64,000 nt of DNA from Sipunculus nudus (Eukaryota > Annelida > Sipuncula > Golfingiida > Sipunculidae), in assembly GCA_026874595.1 (NCBI GenBank), contig CM049316.1, positions 63,965,176 to 64,029,175 on the forward strand. The letters are read 5' to 3'. This document shows positions 1 through 64,000 of the stretch, in pieces. How positions within the stretch are numbered: the first letter of the stretch is position 1; the number at the start of each line of letters is the position of its first letter. The notes under the pieces were generated by a model. That model was not told the origin of the DNA and ran no database searches. It saw only the letters and a program-made list of their open reading frames with translations. The translations under genes were made by a program, and so were the position numbers.

Positions 1-319
1 CATTCGAACTCGGATGGTTAGGCCTCCACTTCATCACTAGAAGACCTGCAACTTGCGACGATGATATCCTTCTCCTTGCTAGCTAGGGCTGTATCAATAT
101 ATCGATATATCGATGCGAATCGATACACGACTTCGATACGATAATCGAAATGCGTTGCATGCCGTATTGGTCGTATCAATTGATTGCTAATGCATAGGGA
201 TATAACTCTAACTTTAAATATAACCATGACGATTTATAAATTTAAATGCACTGTATATTTGTTGCTTTGGCTTTTAAGACTTGTTAATAAATGTATATAT
301 GCATGCACATCAGTACTTT

Positions 320-1090
320 CATGACAAGCAGGCACATGTGAGCGATAACTGACAATTCGATATAATACAAATATTTTATTTTATGTCGGTTTTTACAAAC
401 AAAGACAACATTAACCATAGGCTATTATGACCGACCACACTCTTATCATACATAAATTAAAATTAAATAATTAAAAATATTTTTAAAAAATAATAAAAAT
501 ACATTAACTAACATAAAAATAAGTATCACAAGTCTGATCAATTTAAGGATCAAAGTTAAGCATAAAGTTGTATAATGCGAATAACATTTGATTTATAGTC
601 CTTATAAATAACAGTGACCAATTCATATTGAAAAAAAAATCACAATAAGGCATGAAGTGACAAAACAAATTGGAAATGGCATACGGCCCAAAGAGAATGT
701 CATTTTTTACAAAGTGATATTAAGTATTACACAGAAAACAACCGCAGGATGCCCCTTTACAGTACGATAACTTTATTATGAATGCTCTAAAGGACTCTGC
801 ATTTTTATAGTCTATCAGAAGAGAATTCCATAGCATAGTACCAAAATGTTTTAGCGAGAGGGTTCCATACGTAACACTATTTGTTACCAGCACTGCCTGT
901 CCATAGCAAGCTAGTCTGGTGACACGGCCAGAAAAAGGTGTAGTGAAGTACTATTTAAGATACACTGGACTTAGATTATGAATTACTTTGAAAATCTTCA
1001 CGCAGCAAGTCATAGGTTACTCTGAACTCCCGCGTTGGACATCAGATGTCAAATAAATAGTTAAAGCCTGGGGACAAATCCTGTACAAAC
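320..1090 (-). pseudogene. Non-LTR retrotransposon ORF2 C-terminal fragment
   Basis: On the minus strand the translation reads FKVIHNLSPVYLK, a stop, then after a short gap RVTRLACYGQAVLVT, SLKHFGTMLWNSLLIDYKN, AESFRAFIIKLSYC and CGCFLCNT. The order HNLSPVYL, TR, LWNSL, F...L and a terminal C-x-C-x-x-C cluster is typical of the region downstream of reverse transcriptase in jockey/CR1-like LINEs. In-frame stops and the lack of the RT core show it is dead and 5'-truncated. It lies inside the hAT-like element at 84-1544. Confidence 0.72.
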
Positions 1091-1206
1091 AGGAGAGTGA
1101 CTAATGGGATTCATATTCACAGAAATATACAAAACTGTAATTACATGACATAAAAACACAGCCTATGATCTTCCCCACCAAACGCAATAAAAAAGTGTTC
1201 GTGCAC

Positions 1207-1229
1207 GGGGGGGGGGGGGGGGGGGGGGG
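1207..1229. repeat. Poly-G tract
   Basis: This is an uninterrupted run of 23 G bases, with potential to form a G-quadruplex. It sits inside the hAT-like element. Confidence 0.95.
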
Positions 1230-1375
1230 AGCTAAAGGCACAAAGAAGATCCGGATTTTGGTAGTCTTGATTAGATAGATTTTGATAATTAGAATCAACT
1301 GGTCTGATTATCTATATAATATCAAGCTGAAGCTGCTTAAGTGCATGGCATAGTAAATTTGTTGTATGTTAAAAT

Positions 1376-1378
<3 letters not shown>

Positions 1379-1411
<33 letters not shown>
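1379..1411. repeat. TA microsatellite
   Basis: This is a pure AT dinucleotide run near the right end of the hAT-like element. It accounts for the Ile-Tyr runs in the overlapping reading frames. Confidence 0.95.
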
Positions 1412-1418
<7 letters not shown>

Positions 1419-1552
1419 CAAGAAACAAAGCCTTTATTTAGAAATGGAAAGAAAAATTTACGTATCGTCAATACGTATCGGTATCGAATTAACTGTATCG
1501 CAATACGTATTGTATCGGAAGAGGCGGACCGATACCCAGCCCTATTGCTAGC

Positions 1553-2604
1553 CATGACATCATGATAATCAGGCCTTCGGAAATAAACTGATAGGGCCAT
1601 CGTCTTCAGTTCAGCAAAAATCGACGTTTGGGGTGACAGGCTGTCGCTATCTCCTAGCTGGCTTGTGGCACAAGGAACATTCAAACGCTTTGAAGACTAC
1701 TTAAAAGCATCCTGGGTACCTGTGGCATACCTGTCAGTGTGTGAGAGGCCCATACGACATACCAGAATGGGTGGCTGTCCACATAAGAGACCAATCGTTT
1801 GAGGAAAAGCGGTGGCAGGATCTTGACAAAAAGCGCCCAGGCCGGAAGGAGAGGAGACACGTGCCCAGGTGTGGTCCCAGAGTGTGGTCACATTTGTGCT
1901 TCCACCTTCGGGTTACAGTTCCACTTTCTGAGTCGGTCGACGATATGTCATAGCACTCTTCCGCCAGAGGTCTACAATTACAAGTAACCTCTTCTGTTTG
2001 GGCACTGTCGGATGACCGGGACTGTCAAACTTCAAAATAAAAATTTATTACATTTCAAGGAAACACCTCTTTACTTTTCACATGTGTTTGTTTACAAAAT
2101 AGTACATATTCCGCAAAGTCCTTACCACAAAACATCCATGTTCATGTAATATGTCTTTGGGAAAAAAATCTTACCCAACAAGATACAGGCAAGATTTCTT
2201 GATTTAAATTACTTCAGCAACTGACGTCCCAGACGTGGGCTGCGGGGCCCACGTCTCCATGGAGCTTTTAGGCACCAGTGAACAAGGGAAGGGCCCTCTG
2301 CCTTTACCAAAGGGGAAGCCTATTAATGGGTCAGTCCACTTATAGATAAGAGGGGTAGTAGGTTAGGTTTGATATCATAAAGATTGACATTTTGTACATT
2401 TCCCTGTGGTGAAAATGGTCATTGATCATGTGTCACTTTTTTTATCAGTTCACAGGCACTTACTATTCTTTGGGCTATACGGCTACAGCACACGCTTCGT
2501 ATCTCATGAGATGGTGATATATTCTGAATAGTAATGTAAATCCACAAGTATAAACACATTTGATATATCTCATGTTATCTTGGTAGATAAGCAAACTGTA
2601 TTAT
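1553..2604. other. Gene-free stretch
   Basis: No gene was recognised. The part at 1553-1620 (GCCATGACATCATGATAATCA...GATAGGGCC) resembles 44610-44660, so it includes a dispersed repeat. The rest shows only short unsupported reading frames. Confidence 0.5.
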
Positions 2605-2820
2605 TTTTTAGCCCAGCTGACTATAAGTCAACTGAGGTATAGGTATGGCGCTTTGTCTGGCCGTCCGGTCGTCCGTTAGCAGGGCACAAATCGTAACCGC
2701 TGACCCTAGAAGCCTATAACTAAAAATCTAGGGAGATCCATAAAAAATCTCCTTGGAAACCTGAAAATAGGTCACTGTGACCTATATCCTCCGTTAAGAC
2801 TAATAACTAGTAATCTGCAT
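2605..2820 (+). repeat. Dispersed repeat, TTTTAGCCCAGCTGA family
   Basis: Shared blocks with 63571-63785 are TTTTAGC(C/T)CAGC, CCGTCCG, GGCACAAATCGTAA, AGGGAG(A/C)(T/C)C, CATAAAAAA.CTCCTTGGAAA, CCTGAAA.TAGGTC and ATATCCTCCG. Both copies are in the same orientation and have no coding potential. Confidence 0.75.
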
Positions 2821-2839
2821 CTCAATGAATACATGCCTC

Positions 2840-5179
2840 TGCCATTGGAGCACATGTTTAAAAAACACTCTGCGAATAATGTGAACACCGCCACTCCAAA
2901 GTGCTGGGCATGTTTCCGGGCCGCTATGATGAGACGGGTCCTTCTGTGAATTCACTTTTTATACCCATATTCCAAGTTCGTTCGTGCCTAGGTGACGGTA
3001 CATTTGTGAATATTCCTTGGTGACGCTCAAGATTCCGGAGAAGATACTGGATGATCACTAAAATCTAATCGATTCTTCCTTGGCCCATTCCCAAAATGCC
3101 CTGAAAATTTCATAGTTCCGCTCAAGACGGTTGTGAACTTACACACACACACGAACGGGAATTTTCGCATACTCTCCTGGCGGAGGAAAAAAGCGTATAC
3201 GTGTATCTGCCCCTTGGATAAGATACCAGTTTGCTGAAAGTGATGCTAAAAACCTAGAACTCGTAAAAGTTCATATAACAAGTTAGATCGGCCATTAACT
3301 GGTCCAATTTCCCTTATATTTTGGTCGTTTCCACCAAAAAGTCCAATTAGGTAAACTTTGTGAAAATCGACAAAATGAGCATAGAAAACTCTTGCATTCA
3401 GAAAATGGATAAAACCACTCACACAGGCCACTTGAGAAGGGCCAAAGTACCCTGACAGTATAATCAATACCACGCAGACAAAGCCTAAGCGATAAAATAT
3501 AAACGTGGTCTTTTAAAGATGTTTTCAGCCGCCATTAGCACTGGTGTACTATGGCCGCCTATATTGATCCCTGTGGAGTAGTATCCGCGGTCTAGAACCA
3601 TGACAGAAGAATATTTAGTAAAACAAAGTAACAGAGTGCAGATGTGAAAAAAAAAATCAGAACAAAGGGGCGGATTCAGAATTTTAGAAATAAAGAGGGA
3701 GGGGATGGGCTCAAATGAGGAAGTATAATGTCCTCGCCTTCGGAAAAAGTAAGCGGTTATACACTGCAGTCGTCCTATATATCCTTTCATGTAACCGCTG
3801 CTTTTATGGCAAGATTCTCTGGGTAGGAACACCATGGTGCGCACAGAGCAAAGAATTGCAATATGACCACTGATATTGCATTGTTTCAGCCAAAATTCCA
3901 AACACGCGACACCCGCTCTCGTTGGTCTATTAACACCCTTTCTGGCGAAGGGTAAAGTATCAGACCAATGGGAGCCTATATCCTGGTGTAATCAAATCAC
4001 GACAGCGTACGGAAAGAGGACAGATACCAGGTCTTAAAATTGAATTGAAACCTTTAAAAATAAGGCCTAATGCGAACCTGTGCAATGGTATAACACCAGG
4101 TATAATGCTTCAATGCTAGACCATTACTTTTCAAGAACACGTGTAACATGTATATGAACAATGCAAGCACTAAACACTTTGAACAATAAACAATTACACA
4201 AACATCACTGCTGAAATTCTGGCATGGGTGCACACAACACAAAAATGATTGTAACTGGCACCACCAGTCTTTTATACAACGCTCAGACAGGTCAAAATAT
4301 CAGGCCAACACATCTAACTACCCTTGAGTTTGATGAATTGGGCTGACCAGGCTTAGGTGAGTAAGGCAGTTGCCCGGAATGAACCGTGACAAATTGCTTG
4401 CTCAATCTACTACACTTAGTGACTCTTGACCTGTTGCATAATCTGACACAGATGGCAGTCTGCCAAAGCTATAAATAGATCCAGACTGAATTTTTGATGC
4501 ATTGGGTAGTCTGCAAAAGCTATAAATAGAATTCAGCTACTGCACTGAGTGATCTCTTGACCTATACCTGGCTGCACTTCTTCAAATCCTGGCACTGTGC
4601 AAAAACTTTTTATAGAGCTGACATCATCTTGGCTAATGGCCAACATCAAGGCACTGGCAATCTGCCAATGGTAAACCAAGTGCTTCCATCTGAACACACT
4701 AGTGGTCGCTTCTTGAGATAACTTTGAAATAAATTTTCCCAGTACAAAATGCTTTTCAGCTAACATTTTGTAAAAAAAAATAATAAATCAGGAAAAAATG
4801 CAAAAATATTACAGATGCATACTGAATGCAAAATTATAATACAGATACATTTCATTGATGGCAAATTCTTGAATTGAGTATGGATACCAATCATTTATAA
4901 TCCATGTACAGCCGTCTTTATATAGCCACAGAGAGCTGAATATCCACGATTGTAACATTGCCTGGTATGATGAATAATTTAAATAATAAATCTATTTTTT
5001 TAAAGCTTTTAAAAACATTCTTTTCAATATTTACCGCAGATAACCTGAAATCTAAATGTCTAGTGGCATGATGTTATAGATGCTGATAAACTGGTGCCAG
5101 GCTAGATGTAACAGCATCACACAGCAAACATATATGGTAAAATGACTCGATTCAATTTCAATAATTCAGCCAAAATCAT
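2840..5179. other. Gene-free stretch with minor repeats
   Basis: No gene was recognised apart from the element at 2935-3186. AGTCTGCCAAAGCTATAAATAG at about 4453 recurs with one change at about 4508 (a ~55-bp partial tandem repeat). A 138-codon minus-strand frame (3485-3901) has no recognisable domain and is treated as chance. Confidence 0.5.
2935..3186. mobile_element. CCTCCGCCA/TGGCGGAGG inverted-repeat element, left-truncated copy
   Basis: The right end reads CTCTCCTGGCGGAGG. The interior matches 21726-22117 (ACGGTACATTTGTGAATATTC, TTCCGCTCA, ACACACACACGAACGGGAA). The left CCTCCGCC terminus is not visible. Confidence 0.65.
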
Positions 5180-6240
5180 TCATGTGGAACCATTAAAAAA
5201 AATTATTATAAGAATTATGGTGGGGAATTCTTGTAAAATATTAAACAAATTGGCTTCAGTGGCGTAAGTCGAAAAACGTTTTGCAGGTCTATAACTCATA
5301 TAGGAAGATACCGCAAACTGGCCAAGTTCAGCTTCCCGTAATTCAGCCAAGAAGCACTGAACCAAAACCATGTGAACAAACCTGATTTATCAACATCTGA
5401 AGATAATTAATGTGTGAAATTTAAGAATTTGGCCCAGTGGTTTTTGAGAAGAAGATCTTTGTAGCCACTGAGCTAAAATGGGCTGTTAAGACATATGACT
5501 AAATTCAGCTTCCCATAACTCAGCCAAAATCACTGAACAGAGACCATTTGAATAAACTTCAGAAAGCACTACCCTAGGATCATTTCTGTGCGATATTAAA
5601 CAATTTGGCTATATGATTTCAGAGAAGAAGCTTTTTGTAGCCCTCAGTGTGTTTCAGGCACTGAATACCCCGTACAAAAAAAGGCCGATGCAGGTGGGGC
5701 CACCAATACCTCAATTTCAGATATGACTTATGTGACCACCATTGGCATAAAATTTTGTGTTGATAGCTCTAGCCGTTTCTTAGATTGAAATTTTAATATG
5801 CTTTCTTGAACAGATGATTGAGTTCAACTTCCTGTAACTCGGCCAAAAATCACCGAACTGGAAGCGTTTGAACAAACTTGAGAGTGATTGTTCCAGGGAT
5901 CCTTTCTGTGAAATATTGGACAATTTTAGGCTGGAAGGTTTTGGAGAAGAAGATTTTTAAACGGTTTTAAACATTTTCCCTATAAAATCTAAGTAAATGC
6001 AGATAGCCAAAAAATTAACAAAATCCGACAGAGTTTTTAGATGATTGATTTTTTGCATAAAGTTTGGTGATGCTAGCTCCTACCGTTTTCGAGATAGTAT
6101 GGGTTAACGTACAGACGACGCACTGACGCACGACGGACGACGTCGCACCATCGCATAAGCTCACGTACAGGTTCGCTAAAAATTGCAGCGGCTTAAAACG
6201 GGGTTGGTACAGTCCTGGATTCACTATTGATGTAGGACTA
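5180..6240 (-). repeat. Composite dispersed repeat, reverse copy
   Basis: This is the reverse complement of about 25590-26480. Shared blocks are GCATAAGCTCACG near the right end, a CGACG/GCACGAC-rich stretch, ATGCTAGCTCCTACCGTTTT, GATCC-TTTCTGTGAAATATTGG and GGTGGGGCCACC at 5693-5704 (a decayed GGTGGCGCCACC). No coding potential was found. Confidence 0.75.
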
Positions 6241-6511
6241 TTATGTGTATTGGAATGGATTTTTTACATCAGCGATACGACATCCATTCCCTACAAGGCT
6301 GGAGGCCTGTGTCATGGTGTAAAAATTCGGTGACCAGGATTTAAGGGATTTCGTTTCAGTGTGACTCGCAAGGGTTATATGCTCATAATATTCCCCTGGT
6401 AAATTCGGAAAGTTAAAGAATAATATTGATCTTCTAGGATGAATCTTGATGGAGATTGTACTAACACTTATGTATGCTTTTTTATCGTGTTTTCTGTCTT
6501 ATGTAAAACTA

Positions 6512-6828
6512 CAGTGGGTAACGCTTGACCATGGTTGGTATGCATAGCGCTACGGGGCATTCCATTGAGAGTTTACCCCATGGATCGGCATGGAGCATCG
6601 ACATGTTTTTCTGCACTTGTTGTGGGGTAGAAAGTCATTTAATTAATGAAATATAGAAATTAACCTTACTTTGTATCACGCTGCATCAATATATCGCGTA
6701 AATGTGCGTCTATGAAAGTGTTTTCATCCTGTTTGTCCTTCCGGAATTCAACCGACGGATAGCCAAACCTCTCAGTTGCGTACCGTGTAGCGTTATCCAT
6801 GCCAACCATGGTCAAGCGGTTCATACTG
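6512..6828. mobile_element. Mariner-like MITE with TA target duplication
   Basis: The ~42-bp ends are inverted repeats: CAGTGGGTAACGCTTGACC... on the left and ...GGTCAAGCGGTTCATACTG on the right, sharing the core CCATGGTTGG/CCAACCATGG. TA flanks both sides (6510-6511, 6829-6830). A CAGT start with a TA target is the Tc1/mariner style. The element is 317 bp long and non-coding. Confidence 0.8.
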
Positions 6829-6831
6829 TAG

Positions 6832-7639
6832 GTATTTAACGTATTGAATCAAATATCCCCTTATGGCCAACGCCATATATATTTTAGCTGATCTGTTTGA
6901 GTTTGTACATCTAAAAGCTATCAGTGCACTGCTACTAGAGATGACCCGTGGTATAAGAATGGTGTACCTGATATTGAAGCTGTTGTTTCATGCAGGGTGG
7001 TGAAATATGGTTTCGGTTGAGGTGTGCGCTTCTAAAATGTTAATTACAAACTTTAAGAAACGACAATTGACGAACTGATTTTCAAATAAGCCCAGTTTTG
7101 TTACCACCTATGAGGTATACATGTAATGCAGTGTTTTTTTTTCTGGGAATATAATGTTTTTTGCCAAAATTTCTTTCCGAAATCACTGCCTTACGTCCAT
7201 ACACAGTAAAAATCAATTTCCATCCGGAAATCATCCATGCAATCAGTACTTCGAAACATTACATAAACATAGACCCCTGTGCTACGATCATACATCAAGT
7301 AGGCAATCGACAAGTAATTCTTCAAAAGTAAAAATTTTTTTCCTGAATGTAGGCTTTCGCTCATGCACAATCACGAGCTTTCTGTCAGGCGCCCCTTGTT
7401 ATAGTAAACGGACACGTGAATTTTATTCATCGTCACATAATAAAGACCATATGTAAACCGGGTGAAACCGAGACACAGAGCAAAGAAGCGTTGCTAGTTT
7501 TGCTAGGAAACGTTTGCTTTCAGCCAAAATGGACTGAGAGCAGTAGATTAAACACTTTGTGGCAAATAAGTTTATACTTCAAAAAGAGAAATGGTATTAA
7601 GAATGTGTTAACCGTAACCATGTGAGTACCTATAGGCTT
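6832..7639. other. Gene-free stretch
   Basis: Nothing was recognised. The 100-codon frame at 7154-7456 has no domain and atypical composition and is treated as chance. Confidence 0.5.
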
Positions 7640-7882
7640 GACCGCCCGATCCATTTTTAGCATCTTAATTCCAGGCACGGCGTGTCGTCAGTTCTCCCAT
7701 TGAACCGTCTGATGGTTATTGATGCTGACCTTCATTTTTAAATAAATCCACGTCACATATCACATCCCAACAGGCCCTGTTTCTGGCCACGTGCTTCTAC
7801 ACGTCTGAAGTGTTTTGTTTATACTATACTCCATGCACCTGATGATCGCATAACCACACGATTTCCGGTTCCCGTCTCACAC
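7640..7882 (+). repeat. Segmental duplicate of 14920-15150
   Basis: This is the upstream partner of the segment at 14920-15150, in the same orientation. A LINE (8089-10440) was later inserted just downstream, which explains the greater distance from here to Galpha exon A than from 15150 to exon B. Confidence 0.75.
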
Positions 7883-8086
7883 CGGATGGAAGTGACTGAA
7901 AAGTAAGGTCAGAGAAAAAGAACAAGATCAGCCATAAGATGGACCTTTGATGATAGACTTTGTGCTATTTTGGTGTCATATTATATGGGCCAAGGTATAG
8001 CTGCTGATACTTAAAGGGGACTATACACATACCAGGCATGTTAAATATGTATCACGTTTACCGTATCTGTCAATATTTCGTTCTTA

Positions 8087-8088
<2 letters not shown>

Positions 8089-8126
<38 letters not shown>
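8089..8126. repeat. ATT trinucleotide tail of the LINE
   Basis: About twelve ATT repeats mark the 3' terminus of the minus-strand LINE. Confidence 0.85.
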
Positions 8127-8393
8127 TTATTTCAGACAATCATATATTACATAATAATCATGTCCATAGTTATATTAAAACAAATAAAACTATAATATAC
8201 TGATAAAATAAAAAAAACTATAATGCTCATAAGCTTATATCACACATATATATGACACCTCTGTAATAAAACAGAATAATTATAAAAACATCACTGTTTA
8301 TCAAAGCACCAACAAGAGAATTGTTACACATCTGTCATCTACTTTGCAAACTATAAACATGTTTTCTTACCCTGGTCTCACATGGCTGTAGAT

Positions 8394-8597
8394 CTACTGT
8401 GGCAAACATTTTACTGGCACTATACAGTGTCTGGGCAATTTATGTAGGATTCGAAAAGCATTGTTATATACTACTATACATTTCTGATACACACTTATAT
8501 TAAATCTAACCCAAAGGGCACACAGATACAAACTACTACAGTGAGCCTGGAACAATTTGCTCTTCACTGCAGATGAACAAAAATAAAAGACTTTCAC
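8394..8597 (-). pseudogene. LINE ORF2 post-RT fragment
   Basis: KCIVVYNNAFRILHKLPRHC matches the conserved post-RT motif (Y-N-x-A-F-R-x-L-x-x-L-P-R) of CR1/jockey-like ORF2 proteins. The frame is open for only 67 codons and is disconnected from the RT fragment. Confidence 0.75.
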
Positions 8598-9120
8598 AAG
8601 CGTTTTACTTTTTACAAAAAGGCTCTTAGTTTGGCCAACATATCATCATCATCTGTGAGTGTTATTTATAATATGCCCAAGGTACTTAAATGATAGTTAC
8701 AGTTAGCACCTGACCATCTCACTTAATGTCACTTCTATAGCCCCTGTTCTTGGAGTCAATAAACATGACTTGTGATTTCCTTTCATTGAATGTAATGTCA
8801 TTTTCTTTACGATACGCAGTACATACATCAATCAAGGTTTGTATCCCTTTAGCAGATGGGGCAAATATACAAGATCATCTGCATACATTAAATGGTTCAC
8901 AATAGAGTCTTTGCAACATCACCCACTTTGTAACTTATTGAGATGAGCACTTAGATCATTCATATACACCTTTTCGCCCCCAATTGTTTACATAAAAAAA
9001 GTCAGACAGTATTGTTCTCCATCTAACATAACTGTTGGTTGCAATACTAAAAGCAAAACACTCTGCACAAATAGACTGGAATGTTTAGATTAAGCAATTT
9101 ACTCATTAATTAACTATGAT

Positions 9121-9357
9121 TCACCTTGCTGAAAGCTTTGAAGCGTCCAGGAACACAACATACATATCAGAACCAAATTTCATATAATAACGAAGTAATT
9201 CTTTCAACATCAGTACACACATTTCAGTACCATGCTTATTGTTGAAGCCAAACTGGATATCAGTAGCAGAAAGAAACTGGTTCCTTCGAGGTAATAATAT
9301 ATATTCAAGAACTTTACATAACACATTGGATAAACATATTGGTCTATAAGAACTCAC
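9121..9357 (-). pseudogene. LINE reverse transcriptase fragment
   Basis: The translation has SSYRPICLSNVLCKVLEYIL (RT fingers), FGFNNKHGTEMCVLMLKELL and MYVVFLDASK. The last corresponds to the first catalytic-aspartate motif (FLDASKAFD) of non-LTR reverse transcriptases. The frame breaks right after DASK, and the YADD box is not found intact, so the enzyme is dead. Confidence 0.85.
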
Positions 9358-9923
9358 TTATTTTTATATTTAATGATGGGCACAATTACAGATTTCAACA
9401 TTTGAACTGGAACATACCCATGTACTAATGTAGCTGACATCAAACAGCTCAGGGCTACTTTTAGTTCCTCACAAGAAAGCTTAAGGTGCTCAGCTTCAAT
9501 GCATTAAGTCAAGGCGCTTTATTTGATTTTAACTCATAGATATTGTTACTTATTTCATTTAAATCTACAATTATTTGTTCCTCGAATTTGATGTCCTTTT
9601 CTCCAAGAACTTGTACATTTGAGAACAATTACTGTTATTGACAGATTTAAATTAAGTTCATGATTGGCCTTCCAAATTGCTGCTATATTATCAGGTTCAG
9701 AGACAGAATCATTTGAAGTAGGTAATTTAGTCTAAATGTTTAACATCCTATTTATGTCTTTCCAAAAAGCTCTATCAGACTTATTACCAATGTTGTCTGC
9801 TACTTTATCAGCCACTGTAGTTCTATAAGTTTGCTTATATTTCCGACTGGCATACTTAAATCTGGCCCTTGCTGTCTTTATTACTCTACACACTTCCCCT
9901 TGTTTGGGTTTACCACAATTACA

Positions 9924-10439
9924 CTACATAAAACATGCCCCACGAGCAGCCTTATAATAGTAATTCACATTCTCATTCCAACCAGGCACATTATACTTAT
10001 GTTGACTGGCATTCTGCTGTGAGTTGAAGACTTTATCTATTCTATTTAATAAATCATTAATAGTGTTGTACAAATCATCAATATATCTCAAGTGTCTGGA
10101 ATCTTGTGAATCTTGAAGGTATACTGCTAAAGGTTTCAGGGTTATCATGGGCTGCCACAGGAGAATTCTGAGATGAATTTTGAGAATCTCTAGAAGGACC
10201 AGACATGTTGGCAGTTTAAGGTTGGACCTTTCGAGGCTGAACAACAGTTTCCAGTTCACTTGTTTAGGTCTGTTCATTTGTAATTGCTGGCCATTCTTTT
10301 TGTGACATATAGAAGAGTGATGACTGCAGTATGCGTGTTTATGAACGGCAGTCTTTCGATGTGGAATGTGGCTGTGATTATGCACAACATCTATCCCTCC
10401 TGGTGCAAAAAAATAAATCCAGATTTCTCTAATGGCCAA
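9924..10439 (-). pseudogene. LINE ORF2 linker before reverse transcriptase
   Basis: This 171-codon open frame ends with YIDDLYNTINDLLNRIDKV and KYNVPGWNENVNYYYKAARG. The pattern VPGWNE-V...AR is common between the endonuclease and reverse transcriptase domains of jockey/CR1-like ORF2 proteins. The N-terminal half is less conserved and may have changed frame. It is not functional alone. Confidence 0.65.
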
Positions 10440-10440
10440 A

Positions 10441-11274
10441 TTAATTGCACATGTAAGGAATAAAGAAAAACTTTAATGTTAACTCTTTCTTTGGGTAATG
10501 TCAACTGTTATAACAAGTGTAGGTACTTTACATCAAGTCCTTTTGTAAGTTAGTAATTTTTGGCCAAGCATTTCTGCAGCTGCTCCCGGCATTCGCATTC
10601 TGTCAAAATTTATGCTAACGCCAGCATATCGAGGACTTACAAGTGTTGGGATCTGTTCATTTAATCACGCGGTTTTCGCCTCATTTTCTCAAATAAGATA
10701 GGCTGAGTATGATGTTACATTATGCATTATGTACTGAGAGATATGGTAAATTTTTTTGGCGGGAGCATCCATGGTTTGAGTAGACACTTATGAAAATCCG
10801 TTTCTCTATAAAGATTTAGCTAAGTCCCAGACGGAGTCAAGTAGTGCAATGGACAATGCATTGCTTTGAGTACGTTCACCGAGAGGCCTCCATCTTTAAA
10901 AAATGTATTTGATGGTTTTGCACTGTGGGGAAACCATGCACGAAAGTCTATTGGAGGAGGATTAAATATTAGTTCACCTGCGTTGAGTGTTAATCAATTA
11001 TTTCCGGGATATCGTACCACAAAGGGTTTAGCGACGGATGTAAAACCGCTATGAACAAATGGTCTGTGCGCATCTGTTTTACTTTGTGTTCTATGTGAAT
11101 TAACATTGTGTATTTTTATTTGCTAGCTTATCATACATGTTCATTACTTTACACTTGAATACCAGTTTCATCCTAAATAAGACAGATACGGTTTGTCCTG
11201 CTGAGGTCGAAAAAAAATTGTCGCAATTAACACAAATTGGTCGGAACGGGGGCAGAGGGCCTCAGACCTTGATT
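10441..11274. other. Gene-free stretch
   Basis: Nothing was recognised apart from short unsupported reading frames. Confidence 0.5.
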
Positions 11275-12240
11275 CAAGTCAAGCAAACGTATTCCAACAC
11301 ACTTGTTTATAAAAAGAATATTAAAACAGATTTTACATAAACTGAACCCAATTTCTGGAGGGAAAATATTTTATTTTTCCACAAAAATAACATTAGGTTA
11401 TGCGATTTTTTCAAAAGCTATTGGCATGTCTATGAACACTGTCAACTCGGCAGTTACGTAAGCGCAAGTTCGGCCCTCTGACGTTGGAGATTCCAAGGCC
11501 AAAGTACTGGCTGTCAGAGCCATTGCATCCTATAGCGAGGATTGCACTTTAAGTCTCTATGAGGATGCAACCATTTGCGTCATTTCTGACAACGATTCAT
11601 GGCCTACAAGTGCGCTATCTTTAGACATAAACCAGACCGATCTTTAGCTTTTTGGCATACGTTTTAACAACACTTAACATGACCGAGATAATTCCGTTTA
11701 AACTCAGCATACTGGTAAATATCTCCTCATGTTTGTTGGATATCTGACCGCATAAACAAATGCATGGCTCGCACGGGTTACAGACCGCAGCCAACTTGTT
11801 CGCGATACAGGTAATGACTCGTTGCCATAGGGTTTCAGTTATGGTTGTGAGTTCACATGGATTCTTTTGTTTTAATTCATCATTCGCAGCCTAATGTTAA
11901 GATTATGGATCGTTTACCACGATATGGATGCAACATGCTGGAAGATCACTGCGATGAATTCCTCGATATGGCTTGTTTCACGACTCAAGTTAGGCTTACC
12001 AGCCTACTGAGGCGTGTTGTTAACGGCTACCGTGACGTCACCAACAGGGAAAACCCCTGTGACTTGAAATTCTAGATCTTATCAAACGCTTAAACCCCGT
12101 CAGTCCCAAATATTCAGAATAAAAACAACATGTTTTGCTAATTGAAGTAATTTCTAAATTTTGTCTGTGACGTCAAACTTTGCACCAGCCAATCACATCA
12201 GGGCCCAGTCTCTGTTCTGGATGAAACCCTACACATAACA
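11275..12240 (+). repeat. Segmental duplicate of 15985-16385, interrupted
   Basis: The left part (11275-11470: GCAAACGTATTCCAA, GATTTTACATAAA, CCCAATT.CTGGAGG, CTATTGGCA, ACTGTCAAC) and the right part (about 12036-12240: CCCCTGTGACT, AATTCTAGATCT, GTCAGTCCCAAAT) match 15985-16385 in order. About 560 bp of extra sequence lies between them here. This is one segment of the duplicated Galpha-bearing unit. Confidence 0.72.
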
Positions 12241-12608
12241 CGACGACCACGTGCTTACCTGACCTTCAGAGTAACAAACTGCCTTTATACACAATACTTA
12301 CTGACAGGTGGCGCTGCGTAAGCCTCTCCGTAAAAAATAATTGGATATATCTCTTGATTTATGAAGAAATATGAAAAATTACCCCCGTAGGACACACTTT
12401 GCATCAATCCCGACTGTTCGAGACCAAAAACGTGCATATCCGATTATTTTGGCCACAGAGTAGTTCTTTGACAAAAGTCCAGAGCGACCATCGTAAATAT
12501 AGATTGTTATATATATTATAATATACTATTATAATATAGATTTCGAGATTTCATATCTTTGATATTATTGATTGTATATGTTTTAAACCCAGTCTCGACT
12601 TATTATTT

Positions 12609-13048
12609 ATCCCGTCATGCCTTGAGAAGCTACAGTTTCCGGCATGTCCTCCATCCATTGTTTGTGAACCTTTTTTCAATCCATTCGTTGTTTGTGAAGT
12701 ATCAAGTAGGCACTCCGGACTAAAAGCAGTACTGAGTACTAAACAGACAATTTTTATGGCTTGCAAGTAGTCACCCTGTGGAGAAGACGAAAACCACTTG
12801 ATAAAAAGCTTATTATAACTTGGATGGTAAACTAGGGGTATAGTCGCACAGGGCAGGCGGAGGTCAGAAAGTTATGTTAAAAACGTTCCTTAGCTAATTT
12901 TTTCCCTTATGATTTATGAGTCTTTGTTTGACCTGAGATTTGTGGAAAATTTTTTCATGATTTTTTTAAAATTTAAGTCGATTAAATAAATCGATTGTAA
13001 TACAAGAGTGGATCATACATACGAGTGTGTACAGCTGAGCTATTCAAG
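12609..13048 (+). promoter_or_regulatory. Duplicated 5' module of Galpha exon A
   Basis: The segment from ATCCCGTCATGCC to the ATG aligns in order with 39441-39820 upstream of copy D. Shared blocks include GGCATG...ATCCATTG, ACTAAACA, GGTAAACT, a CACAGGG(C/A)AGGCGGAGGTC block near 12845, and GAGTGGA...CATAC shortly before the ATG. It lacks the GTCC...GGAC palindrome present in the other three modules. A role as 5' UTR plus promoter is inferred from position and conservation only. Confidence 0.4.
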
Positions 13049-13187
13049 ATGGGATGTTTCGATGAAGAAAAAAATTTGGAAGATAAGGCATTACAAGAAC
13101 GCCATAAAGCTATAGAGAAAGAGCTAAAGAAAGAAAAAGGGCAATACAAGAAAGAGTCCAAAATAACACGTCGGCTCCTAATGCTAG
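13049..13187 (+). CDS. Galpha-s-like first coding exon, copy A
   Basis: This segment encodes 46 codons plus one base of a heterotrimeric G protein alpha subunit N-terminus. It begins MGCFDEEKNLEDKAL, continues into a charged alpha-N helix ([16 protein letters not shown]) and ends TRRLLML-G at the start of the GTPase fold. The exon closes with G|GTAAGT at 13187/13188, phase 1, the position where human GNAS exon 1 ends. Gly2 and Cys3, the lipid-modified residues in the Galpha-s family, are present. In the family this helix binds the beta-gamma dimer and the membrane, and the full protein activates adenylyl cyclase. An in-frame ATG lies at 13025, but it would bury the MGC terminus, so 13049 is preferred. 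Among the four copies this one has diverged most in its upstream region. A GAGTCC-rich element begins only 28 bp into the intron. No exon 2 is visible downstream. An isolated duplicated exon is the alternative reading. Confidence 0.88.
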
Positions 13188-13215
13188 GTAAGTTTACGTT
13201 TATGTTTATATATAG

Positions 13216-14793
13216 CAGTGATGTAGTCGAGTCCACACAAAACGTGTCCGAGTGTAAGTTGGAGTCCCAGCTACACGAGCCCAAAGGCTATGAAACGAAA
13301 GGAAAGTCTGAGTCCTTTAAGTTTGATAAAATAGAAATTTACCAAGTGTATTAGAAGCGAATTCCAGACTTGTTGGGGATTGCAAACGGAACAAAATCCG
13401 AGTCCTTTAGGTTTGAGTCCAGGTCTTATACAAATCTCCCTATTAAAAGAAGTTAAAATGGAAATTTGAGACTTGAGTTCTCACTTGAATGTTTAATTAG
13501 GCTACATTTAGCTCCCGATGCATGAGCTTAAGCTTGGTATATGGAGATCTGTTTAATTATCTGTCAGTAGTTTGCATATATAGTTCAAACTAAATAATAA
13601 TAATAAAAATTATATTAATAATAATAACATTAAGTTTTTATAATAATAGAAAGACCATTCTACGATGGTCGGACTCGCAGCACAATTCACACAAACACTA
13701 ATACAAACTTAAAATTTCATGGAACCCTACTCCCTGTGCCTTTCCCTATCCAGCTTTCCTTCTCATCTTTTCTCGCGTGTTTATCCATTGAGACTAACTA
13801 AAGAAAAACATATGATACATATTAATGACCAAAACCTTGCCGAAAGAGATATGTTTTAAGTTGGTGTTAAATAATTTACGATTTTCTAAGTGTATTGGGA
13901 AGCAGAATCAAGACTTTTGGGGTTTTGGAACTTACGGAACGTTCATCGTCTTTTATATTACACTTTGGTACTTTCAGAAGATTTCCGCCAGCCGAACGCA
14001 GCGTACGCAAAGGCCGATATAGGTTATTAATTTTTTAGACAAATATGATGGAAGTGAGCCATCGAAGTGGCGATTAACAAAAAAGGTAATTTTGTATTAT
14101 ATGCATTACTTGAAGGGAAGCCATTGGAGCTGTTTCAGCAGCTGGGTGACATGGTCAGACTTACGCTTCTTATTAATGAGACGCGCAGCATTATTCTGAA
14201 CCGTCTGCAGCCGAGAGACTTGCTCTGCAGGTAACATAGCAAGAACTGAATTACTGTATTCCAGGCGAGATAATTATGTGGCGAAAATGTGCCGACAGCA
14301 CGAATTAGTAGGGAGGAAAAGCCGGATGAAGCTCGAGAAAGGCCTCACGTCATATACTACTGATATAATCATACATGGAAAGATTTTAATCAATCTTTAC
14401 ACCGAGATCATTCACGGAAGTTCCGAAAAGGAACAGTGCTGCCACCAACGCTTATGGACTCACTGTCAATCATCCGCAGACGGGGCCTAGATCCAGCATG
14501 CAGGCATAACTTGTCGGTATCAATTTCAGTTTATTGCTAGTCATGCATCCATGATAGTACATCCACAATACAACCCTGTATGCTAATATTAAGTAAAAAG
14601 CACGTGTAAACCAACATTAGTTTTTTTACTACGGAGATTTGTACTGGACTAGGACTTGGACTCCGGTTCCAAATGACTCAGACCCGGAGATGCTGGAATC
14701 GAAATTCAAGGACTCGGACCTGGCCTTGGACTCGAATGGCTCGATTCGGACTTGCACCCAGACTCGGATGAGGCTTACTCCACTACATCCCTG
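13216..14793. mobile_element. GAGTCC-rich inverted-repeat element in Galpha intron A
   Basis: The left end CAGTGATGTAGTCGAGTCCA and the right end, read in reverse complement as CAGGGATGTAGTGGAGTAAG, form a terminal inverted repeat. Subterminal regions are filled with GAGTCC/GGACTC repeats on both sides. No clear target duplication or transposase is seen. It starts 28 bp after the donor of Galpha exon A. A related copy begins at 53778. Confidence 0.7.
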
Positions 14794-14919
14794 ATCGCGA
14801 TTTATGCTAAACATCTTGAATCCTGACACGACCTTTGTCGTCAGTCGTCCCCTTAAGGGAGGAATATCAAAAAGGGAAGCCGTGTGTTATCCTATCCCAT
14901 AGGTAAGGATCTGAAATGG

Positions 14920-15150
14920 TTTCTCGATTCATTCTGGATATCTCCATTCCAGGCCCGGCTTTTGTCTACAGTTCTCATCTTGAAACGTTTGATCGTTGAT
15001 GATAAACTTCACCTTTTAAATAAATCCACGTCATATATCCCGTCCCTGCTGGCCCTGTTTCTGGCCACGTGCTTCTATAGATCTGAAGTGTTTTGTTTAT
15101 TCTTTACTTCACCTGGTGATCCTGTAACCGCAGTATTTCCGGTTCCTGGA
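14920..15150 (+). repeat. Segmental duplicate of 7640-7882
   Basis: Shared blocks in the same order are CAGTTCTC, TTAAATAAATCCACGTCA, GGCCCTGTTTCTGGCCACGT, GTGCTTCTA, TCTGAAGTGTTTTGTTTAT and TTTCCGGTTCC. The pair marks the left part of a larger unit that was duplicated around the Galpha exons. No gene is seen in either copy. Confidence 0.75.
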
Positions 15151-15635
15151 CTTGACCCTGGTTGGCGGCGAGTGAGAGATTGGTCTGTCTCGTGAAGGAC
15201 TTCAGAAAATGGTCTTTTGTATCATTTCTTGGTCATATCATATATTTCCACCGATTATTTTATAATTTTAGATCAGTTGTTAGCTTGCGTTGCCCCTTTC
15301 CAGTGAATGAATGGTTTGCGTCAATATTATATCTCTGGATGAATGCATTTATGGATAATAATTTTTATGTTGTAGTTCTTTATTACAAAGGGCAACGCAA
15401 TGAAGCGGTAAACTGAATCTTCAATGCAATTTAAAAGGGACCACCCATTAAAATCATGAACTTAAATTAACCGGACTGTAGGAGACCTACTTCCTAAAAC
15501 ATTCACTCTTGCAACAAGCTACCCACGAAACCACCCCTTGTTTCCCTCAAATTCGTTATAATCACATTTCAAGCTATTATTGATGGGTACTATCTTGAGT
15601 CCTCTTAGTAAAAAAAGTTTAAAATATCCCTTTGC

Positions 15636-15950
15636 CTTTTCTGAGTTCAAAGGAGAAAGGATGCCTAGAGCTCACTAATTTAAATAATTTCATTTCCTTC
15701 ATGTAAGTTGTCATGTAAATGAGGGGAGGCATTTGGCATGAGGCATTTATATTAATATTCCTTGTTGTATAATTCAAGAATTCGTAATTAAACGCGGTAA
15801 GCTAATTGATTTTAAAACTAAATATCATTGTCTTTTCTGAGACGCTGCGACTAACAAACCATCTGGAAAATAATCTGGAAACAATTTATCATATATTCCA
15901 AATAAAGAAGGCATGCAATCTATATTATAGTTGACGATGGTCGCACTGGA
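15636..15950 (+). repeat. Segmental duplicate shared with 19503-20300
   Basis: The segment runs from CTTTTCTGAGTTCAAA to GGTCGCACTGGA and includes GAGCTCACTAATTTAAATAA, TTGTATAATT, AATTAAACGCGGT and TTTTCTGAGACGCTGCGACT. It matches 19503-19811 plus 20283-20300. It is also the empty-site version that defines the MITE insertion at 19812-20282. Confidence 0.85.
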
Positions 15951-15984
15951 CCTTTGAAACGGAATTCCTCTGTGGCCACGCCTT

Positions 15985-16385
15985 GCTGGTCCAGCAAACG
16001 TATTCCAAATCTCATTATGTTATTAAATATTATATTTAGATTTTACATAAAAAGAGCCCAATTCCTGGAGGAAAACATTTTTTCTATCTTTTTTTTCTAT
16101 AAAAACATGAGGTTGTGTAATATGTTCAAAAACTATTGGCACATCTTTGAGCACTGTCAACTTGGCAGTGACTTCACACACTGGGAAATCCCCTGTGACT
16201 AAAAATTCTAGATCTCAGTAAAAACACAGTATTTCTGCCACTGTCAGTCCCAAATTATCAGGAGAGAATAAAAACAGCAGGAAGTAACGTTACTAGATCT
16301 TAGTTGTTGATAAAATTCGGTCCATGATGTCACATGCGTAAGAACCGATCAAATCAGGGCAAAGTCTGGGATCTCAATGAAATCC
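15985..16385 (+). repeat. Segmental duplicate of 11275-12240
   Basis: This is the compact copy of the segment described at 11275-12240. Together with 14920-15150 it places exon B in the same duplicated context as exon A. Confidence 0.72.
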
Positions 16386-17477
16386 TTCGTTCACACAAAA
16401 AACGCACATGGAATATGATAACTTAACCTTCATATGTACGTTTATGGACTTGAACTTTGGGGGAAAATGTAATTGTGGCATACGGGGGGGAAGGGTTATT
16501 TTCCTTATTTCTCCATAAATCCAGAGATGTTTCAAATAATTTTCGAAAGTGCTATTACAGCGCCATCTGTCGGTAATCACGATTGTGTATCACGAGAGAA
16601 AACAGTTTTTTTACTGAGAATAAAGGGCCTCGACCCACACAGCGGAGACTCGGACTCACAAGAGTACGACTCTGCTGTTCAGCAATTGTTGGAGTCAAAA
16701 CCGGACCCCCACAATGCACCGGGGCTCCTTAATACACCAGCGGCGTACGTAGGTACAAATGTAATGAAGAGTACAATGAAGTCCGTTCAAGCGTGTTGGT
16801 TAAGATTTTTTTCCCAAGCAAATTACATAAACATTTATGGAAAAAGTAATATTTTATAAGCACGCGTATGTGAAATTAAAACCGAAGGTTTTTTAGTTTG
16901 AATTTTGTCAGAGGATACAAGTGTTCTCGGCCGTCCGACAGAACCTAATCAGAAGAGATTCGTTTTGAGTAAATAAAAAATACCTTGACCAGCATGTGAT
17001 GCTGCTATTTTGTTCCGTAGCTAGCAGTGCAAGAAGAAGACATACAGTTCCAAATGAGGGTTTAAATTCCTTGAAAGTTGAGTTAAGATAACGCAAATTT
17101 CTCATAACAATATATGTGCACCATTGCACCCATCACGTATTTGCTGCATATTTAGTAGCCACAAGTGGGGCTAGCCTGTTGGCCTACCATGCAACCGGTG
17201 ACGGGCATTCAGCATGTTGAGAGACAGGGGCGGACGATAATGGATAATCGGTTGCACATTACCTTGGAAATAAGGTCAAGGTCAAAAATAAATATCAGGT
17301 GCAGTTCTGTGACCAATGCCTAATATTGTGCCCAAAAGGCAGCTTTGAAAATCAGCCATATTTGTTTTCCATCTGCGTAAAATGGTGAACAAATTATTGA
17401 TATAGAAATAAACTCATCATGATCAGCCTCCTATTAGTCGCCCCTTCCCACCATACGGAAGGAGGCTTAATCACTTG
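16386..17477. other. Gene-free stretch
   Basis: No gene was recognised. GCGCCATCTGTCGGTAATCA lies at 16560, a short motif also seen elsewhere in the window (GCGCCATCTGT, 24250). Its meaning is unknown. Confidence 0.45.
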
Positions 17478-17725
17478 AGAGTCATTGGGGATTGAACAGA
17501 CGAGGAATAACATGCTCGGCTCCCTCCGCTGGCGACCCGGGTTCGATCCCCGGCGTGGCTATAAGAATGGTTTGTACAGTGGCCCGTCCAAAACCGATGG
17601 TTTTCTCCGTGTTCTCCGGTCTCCTCCAACTCCAAAGACTACCGAACGCCACCATCTGGGCCATAGAGAGCGCATGGTATTAGTTATAATAATTAGTACA
17701 ATACATGGAAAATAAAAAAAATTTA
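17478..17725 (+). mobile_element. tRNA-derived SINE
   Basis: GGCGACCCGGGTTCGATCCC at about 17530 contains a B box (GGTTCGATCC) like that of a tRNA. It is followed by a body with GATGGTTTTCTCCGTGTTCTC, CGGTCTCCTCC and AGAGCGCATGGTATTAG. No A box or tRNA fold can be recognised, so the head is degenerate and this is not a tRNA gene. Relatives lie at about 25245-25375 and, reversed, at 30600-30790. Confidence 0.75.
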
Positions 17726-18032
17726 TTATTACATAGAGCAAACAACTTCAAAAAGCACCAAGCGTGCATTTAGTAGCATAACTATTTATAGATCTGACTG
17801 TATTTATAGTGAGTCCTTGGCAGTATGAAACTGTGATATACATAGTCGTAAAAACATGATACGCGTGAAAGATAGCGGTTATATAGAATTCACAGTTTGT
17901 TTGTCAACTGTTGTCAGTTGCTAGGGATTATGTATATAGGTACTCTGTGCTTTAGAAAAAAAAACCTGAACGTGCTATAGAAAAAAAATTGCTGAGTAAG
18001 AGGGTCGTTTCACGTGTGGTAAACTCTAATCC

Positions 18033-18044
18033 GTCCCGCGGGAC
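18033..18044. promoter_or_regulatory. Palindrome GTCCCGCGGGAC, module B unit 1
   Basis: This is a perfect 12-bp self-complementary site, repeated at 18190-18201 and 20570-20581, with a decayed form at 39600-39611. Its presence in the modules of copies B, C and D, and its near-constant distance from the ATG (for the proximal sites), suggest a dimeric factor site. That function is inferred. Confidence 0.35.
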
Positions 18045-18189
18045 GTGCCAAAAGTAAAAAGTTCCAGTCGAGTTTTTTGCCCCAGATTTATAATGCCCCC
18101 CCCCCCCCACCCAAAAAAAAACCTGAACGTGCTATAGAAAAAAAGTTGCTTAGTAAGAGGGTCGTTTCATGTGTGGTAAATGCTAATCC

Positions 18190-18201
18190 GTCCCGCGGGA
18201 C
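18190..18201. promoter_or_regulatory. Palindrome GTCCCGCGGGAC, module B unit 2
   Basis: This is the proximal copy in module B, 216 bp before the exon B ATG. It is preceded by GTGTGGTAAATGCTAATCC, shared with the other palindrome-bearing modules. Confidence 0.4.
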
Positions 18202-18405
18202 CTGAGTGCCAAGAGTGAAATGTTCCAGTCGATTTTTTTTTTGCCCCAGATTTATAATGCCCCATGATCCACCCGTGACCGGTAAATACAAGAATTCCAT
18301 AGTTTGAGGTGAGCGATTGTGAACGATCCGCCGTAGGAGAGAGTATGTCGTTCGTCATATTAGACCGGTAGTAACATATTTGGGTGTCCAACAAACCCAT
18401 TAATA

Positions 18406-18535
18406 ATGGGATGTTCCGGTGGTGAGACAACTTTGGAACAAAAGGAAGCCAAGAAACGTCATAAACGTATAGAAAAAGAACTGAAGAGAGATAAAAAGAA
18501 AAACAAAGAACTAGTATATCGGGTCCTCTTGGTCG
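18406..18535 (+). CDS. Galpha-s-like first coding exon, copy B
   Basis: This exon has 43 codons plus one base and is homologous to the N-terminus of Galpha-s. It reads MGCSGGETTLEQKEAKK, then the alpha-N helix RHKRIEKELKRDKKKNKE, then YRVLLV-G, and ends at the phase-1 donor G|GTAAGT (18535/18536). Gly2 and Cys3 are kept. It is three codons shorter than copies A and D. It replaces the canonical HRLLLLG with YRVLLVG, and the helix is unusually lysine-rich. It is a close duplicate of copy C, with about nine base differences over 130 bp, some silent and some replacing; neither copy has a stop or frameshift. That favours recent duplication with the reading frame kept. The upstream module contains a ~156 bp tandem duplication and two GTCCCGCGGGAC palindromes. 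The next exon (GAGESGKST P-loop) is not seen. Confidence 0.86.
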
Positions 18536-18989
18536 GTAAGTTTTCCAGGATTTTTATATTTAGCAACATCTTAATGTACGCCTGATTAATGTGTACAAAT
18601 AACTGAACGATATGTATTTTATTTTAAGATGATCAGACCGAATGCACAGTTCCCTCTTTTTTCCAATATGGCCGACCGAGTTACACGTGCCATATAACGG
18701 TCCACTTCCATACATCCCAAAGCACAAATCTAAGGTTAGTCGCAAAATTTCTAAATATGAGGTCCTAGTACAAAAGCGGAACCCCCCCCCCCCCCCTCCA
18801 TCGACTGTTTTATTCATATCCGATGCTAACCCAACAATTAAATCCAAATCCGATTATACCTATTTTGAGTAAAATTGCTACACACTATCCCTTTGAATAA
18901 TAAATGAACCAACGGATCTAAAATCATATTTATTGCAAACAAGGGCAATGTTGATCTGTGAAACAGATCTTGCATGTCCCCCGCCTGAT

Positions 18990-19490
18990 GTGTGATTTTT
19001 TAGAAAAAAGTTGTGAATACCTGTATGAAATGGGTCAGTATCACACAGCCAGATTACCTCTGCAACCTTGAAAACTGCATGAAGGTCATCCATTTTTTTT
19101 TAACCAAACCTGGCCCTTCATGAGGTTCGTCAATGCTGAAAGTTTACCTCAAATTCTTTCCGAGTTTTTACGGTAACATCATTTTAGCATTAACGCCGCT
19201 GTTACCTTGAAAAATGTGTAAAGGTCATCCACGTTCGAATTTGACCTAGCCCTGGATAAGGTGCATTAATGCTGCAAGCTTGGTGACTGTACCTCAAATT
19301 CTTTTAGAGTTATTGCGTTAACATCATTTTAGCATTATTGCCGCTGGACCTTGAATTGTGTCAAGATCATCCATATTCGAACTTGGCCTAGCACTTGATG
19401 TTGTTCATCAATGCTGTAAGTTTGTTGACTGTATCTCAAATACTTTTCGAGTTATTGCGTTGGCAAATGTTGGACGGACGGACGGCACGA
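18990..19490 (+). repeat. Tandem repeat, period ~140 bp
   Basis: The phrase (A)AGGTCATCCA recurs at about 19083, 19223 and 19365, each time in a unit with CATCATTTTAGCATTA, CCTTGAA and GGTGACTGTACCTCAAATTC. About three diverged units are present, ending in a GGACGGACGGAC stretch. Confidence 0.7.
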
Positions 19491-19502
19491 CGGAAAGACG
19501 AA

Positions 19503-19811
19503 CTTTTCTGAGTTCAAAAGAAAAGGATTTTTAGAGCTCACTAATTTAAATAATTTCTTTTCCTTAATGTAAGTTGTCATGTAATTGAGGGAGGATTTTT
19601 GGCATGAGGCTTTATATATATATATTCCTTGTTGTATAATTTAGGCATTCATAATTAAACGCGGTGAGCTAATTGATTTTAAAATTAAATATCATCGTCT
19701 TTTCTGAGACGCTGCGACTAATTAACCATCTGGGAAAAATAATCAGGAAACAAGTTATAATATATTCTCAATATAAATGGCGTGTTCTCTATATCAATGT
19801 TGACGGTGGTC
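19503..19811 (+). repeat. Segmental duplicate of 15636-15950, split by a MITE
   Basis: This segment is highly similar to 15636-15943 and is cut off at TGACGGTGGTC, where an element has inserted. The match resumes at 20283 (GACGGTGGTCGCACTGGA). Confidence 0.85.
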
Positions 19812-20084
19812 AGGGGCGTCAATTAAGGGGGGATGGGGGGTATATATACCTCCACTTTTTGGCAAGGGGGGGGATTGCCAATGTAATCACCCCCCCCCCC
19901 CCCACTTTTCAGAGAATAATATCATAATATTGCAAATGAAATATATAAATAAATACATTAAAAGACATTGGATCCATTTACTTAAAAAATGTTATATCTT
20001 AACCTTGCTTTGTATCACAAAAAAAAAAAACTTATTTTCTATTACAATTTTATAATTATTTGAAATATGATTAACATTGGTATG

Positions 20085-20138
<54 letters not shown>

Positions 20139-20282
20139 CACATATATGTAAATATATATATATATATATATATAGTTTAATATGTCACTCAGAGACGCTG
20201 AAAAGTCATATGTGTGTGTGTGTATAAAAATATACAAAGTCATCCCCCCCCCCCCCACCCTGGAAGAAAAATTGACGCCACT
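19812..20282. mobile_element. Non-autonomous inverted-repeat element (AGGGGCGTCAATT / AATTGACGCCACT)
   Basis: The ends are inverted repeats (A-G/T-GGCGTCAATT). A 10-11 bp target duplication, (T)GACGGTGGTC, flanks the element at 19801-19811 and 20283-20292. The paralogous site at about 15932-15943 carries only one copy of that target. The interior has poly-G, poly-C, A-tract and long TA runs and no coding capacity. The second copy is at 28812-29258. Confidence 0.85.
20086..20174. repeat. TA microsatellite pair in MITE
   Basis: Two long TA runs separated by CACATATATGTAAA lie in the centre of the element at 19812-20282. Confidence 0.9.
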
Positions 20283-20296
20283 GACGGTGGTCGCAC

Positions 20297-20783
20297 TGGA
20301 CTAAACAACTTTAAAAAATGCACCCAGCATACATTCAGTAGCATGACTGTATATAGATCTGACTATTTGTAGTGAGTCCTTGACAGTATGTAAGTGTACT
20401 TTACATAATCGTATAAACATGATACGCGTGAAAGTTTGTTTGTCAACTGTTGTCAGTTGCTATAGGGATTATATATTTAAGTACACTGTGGAATAGAAAA
20501 ACGCTGCACCTGCTATAGAAAAAAGCTGCTTAGTATACAAATCGTTACTTGTGTGGTACATGCTAATCCGTCCCGCGGGACCGGAGTGCCAAGAGTAAAA
20601 ATGTCACAGTCGATTTTTTTGGCCCAGTTTTATAAAGCCCCATGATCCACCCGTGAACGGCGATTATGAGAATTCCATAGTTTGAGGTGAGCGATTGTGA
20701 ACGATCCGCCGTAGGACAGAGTATGTGGTTCGTCATATTAGACCGGTAGTAACATATGTGGGTGTCCGACAAACCCATTAATA
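20297..20783 (+). promoter_or_regulatory. Duplicated 5' module of Galpha exon C
   Basis: This is the single-unit version of the copy B module. One GTCCCGCGGGAC palindrome lies at 20570-20581, 214 bp before the ATG, preceded by AAATCGTTACTTGTGTGGTA. An AT-rich TATATATTTAA run lies at about 20470. The module begins directly after a MITE insertion (19812-20282), so the element now sits against the putative promoter. Regulatory function is inferred. Confidence 0.45.
20570..20581. promoter_or_regulatory. Palindrome GTCCCGCGGGAC, module C
   Basis: This is a perfect palindrome 214 bp before the exon C ATG, in the same context as at 18190-18201. The spacing is conserved with modules B and D. Confidence 0.4.
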
Positions 20784-20913
20784 ATGGGATGTTTCGGTGG
20801 CGAGACAGCTGTGGAAGAAAAGGAAGCCAAGAAACGTCATAAACGTATAGAGAAAGAACTGAAGCGAGATAAAAAGAAAAACAAAGAACTATTATATCGG
20901 GTCCTCTTGGTAG
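20784..20913 (+). CDS. Galpha-s-like first coding exon, copy C
   Basis: This exon has 43 codons plus one base. It begins MGCFGGETAVEEKEAKK, followed by the helix RHKRIEKELKRDKKKNKE and YRVLLV-G, and ends at a phase-1 G|GTAAGT donor (20913/20914). It is the sister of copy B, 2.4 kb upstream. Replacements are S4F, T9A, L10V, Q12E and V37L, with four further silent changes. The similarity continues through the donor into the intron and upstream for about 480 bp. Met-Gly-Cys and the length are conserved. The role inferred from the family is a beta-gamma and membrane-binding N-terminus of a Galpha-s-class subunit. Whether this exon is spliced to a shared downstream gene body or belongs to a separate paralogue cannot be settled, because no P-loop exon lies between it and copy D. 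Confidence 0.88.
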
Positions 20914-21069
20914 GTAAGTTTGCCAGGATTTTTATATTTAGCCTGATCGATGTCTATAAACAATAGAAGGAGAGTTACTTTATTTTAAGATGATCAGATC
21001 AGTTTCCCCGTATCTGAATATGGCCGACCGAGTTGCACTTGCCATTTCACAGCCCATTTTCACTCATCC

Positions 21070-21725
21070 CATCATAAACAATGGAAGAATAAATTACAGA
21101 CCGGTTTCCTGTGTCATGTAAAATATTACCGAAAAAAAGTTATTCATAAAATAATGTATCAATGCATAAATTACATCTAGTGTAAAAGTGTTCAATAAAT
21201 GATTATGAAAAAGCATTGATCAAGACCATATGTATTAATGCATACAGGAAACCTACTGTAAAAGCTTTCAACTTGGCTTTAGAAACTCTTTTTTTTCCTG
21301 CAAACACTTGTTTAATGTTTCTGACAGATTACATAAGATAAGACATCGATAATAACATACGCTCTTTACACAGCGCTTTACCTATAGGCCTACTACCTAT
21401 ATCGTAGGCGCAAGATTTCCGCTGCCTCGGGAGCGTAATAAAAACAATGAAGGCAATTTTGTGGAATGGTCATATTGACTTATAAGAGTTGATTCATAAT
21501 TATTATATAACTAATACTATAAAAGCCTTCAACTTGGCTTGAGAAACTCCTTCTCTGCAAACAATTGTTAATTGTTTCTGACAGATTACATAAGATAAGA
21601 CATCGATTATAATAATGATGAAGGCAATTTGTGGAATGGTCATATTGACTTATAAGAGGCGTTCGACACGGCAAATTATAGAATTTTATTGTATATACCA
21701 GAAATGTGCATTGTCAGGAAATAGA
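21070..21725. other. Gene-free stretch with direct repeat
   Basis: Two diverged direct copies are seen, at about 21255-21480 and 21520-21660: AAAGC(T)TTCAACTTGGCTT, AGAAACTC, TTTCTGACAGATTACATAAG, GACATCGAT and GGCAATTT.GTGGAATGG.. No gene was recognised. Confidence 0.6.
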
Positions 21726-22117
21726 CCTCCGCCATGTGGGTGGTCCTTTATGTGGATTACTCCCCTACCTGTGTTTTTATTCACTTGTTGACAAATATTT
21801 TCCCAGGTTCATTGGTGCATAAGCTCCCTAACAAGTGTTTGCGTTCACTTATTGGACCAACATTATCATGTTCAATCGTGCGTATGTGACGGCACATTTG
21901 TGAATATTCCTTGAAGTCCTTCCCGGATGGAGATCATGAGCCGGACTCAAACCAAAAACGAATCTATTCTTTATTGCCCAATTTCCGAGGTGCAATAAAA
22001 ATTCCCTGAGATTCCGCTCATGATTGTGTGAGTTATATTGTGAACAAACACACACACAAATACACACACACGGATACAAACATGAACGGGAATGAACGCA
22101 TACACTCCTGGCGGAGG
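21726..22117. mobile_element. CCTCCGCCA/TGGCGGAGG inverted-repeat element, full copy
   Basis: The segment is bounded by CCTCCGCCATGTGGG and CTCCTGGCGGAGG. The interior has GTTCATTGGTGCATAAG, GGCACATTTGTGAATATTC, ATTCCGCTCATGATTGTG and an ACACAC-rich tract. It has no coding capacity, so it is a MITE-like element. Similarity between copies extends a little outside the inverted repeats, so true ends may be farther out. Confidence 0.7.
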
Positions 22118-23160
22118 CGATAACAGTCTTTGAATTTCTATAATACACTTTTCCTCGCATGATTTCGTACTTCGCGTATAATTGTCTTCTGTTTTATATA
22201 CATAGAGGATTAATCTACGTAAGTCAACAAAAAATCACTGCAGGCGTCCATTCCAAATATTACCAAATTAAAGTATTTAATCATTAAGCATATTTTTATT
22301 TATTTTACTGCACTTTTTTTACTGAACTATTTAGGGGTGTAATTTGATGAAGTGGCATTTAAAAAAAATAAAATGCAAATGTATGGAGTGGTAGTGATAG
22401 GGTCAATTTAACATTAGCCATTAACCTGTATGAACGTTCGGAGGGGGGGGGGTTCTTGGTCAGTATAGCATGCCGATATAAAAAGGGAGGGTCTAGGGAT
22501 GGAGGTCACATGCTGATGACAGTGTCTGGCAATGAAAATAGGTCAGAGTCTTTGACAAGGTCTTGTCAAACACGAAGCTGAAATCCGTCAACTTCATCAA
22601 AAGCCTTTCATATGTCAGATTTGATCTTGGCCGTACGAGGATTTGGGCCTTCTGCTGTGTTCGGTGTTAGTCAATGGCAACAGATGTCGCTGTTGAAATA
22701 GAAATATACAGAAATACATGATACAGAAATATCATGGTGATGTGACACGGAGAAGTGTACACCGAGAACGCCATTTTTATAGTTGAGGACATGTCAAATT
22801 ACAGTAATAGCACATGTCTAAGCTTAGATGGTTAAGGGCCGTAATGACAATGAGATATTTAAAAAAAGGAATTAAACAATGTTAGTGTTTACAAGACAGA
22901 CTGCGGACCCTCGCCCTTTTGATGGATAAAGTTCCTTGTCACTGTTTATGATGCCATCTACCGAGGTAAGACTGAACTGCATTTTAATATTGTTCACCTG
23001 TTAATTCTAAAATAAGCATTCTTTATCCTGATTTCCTTTGAAGCCTGGGTCGGCTTTTTCCCCTCTTTCCGACCTAAACAGTCTTGTAAATAAAACAGGC
23101 TAAAAGTGATTTTTTTTATATTGGAAAAGTTGAATGTAATCATTAATCTCCAGAAATAAA
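22118..23160. other. Gene-free stretch
   Basis: No gene or clear repeat was recognised; a short poly-G tract lies at about 22442. Confidence 0.45.
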
Positions 23161-23164
23161 AAAG

Positions 23165-23640
23165 GACAGCTACTGTAAAAGTTGCCCATTCACCTACCTT
23201 TAAAAAAAATCATAAGATTTCTGGCTTCTTCTGTGTATATATTAATGATCTAAGGTTACTTTTGCTGTGAAAAGTTCTTATAAAGCCTTCGTTAAGGATG
23301 TGTGAACCTGTTTATCAACAACATATTTGTAAACACAGCAATGTTGACAAAGGGAAAAAAACATGTAGCCTAAGGTGTTAGGTTGCATATATGCAGAGGT
23401 AGAAAGGTAACTTGATGCAAAACGCTTTGCAAAGCCCTGACTTATTTGACTAACTGCCAGATGCCCCTGTTGAATTTTTTTTATTATTTTGGCGGGCCCC
23501 AACATATTATAAATACGTTGATAAAAATAAACAGCCTGTGTGCGGTGATATCCATGTTTTCTGGCATTTTTCTATAAAAGTTCCAGGGGATTACCTTCAG
23601 TTAATAAAGGTCAGATAGATGATTGGGCCCCCTTGAAGTA
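23165..23640 (+). repeat. Dispersed repeat 'TTTCTGGCTT...GGGCCCCAACATATTATAAA', copy 1
   Basis: Marker blocks in order are CATAAGATTTCTGGCTTCTT, AAAGTTCTTATAA, TTGTAAACACAGCA, GGTTGCATATATGC, TGCAAAACGC, CGGGCCCCAACATATTATAA and AACAGCCTGTGTGC. Related copies in the same orientation lie at about 25375-25590, 33290-33620, 34550-34830, 36470-36620, 38230-38480 and 45085-45425. No coding capacity was found. Confidence 0.75.
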
Positions 23641-25244
23641 TTAATTGATATGAAAGTTTATTCCTCAAAAATATGCTAGAACATCAAAATGCATTTTTGT
23701 TTATTAACAAATTAACTCGCTGTATTTTAAATATGTACACTTCAATATTTGTAACTGACATAGCCAACTCTGTAAATTTCTCATATTTTATTTTTGTCAC
23801 TATCAATTACCATTGATATGTATAACACATGTACACACGCAAACATAAATATATTCATATATCAATTAAAACCGCAATGACTTTTTTATGTTGCCCTAAA
23901 TGACCAAACAACCTGACTTCACATGGATTTATAAGGTGTTCTCGAATATTATTTATGAAATGTGTGCATTTGTGTGACGTTATCATTTAATGGAATGCTA
24001 TAAATGAACCAACCGGTTTATGTTTAACATATCTTTACGGATTAACAGCAAGAATCCCAGAATCATACAAAGGTTTAAACAGCAAACAACAATAGAAACA
24101 TAGCCTAGGAGTGAGCACAAATTAAAACTACAATCATTTAACATGAACAAGTACCTTCCAGTTCTCACCTGTTGAAGTTCACCTGCCAGTTCTCACCTCT
24201 GGAAGTTCACCTGCCTGTTCTCACCTGCCAGTTCTCCTTGTTTCCTAAGTACTGAGAGCGCCATCTGTATCGAGAAATCGCATCGCTCGTTAGTATCTTT
24301 CTTTGACTCACGGTGGCGCTACTTATTAAACCGTGGCAGTACCCTCAGTGACAAGCTATTGCCGTGAAACGCCGTTAATATCATGGGTGTATATTACCAT
24401 ACACATCTAATGGCTGACCAGGTGAAATTACATGATTATCTTTCCATGCAATTTCAGTCACACAAGATACACTCTGTGTAGACAGCGGATAAAATTAGTT
24501 AATCCTATCGTCTCTGTTGTTGGATAAATCAAGGATAATGATATACTTACTACCTGCAATATTGGGTAGTATACATTTTCCAGTTACATGACATTAAAAG
24601 TTGGTCATCTCAGTGTTAACATTATTAGTCATCTAAAGTGCATTGCATATGCACTATGACTATGTTTTCTGGGTCGGGAAATTCATTTATAAGGGTTTTA
24701 AATCTGTATGATGACTCTGTGAACGAATTCTGATTTTGTTGGTACTGGAATTGTGCTAAATATGCCTTTGTTTACTAATATATTGAACAGCAACCATTAT
24801 TAACAGAGTTCTGCATAGCAGTCGCATACTTTGTGATTGTAATCAAATGAAAGTGTCCTTTGACGGGATAGGTTTGTCTGTTAGTCATGCCTTTTAATTG
24901 TTGAATAGTAGAACAGTTTTCCTTTAAATATTTTATATTTCTTTCTTTGAGTTTCTCTCTATCTGCATGCTAACACATTTGCTTTGAAGAGATAAGAGAT
25001 GCAAGGAACTTGTCTTGAAAAATCTGGGGGAAAATAAGAACTTGATTTGTCCGTAAACACTAATCATTAGGATACTTAAAACCTACATACATGTCACGGT
25101 AATTAGATTTTATGATAAACTTGCCCTTTATGTAAACCTCTGTTAGTGCAATTAGGAAAATGCATAGATCAAACTGCGTTAATATTAAATATACATGTTA
25201 ATTTTAAGTACTTGAGCCCTATGTCTTTTCCGTGTAATGAAATA
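23641..25244. other. Gene-free stretch
   Basis: No gene was recognised. A short tandem repeat of ~28 bp (CAGTTCTCACCTG..GAAGTTCACCTGC) lies at 24158-24238. GCGCCATCTGT (24250) and ACGGTGGCGCTAC (about 24311) face each other. Confidence 0.5.
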
Positions 25245-25375
25245 GACAGTCGAGTGATAAAACGCTCGGCTATCTCCCTAGATTTGATTATCATTATTCT
25301 TAATTAGTAGAGTCGATTGTAGTAGACCGCCAAAGGTCGGTGGTTTTCTCCGTGTCCTCCTATTTATGGGTTGTG
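25245..25375 (+). mobile_element. SINE fragment
   Basis: ACGCTCGGCTATCTCCCTAG and GGTGGTTTTCTCCGTGTCCTCC match the SINE at 17478 in the same orientation. The fragment lacks the B box region and the tail. Confidence 0.55.
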
Positions 25376-25590
25376 AAAAATTCTTATAAGGCCTGTGTGT
25401 AAGGATGTGTGTACTTGTTTTTCAACAGCATGTTTGTAAACACAGCACCGTTGACAAACGGGGAAAAAAACATGTAAAGTAATGTAAAGTAAGGTGGTAA
25501 GTGGCATATATGCCGAGGTAGAAAGGTCACTTGTTGCAAAACGATATTTTGCAAAGCTCTGGCTTATCTAACTTTCTGCCAGATGACCTT
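25376..25590 (+). repeat. Dispersed repeat 'TTTCTGGCTT...', copy 2, right-truncated
   Basis: AAATTCTTATAAGGCCT, TTTGTAAACACAGCA, GGCATATATGCCGAGGTAGA and GTTGCAAAACG match copy 1. The end runs into the palindrome-array element. Confidence 0.65.
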
Positions 25591-27390
25591 GTTGAATTTG
25601 TTAGCGAACCTGTGAGCTTATGCGATGGTGCGGCGTCGTCCGTCGTGCGTCGTATGTCGTGCGTCGTGCGTCGTACGTCGTGCGTCGTCTGTGCGTTAAC
25701 CATAGCTATCTCAAAAACGGCAGGAGCTAGCATCACCAATTTTTTTGCAAATAATCAGTCATCCAAACAACTATATCGGATTTTGTTTATTTTTTTCTAA
25801 CTGCATTTTCTTAGATTTTACAGGGAAAAAGCTAAAAAAGCTTTAAAAATCTTCTTCTCCGAAACTGTCCAGCCAAATTGTCCAATATTTCACAGAAATG
25901 ATCCCTGGAACAATCTTTCTCAAATTTGTTCGAATGGTTCCAGTTCGGAGATTTTTGGCCGAGTTACAGGAGGTTGAACTTTGTTAACTGTGCAAAAAAG
26001 CATATTAAAATTTAAATCTCAGAAACGGCTGGAGCTATCATCACCAAATTTTATGCCAATGATGGTCACATAGGTCATATCTGAAATTGAGGTATTGGTG
26101 GCGCCACCTGCATCGGCCTTTTTTGCACGGGGTCATCAGTGCCTGTATCACACTGAGAGCTACAAAAAACTTCTTCTCTGAAACCATACGGCCAAAATTT
26201 TTAATATCGCACAGGAATGATCCTAGAGTAGTGCTTTCTGAAGTTTGTTCAAATGGTCTCTTTTCAGTGACTTTTGGCCAAGTTATGGGAAGCTGAATTT
26301 AGTCATATGCCATAACAGCCCATTTTAGCTCAGTGGCTACAAAGATCTTATTTTCAAAAACCACTGGGCCAAATTCTTAAATCTCACACGTTAATTATCC
26401 TCAGATGTTGATAATTTAAGTTTGTTCAAATGGTTTTGGTTAAGTGCTTTTTGGCTGAGTAACGGGAAGCTGAACTTAGCCAGTTTGCTGTATCATCCTA
26501 TACATGTGAACTGCTGCGCCCTCACTTTTTGTTGACCTCTGACCTTTCCTCTCTGCCCAGCGTCCATTTGTGCGTCTGTTTCCACACATAAACCCACATA
26601 TCTCGGGAACTGTTTGACCGATCGGGCTAAAAATTTTGCACAAATGAAGCCCTTTGAAATCTGTATAACATACACTAAAATGGTGGCGCCACCTGCAACC
26701 ATTTTTGCACAGCGTCCATCTGTTCATCTGCCTTGGGATAAAATCACTCATATCTCAGCAGTGGTTTGACTTTTCCACCTAAAATTTTGCAGGTTTATAC
26801 ATCCTGGACAGCTTTCTCGATTTTATGAAGGTGGCGCCACCTACATTCACGTTTACTCTGCAGACATCCAAGCTCATATCTAGGGAACCATTTGACCGAT
26901 CGAGCCAAAATTTTGCATGTGTATAGATCTCACATAGCTCTTTATTATAGGCAAAACTGGTGGCGCCACCTGCAACCATTTATGCACAGTGTCCATCTGT
27001 TCATCTGCCTTGGGATAAAATCACTTATTTCTCAGCAGCGGTTTGACTTTTCCACCTGACATTTTGCAGGTTTATACATCCTGGACAGCTTTCTCGATTT
27101 TATGACAGGTGGCACCACCTACAATCACGTTTACTCTGCAGACATCCAAGCTCATATCTCGGGAACCGTTTGACCGATTGGGCCAAAATTTTGCTTGTGT
27201 ATAGATCTCACATAGCTCTTCATCATAGGCAAAACTGGTGGCGCCACCTGCAACCACTCAATCCATGCTCATATGCAACACACCTCACTCTTTTCCCCTT
27301 GCCACTTAATCCATTCCTCACTTCACCCGTCCCACTCTGATTTCTGCGGATACACATAGTCGCTTGTTGACTACCAATATTCTAGTTTCA
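25591..27390 (+). repeat. Palindrome-punctuated composite repeat array A
   Basis: Starts near GTGAGCTTATGCGATGGTGCG and a CGTCGTGCGT-rich stretch. The self-complementary 12-mer GGTGGCGCCACC lies at 26097, 26682, 26830, 26959, 27108 (one mismatch) and 27237. The last five are spaced 148, 129, 149 and 129 bp. The two alternating unit types resemble each other (CATATCT...TTTGAC...AAAATTTTGCA...). It ends near GATACACATAGTCGCTTGTTG and ACTAC...ATTCTAGTTT. An inverted relative lies at 45650-46970. Confidence 0.85.
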
Positions 27391-27766
27391 AAATGTCCCA
27401 GTCTGAAACTTGCAGGTCCGAAACATCCATTTTGCTGAAATCATAATGACTAAGGTAGATATGCAGGACTTAAGAGGATCAATATTAAATTTAAAAAATA
27501 AACCTCCATTCATACTCCCAATCTTTGCACAGGTTCGCATTAGGCCTGTAGGCCTTGTTTTATTTTGTTTTGGCGGACCCCACATATTATCAACATTTTA
27601 GAATCAAATTAGGAGCTTTTTTATATAAGTGAAGAATAGTTAGGATTTTTAAAAATCTCCAAACATGATAATGAATTATTCATTATAACCAACTTAACGC
27701 TCATGTAACCTTTGTAAATGCAATGGGGAAATATCAAATAATTGTGCTGAAATTAATATGCATGTA

Positions 27767-28306
27767 CTATAGTCCGTTTCATCCCCTCATGTCCACCTGC
27801 TTTTTGCTATGAAAATTTTTATTAGGTACATTTCAAGGGAAACAATTATAGTGCAGAGGAGAGGATTACAGAACCTAATTTTCAACTAGGTAACTAAATT
27901 CCTACCTTATGCCATATTTGAGTATTTTCTGAAAATATGAGAAATCAGTCTACATTTTACAACATATCAGACCCACTTATGGCGGTCAAGGTCATTGGTC
28001 ACATGCAAAAACAGCCTCAACTGACAGCTGCTGATTGGATGATCTCATGTAAAAACTCTAAAAAAATATAACCAGCTAAAACAAAGATGGCTACTTATGG
28101 AGGGACACACAATATCTGCCAGATCATGATAAAGAGACTAAAATGTTGTGAAACATGAACGGGGGATTTATTGTAAAATTTTTAACTGCCATATTAGGTT
28201 GTCACTTCCATATGTTGTTTACTTGGAAAATATTGAAAAATATAAACTTTTAAGTAAATCATCTACAGAAAACAGGTGGACAGCAGGTAGAGAAATGGAC
28301 TATAGT
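27767..28306. mobile_element. Inverted-repeat element with 8-bp target duplication TGCATGTA
   Basis: The left end CTATAGTCCGTTTCATCC and the right end GAAATGGACTATAGT form a terminal inverted repeat, and CCACCTGC / GCAGGT(G) lie further inside. TGCATGTA flanks it at 27759-27766 and 28307-28314, which fits a hAT-size target. It is non-coding. Parts of its interior (ACAACAT.TCA, GGTCA.TGG.CACAT, GCT.CTGATTGG) recur at about 55925-56250. Confidence 0.78.
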
Positions 28307-28811
28307 TGCATGTATTTTAACACCATTTCTGTTTCAATGGAAAGATTTGTATTAATAATTTATTTAGACTACATGAGTGCATGAAAGGATACGCACATGT
28401 GCAGAAGCTCAAACTTGTTTGCTGTAAAGCAGCTTTCAGACTGTATGCTGGCATTAAGACAGAATCAGCCCACATTAAGAGGAGCACAACATGTTGCTGT
28501 AGGCTACCTCTGTACTATGGTGATGAATGCATGACTTAATCAACACACATGTAGAGATACCTTGTGCAGATTGCTAATTTTTGTTGTGGTAATGATGCAG
28601 GCTTCAGACTGTATGCTCGCATGAAAGAATCAACAGGTGTCAGTAAAATATGAGTAAATACCTTACCAACGAGTTGGCATTCGCTTTGCTATTCTTTTTA
28701 AAAAATAGATCGAAGTTTGCTTCCTCTGCATTCCTGTTTCCTGGACGTGACTAGTCGATAAGAGTATCACTTTGCATAATATGTTGCTCTCAACAAACTA
28801 CTTTTATTTCA

Positions 28812-29258
28812 GGGGCGTCAATATGGGGGGTGGGGGTGGGGGGATATATGACCCCCCCCCCCCAATTTATTGCAAGATGGGGATGATCAATGTTATAATC
28901 CCCCCACTATTGTAAATGAACTATAGATTTGAATAGAATAAAGACAGGCTCCATTTATGAGTTAACTGTGAAATATTATATTGAAATATATTTGAAATGT
29001 GATTAAGTATATATATATTTGAAATTTGTCATACAGGCGCCAAAAAGGTATATATATATAGATATATATATAATCCATATACTACATTAAGGTTCAATAC
29101 ATCACAGTGAAATTGCTCTACCGTACGAGGAGCATTAATAATATTATACAATGTGTATAGTTAGCTTGATTCCATGATGAAATAACTTATATAAATTATA
29201 TTAATGTTTGTGTGTGTCGGCAAGTCATCCCCCACCCTGGAAGAAAAATTGACGCCAC
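28812..29258. mobile_element. Second copy of the AGGGGCGTCAATT element
   Basis: The left end is CAGGGGCGTCAATATGGGGGG and the right end is CCCTGGAAGAAAAATTGACGCCACTG. The order of poly-G, poly-C, TATA-rich centre and terminal ACCCTGGAAGAAAAATTGACGCC is the same as at 19812-20282. The flanks share TTTATTT, a weak target-duplication candidate. Confidence 0.75.
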
Positions 29259-29348
29259 TGATTTATTTGCTAACGTTATGCAGGTTTTTAGACAAATGTA
29301 GTTTGTACATGTATTATTAGAATATTTACCACATTTATCAAACTTCAG

Positions 29349-29419
29349 GAGTCGGTGCTGTCAGTGTCAAGCTTGCTGGTCTTTCCTGGATGTATGCTAA
29401 GAGAATTGAAGAGCAAAGC
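29349..29419 (+). CDS. Candidate internal exon, unrecognised
   Basis: This 71-bp segment is bounded by an AAACTTCAG acceptor and a GC|GTGAGT donor. Read in phase 1 it encodes VGAVSVKLAGLSWMYAKRIE and a few more residues, ending phase 0 at EEQS. A second frame is also open, so the reading is not certain. The next candidate exon (29819) begins in the compatible phase. I recognise no family. It could be a chance arrangement. Confidence 0.3.
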
Positions 29420-29818
29420 GTGAGTTAGAAAGTCGATTTTACACCACAAAGTTCAAAATATAATATATTCTTTCTTCCTCATCATGATTACATCAGTACA
29501 AATTCGTACAATCAGTACAATTTCATTGACTTGTTTGTTGATTGTAATGCATCTGTGCTTTCAGCTTCTGTGCACTGATAGCCTTTGTACAGTTAAGTTT
29601 TATCTTTATGTCAGCTTTATGCCTGAATGCAGAATGCTTATGAAACTTGTATTTCATATTACTCGCTTCATCAGCAGTTACATTAATGGGAATAAACTAT
29701 TTCTGAATATTATTACTGACTATTATCATGATTACTGAGTAAAATAGTTTATTGTATCAGTTTTTTGCAATATTGCTAGCAACTGTTTTATTACCTAGGT
29801 CTGAATTTTTTCTTTTAG

Positions 29819-30037
29819 ATCTGGCAGGACAAAAGCGTTTCACTTTTGGTAAAACACAATTCCAAATTACCCACCATCGGTTCTTTATATCTTATGTGCA
29901 AGGCTCAGTGCGATCACAATTTTGTATCTTGTTCATACAGTGATAAATTATTTCAAATAAATAACTATAAAAACTATAAAATGTGTGCATCATGTAAGCA
30001 AATGAAGTATTTTAAGACAACAACGGAGAATGCATAA
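29819..30037 (+). CDS. Candidate terminal exon, small cysteine-containing protein, unrecognised
   Basis: A strong acceptor (CTGAATTTTTTCTTTTAG) precedes an open frame. It begins IWQDKSVSLLVKHNSKLPTI, contains LYLMCKAQCDHNFVSC and KMCASCKQMKYF, and ends with a stop at 30035-30037. Five of its cysteines fall in two C-x3-C / C-x2-C style clusters. No domain could be assigned. The phase (0) fits the exon-like segment at 29349-29419. There are no frameshifts, but the length is short and conservation is untested. Confidence 0.35.
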   Translation: MWQDKSVSLLVKHNSKLPTIGSLYLMCKAQCDHNFVSCSYSDKLFQINNYKNYKMCASCKQMKYFKTTTENA

Positions 30038-30599
30038 TCAAGGTCAGCTTAGGGTCATCTACCATATTACCAATGTAGCAGGTAAACTGCAAACCCCACA
30101 ACTATCTACAAGTGCATGTGCTGATTCTGTTATGCAACATCAGAACGTTGCAAAGATAACATATACACTGGTCGGTAAGGTGTTGGGTCTCGCAGTTGTA
30201 ATTCCCCGGTTTGAACCCCGTTGATGTTTAAACGCATAATGGTTAAATCTCACCAGAAACCAAGACATTCACTCTAATTAATTAAAGTTTATGACTTCCT
30301 TTCTGATAGCATACCATCTTTATCGTATGGATAACCTCATTCTCATTCAATAGAAAGTGATGCCAGAAATCATAAACCTAACCTTTACAAAGAAAGCGTA
30401 GCGTACAGTACAGTGTTGTGAGCCTTCAAATATGAACTACTGCTGTCTAAATGCAAGCAAAGAGTTTGAAAGCTGCACCATCACCTTATGGCCATAGAAT
30501 TTTTGAATCTATACACCTGACAGATGAGGGCCTCTACACGGGTGTGTATCCTGCCATGCACGCATTCAGTCTGAACAAATATAAACAAATATAATTTGT
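30038..30599. other. Gene-free stretch
   Basis: Nothing was recognised except a tRNA B-box-like GGTTTGAACCCC at about 30209, which may be the head of another decayed SINE. Confidence 0.45.
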
Positions 30600-30790
30600 T
30601 TTACATGGATTGTGCAGCTGGTTATAATAACTAATACAAGGCACTCTCAATGGCTCGGATGGCGGCGTTCGACAGGGGTGGGTGGAATCAGAGGACGACA
30701 TAGAAAACTACTGACCCTGAGCGGGCAACTACAACCCACTCTCACAGCAACACTTGGGAAAGAACCTTGGTCGCCAGTGGAGATAGATGG
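30600..30790 (-). mobile_element. SINE, reverse copy
   Basis: GGTTATAATAACTAATAC and CTCTCAATGGCTCGGATGG are the reverse complement of the 3' body of the SINE at 17478, and GTGGAATCAGAGGACG corresponds to its central block. The copy is decayed. Confidence 0.6.
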
Positions 30791-30849
30791 GCGTTTTGCC
30801 AATCGATTGTCCTTTTAATTATACTGAAAGAGACATTGTTTTCAAGTAC

Positions 30850-31910
30850 TAGAAATTGACAAATACAGTAAATTTCAGCACAGTATTCAACAAATACGTT
30901 TTACAGTTCGATGAGCTGGTAAAAAACGCAATACAGTTACAATACCAATATAACAAGAATTCATTCACAATTATTATACAGATTGAAACTCTTATGAATG
31001 AATTTCACGACCCCCAAAATAAAACAGAAATAGTGCACTTGCAATGCATTCTGGGGCAAATACAACCGGATCTGATTCTATTTATAAATAAAGCGGCCAT
31101 CTTAGATTTTGACCAAGATATGGCGAGTTCCGTTCGGCAATAAATCTGAATAATGGTCGGGATAATTATTATTCAAATTTTCATTCTTCTTTCATCTGTT
31201 GCGCGATTCTTCTAAATATGTAAATTAACTGCTGGACATACGTGAATATTAAGCAAATCTAGATAAAAAATACGGCTTTTGAGTACCTTGAGGGGTTTTG
31301 AACCACAAAAATTGAATTTTCTCAGGCCAAAAACATAGGAATAGAGTACTTGCAGTGTTTCTATGGAGCAGATAACTCAAGTTTTTTAATTTTTTAATAT
31401 GGCGGTCATCTTGGTCACCATCTTGGCTTTTGACCAAGTTATGGCGAGTTCCGTTTGGTCACAAATCTGAAAATATTGAATATGTTCTGGACAATCAATA
31501 TTCTAAGTTTCATTCTTCTTTCAGCTGTTGCACGATTCTTCTGAATATGCAGATTAACTGCTGGACTTATGGGAACATTAAGGAAATATTGATTTAAAAA
31601 AAGGTAGTGAGTACCTTGAGAGGTTTTTAACCTAAAAAAATTGAATTTCTCAGACTGAAAAAAAGTAGAAATAGAGTTCTTGCAATGCTTTCTAGGGAGA
31701 TTATAACTTAAAATATTGGCATTCTTTAAAAGATGGCCGCCATCTTGGATTTTGGCCAAGATAATCCATTTTCAGCTTGGCCCTATATCTGAAATTCAAC
31801 ATTAAGCTGCAAAGGACACGTCTGCCGAATTTCATGATTCTTTCATTTTTTGCACAATTATTCCAAATATGGGAGCTATATGGAAATCATGCTATCAAGC
31901 AAACATAATA
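30850..31910 (+). repeat. Tandem repeat, period ~325 bp
   Basis: TTTTGACCAAG(A/T)TATGGCGAGTT occurs at about 31107 and 31428, with a decayed third form at about 31756. Each is followed by TTCATTCTTCTTTCA.CTGTTG, CTGCTGGAC, GAGTACCTTGAG and a (C/G)GCCATCTTG block. About three units are present. The overlapping reading frames are repeat-derived. Confidence 0.72.
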
Positions 31911-32092
31911 TTCATTTATTCAACAAATGCTTAATATACAAGTTTAACCTCGAAACGACCACTGACGGGAACTCGATACAGTGATCGAGTGTTTTTTAGG
32001 TGGTTGTCTAAGCGAGGTCTTATATAAAGAACAAAAAGATCTAGACCATAAACAAGTGCTTGCAATTTTGAGCTGGTCGTTACGCATTGTTT

Positions 32093-32093
<1 letters not shown>

Positions 32094-32178
<85 letters not shown>

Positions 32179-32190
32179 TTATATATATAT
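32094..32190. repeat. TA microsatellite
   Basis: This is a TA run of about 70 bp followed by imperfect TATATTTATATA. Confidence 0.95.
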
Positions 32191-32659
32191 TCATTTGTTT
32201 ATAATATGTTTTTAACTGGTAAATTTCATTCTGTCAGCCTTCTATATGTATAAAAGTACTCTATCCTTTTACGATGATTATTTTAACTACACATAATTAA
32301 ATGGTAATACACGCACCTGCATGTCAAATGCCATTGATGGCATTTTGGGTTAAGTGTACAAGCCTGAAAGGAGTACTCGAGTCCGGGTAATACTTACCCA
32401 GTTCTTGTATATATGTGTAAATGTATATATGTGTACATGTATATCTATATGCTACTCCAAAGCTATACAGACAGTCTACATTTACAGATCGACTTCAAAA
32501 TCTCTTGTCTTCTTCTTTCTTCTGTCATTCTCTGTTTTTACGAGATCTCAAGTATGGCGGATTTCCAAAAGCCAGCCTTTTTGCACAATATTATTCCTAG
32601 GTAACAGATTTGCAATTGATATTTTTTTTCCTTGAAGTTATTTCCAAGGTGTAAAGCGT

Positions 32660-33800
32660 AATAGAACAAATATAGATTTTTTCTTAGAATATACCGTGAG
32701 TGCTATTGTTTAATCATCACGCCACCTTCATCTACTGATTACGACTCCTACGCCTCTCGCACACGATGAAATTTCCTGGTAATGACTTGACACCATAGCC
32801 TTACAAATCCATTGAGTAGGCGGTATATAGCCCTCAGCCGTCGTTTGCATGCCGTTCTCACGTGTCTTTAGCTTTAAGTTGGTGAAAAGTTAAAATTAAT
32901 ACCGTATGGAGGTAAGATTTTTAGGGTTGATTGGTTCATTACCTTTTTGTCCCCGCCTCCGCGGTTTGTCTGTCCGGCTGTCTGTCTGTCTGTCCGTCCG
33001 GTTTTCGTTTACGTGCGATAACTTTCCTAAATATTATCCGATTTTCTTCAAATTTTGTTTAGTGATTGCTTTCATGCATACCTTGGGTGGGATTGTCTGT
33101 CTGAAAAATTATTATCATCAGCTCCAAAACAAAACCAAAAAAATTCCATTTTGTTCCCCATTCACAACAAAATTGTGACATGTGGAGACATCTTCAGGGG
33201 ACAATGAACACTAAAACAGAGGCACTATGGCACTGCAGTATGGCTAGGGAAGCAATGAATGCTTTATTCAAAATCACGCAACTTCATTAAAGCCGGCTAT
33301 TCACATACTTTTTCTATAGAATTAATGTGATTTCTGGCTTGATGGGAAAGCTCTTAAAACGCCTCTGTGATGGATATGCGGAAGCTGAATGATCACTAGA
33401 TGCAAAACATCTATTGCAAAAGTCTGATAACTCAAACTTGCCCCCAGATGTCCTTGTTGACTGTGTTTGGATTTTTTTTTACCCCTAACATGTTATAAAC
33501 ACGTGGACATAAACAGAATAAACAGCCTGTGTACAGTTGGGTCAGTGTTTTCTGACCTATTTTCCTAAAATTTTCAAGGGATTATCTTTAGTTAATAGAC
33601 GTCAGATATCGGAATAGGCCTCATTAAGATTATCTGCCAAGAAAGGATCAAGACTAAAAGCAGTATTTTTTTTTAAGAAACCATGTCATATGATAAGGTA
33701 ATATGATTCTGAGTATGTTTGCTTTATCTAAATTCAACTCCAGGAGAATCGGCTAGCTACATTTCTTGTATCTGGTTAACCCCTGTCGTTTGACATTAAG
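32660..33800 (+). repeat. Local direct duplication, unit 1
   Basis: Blocks TTCTTAGAATATACCG, CGCCACCTTCATCTA, GATTACGACTCCTACGCCTC, CCTGGTAATGA, GTAGGCGGT and TGCATGCCGTTCTCAC, then GCCTCTGTGATGGAT, ATTATCTTTAGTTAATAGAC, GTCAGATATCGGAATAGG and GTCGTTTGACATTAAGTACA, recur in order at 34336-35022. This copy holds an extra segment (about 32880-33290) with a TGTCTGTCCG-rich stretch. Confidence 0.82.
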
Positions 33801-33811
33801 TACAATTCCAG

Positions 33812-33966
33812 GTTTCCAAGGAGATTTTTTATGGACCTGCCTGGATGTCAAGTTAGAAGATTCAATGTCTGGTGGTTACGATTTGTGCCCTGTGAACGGA
33901 CAGCCAGGCTGCCGAGCGGATGACGGACAAAGAGTGATCGCAATGGTTCAGATGACTTTTCAGTGA
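33812..33966 (+). CDS. Candidate terminal exon, unrecognised
   Basis: Following the acceptor ACAATTCCAG, the phase-1 reading is FQGDFLWTCLDVKLEDSMSG, GYDLCPVNGQPGCRADDGQ, RVIAMVQMTFQ, stop. Codon choice and cysteine spacing look like a real extracellular-type segment, but no family is recognised. It begins with GT completing a Gly codon after a phase-1 donor, the phase used by the Galpha first exons. That may be coincidence. The flanking 33290-33800 is duplicated at 34550-35020, and the duplication stops at the acceptor, so the exon itself is single-copy. Confidence 0.35.
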
Positions 33967-34335
33967 GCTGAGCTAAAAATGGAAGTTGTAGTTCTGGATT
34001 TTTGCCTTTTCTTTCCCGTCACAGACTGAATGATCACTTTTATGTCCATGTGTAAATAAGTGATATTATCAGTCATTCATATCAAGGCTTTACACCACAA
34101 AATTGACTATGGTAGGAGTTTTTAAACAGTCTACTATATTTCTGTGATAATTTTATGAAATATGTCTTGCTTCTTTTAAAGTTCATAAAGATTATTCATA
34201 TTATATAAATTTGATCAAAGAATCAAAGAAAATATGAGAGAGTATTGACTTGTGTTTAGATTTTTTTATCATAATGAAAGAGTGTACACTTAAGTAAACA
34301 TGCAGTACCATAACCTGTTACATGTATAGAACATA
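33967..34335. other. Possible 3' flank of the candidate exon
   Basis: The region is AT-rich, with no repeat or polyadenylation cluster that I can assign with confidence. Confidence 0.4.
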
Positions 34336-35022
34336 TAAAGGCTATTTTCTAAGAATATACCGCGAGGGTTAAGGTTTATTTAGTACGCCACCTTCATCTA
34401 TTGATTACGACTCCTACGCCTCTCGCACCCATTGAATTTTCCTGGTAATGATTTGATACCATAGCGTTACATATCTATTGTGTAGGCGGTGTTTATAGTC
34501 CTTAGCCGTTGTCTGCATGCCGTTCTCACATGTCTTTTGTTTATAAGTGCCTCTGTGGCGGATGTATGCGATTGTTTATGTAAAAACCTGTTGACAAACT
34601 GGACAACCATGTAAACTAAGGTCGCTTGATTTTATGCCGAAGCTGAACGGCCAGTAGTTGCAAAACGTCCATTGCAAAACTCTGATACGTCAAACATGCC
34701 ACCAGATGTATTTGTTGACTGTGTTAAGATTTTTCATCGGCCCCCAACATGTTATAAAAACTTGGATATAAACATTTTATAAAAATGTTCAAGGGATTAT
34801 CTTTAGTTAATAGACGTTAGATATCGGAATAGGCCTCATTAAGATTATCTACCAGGAAAGGAGCAAGATTTAAAGCAGTAATGTTTCCATTAGAAGCCGT
34901 GTCATGTAATAAGGTAATATGATTCTGAACACGTTTGCTTGATCTAAATTCAAATCCTGGAGTATCAGGAAGCTACCTTTGCTTATATCTGGTGTGTCCC
35001 AGTCGTTTGACATTAAGTACAT
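34336..35022 (+). repeat. Local direct duplication, unit 2
   Basis: This is the compact copy of 32660-33800, in direct orientation. It ends at TTTGACATTAAGTACA, the point where unit 1 continues into the acceptor of the exon-like segment at 33812. Confidence 0.82.
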
Positions 35023-35455
35023 GCGATGTTATGTCACTCTGAATCTGAGCGATACATTGTGTATGTTTCAACATATCTAATCCAGAACTGGCTGGCCAAG
35101 GGTGAAACTTTTATCGAACCCCCAAACTGGCACAACGGTAAGGAAGCGAACACCTAGTCAACACCTGGCGAGACTCCTGTCTTTTCATGAGAATTATTTA
35201 ATATCTAATGTATTCTTATCCCTACATTTTCTGTGGCCATTCGGTGCATCTGTATACACAAGTTCAAGAATTGTTCTTATCAGACAGATTGTAAAAGTCA
35301 CATCGTATGATCTATACTAAGATAACAAAATAAGGACATTCAAGGAAAGCTATGCACATAAATCACTATAAGAATATTATACAATGTGTGACTATATAAG
35401 TTTCGGAAAAAAATTACATCCATAAACTAGAAATCTGTATTTTAAGGAATACAAG
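35023..35455. other. Gene-free stretch
   Basis: Nothing was recognised. Confidence 0.4.
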
Positions 35456-35777
35456 CCTCCGCCATGTGGGAGGTTCCTATTGTGGGATGCTCTCACAATC
35501 GTTTTTACAATTACCCATTCGACCCATATTCCTAGGTTCATTCGTGCATAAGATGCTGTACATTCGTGAATAATCCTTGTTAAGATTTCTGAATCCGGAT
35601 CATGTGTTGGATCAACACACAAACATCTAATAAAGTCTTTATAGGTCAATGCCCGAAATGTACCGAAAATTTCATTAGATTCTGTCCATGATTCCGTGAG
35701 TTATGTTGTGAACAAACAGACAAACACACCCAAACACACACACGAATGGACATGAACGCACACCCTCCTGGCGGAGG
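35456..35777. mobile_element. CCTCCGCCA/TGGCGGAGG inverted-repeat element
   Basis: The ends CCTCCGCCATGTGGGAGG and CTCCTGGCGGAGG, and the interior, match the copy at 21726-22117 in the same orientation. The 30 bp before it also match the flank at 56575-56604. Confidence 0.72.
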
Positions 35778-36880
35778 CAAATATCATGAAATACTGTGCA
35801 CGTTACATCCGTTTCACATTTTTCTTGATGACATTTACGGAAATAATGCATTTGCATCTCAGCGCCTTCTAGTATTGGAACATTGGACGTTGAACGATTA
35901 AACATGAAACATTATTTCAGCTTGACGCAATGAAGCCTTATGTATTCTTGTTTGCAATCCACTCAAATTATTAAGAATATACTAAAGAATTATCCAGGTT
36001 AAATGCCTTACTCAATCGTTATGTGTTTCACTAAATGAACACAAGATGGCGCTGATATACAATAGCGGTTTACCGTAATTCATAATAAAGACATATGCTT
36101 AGGTACTCATTATATATAGGTCATTCCTTCAATGGGTGTCCATTGGTCTTTGGTGATAATTATGAAATGTGCATACATTTCTGTCGAAACTGTGACAATG
36201 AATGGTCAGTAATAGGACTCCGGCGATAAAGAATAAACTGTTTTATCCAAATTCATATTTTTTTTTTAACTTTGAGTAATCACTTTGTATTTCTAAAGTA
36301 TACTGATGATGTAGCTAATGATATATATGATACTAAACTGAAGGCAAAAAGAGTCATTTGCTCCTTTGCAAGTGCGGGATAATACAAAAACAAGATGGCG
36401 GTTGTGAGTTCCCACTTGTGTATTTACGAGGGAATTCCATGCTGCTTGTGCCATTTTTTAAGCTGGCTATTTATCTGCTGTATTTGTAGAATCCATGTGA
36501 TTTCTGGCTTACTCTGTGTAATTATTAATGAACTGTCAGTAACTCCTGTTTAGAAAAGTTCTTCTAATATGACCGGATAAATGAGCTTGTTTATCTACAA
36601 GTTGTTAGTAAAGACATTACAGGCGCCCATGCTGAAAAAGAGGAAAACTAGACGACCATAGGTAGAGCGCTTGCCGGAAGTTGATATATAACATACGCAC
36701 GGGGAGACAGGAAGAGAGGGGGACCATGTAAAACAGTAATTTGAATGAGCAATGTTCTGGGAGAAAGGAAACAATAACACGTATGTATTAATGCTGATAT
36801 TGAAAAGTCGCGAACGAACGGACAGACAGACAGTATATATTTCCTGGTTTTATTTTAGCTGTATGCCTTTCCGAAGCATT
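35778..36880. other. Gene-free stretch
   Basis: A partial copy of the TTTCTGGCTT dispersed repeat lies at about 36470-36620 (GTGATTTCTGGCTTACTCTG, AAAAGTTCTT). The rest is unassigned. Confidence 0.5.
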
Positions 36881-36891
36881 GCTAAACAATA

Positions 36892-36942
36892 ACTCTATAA
36901 TGACTCTATAATGGACTCTATAATGGACTCTATAATGACATG
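36892..36942. repeat. Short tandem repeat, ~12-13 bp unit ACTCTATAATGG
   Basis: Four near-perfect units occur in a row. Confidence 0.9.
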
Positions 36943-37059
36943 TCAGATCAAAGAACAAGCGGGCAAGAGAAGTTGACATCAACAGACGAACAGACAGACA
37001 TGCTGACAAAACCTTGATGAAAGGTGACCAGACGTCATAATAGGGAATTGTTATGAACA

Positions 37060-38215
37060 AAATAATATTTTAAGGTTTTTCGATGACCTTGACGTTTGAC
37101 CTGTCATAATTAAAAACGAAAGGCTTATTGAAGTTTTATTTTCTATCAACTGTATAATTTTTAAAGCGATTGGCCGCATATTTTGGAATATCTTGAATTT
37201 CCCCATAAAATGCGTAACCATGGTAACAGCAGATTGATGCAGCGAAGGAAGGCCATGGAATGGCGATTAAAATGAATAAGTTTATGCAGCTAAGATAAAT
37301 TTTGATGAAGATATGAAGAAAAAACGATTTTGTGGTTTCTTTTGACCTCCTCTAAAAGACATCAGACTTTATGAAATTCATGTATTCTATCAACACTAAA
37401 ACAATTAGAGGGACTGCTCAAAAAATCTAGCATGTGGAATGCCATATGTCATACGAAACAAGAAACAGGAAGGCGAATTTGATGACATCTGACAAACAGA
37501 CGAAAATACTGACACACTGCCACATCTGAGATAACAAATGTCTAGATATTCTTATGACGATGGTATAGAGGAACAAAATGAGCTATAGTTTATAAGGATA
37601 GGCCTCTTTTTTAAAGAAGATATGACGAAAATTTTATTTTGAAGTTTTTCGATGACCTTGACCTTGAATTTTAATCTATTTTAAAAAAATCAGTAACAGT
37701 TTCAAGAAATCGTTCTGATATACGATATGTATAAGTTACAAAGTGATTTCTGCAAAATTGCGGCCTGTAGAATGTTATAGTTCATAGGCAAGAACCAGCT
37801 TGCAGGCGAAATTGAGGACAACTGACAAACGGACGGATATTCTGACAAAGTGACACAGAGTGGAACACAAGTAGCCAGATCATTTCTAAAGAAGACAAAG
37901 CGGAGAAAAATGAGCCACAGATTATGAAGAAAAGCTCAATATTGACAAAGTTATGAGGAAAATAAGATTTTGACGTGTTATGATCAACTTAACCCTGAAC
38001 TTTGACCTTTTAAAAAATACACATACAGAAAATACACAAGAAATCGTTCCGATATATGACATGTATAAGTTACCAAGCGATTCTTGCAAAACTGTAGCCT
38101 GTAGAATGTTATACGTCAGAGGCATAAACCAGCAAGCAGGCGATATTGAGGACAACTGACAAACAGACAGACATACTGACAAAGTGACACATCGGATATG
38201 ACAGTTGACTAAACC
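37060..38215 (+). repeat. Tandem repeat, period ~335 bp
   Basis: GCCTGTAGAATGTTATA occurs at about 37763 and 38098, and a weaker form (GTGGAATGCCATAT) at about 37434. Each unit carries GATGACCTTGACCTTGA, GGCGA(A/T)ATTGAGGACAACTG and ACAAACGGACGGA. Three to four diverged units are present. Confidence 0.72.
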
Positions 38216-38592
38216 ATCTCATGGAGAAAGCAAAACATAACCTGAGGTGGTTGGTTGCATACGTGTAGAGGTCACTAGTTATAAAATGCAAGGACTTCGG
38301 GCCGATTTGCCGACAGATGGTCTAGCTTAATATGTTTGGATTATTTTGACCTCCACGTGTAATGAACACGCGGATATGATCATAACGAACAGCCTGTGTG
38401 CAATGAATCGGCGTTTTCTGGCCCATTTTAAAAAGGTTCAAGGTTTTATCATCGGTTAATAGACGTCAGATATCGGAATAGAACCCTGTAAGCATGACTC
38501 GGTCGATTTACTTCAATCTGTGCATTATGACAGTGATATATCAGGATATGACGCGAATCTCATTTTCTTATATCTATGTTTGCTTATGTTTG

Positions 38593-38880
38593 CCTCCGCC
38601 ATGAGGTTATGCGTTCATCCCCGCTCGTCTATGTGTTTTTTCACAACATAAACTAACGCAATCATGAACGGAATGGAATTTTCAAGGCATTTCGGGAATT
38701 GGCAAATGAAGGATCGATTACATTTTGGTGTCGATTTGGCGCATTATCCGGATCTGGGAATATTCACATATGTATAGACACATGCACGAATGAACTTAGG
38801 AATATGGACCGAATAAGTGAATGCAAACAATGTTTTGGGAACATCCAATAATAGGGACCCAAAATGGCGAAGGCTTGCAC
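38593..38880. mobile_element. CCTCCGCC element in opposite orientation, decayed
   Basis: This copy starts CCTCCGCCATGAGG and then reads the family interior in reverse complement (CATGAACGGAATGGAAT, GGATCTGGGAATATTCAC, CACGAATGAAC). The far end is eroded. Confidence 0.55.
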
Positions 38881-39440
38881 TCATTACAATGCAGATTTTT
38901 AGTTACTTATTCTTTTATTACATGTCAGATTTTTTTAACGGCTTTGTTCACAAACAAGTCTCCTGTTTTCAATTAAACACGTAAAAATCTATTTTATAAA
39001 AGCAAACTGGAATATATAGGTCGTGCAATCAAAACTATCTATACATGTGCAGTATTTGATTAGAATCTGTCTTGCATATGCTAAGTTTGGACGGACGCAC
39101 GCCATGGAACAATATATATAAAGGAGTGCATAACAGGCATCATTTTTATCATGATGATTATCATCACATATATTCAGTAGAGAGTGCTATCTGCAGGCCA
39201 TATGCCAGTCCGTTGACAAGGTAAAAAAATATTTGCGAATGAAAGTGCGAATGAAAAATATGGTAACTGTGACATAACATTTTGGCATAACATTTAGTTG
39301 CTATAATTCTGGCAGAGATTTTCATTGCCGGTTGATTGGTACAACATATGTAGTTTATGTAGCAATTAAAATCACTCGCAAATCAAAGCGGGGAGCTGTC
39401 ACGTGACACACACAACCTCGTTCCTGATCACAGCTGGGAT
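38881..39440. other. Gene-free stretch before Galpha module D
   Basis: Nothing was recognised. Confidence 0.4.
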
Positions 39441-39820
39441 ATCCCGTCATGCCTTTGGAAGCGGCAGGTAAGTCCTAGCAGCTTCTGGCATGCCATCTAT
39501 CCATTGATTGTCAACTGTCAGTTGCTAAGTACGCGCTCCGGGGCTGGATGAAACACTGGATACTAAACAAATCGTTACTGGGCTGGTAAACTCTAGTCGG
39601 TCCCGGAGGACCTCACACAGGGAAGGCGGAGGTCCGAGTGTCCAGTGTTTTGATGCTCTAGGGGAACTTTTTTTGCCCCAGAATTTAGGAAAACCCAATG
39701 TTCGGCCTGTGAGCGGTGACTACGAGATATTCGTAGATTAGAGTGACCGTTTGTATACAACTCGCCCGTGCGTAGCAGAGTGGAATATACATACGTGTGT
39801 GTCCAACCAACCGGTCCACG
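39441..39820 (+). promoter_or_regulatory. Duplicated 5' module of Galpha exon D
   Basis: The segment begins ATCCCGTCATGCC like module A and contains TTGTCAACTGTCAGTTGCTA as in modules B and C, so it links the two subtypes. A decayed form of the palindrome, GTCCCGGAGGAC, lies at 39600-39611, 221 bp before the ATG. Its upstream context (AAATCGTTACTG.GCTGGTAAACTCTA) is the same as in B and C. The module probably includes the core promoter and 5' UTR of the most canonical copy. Function is inferred. Confidence 0.45.
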
Positions 39821-39959
39821 ATGGGATGTTTCGGTGGCGGAGAAGGGGGCGGGACAAACGTGGAAGATAAGGCATCGAAGGAGCGCCATAAAGCAATAGA
39901 GAAAGAACTAGAGAAAGATAAGCAAAAATACAAGGCCACACATCGGCTCCTCTTGTTAG
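39821..39959 (+). CDS. Galpha-s first coding exon, copy D (most canonical)
   Basis: This exon has 46 codons plus one base. It starts [18 protein letters not shown], continues [17 protein letters not shown], and ends ATHRLLLL-G. The last stretch matches the vertebrate Galpha-s sequence ([10 protein letters not shown]) almost exactly, so this copy is the best match to the ancestral gene. The donor is G|GTAAGT at 39959/39960, phase 1. Gly2 and Cys3 are intact. A glycine-rich run at residues 5-11 distinguishes it from the other copies. In the family this exon supplies the alpha-N helix and first beta strand, and the next exon supplies the GAGESGKST phosphate-binding loop. That exon was looked for to position 64000 and not found, so intron 1 would be longer than 24 kb. 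The upstream region matches copy A over several hundred bp. Confidence 0.93.
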
Positions 39960-40084
39960 GTAAGTTTGCTTGGATGTTTATATTTAGCCCCCTGTACACT
40001 GCAAGGTGTCGCTTCCCGGCCCGGTTTTTTAGCATGCTACAAATTATGACCGCTAGCAAGATCTGGTCTGGCTTAGCCTGAACA

Positions 40085-40629
40085 CTCACGTTGGCAAGTC
40101 ACGCTTAAACGCTCTCACCACTTTCACCTAGAAAAACGCCAGCGCACGTTTTATGTAGTGCCATCTATTTATACCTGTAGCACCATGTGAACGTGTGTTG
40201 CTTCTGAGCACTAGGCTTCCGAGGTGTGCTTGTCTGCCAGGTCTATTTCTGTCCCTGCACTTGCGCTGTGCTGCGTCGACAAATAGCTCACTGAACTACA
40301 AATAGATGAATCCCCGCGCCCCGCAGCAAAAACTCCCTCCCCCACTAACCTGTCGGCGCTGTAGCCTCGAAGATGATATTGCACGTATAGTACCTGACCC
40401 TTCTGTAAGAACCGTGCCAACTTTGCAAGTTTTGAACCTTTGTTGTTATGTTTTGTTTCTTTTTATCGCCATCCTAACGTGATGTCTAACCACAGATAAT
40501 ATGGCTGTCCTGTTTTCTTTGTTTACTACGATAGCTTACTCTCGATGTATAATAATATTGATAATTGTTTTCATTGTATTATTGTTAAGCTTAATTCTCA
40601 TATTTTTTATGCTTCCAAACATTGTTATG
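40085..40629. other. Galpha D intron, start
   Basis: This region follows the exon D donor. Nothing was recognised. Confidence 0.4.
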
Positions 40630-40774
40630 CAGTAAAATCCCATTGTCGTATTAGCGGGCTGGTCGTGCTTTAGCGGTTTTTTTACTATTAACATTAATCA
40701 GGGATCAGAAAAACGTGGTCGTCTTAGCGAAGGTGGTCGTCATAGTGGATTGGTCGTCAGGCGGGATTTCACTG
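40630..40774. mobile_element. Short inverted-repeat element CAGTAAAATCCC/GGGATTTCACTG
   Basis: This 145-bp segment has 12-bp imperfect inverted ends and interior GTGGTCGTCTTAGCGA-type repeats. Similar interior words occur at 31940-32080 (GTGGTTGTCTAAGCGAGGTC). No certain target duplication is seen. Confidence 0.65.
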
Positions 40775-40784
40775 TATCTGTAAA

Positions 40785-40787
<3 letters not shown>

Positions 40788-40833
<46 letters not shown>
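40788..40833. repeat. GA microsatellite
   Basis: This is an AG dinucleotide run of about 46 bp. Confidence 0.95.
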
Positions 40834-40837
<4 letters not shown>

Positions 40838-41326
40838 ACCAACGGCAATAACCGGAGCAAGGCCAATGTCGTGTAAAAACATATGCGTCTATAGCAAACA
40901 ATTTATCATTCTAATGTATTTTTATTTTTTCCCGCTAATATATGCAAAAATTGCAACCAGGTCATAAACAGTGGGTGCGTTCATGCCGTTGCATGTCAAC
41001 ATAGAAAATACTTTTCCTTGTATATTCAGTGATCATTCAAAAGACCAATTTCTCGTTTATCAAGCTACTCAACCAACTGACAAACATTTTTCGTCCAATT
41101 CTAGATATCACAATATACCTACAGCACGCGACCATTTTCAGATTGTTACATTTGCTTTATGATAAAAGATGTATCGTCTTCTAATTCAGGTTCTACTTTA
41201 TAAATAGAACAATCTGTTGCCAAGAATATAAGATATGTAATTTTATGAAGTTTTGCCGTGGAAAATACTTTTGGATATAATTACTGGATAAAGGTATAGC
41301 TTAAAACACTTAAACCGATAATACGA

Positions 41327-41328
<2 letters not shown>

Positions 41329-41369
<41 letters not shown>
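41329..41369. repeat. TA microsatellite
   Basis: This is a pure AT run. Confidence 0.95.
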
Positions 41370-41371
<2 letters not shown>

Positions 41372-41611
41372 ACATTACTTTTCATCTAATGAATTTTGGT
41401 GACGTTATATTTAGTGACTCATTTTATTTAAATTTGGAAATACATGTAATTGAACATTGAGACATCTATTGACGTACAAGGACTTGGAAAAGGGAAAAGA
41501 ATGGTCTTAATGATTCAAATCATAAACATGATATATGGAAAATGTGTTTAATCCTCTAATATTAAAAGTATAATAAACACTAGAGATATACGGATAATTT
41601 CGACATGCGAC

Positions 41612-41830
41612 CTGTGACATCCGGATTATAGTGTGTGCGAAAAAATGGCAGCCCGATGGAGCGGTTTCATGAAACTGTGAGGAATAAACCTGTCACTATA
41701 GGTTCAGATAAGAGCACAGGAATACGACGCGAATTTACTCTGAGGACAGGGTTCATCTACGGTGAGAGTTTGCTGACAGGGGAACGTGCATCGGCAAAGC
41801 TAAAAGCGGAATAACACATTTTTTCGACCA
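41612..41830 (+). repeat. Repeat pair member 1 (CCTGTGACATCCGG...AAAATGGCAGC)
   Basis: This aligns with 50105-50275 through CCTGTGACATCCGG, AAAATGGCAGC, GAGCG.TTTC, GAAACT, GGGAACGTG(C/T)ATCGGCA and AGCGGAATAA.. The ATG-initiated frame here closes after about eleven codons, so this copy does not code. Confidence 0.7.
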
Positions 41831-42713
41831 CGCCCTTATTTTAAAATTTGAGTAGGAAAACACATGGAACCTGTATAGAAGTTTCCTCTCATTAGTCAAT
41901 AAACGGGGTGATTTAAAGAGCGCTACTCCTTGATGAATACGTTACTCCTAAAATACGACATACAAGAAAGGTTCCAAAAGGTCGAAACATACATATTTTC
42001 ATTTATTCTTCATGTCTCCTCGACGGTGCATGTGTACTTCAAAACTGTTTATATTCAGAGGAACAAAACATTTTTTTATTGTTGACAATATAATACGACC
42101 GCATATATTACGTCTCTTTTGGTAAACGTTCTGCAGTCAAACACACGTGTGAGCAATGAAATATGCACAAGATGACAAAGTAATTTGTGAATATGAGGGC
42201 GATAACCTTACAGACAGCATGATATATTTGACAGTTTGTATAACTGAAGTTTATATTTTACGACATTCTGGTACCTTCGTCCTCAGTGAGCTATGCCTCG
42301 TGACGTCATGCATTAGGCATTCACTTGACGCATGTACTATAGTAGGACACTTTTTAGAATATTTATTGCACCCATGAATATCTTTGTAACAAATTGGTAA
42401 TTGCTCTCTTTGTTGCCAAGGTTGTCGTATGGCCGTTTTCGCGACCAAGGTTATCAGATTCTGACGTTTTAAACCCAGCGTTTGTATGAAATTTTGGTCT
42501 CATTTAGGCCAAATTATTTGTTTCACGGTAAATTATTTTCGTGTCGAGCTGAATACCACAGAATTTGATGGACAAGATTTAATTTGACAAAATTTGACAA
42601 AGTGTTGCATGACAATATTTTTTTCTTTATTCTCAATTAATGTCTGTTAAAATTTTAAATTATAAATAGAAATCTACCACTCTATTTATGGATGATGTCA
42701 GTTTGTCGAATTG

Positions 42714-43016
42714 GCTATATATATTGACTTTATATGCAGGTGGATCTGGCTCAGGTATATATATATATATTGACTTTATATGCAGGTGGATCTGACTCAG
42801 GTATATATATATATTGACTTTATATGCAGGTGGATCTGGCTCAGGTATATATATATTTATTGACTTTATATGCAGGTGGATCTGGCTCAGGTATATATAT
42901 ATTGACTTTATATGCAGGTGGATCTGGCTTAGGTATATATATATTGACCTTATATGCAGGTGGATCTGGCTCAGGTATATATATATTGACTTTATATGCA
43001 GGTGGATCTGGCTTAG
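42714..43016 (+). repeat. Minisatellite, seven units of 42-46 bp
   Basis: GCAGGTGGATCTGGCT starts at 42736, 42782, 42826, 42872, 42914, 42956 and 42998, with TATATATATTGACTTTATAT between. The last four units are exactly 42 bp (14 codons). That makes repeat-coded frames open on both strands (LTLYAGGSG on +, PEPDPPAYKVN on -). No start context, splice sites or homologue support a protein. Confidence 0.9.
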
Positions 43017-43320
43017 GTTTAGATTTATGTCGCATCAGCCAAACCTGTTTGTCTTTACTGAGTTCTGAAAATAATAAAATATATTTTTAATGAATAAAAA
43101 TATATATACAGTGATATATTTACCCTGTCAATAAAGCCATACAAAAATGTATTGTTCTACTGGTTCGCTGCCCCTATTTTCCGTGGATCATTTTATTGTT
43201 ATATTTTTTGGCAAAAAGAAGTCCAAGTCCTTGGTAATGTTACTAATTTGTGCTGGGGCTCAGTCCCCCTAAAACATTTCTTGAAGGTGTGGAAATGGAT
43301 GAAATTTCGTGTTGATATAT

Positions 43321-43384
43321 CAGGAGCGTAGCCAGGAATGAGGGAGGGAAGGGGGCCGAAATCTATCTATCTATCTATTAATCT

Positions 43385-43443
<59 letters not shown>

Positions 43444-43690
43444 ACGTTTAAAATCCAATTAGAAATATCATATTTGCAGGATCAAACCATACGAAATGTA
43501 GAATTATCAATATACATTATACATTAATTACTGCGTGTGCAATGCTATATTGAAATAAGTCCCATAGCTGCGGATACCAGTGCCAGGAATTTCATGACTG
43601 TGTTTTAGAAAATTTTATCCATATTAAACTAAGTGAAATTCAGGGAGGACGGGGAGTTCTAGATGCGCCCCCCCCCCCCTACGTCCTAAA
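43321..43690. mobile_element. CAGGAGCGTAGCC element
   Basis: The left end CAGGAGCGTAGCCAGGAA and the right end CCCCCCCTACGTCCT are imperfect inverted repeats. The interior contains CTATCTATCTA, a long TA run (43387-43439) and a poly-C tract. A GGGGCGTAGCCAG-like terminus is common in MITE-like elements of invertebrates. No target duplication is certain. Confidence 0.55.
43387..43439. repeat. TA microsatellite
   Basis: This is a pure TA run of about 53 bp. Confidence 0.95.
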
Positions 43691-43925
43691 CATATTATAT
43701 TAAACAGGCTAGTGTTAATTAAGACCTATGCCTCTTTGTTTTACTGTGGCGTGTTTTAAAAAAAAAACGAAAGGTGTGCATTAGAATAAGAAAACTGTGT
43801 GTGTACCATCGGTAAAACAGAGCATCAATTCTTTGGGCAAAAAAAATTCCAAATTGGGCAATATTTGGATACAAAGTATTAGCCTACAGTTCCTGGTATA
43901 ACAGTGACATTATTCAATACTCCAG

Positions 43926-44156
43926 AAATGTGCGACAGTCTGCCTTAGTTCAACGAAAGATGAAGCTCATTTTATTTATGTCCCTAGCAACGGCTCAATG
44001 GATGATGGGGCCAACGCATATATTGATGTCTATCAATGTTTAGCAGAAGACACCAAATATTTGAGCGAGCTCCATCCAGCGTCCTATGTATACATGGGAA
44101 CGCACGCGGAAGCTTGTCACCATGGATACGGACAACTTTACTCTGGTCCGCCATTG
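43926..44156 (+). CDS. Candidate internal exon, unrecognised
   Basis: A 231-bp segment in phase 0-0 lies between ATACTCCAG and TTG|GTAATA. It encodes 77 residues, starting KCATVCLSSTKDEAHFIYVP, then SNGSMDDGANAYIDVYQCLA, SELHPASYVYMGTHAEACHH and GYGQLYSGPPL. The composition is unlike the lysine/isoleucine-rich chance frames elsewhere. The cysteines and GTHAEACHHGYGQ suggest an extracellular domain, but I recognise no family. The donor is non-optimal (GTAATA). Other exons of such a gene were not found. Confidence 0.4.
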
Positions 44157-44189
44157 GTAATACTTAGTTCGGGTCGGTATGATACGTGA

Positions 44190-45084
44190 AAGCTGGTAAT
44201 TTTATATGTTTGTTTATGTGATTCCTAACTTATAGGTGTAACCGCTAGGCATTTGGTCCATCACAAATATCTGTCGTACGGAGTATCGGTTATTTTATCA
44301 CTTGTAAATGCTGAATACAATAATATCCGGATTACTTGATCGATGATTTACAGAATATACCAACTTTATTCAGCTTCGCCACCTCGTGTCCTGTTTTTTG
44401 GCGAGATTCTTTTAGTTGATATTTTCTGAAACTATGACACTGATCTACATATATATGGGAGTGTCAGCCTGTTTGGTATATGAATTATGTAAAAGTTTGA
44501 CTTTTGACGCGTAAAGTGAGACGGTCGGTCCCTGAGTGAGGCTGAAGATAAGGCAACCGGGTCGAAGACTAAAAGGACCGAGACCTCGCAACCATGTTAA
44601 CCAATCATTAGCCATGACAACATGACATTCAGGCCATTTTATAATAAATGATAGGGGCCTGCGAGTCATAATACAAGTCATAATAGAAAACCCCTTTCAA
44701 GGGTAGGATCAAATACTTCCTGTGTGGTAGTATTTGATATCAGCGGCTTATATAGTTCTATTTTATTTCTAAATAATAAAAAGAAAATGTTGTTACATAA
44801 AATTTGTGGTTGTTACCCTGGTGGTAAGAACTGAAGTTTGAAGCAGTTTCGGCTACCGCAGTTTCCGCTGTCGAGCAATCAGACAAACATCCCGAGTAAA
44901 ACCAGCCTCGTTATTGAGAACTGCTGTATGAATACGCATCAGTCAAGCAAATGAAAATGAAAGAATACTGTTAGAAATGGCGCATACATCTACTTATACT
45001 AGAATTGATACTTCCCCTATAGCTTGTGCTGCCGCCTCAACGTCTTCAGTTAATTAAGAATTGACTTTTGGGTACGTTAAAGGT
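44190..45084. other. Gene-free stretch
   Basis: TAGCCATGACAACATGACATTC near 44611 resembles 1550-1580, which marks a dispersed repeat. Nothing else was recognised. Confidence 0.45.
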
Positions 45085-45425
45085 GCCCATTCATCTACAT
45101 TTTGAAATTTATGTGATTTCTGGCTTCCTCTGTGTACGCCTATTTATTAATGATTTAAGAGTAATACTGGTTATGACAAGTACTTATAAGGTCTCCATGG
45201 ATGTATGGACTTGTTATCAACATCATGTTTGTAAACACAGCAATGCTGAAAAAGGGAAAAAACCTGTAACCTAAGGTGGTAGGTTGCATATATGAGGAGA
45301 TAGAAAGGTCGCTTATTGCAAAACGCCATTTGCACAGCTCTGGCTTATCTGACTTGCCGCCAGATGCACATGCTGAATTTATTTTGATTATTTTGACGGG
45401 CCCCAACATATTATAAACACATATT
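45085..45425 (+). repeat. Dispersed repeat 'TTTCTGGCTT...', copy near array B
   Basis: TGTGATTTCTGGCTTCCTC, TTTGTAAACACAGCAATG, GGTTGCATATATG, TGCAAAACGCC and GACGGGCCCCAACATATTAT match 23165-23640 in the same orientation. Confidence 0.75.
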
Positions 45426-45649
45426 ATTAACTTTTATCATAACTTTGTCAAGTGAATGAATATTTAAAAGTGTTGACAACGTTGCAAATATTGTTTGTTT
45501 ACTCCTGTAGTTATATTTACAGCTTTTCTCTTATATTTCAAATATGTTAATATTAGAAAAAAAACTTTCAAATTTGTTAAATTAAAAGAAGTGTTTTTCA
45601 TAATCTTGTATTTCAATTTCAAAGTACTTCTGTTGACTTGAAAATTTAA

Positions 45650-46970
45650 CTAGAATACGAGTAGTCGACAAGCGACTACGTGTATCCGCCTAAATCAGAG
45701 TGGAACGGGTGAAGTGAGGCATGGATTGAGTGGCAAGGGGAAATAGAGTGTTGCATATTAGCATGGATGTCTGCAGCCAAATTGTGTATGTAGTATGCCC
45801 CCCTACCAAAAAATCCAGAAAGCCGTCCAAGTTGTATACATATGCAAAATTTAAGGCAGATAAGTCAAACCACTACATGTATATGAGTGATTTTAGCCCG
45901 TGGCAGACAAACAGATGGACGCTGAGCAAAAATGGTTGCAGGTGACGGCACCAGTTTTGCCTATGATAAAGAGCTATGTGAGAACTATACACATGCAAAA
46001 CTTTGGCCCAATCGGTCAAACGGTCCCAAGATATAAGCTTGGATGTCTGCTGCATAAACTAGAATGCAGGTGGCGCCACCTGTCATCAAATCAAGAGAGC
46101 TGTCGGGGATGTATAAACCTGCAAAATTTTAGGCAGATATGTCAAACCACTGCCGAGATATGAGTGATTTTATCCCATGGCAGACAAACGGACAGGAGCT
46201 GTGCAAAAATGGCTGAAGGTGGCGCCACCAGTTTTGCGTATGATGAAGAGCTATGTGGGATCTATACACATGCAAAATTTTGGCCCAATCAGTCAAACGG
46301 TTCCCGAGATATGAGCTTGGATGTCTGCAACGTAAACGTGAATATAGGTGGCGCCACCTGTCAAAAAATCAGAAAAGCTATCCAGGATGTATACGCATGC
46401 CGAATTTCAGGTGAATTAGTCAAGTCACTGCAGAGATATGAGTGATTTTAACCCAAGGCAGATGAACAGATGGACACTGTGCAAACATGGTTGCAGGAGG
46501 CGCCACCATTTTTGTGAATGTTATAAAGCTCTCCAAGGGCTACATTTGTGCAAAAAAATTTTCCTGATCGGTCAAACGGTTCCCGGACATGAGCTTGGAT
46601 GTCTGCAGCGTAAACGTGAATGTAGGTGGCGCCACCTGTCATAAAATCAGAAAAGCTTTCCAGGATGTTTACGCATGCCGAATTTCAGGTGAATTAGTCT
46701 CGTCACTGCAGAGATATGAGTGATTTTAACCCAAGCCAAACGAACAGATGGACACTGTGCAAACATGGTTGCAGGTGGCGCCACTATTTTTTGTGTATGT
46801 TATAAAGCTCTACAAGGGCTACATTTGTGCAAAAAAATTTCCTGATCGGTCAAACGGTTCCCGAGATATGTGGGTTTATGTGTGGAAACCGACGCACAAA
46901 CGGACGCAGAGTGCAGAGGAAAGGTCAGAGGTCAAAACAAAATCGGGGCGCAGCAGTTCACATGTGACCC
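45650..46970 (-). repeat. Palindrome-punctuated composite repeat array B (inverted)
   Basis: This is the reverse complement of the right half of array A, from ACTAGAATACGAGTAGTCGA to GCAGCAGTTCACATGTGA. GGTGGCGCCACC or one- to three-mismatch forms lie at 45941, 46069, 46218, 46347, 46497, 46625 and 46774. Spacings are 128, 149, 129, 150, 128 and 149 bp. The translated frames here are by-products of the repeat. Confidence 0.85.
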
Positions 46971-47587
46971 GAACATAATCCCGGGTTTCGTAAAATTCTG
47001 CCCAGCGGTTACGGAGGAGTTCTCCGGACACCTACGCGGCGGCGGCGGCGGCGGCGTGCAGCTGAAAACATAGTATCCGCAAAACTCTGTTTTGGCGGAT
47101 ACAATTACTGTATCACTTAATGTTGCCATTTGATATGAAAGGCTCCATTACCTTTAAAACCCCGGTCAATAGAGTATAAACCAGGGGTGTGTTTGTATGT
47201 GGAACTTTTATGTTGAAACCTACAGCAACTGTTTTTCATAACGGATTGTATTTAGAATGTATCTAAAACATTATTATAACAGGCATCCGTGTACCAAAAT
47301 ACCAACCCTATCACAGGCACACGGTACGCTAGCTGTCTTTGATGTTTATGGTGAATTTACCTCCTCTTAGCTAGGTCTGCTTTGAAGTTCTAAACGGTTT
47401 CAAGTGAATATATGTTAGATGGGATTCGGACGGGCACGGATAAAAAGAAATTTGCCTGGGTAGTATTTCAAGTCCATATACACCTCTCTAACTTGTGATC
47501 GATGAATCTGAAAACAGCATCTTCGGTTTCACTAACATTGCTTTTGCGGTATTCGAAACGCTGCACGCTTTGGTTTCGTCCTTCAGT

Positions 47588-47775
47588 ACATGGTAAGCGC
47601 ACCAAACTGCCAATCAATTCACGGATCTGTGATCCGTAGGAAATACATGCAATCCCGACGGAGAAAATTCCACACTTCAGATGAATACGTGGCAAGCGCG
47701 CCAGACTACCGATCCAATCATGGATCTGTGATCCATAGGAATTGTAATCTCGACAGAGTAAATTCCTTATTTTTG
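47588..47775. repeat. Two-unit tandem repeat, ~99 bp
   Basis: GGATCTGTGATCC occurs at 47623 and 47722, with flanking CCAATCA and GACGGAGAAAATTCC / GACAGAGTAAATTCC. It causes the internal repeat in the overlapping minus-strand frame. Confidence 0.75.
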
Positions 47776-49340
47776 ACCCCATGTGATTTTTGACTGATAC
47801 AAACTGTAAAAAGAAAGCCATTAATTAATTTGATTAAAGTTTGAAACTGATCATGAGGTTCTGCTGTAATATATATGTTTTTGAAAGAAAAACATGCAGA
47901 AAAATATAAAGCAAGTATGATAAAAATGTGCGTATAAAACAAGTCAGGTAATAAGTCATAGTTTACGATTCCATATTGTTTAAAGTGTTGAATTTCATTT
48001 TAATTTGAAATTTAAATTAACAAATATAAATTTAAATTATACTTAAAATCGAAACTGAATTTTTAATTGTATACTGTTGTTAAAGGAACAGGGCTAGGAA
48101 TCCTCGGTTAAAGAACATGTACGAGCTTAGTATTTTTTTTTTAATTTTACCAAAGGACATTGGAAAACAACAAAGAATAATACATGATAAATCTAATCAA
48201 TTGTCACCAAAAATATGTGTGTATATGTGTGTATTTTGTTTCTTCTAATAATTGATGTGAACTTTTAGAAACATGAAACTAAAAGTGTAATCTTTACAAA
48301 GATACCATTGAAAGATGTTGAAATCAGAATGTAGGGACGATGAATACTTGAATTAAAAGCATGTAAACGACGATTTTCTAAAGAGATATGATCAGTTTTA
48401 TTTATTCATTTTTATTTTGAATTATACTGACATTCTGTTCTGCGGACGATACGCTGATTGAAGATTTTACTAATCCTCTGGTTGCAAGGACAACCGCTAC
48501 GTGTTGCATAAGATTTTTACTGCTATGTGTAATCCCAAGATATTTCTATGCCTTTCAACCTACACTCAACTCTTAAGTCAACGGCCATTTCTGCGACCAG
48601 AACAGATCATTAGGGCAAACTTATGGACCGATTACAACGCACGCCTGGTATCGATCCGCAGTGACATAGTCAATGCTTTATCGGGCAAGAGTAAAGGCTA
48701 TGCTACCTTTACATCATCGGATGGATCTAATATCAATTAGCATGATGCTAATAGGTCTATTAATATCGCCACTATATGTGACCTGTGCTAATTTTGTATT
48801 GCTGCATCTCTTAATGGACCCATCATTCATTATAATGTTGATAATTTTGTTGTTAAGATTTACTTAGCCTCTGCGGTCAGTAGTAATGAAAATAATATTT
48901 ACAATCATGATAATAATAGTAAAGAAACTTTAGACTAAATAATAACTTAGAAGTTTATAAATAAATCTATATAAACTAAAGAACTGAAACACCATTAAAA
49001 GAAAAATTCCAAAAACAGATAAATAAAACGTTCTAATTAAATAACGCGAAAACACACACAAGCCATCTTATTGCAATTTCATAATGACGGCTACAGCCTT
49101 GTAGCTTAACACCACGTTTATTTGAATAGCTCGCTTAAGTGAATATTATCATCTGACAAATAGATATTCGATTAAGCGGGACCGATGGGATAATGCAAAA
49201 ATGTGCAAAGTGTGCAGTTGAAACTTTTTATGCAAGATGTTATTCGACTGTTTGAATACCTTGTTTCTCTCAAAAGATTATTATCTTGCATCAAAATCAA
49301 TGCTCCCTATATTTAAGTACACATTTAATTAAGTACCCAT
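47776..49340. other. Gene-free stretch
   Basis: No gene was recognised. A short GCTTAA-rich segment lies at 49095-49190. Confidence 0.45.
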
Positions 49341-49363
49341 TACTAATTACACTATGTTGTATG

Positions 49364-49394
<31 letters not shown>

Positions 49395-50104
49395 ATAATA
49401 AAATATAATATATATATAGATACTATATTCTATGATATAAATACTATATTCTATGATATTAAATATATATATTATAGTGCATTATGTTATGCAGTTTTGT
49501 TCTCACCTCTTCGCATTATGAGTCTTGCTTTTCCAGCACCTGCTTGGCTCGCATTGGACATAACTCATATTTGCGCCTCGGCTGAACTTGCTGAGTGAGC
49601 ACTTTCACCTTCGCCACCGCTGAGTGGGTGTAAGGTTGAACAAGAGTTCTGGTACATCATGTATATGTTTGTGCATGAAACGGTATCCATCTTGAATGTC
49701 AAATGAGTGATTCGCGATAGAGGAACCATCTCCATACTGTATATATATATATATAAATTTTACCATCGGATGATCGAAAAGTTAACTTTAAAATTACTTG
49801 AAACGGCTGGACTTTCGAATGTGTGTATGGAGAAGAAATACGTGCACACATACATCAAATTTCTTCTCCTTATATGCATATATAACTCCCAGACGAAAAT
49901 AGTAACTGTTGATCTAGCAAATTTATACATCTTATAACCTCTATGATTGCAAATAGTGATAACATCATAATTTAAAAGTAACAACGAATTGACAAAGCTA
50001 AAGACAAATGTATCTTTTAACTAGTCTGAAACGGACTTATTGCCAATGTCGTGTTTGTTAGAAGACGACTTCTTGTATAAAGGTGTACCCATCATTTTAA
50101 CACA

Positions 50105-50275
50105 GACCTGTGACATCCGGGTTTTTTGTGTGTATGTAAAATGGCAGCACCCATGAGCGTTTCGAGAAACTGGGAGAAATTATCCGGGTACGATACGAAA
50201 GAACTCCCGAGAGAGAATTTAGTCGCAAGGGAACGTGTATCGGCATAATTGAGAGCGGAATAATTTTTTTACCAC
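50105..50275 (+). repeat. Repeat pair member 2 with a 35-codon ORF
   Basis: ATG at 50141 opens MAAPMSVSRNWEKLSGYDTK, then ELPRENLVARERVSA and a stop at 50246-50248. The peptide has gene-like composition. The partner at 41612 is disrupted, so this may be a duplicated first exon or a repeat with a chance frame. No family was recognised. Confidence 0.55.
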
Positions 50276-50660
50276 GCCCAAAACCTCATTACTTTAGGGT
50301 CAAGAGTTTTATTACACTACAGGGTGAATATTAGGTTTCTTTTTCCCTGACTACAGTAATTCATATATATTACTCCTCACGTGTTCTTTTACGTAGTCTC
50401 GATTTTAGCCAGAATTGTAACCCTTCCTTAACTGAGCTAGCTGACACTTTCTATCTCACAGTAATTTTAAACCAATGCTTTGTTTTCTTCCATGGTCATA
50501 ATTTAGTAATTTGCTTCTTTTGGTTCCATCGGATTTTCTGCTAGATGGCGCTGCCAGTTTGAGGTGCCAACAATTAAGTGAGCTCTCCGCTGCTTTGGCG
50601 TTAAAAAGCTCAGTCCTGACAAAATATGTTGATAACAATATATGAAAAAATAAGATATTT

Positions 50661-50666
<6 letters not shown>

Positions 50667-50703
<37 letters not shown>

Positions 50704-50773
50704 ATATAGTATTTCATAGTTGACGCAGAATGGAACCAAAGTCTATCATTCTGATTATTAATATATTCCATTT

Positions 50774-50815
<42 letters not shown>
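50667..50815. repeat. Two TA microsatellites
   Basis: TA runs lie at 50667-50701 and 50777-50815. Confidence 0.95.
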
Positions 50816-50819
<4 letters not shown>

Positions 50820-51707
50820 CTCTGAATGGCAGGGGGATATGATTACATTGACAATACCCCCTCTCCCTTGCTAAAAATTACCCCCACACCTGACCCCACA
50901 AGTGCATGCAAGAAAATTCACATAAATGTTTCATCGATTCATTTCGGGATGTGCACCTGCTCGGAAAAGTTTATTAAACTATATTATTGATTATACTTAC
51001 ATTGAAAATAACAAACTGTATATATGTATGTTAAATTTGATAATACATAGTATATGAAAGAAACCTTGTCTGGTCGGTAAATAGCAGCCGATAGTTTCCT
51101 TAACGCTTCTGATACCCCTACAAATTTGCATTGAACTTGTATAGTTTGAAATACGACGCCATCATGTCAATGAGTCAATCTATTTAAATGATGGTATCAC
51201 GTGGTATTTAGACTGGCCCCTGCCTTATTTGTTGATTACTCGATACAAACAGCCAATTGGTAAAAGGATGATAATGACAGAGCCCTGAGATGCAGCCAAG
51301 GTAAAGGCTACCTTTGTCTTGTTGCCTAGCAACGGAGGTGTTGTTATCAATGCCGTTTGATGGATGGCATTGGATAACTTGATCATCGACATGACATCGC
51401 CCCGTGACTGATGGCCCCCTCAATATACTACTATATCGCTGTTTATATAACATCGGCAAACATGATGACATTGGTCCTTTACTGTTAATATTTCACCAGT
51501 GTCACGTGTGCGTACATTCTCAATGCCGGAATGCTCAATATACGGTCTCTAATTGACATCGGCTGATATTTGATGTTTATTTGTTGTGTATTATATATTC
51601 CGCCAGTGTCATGGACACTGCACGACTCTTTAATGACAAACGGCATTCTATGATTATTACAAAAGTAAGCATTGACTTAATTAATGTATTTTGTATGATT
51701 ACATATA

Positions 51708-53061
51708 CTGTGGTTGTTTTTGTTCGCGAGGATTTCAAATTCGCGATATTCCTAAGAGGAATTTATCACTAAAATAAACCTTGAATAAGCCGCCACGTCT
51801 GCACAGCTGAACAGTAATTTGTTCTTTAGGTTCAATTGCATCCCACGTATTTTGTACCAATAGCGTCAATTTAAACATACATTTAATGTTAGCCGTAATT
51901 TAAAGATTGGAAATTTAAACAATATCAATTCTATATAATTTTTGTGACTATTGCATGAGAAATTTCCACTTGTTCCCTCAGTTCCTCATGTAATTGTTAA
52001 GATTTTGCGTGCATATTAGGTAATAGATGTAATAATGGTTATGTATATTGTGCAAGTTAATGTATGATAAAAATGAAACATTCGCAAAACACTGAAAATC
52101 GCCAATATTTAACTTTGCGAATATGAAACAAGCAACAGTATGTCACTTTTGCGGACTACGTTAGTACATGACATAATATTGAATGTGCTCTCTCTTCCTT
52201 AAGCAGTGTTGGCAGACCTAAGATTAAAAAATCAATAATTACTAATATATTTTTATTTGCAAGATTTACTCAAGAGTGTACTCACTCTGCAGAATTTGTT
52301 GGTTCCAGAGCAATTTGGCACAAATACCCTGCTAGTTTCTAATAATTATTTTTCTGGGTTTTTTATGACAGCGAAATAGTTGCTTTCAAAGGTTTAAGTT
52401 TGGGCATTCCTAACACTCCTTTCTCAACAGATCGTCCATTCATCTTAATATACATTTTCGCTGCAGAAATGGTATATAGGCATGGTGTATTGTTGCAGAA
52501 TAGTGTTCATTAATTCTATTTATTTGTATATTTTTAACCGTGGCCTTCTTAAACATGAAATTTGCCAAGATCTTGCGTCAGAAATCTTGTCAGTCTACTG
52601 TTGGTTTGACACGAAATGCAAAACGAAATGGAATAAACCAATGAGGTGTTTGAAGATAAGGACGAACATTCAATCCAACGAAATACTGTCTGTTGATTTT
52701 ATATTCGCAGAGTTAAATTTTTGCGATTTTTGATTTTATATATTTTCTTGAGACTCCATTTTTACGATCTCACTATAATGAAGGGTAAAAATGTATATCC
52801 ATCATAATGAATAAGTTATATTAAAGAATCTGCACGTAAATCTTAACGACTGGAAGAGGACTAAATGTAATTCTTCTTCATAATCGTCAGATTATTTGAA
52901 AGAACTGATGTCTTTTATTACGGGCAACATGCAGTCTTTTATCATTTTATATATCATAATTTAATATTACGACTTCCCTTCGACCACGGAGCCTCTTATT
53001 CTGAGTAATTCTCGTGAGTATCGCGAATTTGAAACCTTCGCGAACAAAAAGGCAACTACAG
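51708..53061. mobile_element. TCGCGA-bearing inverted-repeat element(s), TA-flanked
   Basis: The left end CTGTGGTTGTTTTTGTTCGCG, with GATTTCAAATTCGCGA following, is mirrored on the right by TCGCGAATTTGAAACC and CGAACAAAAAGGCAACTACAG. TA lies outside both ends (51706-51707, 53062-53063). A second right-end-like copy at 52079-52138 (GCGAATATGAAACAAGCAACAG, then TA) allows a shorter element or nested copies. No transposase is seen. Confidence 0.6.
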
Positions 53062-53777
53062 TATGTAATGTTTGTGAAGATTGTGTAATTCGTCGTTTAA
53101 ATATTCTTGGCTGGGTTGTTTTTCCTTTCCGTGAGTGATATATGTGTCACTGCATTAAATTTAAGATTCTCCGGTTCCAGGATGTCATATAAAAACGAGA
53201 GCCAATTAAAGAAGTCGAAAACGAGCTTCAAGGTTTGTTAGTTATCACCGGGTCACCTCTGCTCAAAAATGTGTACTTTCAATTAGCAGTCCTAACAAAA
53301 TGGTGCAGCCTCTTTGAATTTGCGAGCAATTTATTGAATACCAATAAGTTTGTCAAAAATCTAATCCCGAGGAACTCTTTTTTCCGTCACGGAATATCCA
53401 TTATTATATAAATTAATTATATCAAGTAATCGTAGCAATAAGACGAGGACCCAAGTGAACATCGAACCAGCTGAAACTATTGATCATTTTTTCCAGATAA
53501 TTTGAATGATTTATGATAGCATTATAATTTATGATATTAATCTTAAATCAAAGTGCAATATACGTGATCTGTTATATTTTATAACATCATTATTTATCCT
53601 CTCGACCTGCCTGTGATCTGCATGCGACGACTTAATAAGAAAGTTATATTTTCGCGATAATTTTTCCTCCCGCGAATATCGCGAATGTGAAAACCTAGCG
53701 GGAGTAAAATTTCGAGCATCATAGACGCTTTCCTGAAAGTCCTTGGTTTACACAGTAAAACGCACGGATATAACCGT

Positions 53778-54250
53778 CAGTGATGTAGTCGAGTTCTCTC
53801 CATCCAAGTCCGAGTCCAGGCCATTCGAGTCCAAGTCCACCTCCTACGAGTCCGAGTCATTTGGAACCCACGTCCAAGTCCAAGTCTAATATAATAAAAT
53901 TTGCTTTGCTTTGAAGGCCTTTTACTTATTTAGCCAAAAAAAATTGTTATTATCATGCTTTTCCTTGATCATTTGGTATTTTTATCAAAACACCAAAAAA
54001 GGTTTGCTTATGAGAAACTCCAGATATTATTATTGTATCGCCCGCATTGATTTCTGAAAAAAAAGTGCCTGAGAACCAAACCTTATTTTTTTGCTTAATA
54101 AATGAGATTATTTTTAATGGACTCGAGATGGACTCGGTCTGATTTCTCGAGTCCATACGTCCGAGTACGTGTACATGTCCGAGTCCAAGGCCGAGTTCAG
54201 GTTCCTCGAATCCAAGTCCCTAAAAAAAATAGACTCCAGTCCGGACTCTG
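53778..54250. mobile_element. GAGTCC-rich element, second copy
   Basis: It begins CAGTGATGTAGTCGAGT like the copy at 13216, with dense (C/G)GAGTCCAAGTCC repeats at 53790-53890 and 54115-54215. The right terminus does not show a clean CAGGGATG inverted repeat and may be eroded. Confidence 0.65.
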
Positions 54251-54566
54251 ATACGCATATACGTATACGCGTACATATGGATTATAAGATTTATCATACG
54301 GCCACCTTCCTATTCAACACACTTAAACCATATGGAGGCCAGGGACCAAGGTATAAAAAATATGGAATGTCAGGTCAGCACGAGTATCAAAATGGCGCCC
54401 CATGCAAGTGCATGGCCGTCGCCATTTTGAATTCAGCGACCTGAGGAGAATGCTTACGGTGCACTAGTTTTCGGCCTTGTAGTGATTTATCACCTTTCTT
54501 TCGGAGAGCTGCCAGTACTACTTGGAATGCTGAAGCAGCCTTCCCGTGCAGTTTCTAGGTACTGCC

Positions 54567-55155
54567 GGTGTAACGGTTTCAGATTACCCCCGTGTCAGAT
54601 CACCCCCAGAAATTTGAAATTGCATCTAGGTTTCCGGGGGTAAAAGGTAATTAATAGTTTCAGATCAAACGCCCTGGGTAACTAGAAATAGGTATAATCC
54701 TACCCCCATGATTCAGATTTTCCCCGAAAATATTCATTTCTTTATGTTTGTTAACTTGTAGTTTTTTTATTTTCTTTGGATTTCTCTATTAAGTTGATTC
54801 CGCTCATGTATACATCATAAGTTTGTGTTTATATTGTACCATATACTTTGGTTTAGTGTATTACTCAGCATCAATATAATTAATTAACAAAATGAATAAT
54901 TAATTAATATTATGTGGCCTTGTTTTTAAGTTTTCATGTAATAATTTTTGTAATATTCACGTGTTCTTAATGAATTAACATAATTTAAGGCATAAGTATC
55001 TTTTTTTATTTAGCAAAATTGACGGGGGAGTAATCTTAGCAATACTTGGGTAACTTGAAATCAGCTTAAGGTTATCCCCTGGGGTAATTTGAAATATATT
55101 GCAGATTACCCGTGGGGGGGGGGACGTAACGGGGAGAGCCCGAATCCTTTACACC
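54567..55155. mobile_element. Element with GGTGTAA(C/A)GG ends and GGGGTAAT/ATTACCCC repeats
   Basis: The left end GGTGTAACGGTTTC and the right end GAATCCTTTACACC are imperfect inverted repeats. Inside each end are several copies of the words ATTACCCC or GGGGTAAT next to TTTCAGAT / TTGAAAT. The centre is AT-rich. The element is non-coding. Confidence 0.6.
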
Positions 55156-55461
55156 TATTATGTCTTTTGCTGCGAGCAAGGTCCCGTCAACTAGTCCCTC
55201 ACGTGTTCTCGCCGTGATTTATACGGAGAATGCAGCGATATTTAACAAAACTTGCCCAATCCTTCCCAAGCCTGGCTGCCATGTTATATTTCTGTCTAAG
55301 AGTTTCTCGTCTGTCATCTTACCACCCGTTATAATGATAGACGGCGCTATTAAAGCACTGGCTCACGTTACAAGCCTGCCTAGTATACTTAATGTAAAAG
55401 TCTCTGTTTGTCTATATTCACTCACTAACCCATATGTTGTATGATTTCTCAGAGATGGAAA

Positions 55462-55884
55462 TACTGTGGATTCAGAAATTTTCGTGGGTCTAAAATTTCG
55501 TGGTTTTGACATGAAACACTATTCGTTGGGTTAAAACATTCATGCATTGATCGTTCCTGAATAACTGATCCTCAGGGCAAATCTAAGTCCACGTGCGTAT
55601 AGGTACATGCATACTTTAATAGTAACACTTGCAAGTCCATTCAGTAGATTTATTCAGTAAATTTATTAAAATAAATAGATTATATATCATTTTCTGTACC
55701 TATTTAACCTTACCAATAGGTCATCGCTAATTTGGATGGTAATGAAGCCCCCCCCCCCCCCCCGAAAGACGTAATAAAAATTCTATAATAAATTAAATAA
55801 TCGTGATTTTTAAATTCGTGGGAACAATACCAAAGAATTCCACGAAATCAAAATACCAAGGAACAATTCAGAATCAACAATAAT
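55462..55884. mobile_element. Inverted-repeat element TACTGTGGATTCAGAAATT
   Basis: The left end ACTGTGGATTCAGAAATTTTC and the right end GAACAATTCAGAATCAACAATA are inverted repeats. TTCGTGGG and CCACGAAAT words lie inside them, and a poly-C run occurs at 55748-55762. No coding frame was found. Confidence 0.6.
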
Positions 55885-55919
55885 ATATTTCCACTCTGTA
55901 CGCGTAGAAAAAACATGCA

Positions 55920-56250
55920 CCTGTCATATAGTCTGTTCCAAAGTGGGGAACCCAATGAAATTTGTTTATAGTTTCTTAAATTTCCATGTCAGTCTCAAAT
56001 ACCAAGCTGCAATGAGGAATGAAGCAAAGGCCTAATTAACTATAAGATGAAAAAAAAATACCGTGTAAAAATGTTTTAGTAATTCATTAAAATCTATATA
56101 TGAGAAAACAGTCTATTTTTTTACAACATCTCAACCAAACTGTTGAAGGCCAAGGTCACTGGCCACATTCTCAAATAACTACATTTTAAAAGCTACTGAT
56201 TGGTTGGTAAGTATCATAAATATTCTAGAAAATGTAATTGTAAAAATGTA
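55920..56250 (+). repeat. Relative of the 27767-28306 element
   Basis: TATAGTCTGTTCC, GAGAAAACAGTCTA, TTTTACAACATCTCA, CCAAGGTCACTGGCCACAT and GCTACTGATTGGTTGG match the interior of 27767-28306 in the same order. The right end is not clear. Confidence 0.6.
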
Positions 56251-56574
56251 ATTGTAAAAAATACAGGAGAAACAGAAGGTTGCAAATTGTAAATGCTTGT
56301 GTCTGTTATGTAGTTTTACATCTCATATTAAGCCTTTGCTTCCTCTCATCAGCTTAAAAAATTGCGTGATAATATTTAAGTTTAAAGGGACAGTCGCCAA
56401 ATTTCATTCGGCACCCACTGCTGGAACAGACTCTAATGGAGAAAACGGTCTAGCCATCACCTAATTTGGGCATCAACACTTTTTGACTAAAAGTTTACGG
56501 GTATACAAATTCATAATTTTTTAACAAATCCACATTATGCTTTAAGATTTTCTGTTAAAGAGTTTAAATTTATA

Positions 56575-56700
56575 ACTAGAAACCTGCATTCAAAGGAATG
56601 CCAGCCTCCGCCATGTTTGTAGGGGTACCAATTATGGCATGCTCCAAAAACTTTGTTTGCATTCATTGAAATGGACATAATCACCAACAATATTTTACCT
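56575..56700. mobile_element. CCTCCGCC element, left-end fragment
   Basis: ACTAGAAACCTGCATTCAAA followed by CCTCCGCCATG matches the left end and left flank of the copy at 35456. The right part is missing. Confidence 0.5.
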
Positions 56701-57624
56701 ATTTTTTCACACTATCAGTTCAGGTTTGCTAAACACAAAGGTTTCCCAGCCAAACTATTCCAGCACACAGTCTCAGTACACTCCCGAGGCAGCGGAAATC
56801 TTGCGCTTCTAAAGAAGCAACTAATTTTCACGCTGCCAGCTTTGTCCGTTTATGATATATTGAGACACCAGATGGCGGTTCGTTGTCCGCTGAAAAAAAC
56901 GTGCGTAAGATGTGACAAGCAGCCAACCAGATGCCAATAAACAAACAACCGACAGGCTTCCTGGCTCCGCCCATAGCTGCGCTTCAAGCGCCGCTTGATG
57001 AGAGTTAACGGTCGAATTTTAATTGCTCCCTCTGTATTCTCGCATCATCGACCGATGTGATTATGACATTATGACTGTGTTAGCGTAGCCATGTATCTGT
57101 TGTCTGCAGAACTGAAACCAGCCAGCGAGGTGTGCACGCAGCCTTTGTTGTTACGTATCGTTTGAATTACAACTCACCGGCCGGGCATCCTATGTGCCCA
57201 AGGCCCCAAGCAAACCACGTCTGGGGCAATTCTCTTTGAGCCTGTGGCCTGTTCAGACGATTACGGGGCGATGAGCTGTCACTAAAAAAGTAATGAACAT
57301 GATTGGCTCCGTGTATTCCTCGCTTGGCCGTGTCTTCCAGCACAAGGTCTCATCTGATTCGACGAAAATACAGTGTTCCCCTCTGGTGTAGCAATTCAGG
57401 ATACGAGTTCATAACAAGCATCGCTTACGATTTTGGGAGTAGGCCTATAGTTAAAGCGCTGTGTAAAGAGCGTAAGTCTCAGTAGCTCGCATACGGCTGT
57501 TTAACACCTTGTTATGGCTCTGCATGTTGGTAAACACAGTCAATGTGTGTCTGTTTACCCTTACAAGGCCGTGTCACCGAAAGTCCGATTGTGAGCCATC
57601 GAGAACACGTAATACATTGTTTTG

Positions 57625-57870
57625 GCCAATTCAGTTAGTGCATCATCTGATTGACACGTGTTGTGGCTCCGCGATGCACACGGCCCCACGCACTGCGTTT
57701 ATGTTGACACCTGTGATCGCGCCCGATGCACAGATTTAATACTCGTTTACAGGAGTAAGTAAACGGTTTCAAGGCAATATTTTGGCAGGTACAGATTTAT
57801 TTTAAAGGAAAGAAGCTATTTTTCGTGTTAATTCAACACGCTTGATAGGTGATTGGGCCCCTTAAACGTC
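57625..57870 (+). repeat. Direct duplicate of 58165-58395, copy 1
   Basis: Shared blocks in order are CTGATTGACACG(T/G)GTTGTGGC, GCGTTTATGTTGACA / TGTGTTTATGTTGACA, GTGATCGCGCCCG, TTACAGGAGT, ATATTTTGGCAGGT, AGAAGCTATTT and GGTGATTGGGCCCC. Confidence 0.82.
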
Positions 57871-58164
57871 CTTATATAGTGCATATTCCTGTTTTATTTC
57901 TGAAATAAAAATTATATTATGTATGGTTGTCCACCATAAAATGCCTTTAAATATAAAATCAATAATTCTATTGATACACATAATTATTTTCGTTTTGAAT
58001 TCACGGCTATATATGTATGAGAATCCTCATTAGCTCCTACAAATGATTTATAATCAAGAATCAAAAGCGGATCCGGGAGTGCGGTGGGGTTGGGGGTTCC
58101 GGGCCGCCCCTTTATCAGCCTCCGCTACCTTTTGAGTAACGGTTTGAGACCAATTTGTGCGGCC

Positions 58165-58395
58165 TGGACCCCCCAGGATCTCCTGATTGACACGGGTTGT
58201 GGCCTGGGCGAAGCGCACGCTGTGTTTATGTTGACATGTGTGATCGCGCCCGGTCCACTGTTTTTAACAGTCAGTTACAGGAGTGAGCAAACTGTTTCAG
58301 GGCTATATTTTGGCAGGTGCAATTTTCTTTTAAATGGAAGAAGCTATTTCTCGCGTTACTTCAACTTGCTTTATTGGTGATTGGGCCCCTTTAAC
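58165..58395 (+). repeat. Direct duplicate of 57625-57870, copy 2
   Basis: This is the second copy, 540 bp downstream, with the same orientation and block order. Neither copy contains a recognisable gene. Confidence 0.82.
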
Positions 58396-58779
58396 AAAAT
58401 TATTAAGAATTCAGCCCTTCCAGTTTTGTATCCATAATGGGGCGAAGTTTACAAATTAATTTACTGCCTGAAGCTTCTAACAATTCTGTTTGTTGCAAAA
58501 TGAGGACGTTATCGATCAAATCAACACACTAAGCTACATAATATCAATTTAAATGACTGCAGGTAAAATATTCATGCACTAATCATCAGATATCCCTGTA
58601 GGTTTTTCAAAGATTCAAATATCCCAAGATAGTTTAAAAGATCATATATAACTGTATGCAGCCTAAATTGAGAGCGTCGTTAGATAATCCGGAAATGAGC
58701 AGCGCTATATATGGCAGGGCCTCCCGTGGTGGAGAACCTTCCAGCCAGCCAGGAGACTGCCACAGGAGGGTTAATAATT

Positions 58780-59050
58780 AAAAACTTGGAGGTAGGTCCA
58801 GCCCAGGCTGTAAACGGAAAGACAGGTGGACTTTCTGTTTGGTCCTGACTGTTTGATTAATATGCAAGGACGTTAACAGGGGGCAGTGGTGCTCAGCACG
58901 ACACCCTTTTTCCATCCCGCCAATGCTGTTTCTGTATTTAGTCATTATTTTTGTCTTCAAGGAAACCCAACTGGGTATAGATCTTCCCATGAGCACCCGT
59001 TAGCGCTGTCACCAGCGGATCGCTGTAAGAAGAGTCTTAATTAGGTCCTA
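58780..59050. other. Non-repetitive, GC-richer stretch
   Basis: This stretch lacks the repeat words seen elsewhere and includes TTAATATGCAAGGACGTTAA. It might be a conserved noncoding element, but this is untested. Confidence 0.25.
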
Positions 59051-61259
59051 CCGAGAACCCTGGGACCCTCACGTTTGCTTCCGGTTATAGCTATCCGCTT
59101 TTTCTAAAAATAAAAAAAGAGATGTATCATGGCCTCCAGATGGCGTTGTCTATAGAATGAGGATGATTGCAACAATATGAAAAGAGAGAGACTTTAAAAC
59201 AAATGTTTTCCAAGGAAATATTTAGTTTCATTTCAGCAGTCGTTGGGAGGAGATTTTATCTTTTCGCCTCCTGACACCCCCTTGTGGTAGTAAAGGCAAA
59301 AGCCCCTCTAAAGTTCTTTTATGAACGTCGCCAGTGATGTATAAAATCGGAAATGTTGTTTTGGTGAGGGAGTTTGTCCTGGTTGTCATTTTGGGGGTAG
59401 GGAAGCAGATATTGGGCAATACTGTTTATTTCTGTGGCGAAACGTCCGTCAGTACCTCTTTGGAATGTCCTTCTCGCGTTTTATCAGCAAACAAGACCGA
59501 TGAACCATTGTGAGAGATTTTTAAGGACTGAAAAATTGGAGAGCCTATTGGCTACATATCTTTACACGGACAGAAAAAGCGGAACTTTAATGGGTGTTCT
59601 GACCCTTATATATGATTATTGAAATATCCCTTCATAACATGCCTAGATGCGAGGGTTCCTTTCTGGCATTAAGTGGTGTATATAAAAGACATAAATAACA
59701 TTTTATCAGGTACTCTTTGTAACACATGTAAAAGAAGAATGGAAAACAACATAGGACATCACCCTGCTATTCTCTTTGAAAACTTAGTATATTGTAATCT
59801 GTTTGCGTTTTTACTACATTTCTGACAGTATACAAAAGTACTTCCCGCGGGTAACATGATTGACAGCTAAAGTCATACAAAGCGCAAGAACTGACGACAG
59901 TCACCATGGTGTCGAAACTCGCTGTGGATTTGTTTCAGCATTTATTCTTTTAACTTTGCACTCATATAATTTAATGTTAAGATTTCTTGCTGTATATCAT
60001 TGCAGTGTGGTTTTCTGCACGACAGTTTGCCATATCGGGTTCAATTAAAATGTCTACTGAGTAATGTTTTATTGACTAGTTTTAGAGTAGATATAACAAT
60101 GTTATCTTTTCATGAGAACGTCGGAGGTGAGACAGCTAAAACGAAAGCGACTAAAGGCTGCTCCATTCACTACATATATGGATGAATTCCTATTCATCAA
60201 ACAGGCAGCTCTGCATAAACCATAAAGCCAGCAAAGAACGCTTCCATCAGCCAATATATACTATTGTTCAGAAGCTGTAGCAACAGTATGTAAGGACCTG
60301 TTTGCTAGCGATGGTTGCTATCATAATATATCTCCTACTACTATCAGTTTCGGTTACCGTGCCCGAGGACTTTTTGTCTGCCTTGCGCAGCGCGGTATCG
60401 ATAATCAGGGCTGACAGCCCATCCTCTAAAGATCTTTCATTTGGTAGTCAAACAACTTATTAGCACAGATACAATCTGGCTAAGCGTCCGTACCTTTGAC
60501 TTGTGTGTTTGTGTGTGCTTGCTAATGGGTTAAATGAGGCCGAGCGTAGTGATTCCTCTGTTTGAGTTGCTCGTTTACCACTGGATTTTACATCACATGA
60601 AGGCGCTTTACCCCAGAAAATGTACAGTGACAGGTGTACTAGATGTAGGTATATCAGCCCGGGCTCCAGTGGTGAAAGTACATGCATTTGTATTAGGACT
60701 TATAGGAAATGGCTGTCTTATAGGTTCGGTTTTTATACGATGAATGAACTATGCGTGTTTAAGATTTAGACATGTTTTGGCAATAGCTGTCGATATAACG
60801 TACAATATTAATCATTATACAATACTATACATTATATTATACTATACAGTGTGTTGCCTGACTTTTCTGCTTAGTCATCACAACAATCCAGGTATAGTTT
60901 ATACTGTAATAAGCCATTAAAATAATATGCAATTAATATATCCTGTGTGAAGTTTTGGAGAAAATGCAGGTATATATGCTAAACAATATACACATAGATT
61001 TCATTTTATTGGAGGATTTATTTCCCTTTTATAAATAAATAATTACTAACATAATGTGTTAAAAATTAACTTGAATCAATAGTGTAAACAGGCCTATGAT
61101 TTCGTTAACCTATAAGTTACCCATTTCTTCAAGTCTAACTCTTTGTATTCCTATGTGTATTTAAGTGTATACATTTGTATTTTGTGGGTACATATGTATA
61201 AATATATGCTTTTCACCAAATACGTGTGATTTTTTTAGTTGAAAAAAAAAATGTAAATA
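59051..61259. other. Gene-free stretch
   Basis: No repeat or gene was recognised; only short unsupported frames are present. Confidence 0.4.
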
Positions 61260-61420
61260 AAAGTTTCCGAGCCCGAAGTAAACCCAATGAGGATGCGGCC
61301 GGGCTTTTACAGGCGGTGATTCGTGGGGTTTTAATTAAGGACATTAAGAATGAATTACGGCTGTTGCAGCACGCGTGACAGCTGCACAGTAACAGGTGTG
61401 CTGTGAAAGCGCAATGCCCC
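61260..61420. promoter_or_regulatory. Candidate conserved noncoding element
   Basis: This is a non-repetitive island in AT-rich DNA with GGGTTTTAATTAAGG, GCACGCGTGACAGCTGCAC and CAGGTGTGCTG. These words resemble homeodomain (TAATTA), CACGCG and E-box (CAGCTG, CAGGTG) sites. No conservation evidence is available here. Confidence 0.25.
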
Positions 61421-63570
61421 TGTCCCAGCTTTATCCCGACCGAACACCTGAACACATGATATACACCTAGACTGGTATCTTGCTGTATTGATGCCCACTA
61501 TACTCAGCTATAGTCCGTTGCACCAACCGTGACCCCCTGTTTTTTCTTTAATTTGAAAAAAAAAATTACATAATTACAATAAAATAATAGTAGTTCATTT
61601 ACTGAATTACTGTCATTGGTACTCTATGTACGCATGTATAGCCACATTTACATGAATGGCGCCCCTGCTCCCTCCCTGTGATACGTTGTGTCAGGTTCAT
61701 AAAAGTTTAGGAAACCAGACATATTTATTGATTTAAATCAACAATAAAATTATTATATTTCATCCAAGAAAGTGTCGTATTTATTATAAAATTAAAAGAA
61801 CGCTGTTTTTACTGAATGTTTATGTTTGACGTTTGCACATCGCCAAACAGCTAGCTGGATTCTCCCTCATGCAAAATGGAACGCCTCTTGCGACGTCATG
61901 CGCAAGGAAACTTTTGATTCCAGTAAAATTAAATATTGATTGCGAAAGATAATAAACAGTATGGCAAATGAATTAGTACCTTCAAGTTTAAATTTACAAA
62001 CAAACAGGGATTGGTGATATCAATATTCAGGGAAAAGAGCACACGAGATATTGGAGAAATCGCGACTTTGAACCCTTTAAAGTCTGCCTTTTCCGCGGGT
62101 TAACTAGGGTTTGTTAAATAAATATTTTACTTATGGTCTTACAATTAAGGTAAATGCGTCCCATTCAAAGCTGTCTGTAGAAAAATAATAGAAATCGATT
62201 TCCTGTCATTTCTGTTGCCGTGAAAATTGCTATTTATTTTGACCTTGCATTTACCATTTTATTACTACGAGAGACTGATGACGTTTTCAACAATAATTTC
62301 AGCGTGATGTCCTTACATTTGCCTTGAAACAATTCTTATCCAAAACACCTGAACGGACCTCTTCACTACATTTATACATACGCCATTGTTGTATTTAGAA
62401 GCCCAGGTGCATTGTTGGGGTCAGATTGTAACTCCAGCAATCCCTAAACAGCAGAGTCATACATTTGTGAGTCCGAGTCTGTGCATTGTGCTGAGCATAC
62501 GTTACACTCAAAGTATATGCTCTGTGGTTCCTCGACCGCGTTATCGGATCCCCAGTGCCAATGACTGGTGTGGCATTGGTCCCGAAATGAAAAACGTATG
62601 GGTTATGTATACATGTGGGATCAGGTTATGCTTGGTAAAAAATGGTGCAGGCACTATGCAGCTTTACTGGTCACATGCATGGCCGCTGGCGCAACCACCA
62701 AAAAAAAATATACTCCGTTCATACGACCTATGCATGCCCACCTTTATTTCGGTGAATTTTGTTAAACGCTTAAATTTATGTATAATTTTATAGATACTGG
62801 AATTAAATATGGGGTAGACTATAAGAGTGGATTCCAACTGAGCACAAAGTTACGTTTTACTTTATCCCAGACTCTTTCCAATTAATTATCTGACCCAGTC
62901 CCTAGGTAAGTACAATGGTAACTCTCCTCTCCTCTCTCCTCTCCTTTCCTCTCCCCTCTCCTCTCATCTCCTCTCCTCTTTGGCACTTTTTGACAGCTCC
63001 ACGCCTTTCTCCTCCTTATTATTTATGTTGCGGTCATGACCTCCCAATGTGGGAACCTCTGTACGGTGGGTAGTTTGACCCAGTCATAAGGGTATCCACA
63101 TAACAGAGGTGTCACTGTTGTTATCTTTGTTTTACGTGGATGTGTTTTATAGTGTTTAAAAGATAATAATCAGCCGGCAACTGTCAGATATGGCTGTTTA
63201 TATAGCTGTTGCTTCTCTGTAAAAACTGTGGATGTGGGATTGTTTTTATTGCAAATTAGACCTATGCTTCATTTTCCCCCTTGAAACATGTTTTACATGG
63301 TTACTTACAGTCGAAGGGGCACGTAAAAGTGCCATTAGAATTATATTTCCGTTAAACCTTCTGAATTTAAAGTTTTTGATGCACTCGACTTGGAAAAATC
63401 AAAAGATACCTGACGTTGAGGGGAAACTTGACACTGTTTTCTACCAATGAAATATGTTAGATATTTTCCACATGACATCTGCATGGCATACTTTGTTAAA
63501 TTGTGAAATAAAATTAGGGGGTCAAAGTGCTTATTTGTGCAGTATATAAAGTTGAAAATGGACTCTTGTA
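61421..63570. other. Gene-free stretch
   Basis: Nothing was recognised apart from the pyrimidine run at 62921. Two overlapping frames at 62386-62793 have no domain. Confidence 0.4.
62921..62981. repeat. CTCCT pyrimidine microsatellite
   Basis: This is a run of imperfect CTCTCCT units, purine-rich on the opposite strand. Confidence 0.9.
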
Positions 63571-63785
63571 GTTTTTTTAGCTCAGCAGAAGGAAAGTCAT
63601 CTGAGCTATAGCAATCACTCTTTGTCCGTCGTCCGTCTGTCCGTTAACCAGGCACAAATCGTAATTGGACCTGGAATCTTCTTACTTGACATCCAGGGAG
63701 CCTCATAAAAAACCTCCTTGGAAACCTGAAATTAGGTCTCTTTCGTCCATATCCTCCGAGTTATGGGGCTTCTAAGTTCCCCACA
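63571..63785 (+). repeat. Dispersed repeat, TTTTAGCTCAGC family
   Basis: This is the second copy of the repeat at 2605-2820, with the same block order. The window continues 215 bp beyond it without a recognised feature. Confidence 0.75.
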
Positions 63786-64000
63786 GAAGAATTAAAATTT
63801 TATACAAAAGCTCCAGTATCTGAACAACTTTAGACTAGCCCAGTCGATGCAATAGTAAAAACATAATTTCTTCCACTATCAAACTTACTCCTGCTGTGCC
63901 GCAAAGCTTAGAACAGGTACTACCACCTCGCGGCAAATTACATAACTAAATTGCGGCACTCTGGCCGACTATTTCTTTGACTGTTAACCTCCACCGGTAG

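What the first reader, a model, noticed from the sequence alone, without database searches (positions are those of the whole stretch)
12609..39990. Four tandem Galpha-s-like first exons, all intact and co-oriented
Exons at 13049, 18406, 20784 and 39821 each encode Met-Gly-Cys, an alpha-N helix and the LLLLG-type strand, and each ends at an identical phase-1 G|GTAAGT donor. None has a stop or frameshift. Tandem multiplication of only the lipid-modified, beta-gamma-binding N-terminus would diversify membrane targeting or partner choice while keeping the same GTPase core. The sequences and junctions are seen directly; Galpha-s membership is established family knowledge; the functional idea is inference.
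Basis: partly seen in the sequence, partly recalled or inferred. Interest (0 to 1): 0.88.

Follow-up and report, generated by a model that had tools for sequence, protein, structure and literature searches.

The report
Five alternative Gs-alpha first exons
An animal gene for the signalling protein Gs-alpha appears to carry four extra, intact, ready-to-splice versions of its first exon, so one gene could make several versions of the part that touches the membrane and the receptor; whether they are used has not been shown.

Summary
The four exons are real and placed as described (13049-13187, 18406-18535, 20784-20913, 39821-39959; +): Met-Gly-Cys start, open, phase-1 G|GTAAGT donor. The window hides the key fact: the canonical Gs-alpha exon 1 ("E", 68% identical to human) is a fifth copy 19 kb past its end, 115 bp before exon 2 of the only Gs-alpha body found. 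So the four are extra first exons, 43-70 kb from the shared exon 2. A profile scan of 264 kb found just these five, all intact, no decayed relic. A-D share 5' flank, exon and 29 nt of intron; genome searches met this unit only here. Neutral drift rarely leaves all four open (62 of 20,000 simulations), but codon-based evidence for selection is marginal (p 0.03-0.19). Best reading: a variable-first-exon cluster making Gs-alpha isoforms that differ at the N-terminal tip and receptor-facing hinge, as in vertebrate GNAS/XL-alpha-s and UGT1. No expression or cross-species data were available.

The parts
13049..13187 (+). Alternative first coding exon A (MGCFDEEK...ITRRLLML|G), hinge 4 aa longer than in the canonical exon
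18406..18535 (+). Alternative first coding exon B (MGCSGGET...LVYRVLLV|G)
20784..20913 (+). Alternative first coding exon C (MGCFGGET...LLYRVLLV|G), close duplicate of B
39821..39959 (+). Alternative first coding exon D ([16 protein letters not shown]...ATHRLLLL|G), the most canonical-like of the four
13005..13048 (+). 5' flank of A alignable with D and, more weakly, B and C (likely 5' UTR / core promoter)
18236..18405 (+). 5' flank of B alignable with C and in two stretches with D (likely promoter / 5' UTR)
20620..20783 (+). 5' flank of C, corresponding to that of B
39668..39820 (+). 5' flank of D with stretches alignable to B (39668-39754) and, in the last 30-45 nt, to A, B and C
13188..13216 (+). 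29-nt post-donor intron block of A, shared by the four copies
18536..18564 (+). 29-nt post-donor intron block of B
20914..20942 (+). 29-nt post-donor intron block of C
39960..39988 (+). 29-nt post-donor intron block of D

Best explanation
This is the 5' part of a single Gs-alpha gene with a variable-first-exon cluster: four extra first exons (A-D) upstream of the canonical exon 1 (E), all in phase with one shared exon 2. SHOWN: five intact, co-oriented, phase-1 first exons, one downstream body, and for A-D a duplicated unit of 5' flank + exon + 29 nt of intron. INFERRED: each of A-D has its own promoter; its donor splices over 43-70 kb to the exon 2 acceptor; E, which as a first exon needs no acceptor, is removed with the intron. 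The products would be Gs-alpha isoforms with the same GTPase core, effector face and C-terminal receptor helix, all with Cys3 (palmitoylated in Gs-alpha) and with the helix residues I recall as G-beta-gamma contacts (Ile26, Glu27, Leu30, Asp/Glu33, Lys34, human numbering). They would differ at the N-terminal tip, in net charge (B +7, C +6, E +4) and at the alphaN-beta1 hinge that meets receptor intracellular loop 2 (D keeps THR; A has four extra residues and TRR; B and C have one extra residue and YR in place of HR). Most likely role: cell-type-specific Gs isoforms with altered receptor coupling and membrane retention.
For: Exons and donors; start context and upstream stops. Canonical exon E next to exon 2, and the body on the same strand to C11:64137275. 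Eight of the 37 Pfam G-alpha matches were fetched and compared with human Gs: the one in this gene is 83% identical, the other seven rows (two of them overlapping stretches of one gene) 32-67% over their segments. No decayed copy: five profile hits at iE <= 1.5e-21, next distinct hit iE 25, six frames of 264 kb. The unit was met only in this locus by two genome searches (each also missed known copies). B against C: 13 of 234 differences in 105 nt of 5' flank + 129 nt of exon, 35 of 160 in the intron, gap columns set aside, p 2.6e-6. Among A, B/C and D the intron shows no ungapped similarity after +29 while the exon stays alignable. Neutral simulation: all four open in 62 of 20,000 runs, open with ATG and GT in 0. 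Precedent: XL-alpha-s uses an upstream promoter and a first exon spliced to exon 2 (PMC9294334, PMC2671723; passages). Loop 2 contacts with the alphaN-beta1 region, H41 included (PMC10901899, PMC7338445; passages).
Against: No transcript, promoter or protein evidence. Codon models give only marginal support for purifying selection among A-D: p 0.029 (MG) and 0.075 (MGK) with omega alone fixed at 1; with kappa fixed too, about 0.19 (MGK) and 0.03 (GY), by hand. A against C has dN/dS about 0.8. The significant result with E included may be carried by E. No cross-species test was possible (no relatives held). B/C core against the next 5' flank differs only weakly (13 of 234 against 13 of 97, p 0.023). 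A-C are weak matches to known Gs on their own.
Confidence: 0.72

Rival explanations
1. Silent relics: partial tandem duplications of the Gs-alpha 5' flank and exon 1 that happen still to be open but are not used, or are used at noise level.
For: Only exon 1 was copied; codon-model support is marginal; A and B/C diverge quickly in protein (47% identity); no expression data.
Against: Five of five copies intact and none decayed in 264 kb; the donor phase is kept in all although lengths differ; neutral simulations rarely keep all open; the exon outlives its intron flank.
Confidence: 0.17
2. Only some copies are functional (for example D and one of B/C), the others being young or decaying duplicates; the diversity is two or three N-termini, not five.
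For: B and C encode 88% identical peptides; D is by far the most Gs-like.
Against: A, the most altered at the hinge, is as intact as D and keeps start context, donor and the 29-nt block.
Confidence: 0.08
3. Remnants of whole-gene tandem duplicates whose downstream exons were lost, so that A-D once headed separate Gs-alpha genes.
For: Tandem co-oriented copies are what whole-gene duplication leaves.
Against: tblastn with human Gs-alpha (rows above 22 bits) found no Gs exon between A and E other than the first exons, and a search for exon 2 and P-loops in the window found none; the B-C unit is about 1 kb long, 2.4 kb apart.
Confidence: 0.02
4. A-D are first exons of short independent transcripts, or splice to exons other than Gs-alpha exon 2.
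For: The Gs exon 2 acceptor is 43-70 kb away; splicing was not observed.
Against: Phase and the split Gly codon match exon 2; the peptides resemble the start of a G-alpha.
Confidence: 0.01

Closest known systems
Vertebrate GNAS complex locus (Gs-alpha exon 1, XL, A/B and NESP55 first exons)
   Same: Several promoters and first exons spliced to a common exon 2 of Gs-alpha; the end of the XL exon resembles exon 1 (PMC5896119, PMC2671723, PMC9294334; passages only).
   Different: Here four extra exons of canonical length, related by tandem duplication, each beginning MGC, with no long extra domain; imprinting not testable. Lokits et al. write that the XL exon appears absent in non-vertebrate deuterostomes, but that they could not confirm presence or absence before the vertebrate genome duplications.
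Variable-first-exon clusters: UGT1, GCNT2, clustered protocadherins
   Same: Tandem array of first exons joined to one constant set (abstract of PMC1885805); for UGT1 each preceded by its own promoter (abstract start of PMC3325998 in the listing).
   Different: There the variable exon is a large ligand-binding or adhesion part of an enzyme or receptor (protocadherin part recalled); here it is a 43-46 aa N-terminal segment of a G protein. Promoter activity is not shown here.
Local exon duplications in other G-alpha genes (amphioxus preGNAI, preGNAQ, last two exons of preGNAS; GNAQ/GNA11 exon 4; GNAO exons 7-8)
   Same: Duplicated exons of a G-alpha gene give alternative protein segments at partner interfaces (PMC5896119; passages).
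   Different: Those passages describe mutually exclusive internal or last exons in two versions; here it is the first exon, five copies, probably chosen by promoter.
Drosophila Go-alpha alternative first exons (recalled, not looked up)
   Same: Two G-alpha N-termini from alternative first exons.
   Different: Another subfamily, two exons; from memory only.

Membership tests
Gs-alpha (GNAS orthologue) gene | Canonical Gs exon 1 followed by exon 2 with P-loop GAGESGKST and a Gs-type body and C-terminus | tested here: met
Gs-alpha (GNAS orthologue) gene | Extra exons A-D individually recognised as Gs-alpha | tested here: inconclusive
   D yes by phmmer (E 1.3e-12); A-C weak (best E 1e-4 to 2e-3); none over the Pfam cut-off; A-C homologous to D
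Variable-first-exon cluster (UGT1/Pcdh type) | Tandem homologous first exons, same phase, one constant exon set downstream | tested here: met
Variable-first-exon cluster (UGT1/Pcdh type) | Own promoter in front of each variable exon | tested here: inconclusive
   5' flanks duplicated with A-D and, for B/C, conserved; promoter activity not testable, promoter scan not run
Variable-first-exon cluster (UGT1/Pcdh type) | Transcripts joining each variable exon to the constant exons | not testable with these tools
   No transcriptome held
GNAS XL-alpha-s type first exon | Long upstream coding domain ahead of the alphaN segment | tested here: not met
   In-frame stops 45-51 nt upstream of the ATG in A-D
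GNAS complex locus | Parental imprinting of the alternative promoters | not testable with these tools
   Needs allele-specific expression or methylation data

The most novel reading that the evidence does not exclude
A Gs-alpha gene of a probably non-vertebrate animal (the organism was not identified) works as a cassette locus: five promoters choose among five N-terminal helices, each tuned in membrane retention and in the hinge that meets receptor loop 2, so that one Gs gene serves different receptor sets or compartments in different cells. It would be a variable-first-exon cluster in a heterotrimeric G protein, arisen independently of the vertebrate XL exon.
Probability: 0.45. Interest if true: 0.78.

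Novelty: new variant of a known kind. Interest (0 to 1): 0.6.

Why it matters
Gs-alpha is among the most constrained signalling proteins (general knowledge). If five N-termini are made from one gene, the tip, charge and alphaN-beta1 hinge become a natural experiment on how much of receptor choice and membrane residence is written in the first 45 residues. That is directly testable by putting each exon on the same Gs body in a standard reporter assay.

Tried and rejected
Dispersed repeat carrying the exon: not supported; searches with the D unit (D, C, A and a short upstream match, B missed) and with the B unit (B and C, A and D missed) found only places in this locus. Both are limited first-look searches, so rarity elsewhere is not proven. 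Further or decayed exon copies: none in 264 kb; genome-wide, D finds these five at E <= 9.4e-5 and two more places at E 2.7 and 7.2. Local exon 2 inside the window: none. Structured RNA: no Rfam match at gathering scores. Pairing partner for the 29-nt intron block: no exact reverse complement of its 12-nt core in 264 kb. Pfam on four other window ORFs: no family. Naming the organism: egg-lysin and molluscan haemocyanin families gave nothing, but neither search had a positive control, so even the phylum is not established. Codon models: marginal; omega was fixed by brace syntax, seen as one free parameter fewer, and fitted omega values were not printed. Papers: 10 answered searches (of these 16, 17, 18, 28, 33, 41, 54 aimed at this question); no listed title or abstract start describes such exons. 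Listings were capped (20 of 52, 20 of 188, 10 of 157, 10 of 32), I read listings, one abstract and passages only, and the library lacks most subscription journals. Structure prediction was not run: spliced isoforms are not contiguous in the DNA. An earlier count said 112 bp for E's intron; the recount is 115.
Full report
WHAT IS THERE. The window is 64 kb of contig C11 of an unnamed 1.43 Gb genome. All have A at -3 and G at +4 and an in-frame stop 45-51 nt upstream, so each reads as a self-contained first coding exon.

WHAT THE WINDOW HIDES. A genome search with peptide D returned seven places at E <= 10: the four, two weak ones elsewhere (E 2.7 and 7.2), and a fifth (E 2e-6) on the same strand at C11:64048373, 19 kb beyond the window. 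This exon E is 68% identical to human Gs-alpha exon 1 and lies 115 bp before exon 2 (counted by hand on the sequence). E is therefore the canonical exon 1, and A-D are extra upstream exons. Their first introns would be 70.3, 64.9, 62.5 and 43.5 kb, against 115 bp for E. Of 37 G-alpha Pfam matches in the genome, 8 were fetched and compared with human Gs: the one in this gene is 83% identical, the other seven rows 32-67% over their segments, two of them overlapping stretches of one gene. The other 29 were not compared one by one, though two of them by place are exons of this gene. tblastn with human Gs over 264 kb (rows above 22 bits looked at) shows one set of body exons.

HOW MANY, AND ARE ANY BROKEN. 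A protein profile of the five, scanned over six frames of 264 kb with stops read as X, gives the five at iE <= 1.5e-21 and nothing else below 25, apart from one row that repeats part of D. A DNA profile of the A-D unit gives the four at E <= 2.9e-53, E at 8.7e-7, and then 2.6. No decayed copy was seen. Both profiles were built from these same exons, so that they match is by construction; the point is the absence of others.

WHAT WAS DUPLICATED. A-D share some 30-45 nt before the ATG, the exon, and 29 nt after the donor; B, C and D also share blocks further upstream. The 29-nt block is 22-28 of 29 identical between copies, the next 29 nt 3-10 of 29 (ungapped; for B-C, whose homology goes on, an indel lowers the second figure). 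Among A, C and D, 16 of 23 positions beyond the donor hexamer are invariant; 0 of 200,000 shuffles reach that, which shows common origin, not selection by itself. E aligns with them only over the exon and a few bases around it. B and C are a close pair 2.4 kb apart in units of about 1 kb. In the codon trees with E, E joins the D branch.

IS IT MAINTAINED. For: B and C differ at 13 of 234 positions in 5' flank plus exon but at 35 of 160 in the intron, gaps set aside (p 2.6e-6; coding alone 9 of 129 against intron p 4.6e-4). For the older splits the intron shows no ungapped similarity beyond +29 while the exon does. A neutral simulation leaves all four open in 62 of 20,000 runs, and open with ATG and GT in 0; I chose a D-like ancestor, branch lengths guided by synonymous distances, base composition and ts/tv, and no indels. 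Against, or weak: core against the next 5' flank is only p 0.023. Pairwise dN/dS (ratios by hand) is 0.31 (B-C), 0.28 (A-D), 0.34 (B-D), 0.40 (C-D), but 0.65 (A-B) and 0.83 (A-C); for pairs with E dS is saturated. The codon likelihood test for A-D gives p 0.029 (MG) or 0.075 (MGK); with kappa fixed too, about 0.19 (MGK) and 0.03 (GY), by hand. Adding E gives p about 1e-5 to 4e-5, which E's long branch may drive. Gene conversion between B and C could also keep their exons alike.

HOW IT WOULD WORK (inference). Transcription starting before one of A-D gives a pre-mRNA whose matching acceptor is exon 2; E has no need of an acceptor and would leave with the intron. Aligned with human Gs, the copies keep Cys3 and the helix residues I recall as G-beta-gamma contacts (Ile26, Glu27, Leu30, Asp/Glu33, Lys34), so heterotrimer formation should survive. 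What differs is the tip, the net charge (A +3, B +7, C +6, D +2, E +4, human +4) and the alphaN-beta1 hinge: D keeps THR as in E and human, A has four extra residues and TRR, B and C one extra residue and YR. Papers place receptor loop 2 on this region, with H41 in the pocket (PMC10901899, PMC7338445; passages). For XL-alpha-s, palmitoylated cysteines and a charged N-terminus are linked to plasma-membrane localisation, and the authors write that Gs-alpha leaves the membrane on activation while XL-alpha-s does not (PMC9294334; passages). By analogy B and C may be the more membrane-retained, and A, B and C the more altered in receptor coupling.

KNOWN OR NEW. The logic is that of UGT1/protocadherin variable first exons (PMC1885805, abstract) and, for this gene, of vertebrate GNAS. 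Lokits et al. (PMC5896119) describe exon duplications in G-alpha genes and the XL exon; in the passages I read, their alternative first exon is the XL exon of GNAS and GNAL, and their species set held two protostomes. No listing of my searches showed a tandem cluster of canonical-length Gs first exons (caps given under Tried and rejected). Hence: new variant of a known kind, function unproven.

Noticed in passing
13188-13216, 18536-18564, 20914-20942, 39960-39988: A 29-nt block right after each donor (GTAAGTTT...TTTATATTTAGC; TATATATAGC in A), ending in an acceptor-like T-rich AG, is shared by A-D and stops sharply; not seen at exon E. Possibly a splicing element; no exact complement of its core in 264 kb.
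   Followed up: partly
17956-18263: 157-bp period, 1.9 copies: part of the 5' flank of exon B is itself duplicated in tandem.
   Followed up: no
26677-27256 and 45881-46870: Two tandem arrays with 277/278-bp units whose consensus starts look like reverse complements of each other (by eye).
   Followed up: no
42716-43018: Tandem array of 42-bp units, 7 copies, 94% matches.
   Followed up: no
19145-19461: 142-bp period, 2.2 copies, between exons B and C.
   Followed up: no
C11:64048503-64048617 (outside the window): The canonical Gs-alpha first intron is only 115 bp in a locus spanning about 159 kb from exon A to the last coding exon.
   Followed up: yes
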